Shown here: piece by piece, positions 1-24,578 of the stretch
Position numbering within the stretch: position 1 is the first letter of the stretch
How the letters are laid out: each line of letters starts with the position of its first letter
IMG/VR virus record: IMGVR_UViG_3300025646_000352
Location: 1 to 24,578 of that record
Length of the DNA stretch: 24,578 nucleotides
Direction: 5' to 3' (one strand)
DNA from: a virus
The notes under the pieces: generated by a model
What the model was told of the DNA's origin: nothing
Databases searched by the model: none
What the model saw: the letters and a program-made list of their open reading frames with translations, nothing else
Translations under genes and position numbers: made by a program

Positions 1-2
1 GG

Positions 3-848
3 TTGATGGCAATGGCAGGCGGTCAAACCGCATTGCCTGGGCAAGTGGCGTTCACAACCGCAGGCAGCCATAGCTGGACTGTGCCGTTTGGCGTGACGAG
101 TATTTGCGCCGTCTGCGTTGGCGGCGGTGGCGGAGGCGCAGGTGGCGATGGGATTTTCGATCTTGGCGGCGGCGGTGGCGGCTTGTCCTACCAAAACAAC
201 ATTGCCGTTGCTCCAGGGCAAACGGTAACAATTCAAGTAGGGGCTGGCGGTACGGGAGGCATATCCTCTGCTGGTACAGCAGGGGGCAACTCCACTATCA
301 CCTACGCCAGCTCAACAGTTGTGCAGGCAAATGGCGGTGGCGGTGGTATTGGTGCGTCATCTGGAGTACTAAACAATGGAGGCTCGGGTGGATCAACCTT
401 GGGCTATGACGGCGGTGGAGATGGCGGTGGGGCAGGTGAAGCAAGCGGTGCCGGCGTCGGTGGTGGCGGTGGTGGCGCCGGCGGTTACTCCGGCGATGGC
501 GGCGATGGTGGCACCAACCTCACCGATCCCACCGCAGGCGCTGGTGGAGCTGGCGGCGGTGGAGATAGAGGCGCTAGCGCTGGTGGAGGCGGTGGCGGCG
601 TCGGCATCCTAGGGGAAGGCTCAAACGGTGCAGCAGCCACTGGCGACGGTGGCGCCGGCGGTGGCGGTGGCTCGGGTGGCGATAACGGCTCCAGCTCTGG
701 CAATGTCGACGGTGCAGGCATTGGTGGCCTCTACGGCGGTGGCGGCGGCGGCGCTGACAGCGCTGGCTCCGATGGTGCCAGCGGCGCAGTGCGCATCATC
801 TGGGGCGTCGGCAGAGCATTCCCGTCAACGAATACCGCTGACGTGTGA
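3..848 (+). CDS. Glycine-rich tail fibre/appendage protein, possibly 5'-truncated
   Basis: About 280 residues. The N-terminal 35 residues resemble a small beta domain (TAGSHSWTVPFGVTSICAV) that begins many glycine-rich phage tail proteins. Residues 39-265 are dominated by runs of Gly with Ala, Ser and Asp, and the protein ends with a GAVRIIWGVGRAFP tail of the kind seen at the end of cyanophage fibre proteins. Such proteins are virion-surface parts, usually distal tail fibres or adhesins. ATG codons lie at positions 6 and 12 and a TTG at 3. The frame is open to the window edge, so the true start may be upstream. The lysis cassette follows 32 bases downstream, a common tail-to-lysis order. The Gly-rich DNA also leaves long GC-rich ORFs in other frames that are not genes. 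Confidence 0.8.
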   Translation: MMAMAGGQTALPGQVAFTTAGSHSWTVPFGVTSICAVCVGGGGGGAGGDGIFDLGGGGGGLSYQNNIAVAPGQTVTIQVGAGGTGGISSAGTAGGNSTITYASSTVVQANGGGGGIGASSGVLNNGGSGGSTLGYDGGGDGGGAGEASGAGVGGGGGGAGGYSGDGGDGGTNLTDPTAGAGGAGGGGDRGASAGGGGGGVGILGEGSNGAAATGDGGAGGGGGSGGDNGSSSGNVDGAGIGGLYGGGGGGADSAGSDGASGAVRIIWGVGRAFPSTNTADV

Positions 849-880
849 TCGCTAAGCTGACGATGTAGGCCACCGCTGCC

Positions 881-1123
881 ATGATTGAAGTCATCGCCGC
901 AGTGGCCGGCGCATCCATCTCAGTCGCCGCGATGGGCGCCATGGGATTCAGTAGAAAGTCTGATGAAGCACGCGATGCTGTGATCAGGCTTACAAGCGCC
1001 GTGGAACATATAGCCTCACAACTTGAGGTGTTGCACCAAGACATCAAGGAAGACCGCAAGGAAACCTTTAGCCGACTTGGTAATGTTGAGCAGCGCGTGT
1101 CTAAGCTGGAAGCAAAGCCCTAG
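881..1123 (+). CDS. Small membrane-anchored coiled-coil protein, putative lysis accessory
   Basis: Eighty residues. A hydrophobic, Ala-rich segment at about residues 2-23 is long enough to cross the membrane once. The rest is a charged helix with heptad-like spacing (about residues 30-78, ending NVEQRVSKLEAKP) that probably forms a coiled coil. This plan, one N-terminal anchor plus a coiled coil, is seen in small phage lysis proteins related to holins or hemolysin XhlA-like proteins. The sequence alone does not say which. It lies 32 bases after the fibre gene and just before a second small membrane protein and the endolysin, which supports a lysis role. No clear Shine-Dalgarno is visible upstream. 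Confidence 0.65.
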   Translation: MIEVIAAVAGASISVAAMGAMGFSRKSDEARDAVIRLTSAVEHIASQLEVLHQDIKEDRKETFSRLGNVEQRVSKLEAKP

Positions 1124-1137
1124 GAGCTATGGACACC

Positions 1138-1275
1138 ATGAGCCCTGAAACCCTCGCGATTATTGCCATCATCGTCGGCGCTGGCTCTGAAATCATCACG
1201 CTGCTGCCGATCAAAGAAAACAGCTGGGTGCAGCTAGTGATCAAAGCACTCAAAGTGGTGTTCCCAAAGAAGTGA
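1138..1275 (+). CDS. Tiny membrane protein, candidate holin
   Basis: Forty-five residues from the ATG at 1138 (MSPETLAIIAIIVGAGSEII...), or 48 from the in-frame ATG at 1129. An AGGAG at 1122-1126 sits 11 bases before the 1138 ATG but only 2 before the 1129 one, so 1138 is preferred. A hydrophobic stretch (LAIIAIIVGAGSEIITLLPI) spans most of the first half and the C-terminus is basic (ALKVVFPKK), as in small class II/III holin-like proteins. The stop overlaps a GTG start of the next gene (GTGA). Size, topology and position two genes before the endolysin suggest a holin or holin-like protein, which is inference. Confidence 0.6.
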   Translation: MSPETLAIIAIIVGAGSEIITLLPIKENSWVQLVIKALKVVFPKK

Positions 1276-1532
1276 CATGGTTGGTTCGCTTCGGCGATCC
1301 GACCTGGCAGCAACAACTGCAGCAGTGGGCGCAAGACTTCAAGTTTCGCGCCACGCTGAAGCCACGCCTCGACCGCGAGGAGGAGAAGTGGCACGCTGCA
1401 CAACCGCAGCAGCCGAAGCCTGTTGTCACGCATCACGCAGTTGACGACACATTGCAAACCGGCGACAGCCGCTTGCTGGGCGGCGCAATGGAGATCCGCT
1501 CACCTTGGAATGACCGCAGTAAGACTGACTGA
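1272..1532 (+). CDS. Hypothetical protein between holin-like gene and endolysin
   Basis: Eighty-six residues starting at a GTG that overlaps the upstream TGA by four bases, which suggests translational coupling. It is rich in Gln, Trp and charged residues (WLVRFGDPTWQQQLQQWAQDF, then LDREEEKW) and has no membrane segment. The N-terminal half is probably helical and the C-terminal half looks disordered. I do not recognise the family. Its end overlaps the likely endolysin start by 23 bases in another frame. Position suggests a lysis-cassette accessory protein, but no function can be assigned from sequence. Confidence 0.5.
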   Translation: MTWLVRFGDPTWQQQLQQWAQDFKFRATLKPRLDREEEKWHAAQPQQPKPVVTHHAVDDTLQTGDSRLLGGAMEIRSPWNDRSKTD

Positions 1533-2679
1533 TCTGTTCAAGTTCTATAAGCACGGCACGCCGCATCAAATGTCCGCCGTGGCTGAACTTGAAGCTGAGC
1601 TGATGGCGGCAGCGCCGGAGGTATTTGAGCGTAGTCGGCCGTGGTATCGCACCTGGCAGCAAGCCGGCAAGCTGCATGATTATGCGCCAGCCATAAAGCT
1701 CATTAAAGAGTTTGAAGGCTGCCACCTCAGCGCATACCCAGACCCGCTGCATGGCTGGGATGTAGCAACCATTGGCTATGGCACCACACGCTACCCCGAT
1801 AGTCGCAAGGTGCAGCGCGGCGACAAGATCACCGTGATCGACGCGCAGGAGCTGCTGGAGATCGAGGTGGAGCGCATCGCCGCTAAGCTGCGCGCGTCGG
1901 TGCCGCATTGGGGTGCCATGCGGCAAGGGCAGCAGTGTGCGTTGATCAGCTTCGCCTACAACCTCGGCGCTGAATTCTATGGCTCTGCAGGATTTGAGAC
2001 CATCAGCAAACGACTGCGCGAAAAGGATTGGGCGCGGGTGCCAGCTGCGATGGAGTCGTACCGCAATCCCGGCAGCAACGTGGAGGCCGGCCTGCTCCGT
2101 CGTCGTCGCGCGGAAGGTGCATTGTGGCGCGAGGGTCAACCGGAGGTGCAGCAGTCTGGTGTCATGCTGCAAGTGCCGTATGAGCTGCAGCATGACAACC
2201 GCTCAGGTGCGGGATACCGCGAATGCTTCAGCTCCAGTGCCGCGATGGTGGCGCGGTTCTATGGCAAGGTGACGAACGATGATGCCTACAACGCCATCCG
2301 CCAGCGTTTCGGTGATACCACCGACGCAATGGCGCAGGTGAAGGCACTCAACAGCCTTGGCCTTGTCGCGCAGTTCCGCACTAATGCAACTGTGGAGCTG
2401 CTAGAATCTGAGCTAGAGGCCGGCCAGCCGGTGATGGTTGGTTGGTTGCATCATGGCCATGCATCGCGCCCTACAGGCGGCGGGCACTGGAGCGTAGTGG
2501 TCGGCATGACGCCAAAGGCATTCGTCCACAACGACCCAAACGGTGAAGCTGATCTGCTCAACGGCGGCTACGTCAATACCACCGCCGGGCGTAATGTTGC
2601 CTACAGCCGTCAAAACTGGCTGCGGCGTTGGCTGCCGGATGGCCCATCCTCGGGATGGTGTATCACGGTGCGACGGTAG
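1510..2679 (+). CDS. Endolysin: GH24 muramidase plus C39-like cysteine peptidase
   Basis: From the ATG at 1510 the product has 389 residues; an open frame reaches back to 1423 but its first 29 codons look like out-of-frame sequence of the previous gene. Residues about 58-205 are a T4-lysozyme-type GH24 domain with E69 (EFEG), D78 (AYPD) and T87 (TIGYG) in the catalytic order, which cuts the glycan strand of peptidoglycan. Residues about 218-389 resemble a C39-like papain-fold peptidase: C239 (YRECFSSSAAM), H326 (GGHWSVVVG) and N341/D342 (HNDPNG), likely cutting a peptide bond of the wall. The first 57 residues are a helical N-terminal region seen in cyanophage relatives. No signal peptide is visible, so release should depend on a holin. 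The lysozyme call is strong; the peptidase role is by motif only. Confidence 0.88.
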   Translation: MTAVRLTDLFKFYKHGTPHQMSAVAELEAELMAAAPEVFERSRPWYRTWQQAGKLHDYAPAIKLIKEFEGCHLSAYPDPLHGWDVATIGYGTTRYPDSRKVQRGDKITVIDAQELLEIEVERIAAKLRASVPHWGAMRQGQQCALISFAYNLGAEFYGSAGFETISKRLREKDWARVPAAMESYRNPGSNVEAGLLRRRRAEGALWREGQPEVQQSGVMLQVPYELQHDNRSGAGYRECFSSSAAMVARFYGKVTNDDAYNAIRQRFGDTTDAMAQVKALNSLGLVAQFRTNATVELLESELEAGQPVMVGWLHHGHASRPTGGGHWSVVVGMTPKAFVHNDPNGEADLLNGGYVNTTAGRNVAYSRQNWLRRWLPDGPSSGWCITVRR

Positions 2680-2688
2680 ACTGCAACC

Positions 2689-3543
2689 ATGACGATCACA
2701 GCAGCGCGATTATCACCCGAGCTGCTGGAGGTGCGGATCCCGTACAGCAGCCTTAAAGAGCAGGCAACCTTCCTGCTGGCTTCTGACATCCACCTTGACA
2801 ACCCCAAGTGCGACCGGCAGCTGCTGAAGCAGCACCTAGAAGAATGCCGCGCATCTAAGGGTCATGCGCTGTTTTTTGGTGATGTGCTATGCGTGATGCA
2901 AGGCAAGAAAGATCGTCGCGGCAGCAAAGGTGACATCCGCCCTGAGCATCTCGGTGGCAATTACTTTGATCTAGTCTTTCGTGAATCGGCGGATTTTCTG
3001 AAGCCCTATGGCGACATGATTCTGATGATGGGCGATGGCAACCACGAAACTGCTGTGCTCAACAATCAAGAGATTGACCCACTGGAAAATGTTGTGCGGC
3101 TGATGCGCAACGATGGTGCCACTACTGAGCACATGGGTTACCAAGGTTTTGTGAGGTTTGTATTCTGCCGTGATAACAATGAATCCGTCCGTCGTTGCAC
3201 GTTATTCTTCCATCACGGCGCATGGGGTGGCATCGTAACCAAAGGTGCAATGGGTGGCGGGCGTTATGCGCAGATCGCACCTGATGCTGACATCGTATTA
3301 AACGGTCACAACCACGAACGTAGCATCGTCGCGCATCCGTGCTACCGCATCAGCAACAACGGCAAGGCATGGATTGAGCAGCGTTGGCATCTGCAAACCG
3401 GCACATACAAACAAGAATTCGGCGGCACTGGTGGTTGGGCAGTAGAGCGTATCGCGATGCCCAAGTCACTTGGTGGCATTTGGCTGACATTGCAACCACG
3501 CAAACGCGGCGGCGTTGATGTTACATGCCGCCCTACGGTCTAG
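2689..3543 (+). CDS. Calcineurin-like metallophosphoesterase
   Basis: 284 residues with the metallophosphoesterase motifs in order: D33xH35 (SDIHLDN), G64-D65 (FFGDVL), G117-N118-H119-E120 (GDGNHE), H175/H176 (FFHHG) and G206-H207-N208-H209 (GHNHE). These residues hold two metal ions and hydrolyse phosphomono- or phosphodiesters. The fold covers phosphatases, nucleases of the SbcD/Mre11 type and cyclic-nucleotide phosphodiesterases, so the substrate is unknown. The gene starts 9 bases after the endolysin stop and runs into the HNH gene with a short overlap. Placement at the end of a late operon is odd for a DNA-repair nuclease. No targeting signal is visible. Confidence 0.85.
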   Translation: MTITAARLSPELLEVRIPYSSLKEQATFLLASDIHLDNPKCDRQLLKQHLEECRASKGHALFFGDVLCVMQGKKDRRGSKGDIRPEHLGGNYFDLVFRESADFLKPYGDMILMMGDGNHETAVLNNQEIDPLENVVRLMRNDGATTEHMGYQGFVRFVFCRDNNESVRRCTLFFHHGAWGGIVTKGAMGGGRYAQIAPDADIVLNGHNHERSIVAHPCYRISNNGKAWIEQRWHLQTGTYKQEFGGTGGWAVERIAMPKSLGGIWLTLQPRKRGGVDVTCRPTV

Positions 3544-3862
3544 CGTGGATCACTGCATTGATGGCTCTAACCTCATCCCAAAACGCAGTGCAAAGCAACG
3601 ATTTAGGCAACAGATCTTTGAGGCATGGAACTATCAATGTGCATATTGTGGTATCACAGCAGACACATTAGATCACGTCAAGCCAAGACATAAAGGCGGC
3701 GATACAGTCACCACAAACCTTGTGCCGGCTTGTAGGGACTGCAATCGCCGCAAAGGTAGCGATGATTGGCAAGAATGGTTCAAGGCGCAGGAGTCGTACC
3801 TTCTGGATCGTGAGCAGGCTGTAATGCGGTGGATTCAATCATCTGGTGATAGAACACCTTAG
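3515..3862 (+). CDS. HNH endonuclease
   Basis: 115 residues from the TTG at 3515; an ATG at 3518 or a GTG at 3545 are also possible starts. The HNH/zinc core is complete: C42xxC45, D53-H54 (LDHVKPRHKGG), N68 (TNLVPAC) and C73xxC76 followed by N77 and K80. The two Cys pairs bind a structural zinc and the His and Asn form the beta-beta-alpha metal nuclease site. Phage HNH proteins include free-standing homing nucleases and terminase-associated nickases. With no terminase in view the role is open. It overlaps the metallophosphoesterase end by up to 29 bases and closes the rightward block. Confidence 0.85.
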   Translation: MMLHAALRSSVDHCIDGSNLIPKRSAKQRFRQQIFEAWNYQCAYCGITADTLDHVKPRHKGGDTVTTNLVPACRDCNRRKGSDDWQEWFKAQESYLLDREQAVMRWIQSSGDRTP

Positions 3863-3908
3863 CCTGCCACTCTTGGCGGTGGTCTTTACACATGCCAGCA
3901 ACGCAGAC

Positions 3909-3930
3909 GCGCCACACATCACCGTGGCGC
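3909..3930. repeat. Inverted repeat at the convergent junction
   Basis: GCGCCAC at 3909-3915 and GTGGCGC at 3924-3930 form a perfect 7-bp stem with an 8-base loop. It covers the stop codon of the sigma gene and lies 47 bases after the HNH stop, where + and - transcripts meet. Neither side has a run of T, so it is not a classical intrinsic terminator. It could still slow or process both transcripts. Low-confidence regulatory call. Confidence 0.35.
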
Positions 3931-4821
3931 TGAATAGTTGGCTCCAAGCGGTGTACCCTCCATTGGGTTGTTGATCAACATCTTCAGCCTATTGATCCCA
4001 CGTTGCTCCGCGCCTTGCAGCGTTTGCTTCGATACCTTGTACTGCTGCTCTAGTTCGCGCCACGGTATCGGGTTGCGGCTATACCGTGCAGTGATCACAT
4101 CACGTGTGCGTTCATCCAAGTAGGCATCACAATACTGACGGATGATGTCTAGTTGCCAGTCATTTTCGGGGTCATAGGTATTCGGATCAGCGATTAGATC
4201 CATCAATGCTGAATGATCCTCGCAGCCTTGCGCTGGTTTATCAAGGCTTGATACCTTATACGACTGCAGCAACGTTTGCGATATTGCAGTGGGTTCCATG
4301 TCAAGAATGCCCGCAAGATCTTGCAATGTTGCTGTGCGGCCATGTTCGCGGCTGAATTGTTCAGCGGTCTTGTGCAATTTGATCAGTAGATCATGCGCAC
4401 CAACTGGCAACCTAATAATCGGGTCATATTGCACCAATGCGCGTCCAATCGCCTGACGGATCCACCAGTAGGCATAAGTTGAAAACTTATAGCCGCGCGT
4501 GTAATCAAACAGCTCTACAGCACGCGCAAGGCCCATGTTGCCTTCTTGGATGATGTCCATCATCTCCAGTGTTTGCGTTGCACGGCGGCGATATTTACGC
4601 GCGATATGTACTACCAGCTGCAGGTTGGATTGAATGAACCGCTGCCGCGCGCGTTCACCACTACGCAACTCGCGGCGTTCTTCAGTGGTCAGTGGTCTGT
4701 CGTAATCCTTAAGTTCCCGCCAGCGTTGTACGCGGCGCCCGAGTTGTATCTCTTGCTGCGGCGTAAGCAGTGGATACCGGGCGATACTGTTGAGGTAATC
4801 GCTAACGAGATCAGTTGACAT
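3919..4821 (-). CDS. Phage-encoded sigma-70 family RNA polymerase sigma factor
   Basis: 300 residues. Region 1.2 spans about residues 4-33 (DLVSDYLNSIARYPLLTP), region 2 about 60-140, with 2.1-2.2 core binding (NLQLVVHIARKY, DIIQEGNMGLARAV) and 2.3-2.4 -10 recognition (YKFSTYAYWWIRQAIGRAL), region 3 about 141-195 and region 4 about 228-282. The WW pair that opens the -10 element is kept. YAYWWIRQAI is the form typical of cyanobacterial group-2 sigmas, which points to a cyanobacterial host. In region 2.4 a Gly replaces the usual Thr (QAIGR versus QAITR). The region 4.2 recognition helix is unusual (VSKQTLQGAEQRG instead of the RERVRQIE type). It should bind host core RNA polymerase and redirect it, perhaps to late phage promoters, which is inference. 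A candidate promoter lies at 4847-4875. Confidence 0.93.
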   Translation of the reverse strand: MSTDLVSDYLNSIARYPLLTPQQEIQLGRRVQRWRELKDYDRPLTTEERRELRSGERARQRFIQSNLQLVVHIARKYRRRATQTLEMMDIIQEGNMGLARAVELFDYTRGYKFSTYAYWWIRQAIGRALVQYDPIIRLPVGAHDLLIKLHKTAEQFSREHGRTATLQDLAGILDMEPTAISQTLLQSYKVSSLDKPAQGCEDHSALMDLIADPNTYDPENDWQLDIIRQYCDAYLDERTRDVITARYSRNPIPWRELEQQYKVSKQTLQGAEQRGINRLKMLINNPMEGTPLGANYSAPR

Positions 4822-5068
4822 GGATGAAAATCCGTTGGTTCATTCGATTGAAGCACAATTCCACGGTGCAGCCAATGCTTCCATGTTGCGGCAGTTGCAC
4901 GCTGATGGGCAATACACTGCACTACTGGAATATGCACTGCTGCTAGCGGAGCAAGAAGCAAGCCAGCGGTCGCAAATCCAGTGGTTGATTCGTGAAGCCG
5001 CTAGCGGCGGTGTACCACCTGTGCAGCAGTGGCATTTGGAGGTTGCTAGGGAGTTGGGTGGTGGTTAG
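4820..5068 (+). CDS. Conserved-looking small helical protein, opposite strand to its surroundings
   Basis: Eighty-two residues (MDENPLVHSIEAQFHGAANA...), mostly helical and acidic, with repeated Ala, Leu, Glu and Gln (LLEYALLLAEQEASQRSQIQWL). I do not know a function. Its ATG overlaps the divergent sigma start by two bases (CATG), and its stop overlaps the convergent dCTP deaminase stop by four, so it fills exactly the gap between two - strand genes. Codon use and composition look protein-like, which argues against a chance antisense ORF. No Shine-Dalgarno is seen, and its promoter would have to lie inside the sigma gene. Confidence 0.6.
   Translation: MDENPLVHSIEAQFHGAANASMLRQLHADGQYTALLEYALLLAEQEASQRSQIQWLIREAASGGVPPVQQWHLEVARELGGG
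4847..4875 (-). promoter_or_regulatory. Candidate promoter for the sigma gene
   Basis: Read on the - strand: TTGGCT (4870-4875), 17 bases, then TTCAAT (4847-4852) preceded by TGC, an extended -10 context. The predicted transcript would begin near 4840, about 19 bases before the sigma start. It lies inside the opposing 82-residue gene. It is the weakest match of the promoter family described for this window. Confidence 0.4.
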
Positions 5069-5571
5069 GTGATGGAACCCATCACGCTGTCGTGGCCGTT
5101 GTAGTGGCCTGTTACCGCATAACTTAGCTCCGGCATGGCGCTCATGCGGATGAATACGACCTGGCCAATCTTCAAGCCTGGATATAACGGCAGCGGTAAG
5201 ATCTGCCGTGCATTTTTCAGCTCCAGCGTCAGTACACTACCATGCCACCCTGGATCGGCGTAACCAGCGTGGCTGTGCTCATACCCTTCGCGTGCACGGC
5301 TGGACTTCAAGAAGAACAAGCCGGCGACATCCTCGGGCATGTTGAACCGCTCGATCGTTTCAGCCAAGATGAACTGCCCAGGCCGCAGCCAGTACGGATC
5401 ATCAGCAGTGCGATCTGCGATGCTAAGCGGCCGCATGTTCAAGTCCTCGGCAGATTCGATCATGATTGTGCCGCCAAGACGTAGGTCAAGGCTGGCGGGG
5501 TTGATCAATGCTGGATCGTAGCCTTCGACCATTCCGGCGTTGCGGATTTCGCGATCGCAAAGAATCGACAT
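5065..5571 (-). CDS. dcd: dCTP deaminase
   Basis: 168 residues. Dcd-family signatures are present: INPASLDLRLG (23-33), KSSRAREG (89-96), HAGYADPGWHG (101-111), LTLELKN with the likely catalytic E117, and PGLKIGQVVF (131-140). The enzyme deaminates dCTP to dUTP, feeding dTTP synthesis during phage replication; some family members also hydrolyse dUTP, and I cannot tell which type this is. The length is a little short of the usual ~190 residues. Its start lies inside the end of the upstream zinc-ribbon gene. It is the last gene of the big leftward operon before the sigma gene. Confidence 0.9.
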   Translation of the reverse strand: MSILCDREIRNAGMVEGYDPALINPASLDLRLGGTIMIESAEDLNMRPLSIADRTADDPYWLRPGQFILAETIERFNMPEDVAGLFFLKSSRAREGYEHSHAGYADPGWHGSVLTLELKNARQILPLPLYPGLKIGQVVFIRMSAMPELSYAVTGHYNGHDSVMGSIT

Positions 5572-5791
5572 TGAGTTTTAAATGCAAGGTGAATGGTCCG
5601 CCGCTGAGATCACTAGCATCATCTGGTTCAGCCAGGAACTCAGCGAATTGAATGGTCTTGTACCGATAACCGCAGAATTCACATTCTCGATAACGTAGGT
5701 AGTCGCCACCTTCAGAGCGGTATGTGCGCAGCACGCTGGTGATCAGTGCTTTGCATTGCGGGCATGGGCATGAGGCGCGATTGAGTGGCAT
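5486..5791 (-). CDS. NrdR/Ogr-like zinc-ribbon protein
   Basis: 101 residues from the ATG at 5791; an upstream GTG at 5866 in the same frame is less likely. A four-Cys ribbon (CPCPQC ... CEFCGYRYKT) fills residues about 8-45, with aromatic and basic residues typical of the NrdR N-terminal or Ogr-type nucleic-acid binding ribbon. The NrdR ATP-cone domain is absent, so this is not a full NrdR. The C-terminal 35 residues are basic and low in complexity and overlap the dCTP deaminase start by 86 bases. A DNA- or RNA-binding regulator is likely, target unknown. Confidence 0.65.
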   Translation of the reverse strand: MPLNRASCPCPQCKALITSVLRTYRSEGGDYLRYRECEFCGYRYKTIQFAEFLAEPDDASDLSGGPFTLHLKLNVDSLRSRNPQRRNGRRLRSSIDQPRQP

Positions 5792-5905
5792 CAGAAGGCT
5801 AAAATGAATCTGACCCTTTCTGGGCCATCGCGTAACCGCTGCGCCCGCCAGCGGTGAGATTGCCACCTCGGGAGGAGCAGTCAGCGGGCGCCCAAGTTGA
5901 TCGAG

Positions 5906-6133
5906 TTACTGCCGCTCAGCAACCATCAACAACCGCCGCATATGCCAATCAGCCTTAGCTAGATCTTCTGCGCGGTTGCCTTTGTGCTCAGCACGCCATA
6001 GATATTTGATGACGTTGCCTTTGCAGTAGGCAATGAAACCATCATCACCAAGTGCAGCATGGATTGCATTGATGCACTCAATACCGCCTTGTTTGTAATG
6101 TGGCGGGTGATTCACCATGTCAGATTCAGTCAT
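5906..6133 (-). CDS. DUF3310 family protein
   Basis: Seventy-five residues matching the DUF3310 pattern: VNHPPHYKQGGIECINAI, then GFIAYCKGNVIKYLWR and a closing LAKADWHMRRLL. This small phage family has no firmly established role, though it is often annotated as nucleotide-kinase-like and found in replication modules. The start at 6133 overlaps the upstream stop as ATGA. A second ATG five codons in, at MVNHPP, is possible. About 115 bases without a clear gene separate it from the zinc-ribbon gene downstream. Confidence 0.85.
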   Translation of the reverse strand: MTESDMVNHPPHYKQGGIECINAIHAALGDDGFIAYCKGNVIKYLWRAEHKGNRAEDLAKADWHMRRLLMVAERQ

Positions 6134-6420
6134 TCAACCCAGCTCCATTGGTGGCGGTTGCAGATGCGCCAGATTTGTTTGATGCTCATGCCGTAATGCT
6201 TGGCGAGTTGTGGATACGTATTACCAGCTGCACGCATAGCACGCATTCGGCGCACATCATCCGGCGTCAGCACTGATGCAGGATTTGCCATGCCGCGTTT
6301 GAATTGGCCAGCGGTTGGTGTTGCCAGCGACCGACGCGCAAAGCACAGCAGGTGGTGATCAGCTGGAACATGCTTCGCCAGCTCCGCTGCAAGCTCCATC
6401 GCTAGCGCATGATGATTCAT
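6130..6420 (-). CDS. Small helix-turn-helix protein
   Basis: Ninety-six residues from the ATG at 6420; an in-frame start at 6480 would overlap the upstream gene even more. The C-terminal half (LTPDDVRRMRAMRAAGNTY, then a YGMSIKQIWRICNRHQW helix) reads as a helix-turn-helix of the resolvase/HNH-linker kind, where a recognition helix follows a short turn (HYGMS). It probably binds DNA. No nuclease motif is present. The stop overlaps the DUF3310 start by four bases, so the two are probably coupled. Confidence 0.65.
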   Translation of the reverse strand: MNHHALAMELAAELAKHVPADHHLLCFARRSLATPTAGQFKRGMANPASVLTPDDVRRMRAMRAAGNTYPQLAKHYGMSIKQIWRICNRHQWSWVE

Positions 6421-6541
6421 AGAGCCCGGTATAAGTCGCGTGCAGTGGATGGTTGGGATCATTGCGGCCGTCTTGTTCATACAGCCGGTCCAGCTCGTCT
6501 TGGCGAGCTTGCTGTTCAGTCGGGCTGCAGTCCTTGTTCAT
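6359..6541 (-). CDS. Hypothetical small acidic protein
   Basis: Sixty residues. The first 43 (RQDELDRLYEQDGRNDPNHP, then LHATYTGLYE) look like a conserved small phage protein with an amphipathic helix, while the last 17 are Ala/Ser/Cys-rich and may be unstructured. It starts inside the end of the upstream 52-residue gene (26-base overlap) and overlaps the HTH gene start by 62 bases. No function is recognised. Confidence 0.5.
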   Translation of the reverse strand: MNKDCSPTEQQARQDELDRLYEQDGRNDPNHPLHATYTGLYESSCASDGACSGAGEACSS

Positions 6542-6674
6542 CGGTCAATTCCAGTAGTTGAAGGATGTGCGCGGCAAATGCCGCATGGGTCATCACTGCA
6601 TGGGTGCCGGGAGGACGCCCGTAGGACGCCTCCCACCACTCCTTGAATGCAGCTTCAAGGGCGGTTTGGTTCAT
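6516..6674 (-). CDS. Hypothetical 52-residue protein downstream of ssb
   Basis: Found by translating the gap: MNQTALEAAFKEWWEASYGR followed by PPGTHAVMTHAAFAAHILQLL. The ATG shares one base with the ssb stop (TGATG), a coupling arrangement. The protein looks like one compact helical domain with aromatic residues (KEWWEASYG), a pattern seen in small phage proteins next to recombination genes. I do not recognise a function. It ends inside the start of the 60-residue gene. Confidence 0.65.
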   Translation of the reverse strand: MNQTALEAAFKEWWEASYGRPPGTHAVMTHAAFAAHILQLLELTDEQGLQPD

Positions 6675-7054
6675 CAGAAGGGGATGTCTTCGGTGTCGCT
6701 GGTGGCAGCAGCTGCGGCATTGCTGCCACCAGCGGGCGGGCGCGGCATGAATTCAAACCGGCTGATGCTCAGTACATGCTTACTGCGCTTTTGGCCAGTG
6801 GTCTTATCTTCCCAGTCCTGCCGGCGGATGTTACCGCTGGCGAGGATTGAATCCATCTTCTTCAACTTGTCGTAGATCAGTTCTGCCGACTTGCCCCAGA
6901 CTTCTACATCAATGGTGTTATTGATGTAGTTGCCGTTTTTGTCCTTACCTTCCTGGATGCCACCAGCGAAGTTGCATACCATGCTGCCGGATTCAAAGGC
7001 ACGCAGTTGCGGGTCGGTGATGATACGAATCACACCAGTTGCGTAAAGGCTCAT
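6674..7054 (-). CDS. ssb: Single-stranded DNA-binding protein
   Basis: 126 residues. An OB-fold covers about residues 1-103 (GVIRIITDPQLRAFESG ... NNTIDVEVWGKSAELI ... SGNIRRQDWEDKTTGQKRS ... LSISRFEFM). A short Ala/Gly linker leads to an acidic tip DTEDIPF like the DDDIPF tip of bacterial SSB, which recruits partner proteins. It coats single-stranded DNA during replication and during annealing by the nearby Bet protein. It is shorter than E. coli SSB because the linker is short. It lies four bases after the HTH gene stop and is coupled to the next small gene. Confidence 0.93.
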   Translation of the reverse strand: MSLYATGVIRIITDPQLRAFESGSMVCNFAGGIQEGKDKNGNYINNTIDVEVWGKSAELIYDKLKKMDSILASGNIRRQDWEDKTTGQKRSKHVLSISRFEFMPRPPAGGSNAAAAATSDTEDIPF

Positions 7055-7058
7055 CAGT

Positions 7059-7271
7059 TCAAGGATTCAGTGGAATGATGCCATGCGTCTGCTCAAAAGC
7101 AAGCACAGCGGATAGTGCATACCGCACACGCTTTTCACCGGCTGGTGTTGCAATGCGCGGCAGCTCATAATGCGGAGGACCGTTCCCCCGCGAACGCTGG
7201 GATTTGATCGTGGATGGCTTGAGGCCCCAGCGCGCTGCGAGCTGTTCGGTGGTGAGATACGGTTCAGTCAT
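7059..7271 (-). CDS. Helix-turn-helix protein of the AlpA/MerR-like kind
   Basis: Seventy residues from the ATG at 7271. TEPYLTTEQLAARWGLKPST begins a winged-helix or excisionase-like fold: YLTTEQLAARWGL is the usual first helix pair, SQRSRGNGPPHYELP the wing, and the end supports a strand and helix (RVRYALSAVLAFEQ). These proteins bind DNA as transcription regulators or recombination directionality factors. With no integrase in the window neither role can be preferred. The start overlaps the bet stop by eight bases (ATGACTGA). Confidence 0.75.
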   Translation of the reverse strand: MTEPYLTTEQLAARWGLKPSTIKSQRSRGNGPPHYELPRIATPAGEKRVRYALSAVLAFEQTHGIIPLNP

Positions 7272-8049
7272 CAGCAAATGGATCCTCCTCCGGTACCTCA
7301 GGGTGCAGCGCTGCTTCGCGTTGCATTGCAAGCGTGCTCAGCTCGTCATATTGCTCGGGGCTGAGCTGCGACTGACGTGCTTTCATCCGTTCGTTCACTT
7401 CCGCCAGCTTCTCCAGCGTGTCCGCCTTGGCGATAGCAGCTTTGCCGGCTTGGAACAGCTTTGCATCGCCAGCCGGTTGGGCGGGCAGTGCAGCGGGTGC
7501 AGGTGGCTGAGCGGTGACAGTGACGGGTTCTACCGTCTCGGATTGATCCATCTCGTCGGTGGTGTAAACACCGCTGAGATCAGCCGGGAATGCCTTGCGC
7601 AGCGCCAATGCCTCGGAGCATTTGGCGATCATCGCGGCACCCATCTTGCTCCACAAGCCTTGACCGGCGTTGTAGTCAGCAAACCGCGCGACGCCAACGA
7701 ACGGGCGTGATGCACCACGGCGGTAGATGATGGTTTTGGCAGCTGCAGGTGGCTTGGAATCAAGCCATACATCACGCCATTCGCCATCAGCGCCGCACCA
7801 GAATGTTTCAGAGCCGTCAAGTTGGCCGGTGCGTTCGGCAATGCTGCGCAAGCCGTCAATGCCGGCTTGAATGGTCATCTTGCCACCGCGCTTGATGGCA
7901 TAGATCTGCTTAGAGAACGGATCCAGCCCAGTGCGTTGACACGCATAAGCAAACAGCCGCAGTTCATCCTGACTGCAGCCCGGTGCAATGGTGCTGCTGA
8001 TCAGTTGCGTTTGTTCTGGGGTCCAGTGAGTGAGGGTGGAGGAGGTCAT
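7264..8049 (-). CDS. bet: Bet/RecT-type single-strand annealing recombinase
   Basis: 261 residues. The Red-beta-like core is at about residues 10-160: FAYACQRTGLDPFSKQIYAI (33-52), MTIQAGIDGLRSIAERTG (58-75) and LWSKMGAAMIAKCSEALALR (132-151). Such proteins anneal complementary single strands in phage recombination and form rings on ssDNA. A Pro/Ala-rich linker (about 175-192) leads to a helical tail ending in an acidic EEDPFADD, possibly an interaction tip. Three genes upstream is a RecE-like exonuclease and just downstream is SSB, so the trio forms a Red-like module. Start and stop both overlap their neighbours. Confidence 0.92.
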   Translation of the reverse strand: MTSSTLTHWTPEQTQLISSTIAPGCSQDELRLFAYACQRTGLDPFSKQIYAIKRGGKMTIQAGIDGLRSIAERTGQLDGSETFWCGADGEWRDVWLDSKPPAAAKTIIYRRGASRPFVGVARFADYNAGQGLWSKMGAAMIAKCSEALALRKAFPADLSGVYTTDEMDQSETVEPVTVTAQPPAPAALPAQPAGDAKLFQAGKAAIAKADTLEKLAEVNERMKARQSQLSPEQYDELSTLAMQREAALHPEVPEEDPFADD

Positions 8050-8309
8050 TCGGCGAGGTGATAAGTGTGCCCGTCAACAACGACGGTCTTGGGCGGTTGG
8101 GGTTTGGTTGGGCGGCAGTGCTCCTTTAGGTCAGCGGCGGCGGTTTCGTAGCCGTTGCATTGCAGCCACTTGAGGCAGATGACTAATTGTTCGTTGGCAC
8201 CCCAGCGGGCAAAGAATTTAACGTCTTCGCAGTAGGTGGTATCCGTTTCGCCGAAGCGATCATCAATCAACCATTGCGGCGGTGTAATCGGGTGGTCGTC
8301 AGAAATCAT
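8046..8309 (-). CDS. Hypothetical protein between exonuclease and annealase genes
   Basis: Eighty-seven residues: ITPPQWLIDDRFG at the start, a helical middle (EQLVICLKWLQCNGYETAAAD) and a short KTVVVDGHTYHL strand at the end. No motif is recognised. It is locked between the exonuclease (11-base overlap) and bet (ATGA), so it is likely made with the recombination pair. It may be an accessory or inhibitor of host nucleases, though nothing in the sequence proves that. Confidence 0.65.
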   Translation of the reverse strand: MISDDHPITPPQWLIDDRFGETDTTYCEDVKFFARWGANEQLVICLKWLQCNGYETAAADLKEHCRPTKPQPPKTVVVDGHTYHLAE

Positions 8310-9096
8310 CAGAGGTGAGAACAGTTGAATCAGGGTTGAGCGCCCACTTCGGCAGGCTCAGCGTTTGCGCGTCATCGCCATAGCCGAGCCACTCATTTGT
8401 GGCGCGGCAATCAGCGATCACGCGCATATCACGCTGCCGCAGTTCATTGCCAAGCTGGAGTGCCTCGGCGTCAAGTTCATACACCGCAACCGGATGCGGG
8501 TATGCCTTCTCAACTGCAATGAACGCAAACCGCTTGGCACCATGCAAGCCGCTCAGGTAGTGGGACGCTTGCACATGATAGCGGAAGGTTGCCACCGATT
8601 TAGCAAACCCACGCGGTGATGCGTCAGTGGTGGTTTTGAGGTCCACCACGGTGGTGGCGTGATACCAGTCTGGGCGGCACTTGCAGCGCAACCCCGTGGC
8701 AGGATCATCCCACCAGAAGGACTGCTCAGCCTTGCCGGCTTGGAGCAGTGCAGCTGCTGCAGGATGCCGCCGCACGGCGTTGTTCATGGCGATAGCCAGT
8801 GCCCAGTCGCTGTCGCTGACCGCTTCGATGCCGCGTGCAGCGAGGTCCGCAGCCTGCTCTTTGCCGGCTTTGGTATTACGTGGGGCGCAACGGCTGTACC
8901 GTGCACCCAGCTCATCCGGTTCCAGCACAGCGCAATGCACCAGGCTGCCGAATCGCATCGCAGCAGTTGGTTCCACTGGTTTGCGATCTGGATCAAGGAA
9001 CCGCGCCCAGTAGTGGTATGGCGACTGCGCAACAGCGTGCAGGTGGCTAGCTGAGATCGCTGGGTCGGCGTGATACTGCTCGTTGGTGATGGTCAT
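8299..9096 (-). CDS. RecE-like 5'-3' exonuclease, PD-(D/E)XK fold
   Basis: 265 residues from the ATG at 9096, which overlaps the upstream stop (ATGA); an upstream in-frame start at 9120 exists. N-terminal ISASHLHAVAQSPYHYWARF and FGSLVHCAVLEP (H54) match the RecE C-terminal/DUF3799 family. The active site follows: D143 (RPDW), D152-L-K154 (VDLKTT) and a QASHY box (Q176). Family enzymes digest one strand from DNA ends to expose ssDNA for the annealase. The Bet gene lies just downstream, so this is the exonuclease half of a Red-like system. Confidence 0.9.
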   Translation of the reverse strand: MTITNEQYHADPAISASHLHAVAQSPYHYWARFLDPDRKPVEPTAAMRFGSLVHCAVLEPDELGARYSRCAPRNTKAGKEQAADLAARGIEAVSDSDWALAIAMNNAVRRHPAAAALLQAGKAEQSFWWDDPATGLRCKCRPDWYHATTVVDLKTTTDASPRGFAKSVATFRYHVQASHYLSGLHGAKRFAFIAVEKAYPHPVAVYELDAEALQLGNELRQRDMRVIADCRATNEWLGYGDDAQTLSLPKWALNPDSTVLTSDDF

Positions 9097-9266
9097 TCCT
9101 TCGGGCTCCATTCGCCGCACCAGTCGTCGTTAGCAACAGCAGGCCACCGTGCGATGGGTCCTCTTTCAATCAATGGCTGCGGCGCGTGGCGGCGGCACTC
9201 AGCAAGACGCTGATAGTTGTACCTGCAATTGCCGCACTGCTGCTCGCTAAGCGGGGGGTAGGTCAT
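9093..9266 (-). CDS. Small four-cysteine protein
   Basis: Fifty-seven residues: CGNCRY near residue 11, CRRHAPQP at about 24, then WPAVANDDWCGEWSP. The spacing C-x2-C, C, then DWCGE is a recurrent small phage zinc-binding pattern (CxxC...C..P....WP.V..DDWCGEF). It probably binds one zinc ion with four Cys. The cellular role is unknown. The stop overlaps the exonuclease start (ATGA). Confidence 0.7.
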   Translation of the reverse strand: MTYPPLSEQQCGNCRYNYQRLAECRRHAPQPLIERGPIARWPAVANDDWCGEWSPKE

Positions 9267-9453
9267 CGGTCCATTCAGGGGTAAGCGTGGGTGAGCTGAT
9301 CAGCCAGCCGGGCATCAGTTCCATTGCGGTGAGCATTGCTGCTGCGGGAGACACCGCCACCAAGTGCAGCGTGCGTGGTTGCTTGCCGTGCTGGTAGGCG
9401 GCGATGGTGTAAGCGCTCACCGGTGGTGCAGCGTCGTCTGCGGCCCGAAGCAT
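9247..9453 (-). CDS. Hypothetical protein
   Basis: Sixty-eight residues. Residues 14-60 read as a small alpha/beta unit: SAYTIAAYQHGKQPRTLHLVAV, then helix PAAAMLTAMELMPGWLI and a short strand ending TPEWTDDLPP. I recall similar small proteins in cyanophage early regions without a function. It starts inside the end of the 59-residue gene (37-base overlap) and overlaps the four-Cys gene start by 20 bases. Confidence 0.6.
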   Translation of the reverse strand: MLRAADDAAPPVSAYTIAAYQHGKQPRTLHLVAVSPAAAMLTAMELMPGWLISSPTLTPEWTDDLPPA

Positions 9454-9596
9454 TGCTCCAGCTGCGGGAATGCCTCCAGCAGCTTGCGGCGGTTGTCCGA
9501 GTCTGCGACCAAGCCGGCTTCAGCCAACTTGGCCATGAAGCCACCGCCGTGGCGGATGGCGGTTTGAAAGGTTTGGAAGGTTTCGTTAGGGGTCAT
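9417..9596 (-). CDS. Hypothetical 59-residue protein
   Basis: MTPNETFQTFQTAIRHGGGF followed by MAKLAEAGLVADSDNRRKLL and EAFPQLEQCFGP. It is mostly helical and looks like a small folded domain. No function is recognised. Its start overlaps the upstream stop by four bases (ATGA), which supports translation of this frame, but a larger overlap with the next gene leaves the C-terminus less certain. Confidence 0.65.
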   Translation of the reverse strand: MTPNETFQTFQTAIRHGGGFMAKLAEAGLVADSDNRRKLLEAFPQLEQCFGPQTTLHHR

Positions 9597-9919
9597 TGGT
9601 CGTCGGGGAGTCGTTCAAGGGCGCGGCGGATGATGGCAAAATCTTCTGCTTCGTTTGGGGCGTACTTGATGCGATCAAACGCCTCCAACGCCTGCTCCTT
9701 CAAGCTCAACGGCTTCGGACGGCGCTCAGTACGAAGATGGTGGGCGCCGACAGAGGGACAGTTGCGGTCCAGCCACTCACAGCACGCCTCCAGCTCAGCG
9801 TCTGCTCCTGCTCTGTAAATATCTTCAAACATTGAAAGGAGTGATCCCCTTGCTTCAAACTGTTCTGCCCACTGCTGCATCAGCTTCGGCGGCGGGTTAA
9901 TTGGATGCTGCTGCGTCAC
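9593..9919 (-). CDS. Hypothetical protein of the INPPPKLMQQW type
   Basis: 108 residues, starting at a GTG that overlaps the upstream stop (GTGA). Three parts can be seen: INPPPKLMQQWAEQF at the start, a GADAELEACCEWLDRN helix with two adjacent Cys (about 39-53), and RRPKPLSLKEQALEAFDRI near 66-84. I recall this arrangement in many cyanobacterial phage genomes, with no known function. It is probably soluble and helical. Confidence 0.75.
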   Translation of the reverse strand: MTQQHPINPPPKLMQQWAEQFEARGSLLSMFEDIYRAGADAELEACCEWLDRNCPSVGAHHLRTERRPKPLSLKEQALEAFDRIKYAPNEAEDFAIIRRALERLPDDQ

Positions 9920-10044
9920 TTGCGCACCACCTGCTGCGTGCCGCTGTGCGTGGGTTGGTGGTGTGCGCCGGCTTCAATGCCGATGGCGGCAAATGCCCAT
10001 GCGGCGATGATCGCGGCGCAGATGTTGCTGATGTGGTTGGTCAC
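9916..10044 (-). CDS. Tiny membrane protein, 42 residues
   Basis: Starts at the GTG at 10044 and overlaps both neighbours by four bases (GTGA on each side), which is good support for a frame this short. Residues about 5-22 are hydrophobic (SNICAAIIAAWAFAAIGI), long enough for one membrane helix, followed by a His/Gln-rich polar tail. Function unknown. It is one of several short membrane or exported proteins in this block. Confidence 0.6.
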   Translation of the reverse strand: MTNHISNICAAIIAAWAFAAIGIEAGAHHQPTHSGTQQVVRK

Positions 10045-10340
10045 TGGATGGCCTCGTAGCAGTGTTTGATCGTGTACTGCGCAGCAGCGCGGGTGTCTTC
10101 ATCGTTACGCACGCGGTCGGGGCGGTAGGCAGCTTCGACAGCCGCGGCGCGTGCGGTGCTGAGCGTCACGCCTTGCGCGCGCAGCTCACAGAACAGCTCG
10201 CCGTAGGCGATGGGATCAATGCTCTGCGCTTGCGCTGGGGTGATGAGTGCAAGCGCGATCAATGCAAGTCGGATCACGTGTTTGACGGGGTGAGGTTGAC
10301 TGCCGGATTGGTTGCGGCTCCGGCGGGCCGCGCCTGTCAC
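10041..10340 (-). CDS. Small exported protein with signal peptide
   Basis: Ninety-nine residues from the GTG at 10340, which overlaps the upstream stop (GTGA). A second GTG at 10286 would give a more typical signal peptide: HVIRLALIALALITPAQAQS, with likely cleavage after AQA. The mature part is about 60 residues with two Cys (ELFCELRAQG and IKHCYEAIQ), which may form a disulfide. It resembles small exported proteins of cyanobacterial phages (a YGELFCELR.G start). The role is unknown; export during infection could alter the host envelope. Confidence 0.65.
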   Translation of the reverse strand: MTGAARRSRNQSGSQPHPVKHVIRLALIALALITPAQAQSIDPIAYGELFCELRAQGVTLSTARAAAVEAAYRPDRVRNDEDTRAAAQYTIKHCYEAIQ

Positions 10341-10711
10341 CAGGCCAGTGCAGCAGCGATCAGCCTGTGCTTCGCCACCTTGCGGCGGATACCGGTGGCA
10401 GCCTGCAGTTCACGCAGCGTCAGCTGTTCCATCTCGGCGGCGATAGCAGCCAGTGGATGCAGTGCAGCGGGCACCGCAGCAGCAGCGACGCCGAGCAGTG
10501 CGGCGTAGCACTTGCCGAGCTGTTCGCTCAGCGCCGGCAGTGCATCCCACAGGCGGCGGGTGTATTGGCCAGCGAGCAGCGTCAGCACAATCAGCACCTG
10601 CAAGCCGTGCAGCACGATCGCGCCGACTTCTTGCCAGTCCACGCGGAAACGGGCGTAGCCATAGATGGTGCCAGCAGCGTGGCCGAGCAGTTGAGGGATG
10701 GTGGTTTTCAT
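10337..10711 (-). CDS. Membrane-associated hypothetical protein, first gene of the leftward operon
   Basis: 124 residues from the ATG at 10711 (MKTTIPQLLGHAAG...). Two hydrophobic stretches (about VGAIVLHGLQVLIVLTLLAG and YAALLGVAAAAVPAAL) suggest membrane association. The C-terminal 30 residues form a HTH-like basic unit (LTLRELQAATGIRRKVAKHR), so it could bind nucleic acid from the membrane. I do not recognise the family. A strong candidate promoter sits 47-75 bases upstream. The frame is open back to 10879 but those codons overlap the neighbouring gene and look non-coding. Confidence 0.65.
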   Translation of the reverse strand: MKTTIPQLLGHAAGTIYGYARFRVDWQEVGAIVLHGLQVLIVLTLLAGQYTRRLWDALPALSEQLGKCYAALLGVAAAAVPAALHPLAAIAAEMEQLTLRELQAATGIRRKVAKHRLIAAALAW

Positions 10712-10731
10712 GGTTCTCGGTTTGGGGCAGT

Positions 10732-10749
10732 GCGGGACGGTGCGCCCGC
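10732..10749 (-). other. Leader hairpin upstream of the operon start
   Basis: On the - strand GCGGG and CCCGC enclose an 8-base loop (5-bp stem, 10732-10749). It lies just after the predicted transcript start from the promoter at 10758-10786, inside an approximately 40-base leader. Confidence 0.4.
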
Positions 10750-10757
10750 GTGATGGA

Positions 10758-10786
10758 ATCGTACCACCTAGGGCAGCTGTGTGCAA
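10758..10786 (-). promoter_or_regulatory. Candidate sigma-70 promoter for the 10711-5065 operon
   Basis: TTGCAC (10781-10786), exactly 17 bases, TACGAT (10758-10763), with TGG immediately before the -10 (extended -10). The -35 lies in the last codons of the upstream DUF551-like gene. It is one of the best members of the window's promoter family and shares a CTAGGTGG end of the spacer with the one at 15228-15256. Confidence 0.65.
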
Positions 10787-11307
10787 CCTTGCTGGGTTGG
10801 AACCGGCAATGCCCAGTGAGGGAGCCAATAAACGTTTGGCCAGTCCGGTTCGTGGCTTGGCAGCGGCTCCAGATCCCATTCAGGGTTTGTGGTGTCGTGT
10901 TCACCATTCACCAAGTAGGTGAACGCCGGATAGCCAAGCCAGCACCTTCCCTCCGCATCGCAATCCTTCAGCTTCGGCATCCGCTCGCTTACCGGCACCG
11001 GCTTGATAGAGGGGCGGGCGCAAAGGGCGCGATCAGCAGCAATAGCAGCGCGAGCGAAATCAAGATGCTCTAGGTACATGGTCCCGTTTGAACCATCCAT
11101 AACCATGTAGTCATCTGCTAGCTCTTCCAACTTCCTATCTGTCAGCCCCTCCGGTTCGGGCTGCTCCAATGCGGAACTCAACGCAGCGGACAACTTAGAA
11201 CTCTTCCACCCCTCGCCGGGCGGTCCTTCATCGCAGTGGCATTCGACGGCTTCAAGAATCACGTCCCACTGGTCGGCGGAAAGGGTGATCGTGCGTTGTG
11301 CAGTCAT
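10768..11307 (-). CDS. DUF551-like protein
   Basis: 179 residues. The second half (about 100-173) has the DUF551 pattern: PVPVSERMPKLKDCDAEGRC with CWLGYPAF, an aspartate-rich middle and YWLPHWALPVP near the end. This domain is common in phage accessory regions and has no known activity. The first 95 residues are a separate helical unit (ITLSADQWDVILEAVECHC, then LTDRKLEELADDYM). The start overlaps the RlpA-like gene stop (ATGA). Its 3' end carries the -35 of the next operon's promoter. Confidence 0.75.
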   Translation of the reverse strand: MTAQRTITLSADQWDVILEAVECHCDEGPPGEGWKSSKLSAALSSALEQPEPEGLTDRKLEELADDYMVMDGSNGTMYLEHLDFARAAIAADRALCARPSIKPVPVSERMPKLKDCDAEGRCWLGYPAFTYLVNGEHDTTNPEWDLEPLPSHEPDWPNVYWLPHWALPVPTQQGCTQLP

Positions 11308-11654
11308 GGGTGTGAAATGCGAACAGTGGCAATGCCATCAAGCGGCACACCAAGGCGCCAGGCGGCGCCAGCGCTTAAATCGAGCGATGCGCAATCACAC
11401 CTATCAGTCACCGGCACCGTGAGCACACGCCCTTGGTGGCTGACGCGCACCGGCGTGCCACACGGCAGCCAAGGATGCGCGGCGCTCACGCCCCAGTGTT
11501 GGTATGTCTGGCCGCAGTAGGTGGTGCGGCCGTGGTACCAGCCGTCGTACACCGTGGCCGTTACATGCCGCCCGTGCGCGTACACCGGCAGCGGCAGCAT
11601 CAGCATTGCAGCCAGTATTCGGCGGATCAGACCGCGTGGGTTTGTGTCAGTCAT
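11304..11654 (-). CDS. Exported RlpA-like double-psi beta-barrel protein
   Basis: 116 residues. A signal peptide is visible at about residues 8-26 (LIRRILAAMLMLPLPVYA, likely cut after VYA). The mature part has RlpA/expansin-barrel marks: ATVYDGWYHGRTTYCGQTY, LPCGTPVRV, the VTDRC box with D84-R85, and DLSAGAAWRLGVPLDGIATV. Bacterial RlpA binds or cuts peptidoglycan glycan strands. The DR pair and the DLS..A..LG pattern are kept here. Four Cys (47, 65, 86, 88) could pair in the periplasm. It sits in the early-type block, far from the endolysin, so it may modify the wall early or resist superinfection rather than lyse, which is inference. Confidence 0.8.
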   Translation of the reverse strand: MTDTNPRGLIRRILAAMLMLPLPVYAHGRHVTATVYDGWYHGRTTYCGQTYQHWGVSAAHPWLPCGTPVRVSHQGRVLTVPVTDRCDCASLDLSAGAAWRLGVPLDGIATVRISHP

Positions 11655-11769
11655 CGCGCAACCTCTTGTGAAACCATGCGTGAAGCCAGTTGCTCAGCGT
11701 GAGGCCAGCCATGAACCCCATGGCGAGTCCCCAGGCCAAATTTGTGGTATCAAATCGTGGGCAAGCCAT
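11647..11769 (-). CDS. Tiny membrane protein, 40 residues
   Basis: MACPRFDTTNLAWGLAMGFM followed by AGLTLSNWLHAWFHKRLRDD: one hydrophobic helix with a basic end, so a one-pass membrane protein with its C-terminus probably inside. The ATG shares one base with the upstream stop (TGATG), and the stop overlaps the RlpA-like start by eight bases (ATGACTGA). Function unknown; co-translation with an exported wall protein is notable. Confidence 0.6.
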   Translation of the reverse strand: MACPRFDTTNLAWGLAMGFMAGLTLSNWLHAWFHKRLRDD

Positions 11770-12044
11770 CACCCCACCTCCATCCGCAGCCGCGTCGCAG
11801 CAACGTACAGCTCTTGCTGATCGAGCCAGTCGGCAATGGCGTGGATGACGGCGCGGGCCTGGTCGTCCCAGGTCCACTTGGCTGGCATGGCACAAACAAT
11901 GGCCACCCGCTCCACTAGCGAATCAGAAGAAGCCGGCGCATCTTCGGCGCGATCTCGGGTGGCTGGCGCAGTGTTGCCGGTGGTTGCACGCCACAGCTCC
12001 AGCACCTCCACGCGGCGGCGGAGGTCGGTGATGTCGTCAGTCAT
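11769..12044 (-). CDS. Hypothetical protein with coiled-coil start
   Basis: Ninety-one residues. MTDDITDLRRRVEVLELWRA is a short coiled coil; then a Ser/Ala/Asp-rich linker and a helical end (WTWDDQARAVIHAIADWLDQ, then QELYVAATRLRMEV). I have seen this shape in phage small proteins with no known function. The start overlaps the upstream membrane gene stop by eight bases (ATGACTGA). Confidence 0.7.
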   Translation of the reverse strand: MTDDITDLRRRVEVLELWRATTGNTAPATRDRAEDAPASSDSLVERVAIVCAMPAKWTWDDQARAVIHAIADWLDQQELYVAATRLRMEVG

Positions 12045-12171
12045 TCTTTACCTCCATAAATGGAATTACGGGCCATGCTGCAATCAGCATTCCGGCGACT
12101 CCAATCAAAAGCATTACGGCAATCGCCGGCCACGCGACAAACAAGATGAGCTTGAAAATTCTTGGGTTCAT
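12037..12171 (-). CDS. Tiny membrane protein, 44 residues
   Basis: MNPRIFKLILFVAWPAIAVM followed by LLIGVAGMLIAAWPVIPF: a long hydrophobic stretch that could form one or two membrane helices, with a short charged tail (MEVKND). The start overlaps the upstream stop as ATGA and the end overlaps the next start by eight bases. No function recognised. Confidence 0.6.
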   Translation of the reverse strand: MNPRIFKLILFVAWPAIAVMLLIGVAGMLIAAWPVIPFMEVKND

Positions 12172-12368
12172 ATCAGATTTGGGTTGCGTTGCTCTGGTGT
12201 CAGCGACGGATGGTTGTCCCACGTGTCGGCGTCGGCGTCGTATTCAGTGACCACATCAATCACCGCAGCAATGGCGATGCGGCGGATCTCAGGCAGCGGG
12301 TGGCCGTCAGTGGCGGCTTGTGCGTATGTCTCGCTGTAGACAGCGACGCACCGATCGAGCAGTGTCAT
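12168..12368 (-). CDS. Hypothetical protein
   Basis: Sixty-six residues from the ATG at 12368 (MTLLDRCVAVYSETYAQAAT...). A helical N-terminal half (IRRIAIAAVIDVVTEYDAD) and a short polar end (WDNHPSLTPEQRNPNLI). No motif recognised. Overlaps both neighbours by four bases (ATGA), so it is probably coupled. Confidence 0.65.
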   Translation of the reverse strand: MTLLDRCVAVYSETYAQAATDGHPLPEIRRIAIAAVIDVVTEYDADADTWDNHPSLTPEQRNPNLI

Positions 12369-12550
12369 GCCGGCACCTCGATGCTTTCGCCATGCAGGCG
12401 GCGGCGATACAGCTCGCGCAGGTTGGCGCATTCATGCGCCTCATCCATGCGGCCGAGTCGCTTGAAGTAGTTCATGCGCACCGTCTCCCAGCGCCAGCCG
12501 CTATACAGCAGCTCGGCGGGGACGGTTTCGGTTGGTTGTTTGCGTGGCAT
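12365..12550 (-). CDS. Hypothetical basic protein, first gene of its unit
   Basis: Sixty-one residues, rich in Arg and aromatic residues (LLYSGWRWETVRMNYFKRLG, then CANLRELYRRRLHG). It is probably helical; nucleic-acid binding would fit the charge but is unproven. It is the first gene after a 105-base leader and a strong candidate promoter (12664-12692), and it heads a unit running through the RlpA-like and DUF551-like genes. Confidence 0.65.
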   Translation of the reverse strand: MPRKQPTETVPAELLYSGWRWETVRMNYFKRLGRMDEAHECANLRELYRRRLHGESIEVPA

Positions 12551-12655
12551 TGGGCTTGAGCGGTAGGGATTAGGTGCCGAGATCGCTGCTCTCGGCCGGC
12601 AGGCTGCTCTCTTGTCCGCAGCGGAGAATCCGGGGCGCTCTATCCGGCTTGTGGC
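12551..12655 (-). other. Structured 5' leader, about 105 bases
   Basis: No ORF is seen between the predicted transcript start and the ATG at 12550. On the - strand GCCGAGA and TCTCGGC (12576-12596) form a perfect 7-bp hairpin with a 7-base loop, followed at once by ACCTA. A smaller TCCG/CGGA hairpin lies upstream. A GGCACCTA step after a hairpin also appears, as GCACCTAGACA, in the two neighbouring leaders. Confidence 0.45.
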
Positions 12656-12663
12656 CTAATGCC

Positions 12664-12692
12664 ATCATACCATCCCGTGCAACCCCGTGCAA
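12664..12692 (-). promoter_or_regulatory. Strong candidate sigma-70 promoter
   Basis: TTGCAC (12687-12692), 17 bases, TATGAT (12664-12669), with TGG directly before the -10. A second TTGCAC lies inside the spacer, giving the tandem TTGCACGGGGTTGCACGGG. This is the best match of the family and sits in an otherwise empty gap between a terminator and the 12550 gene. Confidence 0.7.
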
Positions 12693-12721
12693 CCTGTTGA
12701 GCGGCCTCCGATACGGTTTCA

Positions 12722-12744
12722 GCTGCAGCCACCGCGACTGCAGC
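12722..12744. repeat. Intergenic inverted repeat
   Basis: GCTGCAG (12722-12728) and CTGCAGC (12738-12744), a perfect 7-bp inverted repeat with a 9-base spacer. It lies 30 bases upstream of the -35 at 12687-12692 and after the terminator at 12783-12808. Possible operator or spare hairpin. The rest of 12693-12782 shows no gene. Confidence 0.4.
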
Positions 12745-12782
12745 ACCGCGCTCGCCCTTACGGGTGGAGCCGACCGCTAGGC

Positions 12783-12808
12783 AATAAAAAAGCCCGCCGT
12801 AGCGGGCT
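12783..12808 (-). terminator. Intrinsic terminator after the 61-residue gene
   Basis: On the - strand AGCCCGC, a TACG loop, GCGGGCT (stem 12791-12808) and then a T-rich run TTTTTATT. It begins a few bases after the stop codon at 12813-12815. This is the only textbook intrinsic terminator I find in the window. Confidence 0.85.
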
Positions 12809-12812
12809 GTGG

Positions 12813-12998
12813 TTACTGGATCCGGTCCTCAAGATCCATGCAGGCGCTCACCAGCGTATCGACCAGCGGATTGGAGCAGATCTCCTCCCACTCATCGTCG
12901 GTGGTGCACACCCGCATGTCCTCCAGCGCTTTTTTGACCGCTTCAGCAGAAGCGATCAGATCAGCGATGGCCTCAAGGCCGGCGCTCAGTTTCTTCAT
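12813..12998 (-). CDS. Hypothetical acidic protein, apparently monocistronic
   Basis: Sixty-one residues: MKKLSAGLEAIADLIASAEA and then VKKALEDMRVCTTDDEWEEI and a helical end (LVDTLVSACMDLEDRIQ). It is strongly acidic, small and helical, as are many phage proteins that bind and redirect host enzymes; no target can be named. It has its own promoter (13043-13071), a leader with a 7-bp hairpin, and an intrinsic terminator, so it is the only gene in its transcription unit. That suggests a need for separate, possibly high, expression. Confidence 0.7.
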   Translation of the reverse strand: MKKLSAGLEAIADLIASAEAVKKALEDMRVCTTDDEWEEICSNPLVDTLVSACMDLEDRIQ

Positions 12999-13018
12999 TT
13001 GTCTAGGTGCGGTGGTAC

Positions 13019-13036
13019 GTCGGGATCGCTCCCGAC
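13019..13036 (-). other. Leader hairpin with GNRA loop
   Basis: On the - strand GTCGGGA, loop GCGA, TCCCGAC: a perfect 7-bp stem with a GNRA-type tetraloop, starting a few bases after the predicted transcript start. It is followed by GCACCTAGACAA and the ATG at 12998; the same GCACCTAGACA precedes an ATG at 13385. Confidence 0.55.
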
Positions 13037-13042
13037 TTGATG

Positions 13043-13071
13043 ACTATACCACACTGCACAACCATGCGCGA
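13043..13071 (-). promoter_or_regulatory. Candidate promoter for the 12998 gene
   Basis: TCGCGC (13066-13071), 17 bases, TATAGT (13043-13048), with TGG before the -10. The -10 is near consensus; the -35 differs from the family TTGCGC at one base. It lies in a 99-base gap between two small genes. Confidence 0.6.
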
Positions 13072-13097
13072 CTCAATGGCCCCGAGGGGCCGCCGCG

Positions 13098-13289
13098 TCA
13101 GAACCACTCTTGCAGTTCTGCTGCGGCATCCGCCAGCCCGTTCTCGATGCCGTCCGCCATCTCGATCAGCTCCTGGCTCAAGGCCAGACCGCGCTCGATC
13201 GAAGCGGTGTAAGCAGCGAGGGCGTCGTCGATCTCTACGAACAGAGCGTCGATCTCGGCCTGGCTGGCGTTGCGGGTGGTGGCGTCCAT
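13098..13289 (-). CDS. Hypothetical small acidic helical protein
   Basis: Sixty-three residues from the ATG at 13289 (MDATTRNASQAEIDALFVEI, then DDALAAYTASIERGLALSQE and LIEMADGIENGLADAA). A GGAG lies six bases before this ATG. The frame is open to an ATG at 13385, but the extra 32 codons are unlike a protein (Gly/His/Arg-rich) and overlie strong hairpins. It resembles the neighbouring 61-residue protein in size, charge and helical make-up, so the two may play similar host-directed roles; no function is known. Confidence 0.65.
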   Translation of the reverse strand: MDATTRNASQAEIDALFVEIDDALAAYTASIERGLALSQELIEMADGIENGLADAAAELQEWF

Positions 13290-13418
13290 CTGGATCTCCG
13301 TGTGGTGGTTGAGCCCCCGGCGGGACTCATGTGGGTGCCGGGTGTGGCCACCACCGGAGCGGGACGCTTCCCGCGAATATTCCATTGTCTAGGTGCGGGC
13401 TCCTGGCCCACGTGCAAT
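13290..13418 (-). other. Long structured leader with several hairpins
   Basis: On the - strand: GGGC/GCCC near the 5' end, then GCACCTAGACA-ATG (13383-13385), GCGGGA-AGCG-TCCCGC (13359-13374, perfect 6-bp stem), and GAGTCCC-GCCG-GGGGCTC (13311-13328, one G-U pair) just before the GGAG of the 13289 start. The CGGGA/TCCCG stem resembles the one in the 12998 leader. Could be an RNA regulatory element or a small RNA. No gene is preferred here, though a 32-codon extension is open. Confidence 0.45.
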
Positions 13419-13446
13419 ATGGTACACCATGCGCCGCCGTGGCCAA
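13419..13446 (-). promoter_or_regulatory. Candidate promoter for the 13289 gene
   Basis: TTGGCC (13441-13446), 16 bases, TACCAT (13419-13424). The -10 hexamer and spacer length equal those of the promoter at 21042-21069. It lies directly after the stop of the 65-residue gene at 13450. Confidence 0.4.
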
Positions 13447-13449
13447 CCA

Positions 13450-13647
13450 TCAGTCATATTCGGTTACATCGCGCGTCAAGTCACGACTAGACCACTCGGC
13501 CTCAGGGATCCACCAATCCTGAATTGAGGAGTAGCTGCGCGTGATCCACGTCGCGCGGCGGCACTGCACGCCATTGATGATCGCCTCACGCGGTTGGCTG
13601 CTGCGTGCGTCAGTGATGCGGATTGCGTTAGGGGTTGGTTTTGTCAT
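13450..13647 (-). CDS. Hypothetical protein
   Basis: Sixty-five residues from the ATG at 13647, which overlaps the VRR-NUC stop (ATGA). It reads as a small beta-rich domain: NAIRITDARSSQPREAIING, VQCRRATWITRSYSSIQDWW, then IPEAEWSSRDLTRDVTEYD. The pattern of a basic R-R turn followed by aromatic residues recalls small DUF6504-like proteins, a weak resemblance only. Function unknown. Confidence 0.65.
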   Translation of the reverse strand: MTKPTPNAIRITDARSSQPREAIINGVQCRRATWITRSYSSIQDWWIPEAEWSSRDLTRDVTEYD

Positions 13648-13991
13648 GCCAGTAATGATTGCGCATCCTCCACGCTGCGCGCCACGCCAGCAATTCCGCC
13701 AGCGGCTTGCACTGCTTCCATCCATTGCCGCTGTTCCGGGCGCAGGCGGCCGGTTTGGCTCTTGACCTCAATGCTGGCGAACACCGCCACCTGCTGGCCG
13801 ACCATCTCGGGCGTAATGGTGATCGTGCGCCAGCCGATCAGGTCGCCAGCACCCTTGCCGCCGACGCCAAACTCAACCCATCGGCCAGTGCGTGGATCCG
13901 GCAGCCGGCCGACATTATTGCGATGCAGCCTGGCTGAGCCGCGACTGCAAGCGAGCCTGATCTGTTGCTGGATGGTTTGCTCTGACGGCAT
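13644..13991 (-). CDS. VRR-NUC domain nuclease
   Basis: 115 residues from the ATG at 13991 (a GTG lies one codon earlier). It has the VRR-NUC layout: N-terminal acidic residue E4 (PSEQTIQQQI), GGKGAGDLIGW with D50, and E75-V-K77 (FASIEVKSQTGRL) followed by QRQWMEAVQAAGG. This PD-(D/E)XK group includes phage Holliday-junction or flap-cutting enzymes and FAN1-like repair nucleases. It probably resolves branched DNA during replication or packaging. Second of three PD-(D/E)XK-type proteins in the window. Confidence 0.88.
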   Translation of the reverse strand: MPSEQTIQQQIRLACSRGSARLHRNNVGRLPDPRTGRWVEFGVGGKGAGDLIGWRTITITPEMVGQQVAVFASIEVKSQTGRLRPEQRQWMEAVQAAGGIAGVARSVEDAQSLLA

Positions 13992-14015
13992 CACGGTGGT
14001 GAGTCTGCCGGCAGG

Positions 14016-14339
14016 CTAGAGCTGAATCCCCAAATCCTCCGGCTGATACCCGGATCGTATCGACACATTCGCGCCGCGTTGTAATGCACTGCTCACGACC
14101 GCATGGAAGGCGTCATAACCGTTGTCGCCATCTTCTAGTAGTGCCACCTCGTCAACTTCATCGGGTTTGCCATTCTTGTACCAGCTGATGCGGATGATCG
14201 CTAGTACATGTTCCGGCAGTGTTGTAGTGACGTGGTAATCCAAGGTCTGCCGGCGCGGCGGGCGTGGTTCGATCATGATCATCACGTCAACAAGGCGATC
14301 CGTTAGCCAATCCAGCAAGCGATAAATCAAGCCGCGCAT
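14016..14339 (-). CDS. Hypothetical protein
   Basis: 107 residues. An amphipathic N-terminal helix (MRGLIYRLLDWLTDRLVDVM) leads to a beta-rich middle (RRQTLDYHVTTTLPEHVLAI, IRISWYKNGKPDEVDEVALL) and an end that could form a Rossmann-like or OB-like unit (ANVSIRSGYQPEDLGI). No clear motif. It starts three bases after the upstream stop and belongs to the unit read from the 15228-15256 promoter. Confidence 0.6.
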   Translation of the reverse strand: MRGLIYRLLDWLTDRLVDVMIMIEPRPPRRQTLDYHVTTTLPEHVLAIIRISWYKNGKPDEVDEVALLEDGDNGYDAFHAVVSSALQRGANVSIRSGYQPEDLGIQL

Positions 14340-14342
14340 GGG

Positions 14343-14714
14343 TTACGGGTCGCTGGGTTCAGTCTGATCCAGCGCCGCTTCAAGGTGCGGGATTGCAGCG
14401 GCAGCAGTGGAGCAGTTGCGGGCACGGTTACTGACTTGAACCGCAATGCGATCAACCCGCTCTTGGTCTTGCTTGAGCTGCTGTCGGCGCTCTACTTCCG
14501 CGATTTGATTGGGCGTGGCGGGGATTACGCGGTAACGACTCCAGCGGCTTGCAGTGCGCTCTCGTCCGTTGCTCTTGTTGAAGCGGCGTGTGCCGACAAT
14601 GATCTGCGTCTTGGTGACGCAATCAACGATTGTGATTCGGTCATCAATGAACGGCGTAGAATACCGCAGGATCACCTTATCGCTTGGCTTGATGTCAGAG
14701 AGTGATGTGGTCAT
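14343..14714 (-). CDS. Hypothetical basic protein with SH3/KOW-like start
   Basis: 123 residues from the ATG at 14714. The first 60 (IKPSDKVILRYSTPFIDDRI, TIVDCVTKTQIIVGTRRFNK) resemble a small beta-barrel of the SH3/KOW kind, followed by a basic loop (RERTASRWSRYRVIPATPN) and a helical, Gln-rich tail. I recall similar phage proteins that open with a DKVILRY-like strand but no tested role. Nucleic-acid binding is plausible from the charge. Confidence 0.65.
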   Translation of the reverse strand: MTTSLSDIKPSDKVILRYSTPFIDDRITIVDCVTKTQIIVGTRRFNKSNGRERTASRWSRYRVIPATPNQIAEVERRQQLKQDQERVDRIAVQVSNRARNCSTAAAAIPHLEAALDQTEPSDP

Positions 14715-14757
14715 GGTTGACAATCGGGTTGACAATAGTCGGTGGCGGGGTTGGCAA

Positions 14758-14943
14758 TCATTCAGTCAAGTAAGTGAGCACGCTTATGAATACAACAACC
14801 GCGAAGAAGTAGACAGCAAGCCCAGTAAGCGGTCCGCCCCATAGAGCGGCAATGGCCCCAGCAAGATACGTTGCCGCGACACCTAGAACGAATGCGGCAG
14901 CGCGGACAAAATGGCGCAGAAAGCGCGTGATAGGGGTGGGCAT
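14758..14943 (-). CDS. Two-pass membrane protein
   Basis: Sixty-one residues. Two hydrophobic stretches (about AAAFVLGVAATYLAGAIAAL and GLAVYFFAVVVFISVLTYL) with a basic N-terminus (TPITRFLRHFVR), so the N-terminus is probably cytoplasmic. No family recognised. Gaps of about 60 bases upstream and 40 downstream hold nothing clear. Confidence 0.65.
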   Translation of the reverse strand: MPTPITRFLRHFVRAAAFVLGVAATYLAGAIAALWGGPLTGLAVYFFAVVVFISVLTYLTE

Positions 14944-15005
14944 GACCCAGTGGCGAGGATGGTGCTGCCGGATTGAATGGGCTCCGGCGGGCCGTGGGGC
15001 GTGGA

Positions 15006-15200
15006 TCAGATTACTTGGACAAATTCGCCATCTTCAAACATGCGAACTACCCAGCCGCGACCGTTGTGGAAAAGATCAAAGGTTTCGCCGGGGCAAGCGG
15101 TTTCAATGGCAACGGCCAATGTCTCCTCGGCGCGAGCTTTGCCGGCGTCGTTGTCGCGGTAGGTGGTTGATGCGTACTGAATAGTGCTGAGATCGAGCAT
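15006..15200 (-). CDS. Hypothetical protein, first gene of its unit
   Basis: Sixty-four residues from the ATG at 15200 (MLDLSTIQYASTTYRDNDAG...). The end (GETFDLFHNGRGWVVRMFED and GEFVQVI) reads as a small beta hairpin domain; the middle is an acidic helix (KARAEETLAVAIETACP). No motif recognised. The predicted transcript from the promoter at 15228-15256 starts about 20 bases before the ATG, which supports this start over the in-frame one at 15227. Confidence 0.65.
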   Translation of the reverse strand: MLDLSTIQYASTTYRDNDAGKARAEETLAVAIETACPGETFDLFHNGRGWVVRMFEDGEFVQVI

Positions 15201-15227
15201 AGTCCGATGGTGAGGTCCGATGCGCAA

Positions 15228-15256
15228 ACAATACCACCTAGCTCAGCCGTGCGCAA
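15228..15256 (-). promoter_or_regulatory. Candidate promoter for the 15200-13450 unit
   Basis: TTGCGC (15251-15256), 17 bases, TATTGT (15228-15233) with TGG before the -10. The spacer ends CTAGGTGG, as at 10758-10786. The -35 lies in the last codons of the helicase gene. The leader contains a direct repeat CATCGGAC. Confidence 0.6.
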
Positions 15257-16613
15257 CCTTGCGGGCACGGGCGGCGTGCACATGCTTCGCCCATGCAGCT
15301 GGGTTCTTGTAGCCGCGCGTGCGGCCAAGCTGGATCAGCTGCTCCAACGACTGCGCTGAGCCTTGCTCACGCTTGCGCTCCCGAGCTGCAGCAGCAAGCT
15401 CCACCAGCTCGCCTTCCACGGTCTGCAGTTCCCTGCGCTCCACCGGTGCAAACACATGCCCGCATTCAGCGCACACGCGGGCGGTGCTGAGGCTGGTACT
15501 GAAGCATTTAGGGCAGACCTTGCAGCTCGGGGCAGATTCGCGCTGTTGCTTGCGGCGGCCGTCAAGGCTCCACTCATGCACCTGCAGCGGATGGCCAAGC
15601 CTGCCGCAGTTGCCGACGTGATCAAGGATGATCAGATCACGCTTGCCCGTTGCGATCCGCAAACCGCGACCATTGCCTTGCAACCATGCCGTTAGTGATT
15701 GCGTTGGTCTGAGCCAGATCACCACATCAATCTCAGGCACATCAACGCCAGCAATCCACAGCTGCGCGCACGCCACTAGGTCAAGCCGTCCAGCGCGTAA
15801 TCCAGCAACAGCTTCGCGGCGTTCGCGGTCATCGCTGCCGCCATGTACCGCAACAGCGCGATAGCCAGCGCGGCGCCATTGATCAGCAACAGCCTGTGCA
15901 TGGGCCACAGTGGTGCAAAACGCAACACCACGGCGGCCACGGCACAACTTACGCCAGTGGCTCAGTGCATCACCAACAACAGCCGGCTTGCTCATCATTT
16001 CACCGGCTTGCCCTTGATCAAAGTCACCGCCACGGCTGCGCAGTCCGGTTAGGTCAACGCCAGGTGGTGCATAGACACGCACTGGCGCTAGCAGTCCTTC
16101 CTCGATCAGTTCAGCCGTCGAGCATGTCGGCACCAAGCGGTCAAACACCTCACCGAGTCCACGCCCATCGAGCCGCTGAGCTGTCCCGGTGAGTCCGAGC
16201 AGCAGCGGCCGGCCAGCGGCGGCGATCACTTTTTTGTAGCTATCAGCTACAGCTAGATGGCATTCGTCGATGATGATCAAATCCGGTCGTGGCAACCGTG
16301 GCCGCCGCACTGCTGTTGCAACACCAACCACCTGCACTGGCCTTGAATAGTCCACGCGCATACCAGCGCGGATGTGGCCATGCAGGATCCCAGCATGGCG
16401 CAGGCGTGCGCTGGTATCTTCCAGGATTTCCTTCAGGTGCGCCAGAAACCACACGCTACGGCCGCGTGCAGTGCTGCTGCGGACGATTTCGGCGGCCGTC
16501 GCGGTTTTGCCGAAACCCGTTGGTGCCACAAGGATCGGGGCGCGCGCGCCGCTTTGATATGCAGCGCGCAGGTCTTCAACCGCCTTGAGTTGGCGGGGGC
16601 GGAGTTGGATCAC
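15243..16613 (-). CDS. SF2 DEAD/DEAH-like helicase
   Basis: 456 residues. Superfamily-2 motifs in order: Walker A APTGFGKT (30-37), DECH (116-119), LTGTAQR (141-147, in place of the usual LTATP), and motif VI QGNGRGLR (312-319). A four-Cys zinc ribbon (C367xxC370 and C381xxC384, with C364 nearby) follows in the linker, then a helical Arg/Gln-rich tail. It should unwind or remodel nucleic acids with ATP in replication or repair. Its start overlaps the fusion protein's stop (ATGA), so the two are made together. Confidence 0.9.
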   Translation of the reverse strand: MIQLRPRQLKAVEDLRAAYQSGARAPILVAPTGFGKTATAAEIVRSSTARGRSVWFLAHLKEILEDTSARLRHAGILHGHIRAGMRVDYSRPVQVVGVATAVRRPRLPRPDLIIIDECHLAVADSYKKVIAAAGRPLLLGLTGTAQRLDGRGLGEVFDRLVPTCSTAELIEEGLLAPVRVYAPPGVDLTGLRSRGGDFDQGQAGEMMSKPAVVGDALSHWRKLCRGRRGVAFCTTVAHAQAVADQWRRAGYRAVAVHGGSDDRERREAVAGLRAGRLDLVACAQLWIAGVDVPEIDVVIWLRPTQSLTAWLQGNGRGLRIATGKRDLIILDHVGNCGRLGHPLQVHEWSLDGRRKQQRESAPSCKVCPKCFSTSLSTARVCAECGHVFAPVERRELQTVEGELVELAAAARERKREQGSAQSLEQLIQLGRTRGYKNPAAWAKHVHAARARKVAHG

Positions 16614-18871
16614 ACCAGCTCTCCCTGCTTGGCGGATTCACACTGCTGCAGGTTCTTGGCGGCGCAGTTGAAGTAGGAAGGCTTCAGCTCAAACCCAACA
16701 AACCGCCTACCCATTTGCAGGCTGACGTATCCCTCGCTGCCGATACCAGCGAATGGGCTCAGCACAAGATCGCCCGGATTGCTCCACAGCTGCAAACCAC
16801 GACGGATCACCTCAAGCTGCAGCGGGCAGATATGGCGCTCATCGTCATTGGCGCGGGCGCTGCGGTATTGCAGCGTGTCTGATGGGTTGATGTCCATCCA
16901 CACGGGGCTGGCATACCGCTGCCAGATGTTGATTGAATCCTTGATCGGATCGCCGGTCTTGGGCGGCGGATTCTCACCGGCGAATTCCGTGAACGGTCCG
17001 GCGCACGGCTCAGGGTTGTCGCCCAGCTTCCGCACGGTCACTAGATAATCTGGGATGCCTTGGCGGCTGAGTGCTGAATCCTTGCGGATCTGCTTATGCA
17101 GCAGGCCGATCGCTTTGGTGCGCTGCATCGCAGTGACCGGATCCTTCCAGATGCACACCTCGCTATGGAATACGAAGCCGGCAGATTGGAAGATCCGCAG
17201 CATGTCACCGCGAAAGTCTTTTACTCCAATGAAGCCATCGCGTTCCTTACTGCTCGGCAGGTTCATGCAGTGGAAGCTGATCAGCCTGCCTGGCATCATC
17301 ACGCGGTGCAGCTCAGTAGCTAGGAAGCCGAAATGATCAAAGAACTCCTGCTCCGTTCGGCTGTTGCCCATATCACGGTCGCTGTTGCTGTAGGTGTAGA
17401 GCGACGCAAATGGTGGGCTGAAGACGCTGTAGTGGATTGAATCAGAATCCAACTGGCGGATGCTCTCCACGCAGTCGCCTAGGTACAGATCCCAGTTATC
17501 GCCGCTCTTGCGCTCGGTGATGTGCGGCGCCACCTGGCGCTGGATCTTCTTGAGTTGCTCCATTGTGGTCTTCTTCATGATTTCAACCATTGATTGAGCC
17601 ATTGCGATGCTGTCCGATTCCTTGCGGCGGATGTTATCAATCACGCGGCCTTCGGCCACGTCGTAGATGATGTGCGCATTCACCGGATGCTGTTGGCCGA
17701 ATCGCCAACACCTGCGGATGGCTTGATAGAACGCTTCATAGCTATGGGACAAGCCAACAAATGCGACATTGTGGCACCGCTGGAAGTTCAAGCCAAAGCC
17801 AAAGATGCTCGGCTTGCTTACCAGTACGCGAATCTTGCCGTCTTGGAAATCAATCGCAGCCTGCCGCTTGTGATCATCGCCGTCGCTGCCGGACACCTCA
17901 ACAGCGCCATTGATGGCAGCAGTGAGCGCCTTGCTTTCATCGTTCAGATCACACCACACCAGCCATTGCTCATCGCTGGCATTAGCAAGTGCAGCAGCAG
18001 CGTCAACGCGCAGCTGCAAACTAGCCTTGCGCACCTGCCGTTGATCGCTCAGCGTGCGCGCTTCCATCGCAAACAGCGCCATCTGGCCGTCGTCGCCGGC
18101 CGCAGCCTCGCGCGGTGTTTCAACCGTGCAATCATGGATGCGCAGTTCCGGTAGCACGAATTCTCCATCCTCATAACCAAGGTCCGATGGTTTGCGGATG
18201 GTCACTGCCCAGCTGCAAACCCACTCCCAGAACTTGGTCTTTGCGTGGCCCTTCAGTCGCCACTTGCTGGTATCACCGCCGTCATGCACGAAGAACATCG
18301 CCAGCATTTCGGTGCGTGTCATCACACCAATGAACTCAGCATGGTTGCCAAGTTCCATATGGTCGTTCGGTGCTGGCGTGGCTGAGCACGCAAGGCGATA
18401 CGGCGTCTGCGCAAATGACTCAATGATCTGATTGCGGATTTTGCCGGTATATGCCTTCAAGATGCTGGACTCATCCAGCACTACGCCTTGGAAACTGGCC
18501 GCATCAAAGTGGCTCAGCTTCTCGTAATTGGTGACCGTGATGCCGGGCTTGACATCAGCTTGCGTTGCAGCGAAGTTGCAGCTGATGCCGAACTTTTGCC
18601 CTTCGCGTACGGTTTGATGTGCAACCGCAAGTGGTGCTAGCACCAGCACATTGCCGCCGGTATATTCATGCACTTGATGCGCCCATTCAAGCTGCATGGC
18701 AGTCTTGCCCATGCCGCAGTCGGCCCAGATGCAGAACTTACCGACGCGGCACGCCATTGTCACGATGTCCTGCTGGAACGGGAACAATGGCGCGGTGAAT
18801 GATTGCGGATCAAATCCAGTTGCCGGCGCAGCGGTGGATTTAGCGGCGAGGAACTCTTGATATTCCTGCAT
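16610..18871 (-). CDS. SNF2-type helicase fused to a DNA methyltransferase
   Basis: 753 residues from the ATG at 18871, chosen because a GGAGG lies four bases before it. The first 450 residues are an SF2/SNF2-like ATPase: DCGMGKT (51-57), DESS (133-136), ACSATPAP (161-168) and motif VI QAIRRCWRFGQ (383-393). The last 290 are a class-beta amino-methyltransferase: motif IV SPPF (485-488) comes before motif I LSPFAGIGSEG (704-714). SPPF/SPPY usually marks N4-cytosine methylation, though some adenine enzymes share it. Fused helicase-methylases are known in phages; here they may protect the genome from host restriction. No target-recognition domain is obvious. The -10 to +5 region has the best Shine-Dalgarno on this strand. 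Confidence 0.92.
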   Translation of the reverse strand: MQEYQEFLAAKSTAAPATGFDPQSFTAPLFPFQQDIVTMACRVGKFCIWADCGMGKTAMQLEWAHQVHEYTGGNVLVLAPLAVAHQTVREGQKFGISCNFAATQADVKPGITVTNYEKLSHFDAASFQGVVLDESSILKAYTGKIRNQIIESFAQTPYRLACSATPAPNDHMELGNHAEFIGVMTRTEMLAMFFVHDGGDTSKWRLKGHAKTKFWEWVCSWAVTIRKPSDLGYEDGEFVLPELRIHDCTVETPREAAAGDDGQMALFAMEARTLSDQRQVRKASLQLRVDAAAALANASDEQWLVWCDLNDESKALTAAINGAVEVSGSDGDDHKRQAAIDFQDGKIRVLVSKPSIFGFGLNFQRCHNVAFVGLSHSYEAFYQAIRRCWRFGQQHPVNAHIIYDVAEGRVIDNIRRKESDSIAMAQSMVEIMKKTTMEQLKKIQRQVAPHITERKSGDNWDLYLGDCVESIRQLDSDSIHYSVFSPPFASLYTYSNSDRDMGNSRTEQEFFDHFGFLATELHRVMMPGRLISFHCMNLPSSKERDGFIGVKDFRGDMLRIFQSAGFVFHSEVCIWKDPVTAMQRTKAIGLLHKQIRKDSALSRQGIPDYLVTVRKLGDNPEPCAGPFTEFAGENPPPKTGDPIKDSINIWQRYASPVWMDINPSDTLQYRSARANDDERHICPLQLEVIRRGLQLWSNPGDLVLSPFAGIGSEGYVSLQMGRRFVGFELKPSYFNCAAKNLQQCESAKQGELV

Positions 18872-19029
18872 CAAACCTCCACGCAATCATCAGAATCACC
18901 TTCAGTCCAAATCACACGCGGTTCACCGTCGGGCGAATCCGGCGCCTGGCGTACCACAGCAACCGGCGCAGGTTTGCTGCAGTATTCAGGGATCGGCTGC
19001 TGGGTGGTGAGGATTAAAGCGGTGAGCAT
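18871..19029 (-). CDS. Hypothetical 52-residue acidic protein
   Basis: Found in the gap: MLTALILTTQQPIPEYCSKP, then APVAVVRQAPDSPDGEPRVI and WTEGDSDDCVEV. Pro/Asp-rich, probably unstructured apart from two short strands; two Cys. Start and stop each share one base with the neighbours (TAATG and TGATG), which supports it. It carries the Shine-Dalgarno of the helicase-methylase gene in its last codons. Function unknown. Confidence 0.6.
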   Translation of the reverse strand: MLTALILTTQQPIPEYCSKPAPVAVVRQAPDSPDGEPRVIWTEGDSDDCVEV

Positions 19030-19349
19030 TAGAGACCTTCCTCAATGATGTTGGCGAGTTCTTCAAATGTGGAGCCGTTGTCGTTAAGGGCGGCGAGGTC
19101 TAGGGGGTTGGGGCTCATTAAATCAGCCCATTTCTGCACTTGAATTGGCAGAGTTGTGTCCACGCGGTGCATAGCGCACACGTTGCCCGAGTCGTATTCA
19201 TCCCACTCCGGCCCAACCGCCTTGCCGTACAGGTCGCACAGCACACCAAGGCAGCAATACTGATCACCTTGGCGGAGATAACCCTGCCCTTGCTGGTAGT
19301 TGCCGCTGCGTAGGGCAGTGAGCCAGGCTTGCTTGATGTCCGGCTTCAC
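19029..19349 (-). CDS. Conserved phage hypothetical, IKQAWLTALRSG family
   Basis: 106 residues from the GTG at 19349, which overlaps the upstream stop (GTGA). KPDIKQAWLTALRSGNYQQG, YCCLGVLCDLYGKAV, and a C-terminal LAALNDNGSTFEELANII match a small protein common in many phages and bacteria, always annotated as hypothetical. A CCLGVLC motif with three Cys is a constant feature. The role is unknown. The frame is open upstream to 19412, but those codons overlie the upstream gene. Confidence 0.85.
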   Translation of the reverse strand: MKPDIKQAWLTALRSGNYQQGQGYLRQGDQYCCLGVLCDLYGKAVGPEWDEYDSGNVCAMHRVDTTLPIQVQKWADLMSPNPLDLAALNDNGSTFEELANIIEEGL

Positions 19350-19684
19350 TGCCCCACCTCCCGCGCAGGCAGCGGGTCCAGTTGCACCCAGCCTTGGCCC
19401 CAGTCTTCCCATGCGGTGCCGTCATCAGCCAGCGCTAGGTACCGGTCGTTGGCGTAGGTGATGCTGGTGAACAGGCGGGGTGTGGTAATAGTCGGAGCAG
19501 TGGCGGTTCCCCACAGGCTGGTGTGGCGCCACGGGGTGTTAGCTGGCGCTTGCTCCCACTCAGTGAATGCGCTCCAGGTCTCGCCGTGCTTCAGCCGAGA
19601 TGGCGCTAGCACAAGCACTTCGCCGTGCTCGTCCGCATCCGACTCCGTCGGCGGTCGATCCGTGATCCAGTCAGTGTCGGTCAT
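19346..19684 (-). CDS. Hypothetical DUF551-like N-terminal protein
   Basis: 112 residues from the ATG at 19684. WITDRPPTESDADEHGEVLV, then LAPSR matches the start of DUF551-like phage proteins (W.TDR.PTE.DAD..G.VLV). The second half (ITYANDRYLALADDGTAWED, then WGQGWVQLDPLP) looks like a small beta-strand unit. No known activity. It is the first gene of the unit that carries both helicases, behind an inverted repeat at 19714-19748. Confidence 0.75.
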   Translation of the reverse strand: MTDTDWITDRPPTESDADEHGEVLVLAPSRLKHGETWSAFTEWEQAPANTPWRHTSLWGTATAPTITTPRLFTSITYANDRYLALADDGTAWEDWGQGWVQLDPLPAREVGQ

Positions 19685-19713
19685 GTCCAGTGGTGAGGGA
19701 CTTGGGTAGGTTA

Positions 19714-19748
19714 GCACAGGGTGGCGGGGGTGGGGAACTACCCTGTGC
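19714..19748. repeat. Inverted repeat, probable operator or hairpin
   Basis: GCACAGGGT (19714-19722) and ACCCTGTGC (19740-19748), nine perfect base pairs around a 17-base pyrimidine/purine-biased spacer (- strand AGTTCCCCACCCCCGCC). On the - strand the right arm ends one base before TAACCT, with TGC in front (an extended -10 form), about 23 bases from the 19684 start. The placement suits an operator around a promoter, or a terminator for the 19759 gene without a U-run. Confidence 0.5.
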
Positions 19749-19758
19749 CAAGGTTGTT

Positions 19759-19941
19759 TTAAGCGGCGTGAACTTCTAGGTCAAAAGATCCAAGCAAGTC
19801 TGCAATCTTGAATTTCAAGTCAGACTCTGTGGTTTCATCTAGCGCTAAACCGCGCTGTTTTAGCTGATCTTTGATGGCATCAAGTGCAAAATGCGCAGTG
19901 TCGTGCGTGTCAACGCATTCGCAAAGAAGAGATGTTTGCAT
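19759..19941 (-). CDS. Hypothetical small protein
   Basis: Sixty residues from the ATG at 19941 (MQTSLLCECVDTHDTAHFAL, then DAIKDQLKQRGLALDETTES and DLKFKIADLLGSF). One helical acidic domain; two Cys near the N-terminus. No function recognised. A Shine-Dalgarno is not visible, and the 19-base gap upstream holds a T-rich stretch. Confidence 0.6.
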   Translation of the reverse strand: MQTSLLCECVDTHDTAHFALDAIKDQLKQRGLALDETTESDLKFKIADLLGSFDLEVHAA

Positions 19942-19960
19942 GGCAAAAAACAAGAAACGG

Positions 19961-20509
19961 TTAGATAGGTGCAGCGCCAAACTCAAAGCGCTGGCTCAGT
20001 GCTGCATTCGCGGCGTGAAACGCTTTGATCCAGTTCCATCTCGGCTCTAGATCAAAGCTGATGCAGTGACCTGCTTCGTCATCAATTTTGGAAGGGCGAT
20101 CCCAAAATTGCATTCGAACGATCATTGGATCGCAGTCGCCAGTCGGTGTTGCACCTGGATATATATCCTCATACACCTGCTTCATTCCGATGTACCAATT
20201 TCTGATGGCATCAAATGTAGAAGGCGTGAAGAATGCAACGGCGCAACGAGTCGCGTCGGCTAGCTCCCTTGCAAGCGTGATCTCTCGATCTGTTGGATCA
20301 AATGGCTTGCACTCAATCCAATAAAATTCCGCCGGGCGATCGTGATAATAAACCTTGAAATCAGGCAGATAGCGACCAGATGGCAACTCAAATCCTTGCG
20401 GTTCGTATTCCCACCTTGCACCCATCTCGTTTAAGAAGCACGCAACTCGCGCTTCATGCCGGCTGCGGAAAAGCCTGCCGAAGGCAGATGTTTCAATTGG
20501 TTTTACCAT
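19961..20509 (-). CDS. PD-(D/E)XK nuclease-like protein
   Basis: 182 residues from the ATG at 20509 (a GTG lies one codon earlier). The N-terminal half has the nuclease layout: E19 (RSRHEARVACFL), P49-D50-F51 (GRYLPDFKVYY) and E66-C-K68 (YWIECKPF), with a basic first helix. This is the restriction-like fold of TnsA/VSR/homing-nuclease relatives. Residues 75-180 are a helical and beta unit of unknown type. It may cut specific or branched DNA; no partner methylase of the same target can be shown. Its start overlaps the upstream stop. Confidence 0.75.
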   Translation of the reverse strand: MVKPIETSAFGRLFRSRHEARVACFLNEMGARWEYEPQGFELPSGRYLPDFKVYYHDRPAEFYWIECKPFDPTDREITLARELADATRCAVAFFTPSTFDAIRNWYIGMKQVYEDIYPGATPTGDCDPMIVRMQFWDRPSKIDDEAGHCISFDLEPRWNWIKAFHAANAALSQRFEFGAAPI

Positions 20510-21000
20510 CACAGAATTGCGTGCTGGATGGCCGAATCAACAATATGGGCAACGGCATCTGAAATCCTTGTGCGCCCTTGGAATCCATGCCTATCAGCAA
20601 TCTCAAGTATGAATTGTTCGCGCATCTTGCTGTAACGGCAAGTCAACCGCCTTGTCTCTCGCTGACGATCAGATTCGGATTCATCGCCGCCAACGCTGCT
20701 AATCTCTCCAAGGCTTGCGATAGCCGACTTTGCTGATTCGGTCTGCAAACTAATGTGCAGAGCGTTTGCGGTCCATTTAGTGGGGCCAGGATTAGAGCAC
20801 GGGCGAATTGACGCAACAGTGATGCAAGTACCATGAGGCAGCATCTTGACGGGCACCGTGCCAGTGGTGTCTGGATAGCAAAAGCATTCCTCGCCCGTGG
20901 CGAGGATCAGCTTCACCCATTGATAGCGATCTGGGCCGACATCAATGATTTGCCCGGTCAAGTACCGAGACGGTTCGGAAGGCTGAACGAGAAGAGTCAT
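20509..21000 (-). CDS. Hypothetical protein, possible OB-fold plus C-terminal helices
   Basis: 163 residues. The first 85 read as a beta-barrel (LTGQIIDVGPDRYQWVKLIL, then ATGEECFCYPDTTGTVPVKM), which could be an OB-fold. A Ser/Asp-rich linker and a basic helical end (RQRETRRLTCRYSKMREQFI, then SDAVAHIVDSAIQHAIL) follow. I do not recognise the family. First gene of the leftward block, with a promoter at 21042-21069, next to the divergent primase unit. Confidence 0.65.
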   Translation of the reverse strand: MTLLVQPSEPSRYLTGQIIDVGPDRYQWVKLILATGEECFCYPDTTGTVPVKMLPHGTCITVASIRPCSNPGPTKWTANALHISLQTESAKSAIASLGEISSVGGDESESDRQRETRRLTCRYSKMREQFILEIADRHGFQGRTRISDAVAHIVDSAIQHAIL

Positions 21001-21021
21001 CAGAGTTGAGAGATGGGAGGA

Positions 21022-21035
21022 CGCAGTGATCTGCG
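21022..21035 (-). other. Leader hairpin of the 21000 gene
   Basis: CGCAG and CTGCG (5-bp stem, 4-base loop) on the - strand, a few bases after the predicted transcript start of the promoter at 21042-21069. Confidence 0.4.
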
Positions 21036-21041
21036 CTTGAG

Positions 21042-21069
21042 ATGGTAGCAGTTCCGCCTACTGGCGCAA
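21042..21069 (-). promoter_or_regulatory. Candidate leftward promoter in the divergent control region
   Basis: TTGCGC (21064-21069), 16 bases, TACCAT (21042-21047) with TGC before the -10. About 40 bases of leader follow to the ATG at 21000. The -35 forms half of the palindrome at 21064-21075. Confidence 0.55.
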
Positions 21070-21075
21070 CTGCGC
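21064..21075. promoter_or_regulatory. Palindrome in the divergent control region, candidate operator
   Basis: GCGCA-AC-TGCGC, a 12-base near-palindrome covering the leftward -35 and lying about 50 bases before the RHH gene. RHH proteins often bind short palindromes near their own promoter, so this is a plausible site for the product of the 21124 gene. I find no convincing rightward promoter in 21001-21123. Confidence 0.35.
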
Positions 21076-21123
21076 ACACTGTAGCACCTTGCACTACGAT
21101 GGGGAGCGACCAACGGAGCATCA

Positions 21124-21294
21124 ATGCCACTTGCAAACCCAACCCCAGTGCGTCTCGCCCAAGATCAGCTGCAGTGGCTGGATTCTTGGCGAGGCGATCG
21201 GCTTTCAAGAGGTGCGGCAATCCGCCAGCTAATTGATCGCATGATGCGCTTGCAGCAAGCCGACGACAGTCAATCCGAGTCGGAGCGGGCCTGA
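21124..21294 (+). CDS. Ribbon-helix-helix DNA-binding protein
   Basis: Fifty-six residues: NPTPVRLAQDQLQWLDSWRG then DRLSRGAAIRQLIDRMMRLQ. PVRLAQDQLQWLD is a ribbon strand plus first helix, and SRGAAIRQLIDRMM the second helix of the CopG/MetJ-Arc fold. Such proteins bind DNA as dimers and often repress their own operon. It lies one base before the primase gene and faces the leftward operon across 123 bases, so it may control both. Its ATG at 21124 follows a GGAG (21114-21117) by six bases. Confidence 0.75.
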   Translation: MPLANPTPVRLAQDQLQWLDSWRGDRLSRGAAIRQLIDRMMRLQQADDSQSESERA

Positions 21295-21295
21295 C

Positions 21296-23812
21296 ATGAC
21301 CGTGTTAGAAGCAGCACAAGGCAGGTGGCCTGACCTGCTGGCGGCTCTTGCTGGCCTCACGCCGGAGCAGCTGACCGACACGCATCAACCGTGCCCCTTG
21401 TGTGGTGGCACCGACCGTTACCGCTTCGACGACAAGGATGGTTCCGGTTCCTGGTTCTGCAATCAATGCGGCGGCAAAAACCAGTCAGGTGGTGGCGGCA
21501 CCGGCATGGATATGCTCATGCGCCGCAATGGCTGGAGTTTTGCCGAGGCTGCCAAGCGGATTGAGCAGCATCTCGGTATTGCCAAGCCAAAACCGGCTCC
21601 ACCGCTGCCGCGCGGCAAGCAGTTTTGGCAATACAGCAGCGACTTCTATGTTGTCCGCAAAGACAAGCCGGACGGCGACAAAGACATCCGGCCGCTTTGG
21701 TGGGATGGCGAAGCATGGCGATGGAAGGCGCCGCCTGCGCCACGTCTGTTGTACGGCAAGCGCCAGCTGACGCTCAAACCCAATGCGCCGGTGCTGGTGG
21801 TTGAAGGCGAAAAGACCGCCGACGCTGCCGCATTGCTGTTCCCGCAGGCGGTCGTGATTACATGGCCCGGTGGTTGCAAGGCCATCGGTAAAGCTGATTG
21901 GTCGCCGATAGTCGGCAGGCGTTGCGTGCTATGGCCTGATGCTGATGATGTTGGCCGCGCCGCAATGGCCAAGCTGTCCATCAAGCTGTTGCAGCTCGGT
22001 GCAGATCAGGTGCGCATCGTGCAGCCGCCAGCTGATGTGCCCAAAGGTTGGGATCTAGCGGATGCCACATGGTCACCGGCCGAAGCTGCTGCCTACCTGC
22101 GCGCCAATCGCTCCGCACCAATCGAGCTGCCGGCGCTTGCTGTGCCTGACGCCGAACCCGACCGCGATCCAATACCGGAGCCGGCGCCGCTACCAAAGCA
22201 AGGTGAAGCCTTTACGTGCCTTGGCTTTGACAATGACGCCTACTTCTATCAGCCCAACAGCACCGGCCAGGTGATCCGGCTCGGTCGTGCCAGTCACACC
22301 GGCACCAACCTATGCGCCATCGCGCCGATCGAATACTGGCAGTCGTTCTACCCATCCAGGACTGGCACCGACTGGACATCAGCGGCATCCAGCTTGTTTG
22401 AGCTGCAGTCCCGCATCGGCATCTACGACCCGCATCGCATTCGCGGCCGTGGTGCATGGCGCGATCAAGGTCAGTCGGTGCTGCACCTCGGTGATCGCCT
22501 CATCATCGGTGACCGCTCCGTACCATCATCTACCGGCATCGATGGCAGCGCTTACATCTATCAGCGTCTCGCGCGCTTGACCGGGCCAGGTACAGCAAAG
22601 CCGCTCAGCCGTGATGACGCCTACATCCTTTGCGGTATCGCCGAGCGCTTCCGCTGGGAAGTACCCGTATCAGGACTGTTGCTTGCTGGCTGGGTTGTGC
22701 TCGCGCCGGTCTGCGGTGCACTCGACTGGCGGCCGCATATCTGGATCACAGCCGGCGCCGGTTCCGGCAAATCCGCCATCCTTGAGCGCTACATCGCGCC
22801 ATTGCTCGGAGACCTATCACTACATGTCTCCGGCAACACCTCAGAAGCTGGTCTCCGCCAAACGTTACGAGCCGATGCGTTGCCGGTGGTATTTGATGAG
22901 GCCGAATCCAACGAAAAGACCGATCAGCAGCGGATGCAGAACGTGCTATCCCTAGCGCGTGTTGCCAGTAGTGAATCACGCGCGCAAACAATCAAAGGCA
23001 GCGCCGATGGTGACGCACAACGCTATGCCATCCGAAGCATGTTTTGCATGTCGTCGATTGCAACAGCACTCAAGCAAGGTGCCGACAAATCACGCTTTGC
23101 GCAGCTCACATTACGCAATCCAGGCGATACACCAAAGGCAGAACGCATCGCCCATTGGGAACAGTTAGACCGCGATCTTGATCGTTACGTCACTGATCGC
23201 GTCGGGCAGCGATTACAGGCGCGGACTGTAGCGATGATTCCAACAATACGCGAGTCGATTAAAGTCTTCACCCGTACAGCCGCTGAAATCTTTGATAGCC
23301 AACGCCTCGGCGATCAGTACGGTGCATTACTCGGTGGCGCGTGGTCTTTGTACTCCGACGATATAGCAACCCGTGATGAAGCGTATCAGCTGATTGAGCA
23401 GAACAGCTGGGAATCGTATTCGCAATCCACTGAGTTGCCGGATGAAAAGCGGTGTATTCAGATGATCCTTCAGCATCAAGTGCGCGTTGAATCTGATGAT
23501 CGTATCTGCACGCGAACGCTTGGTGAGCTTGTGGAAATCGCCGCATCGCGTCGCGTTGACCGCGAAGTGACTGCCACGCAGGCGCAGGACAGCATGTCTC
23601 GGGTTGGTCTCAAGGTGGACAACCAGCGGCAGGCGTTGCTGGTGAGCAACACCGCAGGTGCCATCGCCGCCATCCTCCGCGATACCGCATGGGCGCAATG
23701 CTGGGCAACAGTGCTCGCGCGGCTACCAGATGCGCAGCGCGTCGGCTCCACGCGATTCAGTGGCGCTGGCACCGTCAGCCGCGCCATAGCGTTACAGATC
23801 GATGGTTTGTAA
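21296..23812 (+). CDS. Primase-helicase: zinc ribbon, TOPRIM and P-loop ATPase
   Basis: 838 residues. Zinc ribbon C33xxC36 ... C55xxC58 (CPLCGGTDRYRF, then WFCNQCGGK) as in P4-alpha-type primases; a TOPRIM core with E170-G-E-K173 (LVVEGEKTADAA) and D215/D217 (VLWPDADDVG); then a DUF927/P4-like ATPase with Walker A TAGAGSGKS (485-493) and Walker B PVVFDEAE (530-537). It should lay RNA primers and unwind DNA at the phage origin. The C-terminal 200 residues are a helical or winged unit that, in P4-alpha, binds the origin; here a set of repeats lies right after the gene. It starts one base after the RHH stop. Confidence 0.92.
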   Translation: MTVLEAAQGRWPDLLAALAGLTPEQLTDTHQPCPLCGGTDRYRFDDKDGSGSWFCNQCGGKNQSGGGGTGMDMLMRRNGWSFAEAAKRIEQHLGIAKPKPAPPLPRGKQFWQYSSDFYVVRKDKPDGDKDIRPLWWDGEAWRWKAPPAPRLLYGKRQLTLKPNAPVLVVEGEKTADAAALLFPQAVVITWPGGCKAIGKADWSPIVGRRCVLWPDADDVGRAAMAKLSIKLLQLGADQVRIVQPPADVPKGWDLADATWSPAEAAAYLRANRSAPIELPALAVPDAEPDRDPIPEPAPLPKQGEAFTCLGFDNDAYFYQPNSTGQVIRLGRASHTGTNLCAIAPIEYWQSFYPSRTGTDWTSAASSLFELQSRIGIYDPHRIRGRGAWRDQGQSVLHLGDRLIIGDRSVPSSTGIDGSAYIYQRLARLTGPGTAKPLSRDDAYILCGIAERFRWEVPVSGLLLAGWVVLAPVCGALDWRPHIWITAGAGSGKSAILERYIAPLLGDLSLHVSGNTSEAGLRQTLRADALPVVFDEAESNEKTDQQRMQNVLSLARVASSESRAQTIKGSADGDAQRYAIRSMFCMSSIATALKQGADKSRFAQLTLRNPGDTPKAERIAHWEQLDRDLDRYVTDRVGQRLQARTVAMIPTIRESIKVFTRTAAEIFDSQRLGDQYGALLGGAWSLYSDDIATRDEAYQLIEQNSWESYSQSTELPDEKRCIQMILQHQVRVESDDRICTRTLGELVEIAASRRVDREVTATQAQDSMSRVGLKVDNQRQALLVSNTAGAIAAILRDTAWAQCWATVLARLPDAQRVGSTRFSGAGTVSRAIALQIDGL

Positions 23813-24115
23813 CGCTTCGCCAGAGGTGCGTTACAGGGCAAACCCACTGCGCCGCAGCACTTGTAACGGTTCAGAGGCTTGTAACGCTTTTCAGATATAT
23901 ATCCCCCTAGAGAGAAGGAGCACTACCTACCCACCTACTAAGGTTGCAAGGGTAGGCCCCAATCCTTTATATATATTTCTCTGTTACATGATACAAACAA
24001 CAAGACAGGCCGTGAGACTGCCTGCGCTGGTGTGGATCTCGGCGTAACGCTTTTTGTAACGCTCCGGCCCCAAACCGTTACAACCCAGTCCACCACTAGA
24101 AACTGCACCGTTACA
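23789..24115. repeat. Iteron-like repeat cluster, candidate replication origin
   Basis: Copies of TGTAACGC or TGTAACGG, both orientations. Forward: 23808-23815, 23862-23869, 23880-23887, 24043-24050 (first base C), 24055-24062. Reverse: 23789-23796, 23828-23835, 24075-24082, 24108-24115. A shorter TGTTACA is at 23982-23988. Several are 18-20 bases apart, about two helical turns. Two AT-rich stretches (GATATATATCC near 23893 and TTTATATATATTT near 23966) lie in the 155-base gap between the two groups, along with an inverted repeat CCTACCC/GGGTAGG (23926-23956, 17-base spacer). This is the make-up of an iteron origin with a DNA-unwinding element next to its initiator gene. Confidence 0.7.
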
Positions 24116-24128
24116 CCGCGATTCTCAA

Positions 24129-24437
24129 ATGAGACTCACCAATCACGCACGAGACCGATTCATCCGCGAGCTGGAGGACTGGCTGACGCCGGACCTCCTG
24201 TACCATTGCTTCACCGGTGAAGGCGATGCCAATCGCCTCGCTCGTGTCGCTTCACTCGATCACGTACTGCAATCGGCACTACTTGAGAAGGTGGAACGGC
24301 AATGGCCTGAAAGGCTGCAATCCATCGCCGCCGAGCGTCGCGCCGAATGGCTGCGCTCCAAGGCCATCACATCTGCGTACGTGACCCAATGCCTGAAATC
24401 AAGTTCAACCTCACCGATGCCCAACTGGCGCACCTGA
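24129..24437 (+). CDS. Hypothetical protein after the origin region
   Basis: 102 residues, starting MRLTNHARDRFIRELEDWLT, with a helical make-up (VASLDHVLQSALLEKVERQW, then PERLQSIAAERRAEWLRSKA). The last 15 codons overlap the next gene in another frame and are Ser/Pro-rich. No family recognised. A DNA-binding or replication accessory role would fit its place. Confidence 0.55.
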   Translation: MRLTNHARDRFIRELEDWLTPDLLYHCFTGEGDANRLARVASLDHVLQSALLEKVERQWPERLQSIAAERRAEWLRSKAITSAYVTQCLKSSSTSPMPNWRT

Positions 24438-24578
24438 ACCAGCAGGCTGCTGCCGCTGGTATCCCACGTGCGCAGTTGATTCGTGATCGCGCGCTCGCAC
24501 CTGCTGCTGGTGTTGCCAGGTTGCGCACGATGGACTATCATTCGCTCGTTGCTGATGCCGCGCGCTTCATGCGTGGCG
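24389..24578 (+). CDS. Ribbon-helix-helix (MobC/CopG-like) protein, truncated by window end
   Basis: At least 63 residues: MPEIKFNLTDAQLAHLNQQA, AAAGIPRAQLIRDRALAPAA and so on. IKFNLTDAQLAHLNQQAAAAG is a ribbon plus helix and GIPRAQLIRDRAL the second helix of an RHH fold, as in MobC and Arc-like regulators. It starts inside the end of the previous gene. The C-terminal part runs out of the window, so the domain plan is unknown. Confidence 0.6.
   Translation, partial: MPEIKFNLTDAQLAHLNQQAAAAGIPRAQLIRDRALAPAAGVARLRTMDYHSLVADAARFMRG

Follow-up and report, generated by a model that had tools for sequence, protein, structure and literature searches.

A phage-encoded sigma-70 factor with altered promoter-contact residues and a candidate late promoter motif in freshwater cyanophages

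Sigma factors are common in cyanophages, being counted in 65 of 153 genomes in a review (PMC10452541), and those of cyanosiphoviruses were already known (PMC2784084, PMC6157547, PMC3751600, PMC10452541); in the accessible portions of these four sources, no promoter is demonstrated to be read by a cyanophage sigma. The locus described here raises the question of which promoters such a factor would read. It lies in the window, by which we mean the whole stretch of DNA analysed, an entire IMG/VR virus record (IMGVR_UViG_3300025646_000352; 24,578 bases) from a virus that infects freshwater cyanobacteria. An initial annotation, made from the letters alone, had proposed a full-length phage-encoded sigma-70 factor with regions 1.2 to 4. 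The gene was indeed found on the minus strand at 3919..4821, with an ATG start, encoding 300 aa with regions 1.2, 2 and 3, probably region 4, and no region 1.1.

Pfam models matched region 1.2 (43.2 bits, cut-off 22), region 2 (Sigma70_r2; 68.4 bits, cut-off 24) and region 3 (41.1 bits, cut-off 25.3) of the protein, and the region 4 model gave no match at E<=0.01. PDB sequence matches extended as far as residue 280 and the AlphaFold model (mean pLDDT 77.2) placed four helices at 222-284; judged from these matches and predicted helices, region 4 appears to be present despite the Pfam miss. Region 2 carries the core-binding and -10 melting residues of the sigma-70 family, W433 and W434 (residue positions are given in E. 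coli numbering) being invariant in 81 of 81 aligned rows of the clade described below. Region 1.2 starts at residue 4, leaving no region 1.1 of the kind that marks group 1 (housekeeping) sigmas. The presence of regions 1.2 and 3 separates the protein from the ECF type, which has regions 2 and 4 only, and the matches to regions 1.2, 2 and 3, with the predicted region 4 helices, separate it from the T4 gp55 type. The best NCBIfam model was TIGR02997 (cyano-RpoD, E 5.9e-69), which agrees with the cyanobacterium-like character first proposed, although the curated cut-off was not reached (232.6 bits versus 384.5). The top structural alignment was to a cyanobacterial SigA (Syn7942; Z 19.0, 211 residues aligned, rmsd 6.4), and the profile of phage sigma factors PHROG 351 matched with E 6.1e-59. 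The factor thus shares domain order and best family with the cyanobacterial group 2 sigmas (RpoD-like, TIGR02997) but differs from them in its identity of 35-40%, its score below the cut-off and its changed contact residues.

The initial annotation had considered the gene likely to be a capture from a cyanobacterium. Our scan of viral contigs returned at least 599 stretches encoding a relative of the sigma, the best 80 of which are 58-100% identical to it, and with so many relatives the ORF is more than chance. Matches in the phage collection were all below 60% identity, and in the genome scan identity to the best 80 host loci was 35-40%. A first quick tree, built from 97 rows, had only phages in the window's clade (8 rows, SH-aLRT 99). 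A second quick tree of 94 rows took its outgroup from E. coli (RpoD and RpoS), Acinetobacter (RpoD) and a further two sigmas, and left out eight long-branch rows (L327, L085, L245, L256, L236, L237, L239 and L233). There, the window's clade (100) fell inside a virus-only group of 35 rows (87), and all 43 hosts, the outgroup and two viral rows formed a separate group (81); both trees carry SH-aLRT support only, and the deciding forks of the second stand at 81-87. The phylogeny that had been suggested as a check thus gave a phage-only clade with many phage relatives, nested in no host group, rather than a place within a host group 2 clade devoid of phage relatives, and in both quick trees the factor is not among the host cyanobacterial group 2 sigmas. 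Recent capture was rejected: the 35-40% identity to the closest host sigmas and the position of the clade outside the hosts in both trees argue against it, and the trees give no date for the origin.

Promoter-contact residues were compared in an alignment of 43 host rows, 46 other viral rows and 81 clade rows (L001 and L002 both being the window; L327 was left out beforehand), of which many are close copies, so that the residue counts are not independent events. We take the contact, melting and core-binding roles of the aligned positions to be those of the E. coli sigma. In regions 2.4 to 3.0 (residues 119-144; 4390..4467, minus strand), WWIRQ is kept, whereas T440 is replaced by G126, R448 by P134, H455 by G141 and E458 by D144. 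The glycine noted in region 2.4 in place of the usual threonine is therefore confirmed, and it is no sequencing slip, because 79 of the 81 clade rows have Gly at position 440 (hosts: Thr 40/43, Asn 3). Position 448 is Pro in all 81 clade rows and Arg in all 43 hosts, and position 455 is Gly in 79/81 (hosts: His 40/43, Asn 3). The recognition helix of region 4.2 (residues 264-280; 3982..4032, minus strand), already described as unusual, proved so over residues 264-274 in the alignment, with R584 changed to K, E585 to Q, R588 to Q and Q589 to G. Across the clade, position 585 is Ala, Gly, Ser, Gln, Thr or His (hosts: Glu 36, Asp 7), the Arg found at 588 in 43/43 hosts is lost from 80/80 rows (Cys 73, Gln 5, Ser 2), and 589 is Glu, Gln, Asp, Gly or Arg (hosts: Gln 36, Asn 6, Lys 1). 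Upstream in region 4, residues 564-566 are deleted in 81/81 clade rows and present in hosts. This three-residue deletion and the clade-wide changes of R448 to Pro and H455 to Gly, on the same contact surface as position 440, go beyond what had been noted. Invariant in 81/81 clade rows are W433, W434, R436, Q437, R441, Q406 and E407, while the basic residues R593, R597 and R/K599 are retained throughout the 80 rows that are not gapped at these positions. On this alignment, the clade's sigmas appear to have lost base-reading positions and to have retained core-binding, melting and basic ones. They would offer natural variation that separates core binding from promoter reading.

In the window, the sigma is the last gene of a leftward block and faces the lysis genes. 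To its left lie rightward genes ending with endolysin (1423-2679), a metallophosphatase-like gene and an HNH gene; to its right lie leftward genes for dCTP deaminase, SSB, RecT, a nuclease, a helicase and a helicase-methylase fusion. The gene order is as had been claimed, with the sigma between the leftward block and the rightward lysis genes. The sigma-70 genes of the cyanosiphoviruses S-CBS1, S-CBS3, KBS-S-2A and S-LBS1 (rpsD4 or RNA polymerase sigma factor) face endolysin in the same way. In cultured S-CBS1, KBS-S-2A and S-CBS3 the gene closes the leftward block or lies close to its end; in S-LBS1, however, six rightward genes separate it from that block. These four proteins are at most 52% identical to the window's sigma over 69% of the protein, with 36-38% over most of its length for KBS-S-2A and S-CBS3. 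An SRE-type recognition helix is kept by S-CBS1, KBS-S-2A and S-CBS3, but not by S-LBS1, and the window differs from all four in an 82-aa gene without homologue in the phage records. The group 2 sigma of P-SS2, a Prochlorococcus siphovirus, is likewise siphoviral, with 28.8% identity over 81% of the query; canonical sigma-70 promoter reading was inferred for it by its authors (PMC2784084).

Promoter-like sequences were sought in three sets: set A, 18 genomes or contigs comprising the window and close relatives, 16 of which gave the motif lead; set B, 12 members that are more distant and have the overlapping gene described below, not used for motif discovery; and set C, 10 cyanosiphoviruses from the sigma groups of cultured phages. 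Canonical promoters in the window were dropped as a candidate, since consensus sites numbered 2 and 3, fewer than the 5.3 and 5.5 expected. On the relatives' early strand, sites of the type TTGACC...CATGG...TAGGAT were found, and the word CATGG.{0,4}TA[TG][AG].T occurred 23 times on the early and once on the late strand in set A (9 versus 5 in set B). One promoter-like site of this early family is present in the window: TTGGCC-N16-TACCAT, carrying the conserved GGCGGCGCATGG spacer (13419..13446, minus strand). Upstream of late genes, dyad counting gave the lead CTA..CTG; on the early strand, dyad counts stayed within those of shuffles. The resulting word TARACT (TA[G/A]ACT) was present 15-55 nt upstream of 52/499 late and 0/260 early genes in set A (Fisher p 1.3e-10), 32/365 and 0/137 in set B (p 2.5e-5) and 21/313 and 0/124 in set C (p 7.4e-4), p-values that are optimistic given that the genomes are related; set A is the source of the pattern. 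In dereplicated late upstream regions, TAGACT was found in 14/91 for set A (1.2 expected), 11/105 for set B (1.0 expected) and 23/187 for both together (2.0 expected). Within 120 nt of early genes of sets A and B there was no TARACT, and five modified forms of the word matched 0-5 times per set on the late side. Only a minority of late genes have the motif, and genome-wide TAGACT on the late strand is not above a second-order Markov expectation (in the relative G032, 6 versus 2.8, with up to 9 in 60 runs), so that the signal is one of position and strand rather than of genome-wide count.

An A was found at +12 of the motif in 12/21 cases in set A, 17/25 in B and 14/19 in C; in the joint dereplicated A+B set it was present in 26/42, against a nearby frequency of 0.27 (p=2.1e-6, uncorrected, for an offset first noticed in the data). 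Twelve nucleotides is the usual distance from the first base of a -10 element to the transcription start. No -35 was detected at the motif in sets A and B, where the best match to TTGACA averaged 2.76 versus 2.79 in shuffles and matches of at least 5 numbered 0/42, nor was a -35 signal found in set C. An extended -10 (TGn) was seen in 1/42. The early and late motifs therefore differ: the search for a shared promoter outside the early family upstream of the relatives' structural genes, suggested by the initial annotation, gave this promoter-like motif, which is not identical to the early family.

In the window itself, TAGACTG occurs once (2677..2683, plus strand; 1.24 expected, hence not above chance in the window alone), with the A at +12 being that of the ATG at 2689 of the metallophosphatase-like gene. 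None of the window's six late genes has TARACT 15-55 nt upstream, and TAAGCT (853..858, plus strand), 28 nt before the gene at 881, is a weak candidate late -10; this 24.6-kb record lacks the structural module of the window's phage. TAGACT also stands exactly 12 nt before an ATG at position 54 of G032 (L463), and leaderless late messages are suggested by the spacing at both places. Alignments upstream of capsid, head, neck, terminase and scaffold-like genes, also tried as a route to the late motif, were set aside, the conserved capsid leader not being promoter-like. That leader, 83-84 nt with two GGCTGCGCC repeats upstream of the major capsid gene, is conserved in genomes of set A (e.g. G012 and G016) and KBS-S-2A, and is possibly an RNA element or a translational control.

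We propose, with a probability of roughly one half, that the window's sigma serves the phage's late genes, relies chiefly on the -10 and starts transcription at TA[G/A]ACT promoters without a -35. Host RNA polymerase would first read the early promoters (TTGaCC, about 16-17 nt, TAkGAT), which would drive the leftward replication block with the sigma as its last gene. The factor would then dock on the host core via its intact region 2, melt the -10 with the intact W433/W434 and start the rightward morphogenesis and lysis genes at promoters made of TA[G/A]ACT(G) and lacking a -35, where transcription would begin at an A located 12 nt downstream. In region 4.2, the surface that normally reads the -35 would be freed from selection for base reading and may have drifted, with fold and basic residues retained. 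Computation gives the protein with its residues, clade and place in the gene order, as well as the relatives' early and late motifs and the A at +12. From these we infer the sigma to be the reader of the late motif, this motif to act as an in vivo promoter, the timing, and a behaviour of the window's phage like that of its relatives. The late-switch role put forward initially is supported indirectly, since the gene closes the leftward block opposite the lysis genes and relatives have a late motif that differs from the early family. The scarcity of TAGACT before host genes and its absence before genes of phages without a detected sigma, both quantified below, also speak for the proposal, as does the ability of SigD, a sigma of host group 2, to work in vitro at a promoter with a -10 only (PMC2758279). 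TA[G/A]ACT is thus a concrete candidate promoter sequence for cyanophage sigmas.

An alternative that we consider unlikely is an ordinary group 2-like sigma for host take-over, which would compete with SigA and redirect transcription of the host or of early phage genes at standard cyanobacterial promoters, the late motif being read by the host holoenzyme. TIGR02997 is its best NCBIfam match, and expression of the S-CBS2 and S-CBS3 phage sigmas in S. elongatus is reported in a review to have altered growth and metabolites (PMC10452541). A missing -35 consensus is frequent among cyanobacterial promoters: those of S. elongatus have none and favour an A at +1 (PMC3219970), so that -10-only promoters need no special sigma, a point that also counts against the late-sigma proposal. 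Against take-over of this kind, the contact residues conserved in hosts are lost in the clade, and TAGACT is not enriched before GC-rich cyanobacterial host genes (1/210 upstream regions) and precedes 0/138 genes in phages without a detected sigma (S-CBS4 0/47, Syn5 0/51, a prophage contig 0/40; for S-CBS4 the first 50 kb only, with 63/105 features, none named sigma, so that the rest may hold one).

The link between our late sigma and the motif is correlative. We had considered that the motif needs a window-type sigma, which was not upheld: in five sigma-bearing genomes (S-CBS1, S-CBS3, S-LBS1, G056 and G057) TARACT precedes 0/139 late genes and TAGACT is absent from the late strand. In KBS-S-2A, G053, G054, G058 and G059 the motif is present with a different sigma. 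It accompanies KBS-S-2A-type terminase, portal or capsid genes more than it does the sigma clade, and could accordingly be a mark of such late modules, read by unmodified host polymerase with the sigma incidental. We find this quite improbable: although motif presence follows the structural module, GC-rich hosts make no detectable use of the motif, and G032 has it with another head module. This 55,100-bp genome with a 127-bp end repeat is 90-94% identical to the window in aligned blocks above 1 kb, and its terminase, portal and capsid genes are S-CBS/S-LBS-like; it has 6 late and 1 early TAGACT, with A at +12 in 5/6, and is the only module swap seen, so the numbers are small.

The altered promoter reading first proposed stood as far as the residues are concerned, but its re-tuning to a new -35 is doubtful: that region 4.2 reads a phage-specific -35 differing between sub-lineages would suit the variation of the recognition-helix residues between them and the retained basic residues and fold, yet neither A+B nor C showed a -35 signal at the late motif (though pooling sub-lineages could mask lineage-specific ones), and for this reason a factor that no longer reads the -35 is a better fit than one with a new specificity there. 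Hosts supply precedents for -10-only promoters, which are common among cyanobacteria (PMC3219970, PMC2758279), so region 4, though altered, could be relaxed instead of re-tuned, and the clade could reveal the role of region 4 once the -35 is gone.

The interval between the sigma and dCTP deaminase genes is occupied by an 82-aa ORF (4820..5068, plus strand), head-to-head with the sigma. The two start codons overlap by two bases in CATG (4819..4822). The gene is conserved, with dN/dS mostly about 0.1-0.3 (pairwise dN and dS of, e.g., 0.04/0.48, 0.11/0.86 and 0.24/0.86). BLAST found a homologue in 77/80 sigma-clade loci, the other three having at most 60 nt of room; starting from the 82-aa protein, the best 80 of 180 relatives adjoin an opposite-strand sigma with CATG in 80/80, and the start overlap is present in 160/160 loci of both sets, some contigs being common to both. 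Four helices are predicted (pLDDT 77.3), with no PDB fold match (best E 7.5). No match was found among 50,697 phage records, in PHROGs or PDB sequences or, for the window's member, in Pfam; across the family, four Pfam families match one member each (E 0.039 to 0.59). In 1/299 genomes of a Cyanobium's order, a homologue lies on a cyanobacterial contig (G169:C45), after a C39-peptidase ORF and before a gene with below-cut-off integrase matches; our sigma search of this contig found none. A strict sigma partnership is weakened by this homologue, and the gene is therefore probably a late-strand gene able to exist without sigma; an anti-sigma role is only a guess. The contig (L488-L490) carries phage genes related to these phages and is possibly a temperate cousin and a host link. 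In the sigma 5' part, low synonymous variation at codons 11-12, 16-17, 21 and 23-26 (4744..4791) marks a possible embedded control region of the 82-aa gene, other low values occurring elsewhere.

T4 late promoters are -10-only, and T4 gp55 is the phage late-gene sigma to which the proposed role can be likened. The window's sigma differs from it in having region 3 and, as predicted, region 4; gp55 is very small, and the place of sigma region 4 on the flap is taken by a separate protein, gp33 (PMC2988020). A wider reading, which we offer tentatively as a possibility, is that a four-domain sigma without -35 reading runs the late programme of a major uncultivated freshwater cyanophage lineage: sigma-4 would be a polymerase-flap anchor, region 2.4/3.0 would be rebuilt, late promoters would consist of TA[G/A]ACT with a +1 A, and the 82-aa gene would be a control partner, with either late antisense transcription through the sigma or the helical protein limiting the sigma. 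The -35-less factor would then be a self-contained counterpart of the split gp55/gp33 arrangement. Neither the residue changes shared across the clade, nor the late motif, nor the orphan gene that overlaps the sigma turned up in the literature found, mostly non-subscription and available in part. For TAGACT, the phage literature returned only unrelated titles, most subscription literature lying outside the scope, and absence in print is not claimed.

Several other features of the window were observed. The gap at 21001-21123 between diverging leftward and rightward blocks is likely the main early control region. A 758-aa protein (16610-18886, minus strand) fuses a helicase and an N6/N4 DNA methylase, matched by two separate genes in G032, and an ORF at 5486-5866 (minus strand) has an NrdR-like zinc ribbon (26.0 bits versus the Pfam cut-off of 27.2). 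After the primase gene, nine GTTACA/TGTAAC words lie within 325 bases (23791-24115), out of 13 in the whole window, an iteron-like candidate replication origin. At the place of this cluster, G012 and G016 have TCGGACGCAA repeats and G007 has a AGGACGGT-type repeat.

What the first reader, a model, noticed from the sequence alone, without database searches (positions are those of the whole stretch)
4847..21069. Seven related leftward promoters, one in nearly every gap of the - strand
At 4847-4875, 10758-10786, 12664-12692, 13043-13071, 13419-13446, 15228-15256 and 21042-21069 the same layout recurs: TTGCGC, TTGCAC or TTGGCY (TCGCGC at one), 16 or 17 bases, TAnnnT or TTCAAT, mostly with TGG or TGC before the -10. 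Two share the spacer end CTAGGTGG. They sit almost exactly where the chain of overlapping genes breaks, so they divide this strand into transcription units.
Basis: seen in the sequence. Interest (0 to 1): 0.7.

Follow-up and report, generated by a model that had tools for sequence, protein, structure and literature searches.

The report
Repeated promoter family in freshwater cyanophages
A virus of freshwater picocyanobacteria and dozens of its relatives carry the same phage-specific promoter in front of many unrelated small genes, with a built-in row of three evenly spaced repeats that probably bind an unknown phage regulator; it is a real, new regulatory module of a known general kind.

Summary
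All seven sequences are present as described. Five form one family: 15228-15257, 13419-13447, 13043-13072, 12664-12693 and 10758-10787. A matrix trained only on other phages, with sites resembling the window's removed, ranks exactly these five first (19.2-32.5; next best 10.8; null 95% maximum 16.8). The family occurs in dozens of IMG/VR cyanophage contigs. None of 33 sites lies deep inside a well-supported gene; at least a dozen unrelated small ORFs follow them.

Of the other two, 4847-4875 lies inside a conserved gene on the opposite strand. Site 21042-21069 is probably a promoter of another class, in a palindromic divergent control region.

The motif is more than -35/-10: three 10-bp-phased units NNTGNNCANG at about -45, -35 and -25, then TAnnnT and usually a hairpin leader ending ~41 nt later at ATG. 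Weak -35s carry an extended -10 and strong ones do not, as in sigma-70 promoters. The motif is absent from hosts and persists although the phage sigma's -35-reading helix varies.

Best reading: host-sigma promoters of accessory early genes with a phage-specific operator. Timing and binding protein are inferred.

The parts
15228..15257 (-). Family promoter, 30-bp type: GTTGCGCACGGCTGAGCTAGGTGGTATTGT; overlaps the stop codon of helicase 15243-16613; drives the small ORF 15006-15200
   Evidence: Relative-trained matrix 32.5, rank 1 in the window; near-identical site in L112
13419..13447 (-). Family promoter, 29-bp type: GTTGGCCACGGCGGCGCATGGTGTACCAT; abuts the stop of ORF 13450-13725; leader with GGGC-CAGGA-GCCC hairpin, then CACCTAGACAATG
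   Evidence: Matrix 30.6, rank 2; counterpart in L081
10758..10787 (-). Family promoter, 30-bp type: GTTGCACACAGCTGCCCTAGGTGGTACGAT; overlaps the stop of ORF 10768-11307; drives ORF 10337-10711 (124 aa)
   Evidence: Matrix 28.8, rank 3; identical or near-identical in G033, L217 and L219
12664..12693 (-). Family promoter, 30-bp type: GTTGCACGGGGTTGCACGGGATGGTATGAT; two array units perfect; in a gap
   Evidence: Matrix 22.6, rank 4
13043..13072 (-). Family promoter, weakest member: GTCGCGCATGGTTGTGCAGTGTGGTATAGT; drives ORF 12813-12998 (61 aa)
   Evidence: Matrix 19.2, rank 5; leader hairpin and gene shared with relatives
13019..13036 (-). Leader hairpin GTCGGGA-GCGA-TCCCGAC behind promoter 13072
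   Evidence: 7-bp Watson-Crick stem
10732..10749 (-). Leader hairpin GCGGG-CGCACCGT-CCCGC behind promoter 10787, followed by CCGAGAACCATG
   Evidence: 5-bp Watson-Crick stem
12551..12663 (-). Long leader (113 nt) behind promoter 12693; its first part resembles by eye the S-CBS1 leader (GCCACAAGCC.GATA...GGATTCTCCGCT)
   Evidence: Sequence compared by eye with S-CBS1; no match to RNA model R1
21042..21097 (.).
4820..5068 (+).
   Evidence: tblastn conservation in relatives
3919..4821 (-). Phage sigma-70-family factor, last gene of the leftward block
   Evidence: Pfam Sigma70 r1.2, r2, r3; alignment
7059..7331 (-). Small HTH_17-like protein, a candidate (unproven) reader of the array
   Evidence: Weak Pfam match below the curated cut-off; present in 12 of 12 motif-bearing genomes compared

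Best explanation
The five sites are promoters of one phage-specific family. RNA polymerase with the host's housekeeping (group 1) sigma reads a sigma-70-type core: either TTGACC, 16 bp, TAnnnT, or a weaker TTGCRC, 17 bp, with an extended -10 TGGTATnnT. Laid over this core are three 10-bp-phased copies of NNTGNNCANG starting about -45, -35 and -25, most likely the binding array of a phage-encoded regulator that sits on one face of the helix and turns the set on or off together. Each promoter gives a short transcript leader, usually with a hairpin and a conserved stretch (CCGAGAACC or CACCTAGAAAA) before ATG, and so makes a portable expression cassette for small, unrelated accessory genes; read-through then feeds the recombination genes and finally the phage sigma gene. 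Shown by comparison: the family, its strand and position, the repeat array, the -35/extended -10 compensation, the hairpins, the absence from hosts. Inferred: the host sigma as reader, the existence and identity of the regulator, the timing (early or middle), the read-through.
For: Out-of-sample matrix ranking; 35 of 42 whole contigs with the motif and 0 reversed-control hits; 0 of 33 sites deep in well-supported genes; many unrelated ORFs behind the sites; array autocorrelation 0.60 at +10 and 0.45 at -10 against at most 0.35 at other offsets, the upstream unit lying outside the trained matrix; -35 match 4.7 of 6 with an extended -10 in 1 of 49 sites, against 3.3 of 6 with an extended -10 in 16 of 17; leader stems in 23 of 42 against 3.8 in shuffles; host genomes lack the motif; the phage sigma's 4.2 helix varies while hosts keep VSRERVRQLE.
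Against: No RNA data. The host-sigma reading is inferred from element quality only. No regulator is identified, and the co-occurring HTH protein travels with recT. Some motif columns were fixed by the collecting regex, and the sites share ancestry. Site 13072 scores within the extreme of the null (19.2 against a maximum of 19.7 in 150 resamples).
Confidence: 0.65

Rival explanations
1. The promoters are read by the phage's own sigma factor (3919-4821), which would make them a middle or autoregulated regulon; the conserved spacer would be part of that sigma's recognition.
For: Most long motif-bearing contigs carry the sigma, and helicase relatives without the sigma (G037-G039, G041, G042) lack the motif. 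The sigma gene is last in the block served by the promoters.
Against: The region 4.2 recognition helix differs strongly between phages with the same TTGACC element (SKQTLQGAE, SRARMCEIQ, SRGHMCQLQ, SKSKLQDLE, APSRVQQLE, TRSRVGQRH), whereas hosts are invariant. S-CBS1 and S-LBS1 have the sigma and no site above the matrix threshold. Co-occurrence may be shared descent.
Confidence: 0.17
2. They are simply strong host-sigma promoters whose conserved spacer optimises RNA polymerase binding; the repeats are a by-product and no extra protein reads them.
For: The sigma-70-like core and the -35/extended -10 compensation; T4 early promoters also carry consensus outside the classical elements (PMC2988021).
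Against: A precise 10-bp periodicity over three units, one of them upstream of the -35, is not expected from sigma contacts; host genomes show no such array.
Confidence: 0.12
3. The array is the site of a host response regulator (RpaB/HLR1 or PhoB type, which bind 10-11-bp direct repeats), so the phage taps host signalling.
For: Those regulators bind direct repeats of 10-11 bp near promoters (own general knowledge, not tested here).
Against: No exact match in 84,980 bacterial and archaeal species genomes; in 13 picocyanobacterial genomes 9 loose hits against 6 control hits; in 121 genomes of one family 11 hits, about the number I calculate by chance for 2 mismatches, though the reversed control gave none.
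Confidence: 0.04

Closest known systems
ESAS/SAS elements of cluster K mycobacteriophages (Adephagia, TM4; PMC3203893, PMC11373665)
   Same: Several intergenic copies per genome of a conserved ~46-bp sequence that holds SigA-like -35/-10 hexamers plus extra conserved repeats, in front of small non-structural genes, tied to a conserved sequence near the start codon.
   Different: Inverted 17-bp repeats and a 13-bp SAS there; here three direct 10-bp units, variable-sequence leader hairpins, no sequence relation, another host phylum.
T4 middle promoters (MotA box plus host -10; PMC2988021)
   Same: A phage-specific element combined with a host sigma-70 -10, about half with TGn.
   Different: The MotA box replaces the -35; here a -35-like element is kept and the array spans it. 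No MotA or AsiA homologue was sought or identified.
T4 early promoters (PMC2988021)
   Same: Host-sigma promoters with consensus beyond the classical elements.
   Different: No 10-bp repeat array is described there.
Lambda CII-dependent promoters (TTGC-N6-TTGC; own knowledge)
   Same: 10-bp direct repeats around the -35.
   Different: By my comparison the register relative to the -10 is shifted, there is a third unit, and no CII homologue was identified.
Ma-LMM01 promoters (PMC5780444)
   Same: A freshwater cyanophage reported to use host SigA-like promoters in all phases.
   Different: Its authors found no phage-specific motif; here there is a strong one.

Membership tests
Sigma-70 (group 1 / RpoD) promoters | -35 and -10 hexamers close to TTGACA/TATAAT, 16-18 bp apart, with an extended -10 compensating a weak -35 | tested here: met
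   mean -35 match 4.73 without TGn, 3.29 with TGn; -10 match 4.4 of 6; spacers 16 and 17
Sigma-70 (group 1 / RpoD) promoters | Transcription start 5-9 nt downstream of the -10, by host holoenzyme | not testable with these tools
   Needs RNA or in vitro data
Promoters of the phage-encoded sigma | Specificity residues of sigma co-vary with, or are conserved like, the promoter | tested here: not met
   the 4.2 helix diverges among phages that share the motif
Host RpaB/PhoB regulon | The motif is also present in host genomes | tested here: not met
Cluster K ESAS/SAS | 17-bp imperfect inverted repeat plus the 13-bp SAS GGGATAGGAGCCC | not tested
   No dedicated search was made; the repeats found here are direct
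T4 MotA-dependent middle promoters | A box replacing the -35 about 12 bp from the -10, and a MotA homologue | tested here: inconclusive
   A -35-like element is kept in most sites; no MotA-specific search was run

The most novel reading that the evidence does not exclude
A new phage regulon: a phage-encoded DNA-binding protein, not yet recognised as a regulator, binds three 10-bp-phased NNTGNNCANG units built into host-sigma promoters and switches a mobile set of accessory-gene cassettes, some of them with a new pseudoknotted leader RNA, in a very common group of freshwater cyanophages.
Probability: 0.45. Interest if true: 0.65.

Novelty: new variant of a known kind. Interest (0 to 1): 0.5.

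Why it matters
At least 599 stretches of IMG/VR contigs encode a relative of this phage's sigma factor (not all from this lineage), so the wider group is abundant, yet in the papers searched I found no described promoter motif for these cyanosiphoviruses. A matrix now exists that finds the promoters of their accessory genes, marks moron cassettes, and gives a defined array with which to fish for the regulator. A possible variant of the promoter and a conserved leader RNA occur in the isolate S-CBS3, and the RNA also in S-CBS1, so the question can be tested in culture.

Tried and rejected
Generic sigma-70 and terminator scan: no signal, below shuffles. First regex and five-site PWM scans found few hits, because most relatives use the TTGACC/16-bp variant; the motif was re-derived from relatives. 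Phage sigma as reader: helix divergence argues against. G040 first looked like a counterexample (sigma, no motif), but its contig breaks where the promoter region should be. Host regulon: none found. HTH and recT co-occurrence does not discriminate. Rfam: nothing at gathering scores, one meaningless weak hit. MAFFT alignment of the short leaders fails on the variable hairpins, so stems were compared one by one. The window holds no match to the leader-RNA model. A candidate late (+ strand) promoter shares the leader style but not the array; not pursued.
Full report
What the window is. A 24,578-base IMG/VR virus fragment. The proteins and gene order place it with Synechococcus siphoviruses of the S-CBS1/S-CBS3/S-LBS1 type: structural and lysis genes on the + strand; a - strand block of methylase-helicase, helicase, small ORFs, nuclease, RecT, HTH, SSB and dCTP deaminase ending with a sigma factor; and a divergent primase on the + strand. 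The best GenBank match is S-CBS3, 79% over the methylase only.

Check of the observation. A generic sigma-70 scan sees none and is below its own shuffles, so hexamers alone prove nothing. Five of the seven share much more than hexamers. Using loci fetched with the sigma and helicase proteins, the shared layout was re-derived from relatives: GTTG..C.{3}G..G..C then 4-8 bases and TA...T. A spacing of exactly 3 gives 18 distinct sites against 0-2 for neighbouring spacings. The sites fall into a 29-bp type (consensus GTTGACCACGGCTGCGCATGGTGTAGGAT) and a 30-bp type (GTTGCGCACGGCTGCGCTAGGTGGTATGAT). A matrix from relatives only, with every training site within 5 mismatches of a window site removed, ranks 15257, 13447, 10787, 12693 and 13072 first (32.5-19.2); the next position in the window scores 10.8, and resampled windows have a 95% maximum of 16.8 and a maximum of 19.7. 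Site 13072 alone is within reach of chance by score, but its leader recurs in relatives and its downstream gene in G029.

The two non-members. 4847-4875 is the reverse complement of about codons 10-19 of a conserved 82-aa + strand ORF, 4820-5068. 21042-21069 lies in the divergent control region in front of a 56-aa ORF that looks ribbon-helix-helix-like by eye (Pfam does not support it) and the primase. There, relatives hold a palindromic promoter pair such as CTTGCACAGTGTAGCAGCGGGTGCTACGGTTGCAAG, in which both -10s are the arms of one palindrome; the window and G040 hold two copies. It is probably a promoter, but of another class.

More than chance, and where. The strict motif occurs in 56 stretches of viral contigs and the 30-bp type in 9. 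With up to 3 mismatches it occurs in 35 of 42 whole contigs (most chosen for carrying it) and never in the reversed control. Nearly all sites are on the strand of the sigma and early genes. The exceptions, G005:15388, L248:18022 and L210:2643, lie on the opposite strand with an ATG and leader-like sequence behind them, as expected of moron cassettes. None of 33 sites lies deep in a well-supported gene (genes called by a simple script of mine). The ORFs behind the sites are short and mostly unrelated to each other.

Anatomy. (a) Core: 49 non-redundant 29-bp sites have TTGACC-like -35s (4.7 of 6) with almost no extended -10; 17 30-bp sites have weak -35s (3.3 of 6) with TGn before the -10 in 16. 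This compensation is what sigma-70 recognition predicts. (b) Array: the first ten bases match the next ten at 0.60 and the preceding ten at 0.45; all other offsets are at most 0.35. The unit NNTGNNCANG is matched at 3.2, 4.7 and 4.3 of 5 at offsets -10, 0 and +10, against at most 1.95 elsewhere upstream and 2.4 downstream. The upstream copy was outside the matrix, so it is independent evidence, although the sites share ancestry. (c) Leader: where an ATG was found close by, it mostly follows 39-44 nt after the -10; 23 of 42 leaders have a Watson-Crick stem of at least 5 bp against 3.8 in shuffles, with 11 different stem sequences, so pairing rather than sequence is kept.

Who reads it. The motif is absent from bacterial genomes at exact match and near chance level with mismatches in the likely host family, so it is a phage motif. 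The phage sigma is present in most long motif-bearing contigs, but its region 4.2 helix differs between phages with the same -35, whereas hosts keep VSRERVRQLE. Host sigma with TTGACC is the simpler reading; cyanobacterial group 1 sigmas prefer TTGACA/TATAAT (PMC2758279). The array most simply needs another protein. The HTH_17-like protein 7059-7331 is in all 12 motif-bearing genomes compared, but it travels with recT, so co-occurrence does not single it out.

A leader RNA in relatives. Behind many of the relatives' promoters lies a ~113-nt leader RNA, present also in S-CBS1 and S-CBS3, with a pseudoknot supported by changes on both sides. Rfam has no match at gathering score and the window has none. 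It is listed separately.

Comparison with the known. Closest in logic are the ESAS of cluster K mycobacteriophages: seven intergenic copies in Adephagia of a 46-47-bp sequence with SigA-like hexamers plus conserved repeats (PMC11373665; PMC3203893). T4 middle promoters combine a phage box with a host -10 (PMC2988021). I know of neither with a three-unit 10-bp direct array. In the papers searched I found no report of a promoter family for these cyanosiphoviruses; most subscription papers are not in that library.

Limits. All evidence is comparative. Sites were collected partly with a regex that fixes some columns. Many contigs are fragments, and related sequences are not independent. The number of promoters active in the window, their strength and their timing are unknown.

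Noticed in passing
L230:13785-13896 (+), L227:4394-4506 (-), L161 (S-CBS3) 28794-28908 (-), L162 (S-CBS1) 26092-26182 (-) and others: A ~113-nt conserved leader RNA behind the promoters of relatives, with a pseudoknot: 15 of 15 pairs kept in all 21 sequences, 6 pairs with changes on both sides, covariation score 0.309 against at most 0.088 for slid versions. No Rfam match at gathering score. Possibly a new structured RNA family.
   Followed up: partly
21042-21097 and the loci: Conserved divergent control region in which both -10 elements form the arms of one 17-bp palindrome (CTTGCAC..GTAGCANNNNNTGCTAC..TGCAAG), so leftward and rightward promoters overlap and should exclude each other; two copies in the window and in G040.
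   Followed up: partly
3919-4821 and its relatives: The phage sigma keeps region 2 but its region 4.2 recognition helix diverges quickly between close phages, while the host helix is invariant: possibly a rapidly changing late-promoter specificity.
   Followed up: no
L024:13850 (-), L035:5387 (-), L045:3903 (-), L025:14260 (-): A candidate late promoter before a small gene on the structural strand: TATAGTGGTGGGGCAGC... with a similar leader (hairpin, then CCCTAGAAACCATG) but no TTGACC and no array.
   Followed up: no
G014:37911, G036:30221, G005:25367, G032:12424: Some promoters drive small ORFs that look like a membrane segment followed by a helix-turn-helix (e.g. MLTTALLVIWKLLLPLL...RIADRLNLSTYRVRK).
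   Followed up: no
G016:31919 and G014:12452, downstream of the primase gene: Array of TCGGACGCAA repeats just after the primase gene (possible origin or other binding array).
   Followed up: no

Follow-up and report, generated by a model that had tools for sequence, protein, structure and literature searches.

We describe a two-sided cluster of 8-bp iterons directly 3' of a primase-helicase gene in a viral DNA, and on the evidence of the sequences we consider it very probable that the phage has its replication origin here, and that this origin is recognised by the adjoining primase-helicase, a self-loading protein, with its C-terminal wing. It also seems likely, albeit with less assurance, that wing and iterons are related by a natural code of nearly one residue, i.e. 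that position 820 of the protein (perhaps with 824) is matched to iterons laid out as 6+6 for two hexamers, and that origins have been re-addressed many times by this code in phages and integrated elements, in picocyanobacteria and beyond. A swap of this residue would then re-address the origin.

The iteron cluster

The window denotes here the whole stretch of DNA that was analysed, i.e. the entire IMG/VR record of 24578 bases, and TGTAACGS was counted over this full length. Eight exact copies, four on each strand, fall between positions 23789 and 24115, i.e. within 327 bp in which about 0.01 are expected (Poisson P approximately 1.5e-20 for at least eight copies per 327 bp). The window as a whole has ten copies against an expectation of 0.94, a number reached in none of 100 shuffles, and only two of them lie in the other 24 kb. 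The enrichment that a preliminary description of this DNA proposed to check is thus present, 8 of the 10 copies being confined to the cluster. The generic pattern of the iteron family, YSTNMCGS, is found at the expected level (60 occurrences versus 58.7), which shows that the clustering is a property of the specific word TGTAACGS.

The iterons flank an AT-rich core on either side. On the primase side there are five exact copies: TGTAACGC at 23789-23796 (minus strand), at 23808-23815 (plus) and at 23828-23835 (minus), TGTAACGG at 23862-23869 (plus) and TGTAACGC at 23880-23887 (plus). The far side has TGTAACGC at 24055-24062 (plus) and TGTAACGG at 24075-24082 and 24108-24115 (both minus), as well as a near copy with one mismatch, CGTAACGC, at 24043-24050 (plus). 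A degenerate iteron, TGTAACAG, is seen at 23981-23988 (minus), where relatives have their first right-hand group. The preliminary description had counted nine copies, five forward and four reverse. The ninth, which is also the fifth forward one, is the near copy at 24043, so that the exact count is eight, with the four reverse copies as given and four forward. It had placed the first copies inside the last codons of the primase gene; this is right for 23789-23796, whereas 23808-23815 spans the TAA stop codon (23810-23812). In relatives, too, iterons sit at this place in the final codons. Four neighbouring pairs are spaced by 19, 20, 18 and 20 bases, in agreement with the 18-20 bases noted earlier. 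The layout is looser than in relatives with 6+6 iterons, where the spacing is about 9 bp, and we infer that alternate sites have apparently decayed in the window.

The AT-rich core and neighbouring genes

The core, which is the proposed melting region, extends over 23890-24000 and has a GC content of 36-50% in 50-bp windows, as compared with 58% for the contig. It contains two inverted repeats, ATATATAT at 23895/23969 and CCTACCC at 23926/23950, so that the AT-rich middle with an inverted repeat described previously is recovered. In relatives the median core length is 105 bp, and the AT content is above that of the respective locus in 61 of 63 cases.

Small dyads, referred to as H1 and H2, lie between the iteron groups of relatives, with mean scores of 5.4 and 4.8, respectively, versus 3.2 in shuffled sequences. 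They are recognisable in many relatives yet irregular (e.g. AAACCCTTGCGCTGCAAGGGTTT in L061). Both are weak in the window: CTGCGCCGCAG at 23847-23857 is at the position of the left element (H1), and the imperfect dyad GAGACTGCC...GGATCTC at 24014-24040 is at that of the right element (H2). Degenerate palindromes resembling AAACCCTTGCGCTGCAAGGGTTT are found on both sides of the core, in L061 at 29 to 51 past the primase stop and similarly placed in L031, L143 and L149. The dyads are possibly priming hairpins in single-stranded DNA or the site of a second protein. GC skew, which the preliminary description suggested as a check, shows no clear switch at the cluster in the window, nor in the named phage S-H1. 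Searches of the region gave no Rfam match and no tRNA, and the single terminator-like site that was found is within chance expectation.

Past the cluster, a gene for a ribbon-helix-helix-like protein begins at 24389 and runs off the contig (24389-24577, plus strand); its matches, NikA-like and VapB-like, are weak. About one locus in three has such a gene right past the origin (e.g. the window, L142, L143, L018 and L020), in L020 seemingly just as a remnant. In S-H1 (L009) the gene at 18187-19236, shortly past the origin, is annotated as the sliding clamp, i.e. the beta subunit of DNA polymerase III. Elsewhere in the window, the minus strand encodes a 758-aa protein with a DEAD/SNF2-type helicase and an N6/N4 DNA methylase domain (16610-18886), adjoined by a second helicase gene (15243-16613), and a sigma-70-family sigma factor with regions 1.2, 2 and 3 (3919-4821).

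The primase-helicase and its C-terminal domain

The gene directly upstream of the cluster (21296-23812, plus strand) encodes a primase-helicase of 838 amino acids, the proposed origin-binding initiator, as judged by domain, PHROG and fold matches. The domain matches are Zn_Ribbon_Prim (PF08273, E=2.8e-14) and, for the Toprim-like part, DUF6371 (E=4.9e-7), and the PHROG matches are 35358/510 ('DNA primase'). The helicase part has a Walker A motif, GAGSGKS (residues 487-493, positions 22754-22774), of which G491 and K492 are invariant in 42 homologues. A PDB sequence search gave no true relative. For the full-length AlphaFold2 model (pLDDT 88) the best fold matches are ASFV PrimPol, MPXV E5, SaPI PriRep1 (with dsDNA) and NrS-1, with E values of about 1e-6 to 1e-5 and low TM scores across the whole chain. 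On the basis of the model and the Walker A motif, the motor appears to have the fold of a D5/SF3-type initiator helicase.

The C-terminal domain (residues 687-838, 23354-23809) is predicted to be winged-helix-like and origin-binding. Modelled alone by AlphaFold2 with 82 sequences, it reaches a pLDDT of 87 and a pTM of 0.76 and ends in a beta hairpin. Foldseek with this domain alone gave nothing significant. On a second look at the list, SaPIbov1 Rep ranks first with its C-terminal domain (8tch, residues 452-552), at a weak Z of 4.6, and the next entries include several DNA-binding domains of the winged-helix kind, also with weak scores. The last beta hairpin, i.e. the putative wing that would carry the specificity residues, corresponds to codons 814-834 (23735-23797); its strands are 814-821 and 826-834 in the full model, and 128-134 and 141-148 in the numbering of the domain model. 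Positions 23753-23755 encode Arg820, which by mutual information and by purity is the residue most closely associated with the first two iteron positions.

The C-terminal residues differ by lineage, ALQI being found with TGTAAC, AVRV with TCTCAC, and VT before R820 with TGTTAC. As iterons lie within the last codons, the C-terminal residues follow the word, i.e. the protein is here constrained by the DNA site. An association between residue 832 and the word was set aside for this reason, since the embedded iteron covers its codon.

Relatives and their iteron words

The comparison comprised 80 viral loci, loci from later scans, S-H1 and bacterial genomes, the latter mostly of Cyanobium, Synechococcus and Vulcanococcus; Cyanobium and Synechococcus loci were surveyed to 3 kb. 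Down to about 45% identity, nearly every relative has a two-sided cluster directly 3' of the primase-helicase gene, each with its own word. At least three exact copies are present in 63 of 68 non-redundant loci, and in these 68 loci the 7-mer of the locus itself has a density of 15.3 per kb at the cluster versus 0.057 per kb elsewhere, i.e. a 267-fold difference. The words, of which each lineage has its own, are of a TG type (TGTAACG, TGTTACG, TGTCCCG, TGTGACG, TGTCACG), a TC type (TCTTACG, TCTCACG, TCTGACG, TCTAACG) and a CC type (CCTAACG, CCTCACG, CCTTACG). Exactly 6+6 iterons, in the orientation <<<>>> core <<><<<, are seen in 21 loci of the classes CCTAAC, CCTCAC and TCTTAC; the fixed number fits two hexamers.

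Cultured, distant phages are among the relatives. Phage phi1422 has 11 copies of TGTTACC, in KLER1-1 a TATATA core is flanked by TGTAAGC on either side, and Acinetobacter phage Acjo_20 (L095, 1454-2104) has two-sided TGTAAC-type clusters with an AT-rich core, which lie upstream of the primase gene instead of 3' of it. All three have clusters of the TG type and Arg in the 820 column. A primase gene without the repeats in related phages had been named as an observation against the origin reading. At about 45% identity and above nearly all relatives do have the repeats, whereas several named phages with homologues under about 40% identity have no 3' cluster (ZRG1, Jeremy, PY223, MQ-4, PHB04, ST4, Touem01, Mwe-JY13 and Mecenats66). 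In the bacterial genomes, a few copies have decayed clusters only, namely L267 and L268, with degenerate remnants, and L259, which is cut off.

Two further cases were noted. In L068, TCTCACG iterons on the primase side, which fit its Tyr, and TGTAACG iterons on the far side are joined in the conserved core. This two-word region extends from the primase stop around 7691 to +260 and is the product either of recombination between origins or of a chimeric assembly. Synechococcus sp. HJ21-Hayes has four homologous primase loci (L252, L253, L269 and L288), three with TGTAAC-type iterons and L269 with the TGGAACG type; they are possibly coexisting elements. The phage of the window is probably cyanobacterial; hosts were deduced from S-H1 (Synechococcus WH7803) and the loci in bacterial genomes.

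Covariation of residue 820 with the iteron word

Of all columns, none shares as much normalised mutual information with iteron positions 1-2 as residue 820 (0.69, the next being 0.47). This residue predicts the word with a purity of 98.5%, as compared with 89.7% for the next column within the domain and a base rate of 70.6%. Arg with G at position 2 accounts for 67 of the 114 distinct loci, Trp with CC for 24 and Tyr with TC for 17; the rest are His with TC (3) or CC (1), Ser with TC (1) and one misfit, L068. In other words, the rule fits 113 of 114 distinct loci, and 146 of 149 once the bacterial genomes are added, the other two misfits being the distant L298 and L312. The rule was first seen in 42 non-redundant sequences. 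All 36 later homologues from IMG/VR obey it, L150 among them on two copies only, and so do nearly all bacterial genome loci with a countable cluster, at 25-57% identity. In the pair L142 and L143 the helicase parts are 97% identical, residue 820 is Tyr versus Arg, and the iterons are TCTGACG versus TGTTACG.

Arg820 is encoded by five different codons (CGT, CGC, CGG, CGA and AGA), and in 63 of 68 loci the word of the locus is not found within 12 bases of the 820 codon. The link is therefore at the protein level and no artefact of overlap. Residue 824 is mostly Ala or Cys with TGTAACG and mostly Met or Leu with TGTTACG, and from these sequences it may be, with nearby wing residues, of influence on iteron base 4. 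As a second code for base 4 it was rejected, as other columns score higher and lineages confound the association.

The independence of the switches was assessed on a tree of the helicase part, with the C-terminal domain left out, on which there are 11 residue changes and 12 iteron changes. Five independent, well-supported pairs were found; in most pairings all of them agree (4.8 on average), and none is opposite (sign test, p 0.06); a tree of the C-terminal domain has one well-supported pair only. A Fisher p of 5e-36 takes no account of relatedness and should not serve as a test. We note that the end of the gene adjoins the origin, so that recombination can carry both along at once. Although the effect is very regular, its formal independence is limited.

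Proposed origin function and alternative explanations

The covariation of amino acid and iteron indicates that it is the neighbouring protein which reads the repeats, and together with the conservation of the cluster it supports the earlier suggestion of an origin recognised by that protein. In the mechanism we propose, the primase-helicase from the gene directly upstream would be a self-loading initiator, the winged C-terminal domain of which would bind the 8-bp iterons, with residue 820 reading bases 1-2 (Arg TG, Tyr TC, Trp CC, His mostly TC). One ring would form to the left of the AT-rich core and one to the right, each on the iterons of that side; the core would then melt, and unwinding as well as priming would be the work of the same protein. 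Helicases of this kind as a rule form double hexamers, head to head (PMC9894130). This sequence of binding, assembly of two rings, melting and priming is the most likely course of events by analogy with SaPI Rep and SCCmec Cch2, taken together with the cluster and its covariation.

Clustered repeats can also be operators, and the iterons might serve transcription control, bound by the downstream ribbon-helix-helix protein or by an autorepressing primase. A ribbon-helix-helix gene does begin soon past the last iterons in several loci, but a homologue occurs in only about 22 of 68 loci whereas iterons occur in all, and in L142 and L143 the N-terminus of this protein is identical, including the DNA-reading strand, while the iterons differ. 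The ribbon-helix-helix neighbour was rejected as the iteron reader on these two grounds. Moreover, a scan of the region found no sigma-70-like promoter, with the proviso that phage and cyanobacterial promoters may differ, and we regard operators of either kind as highly improbable. Partition or packaging sites in place of an origin are, if anything, more improbable still. Two-sided repeat clusters do occur in centromere-like sites, but the residue with which the word varies belongs to the primase-helicase and not to any protein for partition or packaging, and the window shows no partition gene adjoining the cluster.

A third explanation accepts the origin and ascribes its covariation with residue 820 to joint recombination only, the true contact residues being elsewhere in the domain. 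The adjacency of gene end and origin is in favour of this, and L142 and L143 do resemble a joint swap of both. Such hitchhiking would predict a like association for all columns of the domain, however, whereas 820 stands out in purity against the next best column. The rule is, furthermore, mostly kept in homologues at 25-40% identity in other phyla, and the pairing of Arg with G is a textbook protein-DNA contact. We therefore consider this explanation unlikely, though clearly less so than the other two.

An origin read by the wing of its primase-helicase has several implications. The two-sided iteron origin would be conserved within a family of phage primases that extends to cyanobacterial, alpha- and gammaproteobacterial elements. 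A readable origin code in a primase-helicase would make the specificity between initiator and origin, and its switching without killing the replicon, accessible by single substitutions. The code would predict the origin word from the protein sequence, and provide a set of replicons, possibly orthogonal to each other, that would be useful in cyanobacteria.

Comparison with known systems

Besides P4 crr, the closest described layout is the pri-rep-ori segment of PICIs and SaPIs. PICI origins have two sets of iterons around an AT-rich region 3' of pri-rep, an arrangement said to be unique among known bacterial replicons, and for EcCICFT073 the segment was tested in the form of a plasmid replicon (PMC6092414). 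SaPI Rep reads its origin via the C-terminal domain, apparently as two hexamers; both in this protein and in SCCmec Cch2, the C-terminal domain binds repeats that lie immediately 3' of the respective gene (PMC7581432). As in SaPI1, SaPIbov1 and EcCICFT073, the initiator gene of the window is followed directly on its 3' side by iterons in two sets with an AT-rich region between them. PICIs are satellites, with an integrase and a regulator but no virion genes of their own; the window is a fragment, and the annotation of S-H1, the nearest named relative, includes genes for terminase, coat and tail. SaPI primases belong to the AEP type (PMC7581432), that of the window combines a Zn ribbon with a Toprim-like part, and the iteron words differ as well.

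The preliminary description had called the protein P4-alpha-like. This is true of the N-terminal Zn-ribbon/Toprim half, which is homologous to that of P4 alpha (hhalign probability 99.4%, residues 2-192), but not of the helicase and the C-terminal domain: D5_N, DUF5906 and Pox_D5 are all matched in P4 alpha and none of them in the window protein. P4 likewise has 8-bp iterons in both orientations, with crr directly 3' of the alpha gene. However, its iteron is TGTTCACC, in crr and ori1 (NC_001609), as opposed to TGTAACGS, and it has two separate sites, crr and ori.

In SCCmec the C-terminal domain of Cch2, taken by itself, binds to direct repeats that follow immediately on the gene (PMC7581432), and Cch is among the fold matches of our C-terminal domain (Z 2.8). 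Unlike the window, this staphylococcal element has only three 5-nt repeats (AAGTG) and a separate primase. The iteron-related domain of geminivirus Rep provides a parallel for the code, in that a few residues of Rep change along with the iteron base and specificity is switched by recombination (PMC2974675); this Rep is a rolling-circle protein of ssDNA viruses, unrelated to that of the window. A literature search, which covered few subscription papers, found no account of the origin or iterons of this phage family or of a wing code for primase-helicases. The layout as such is already known from P4 crr, SaPI/PICI and SCCmec; new are the phage family, its iterons and the apparent one-residue code.
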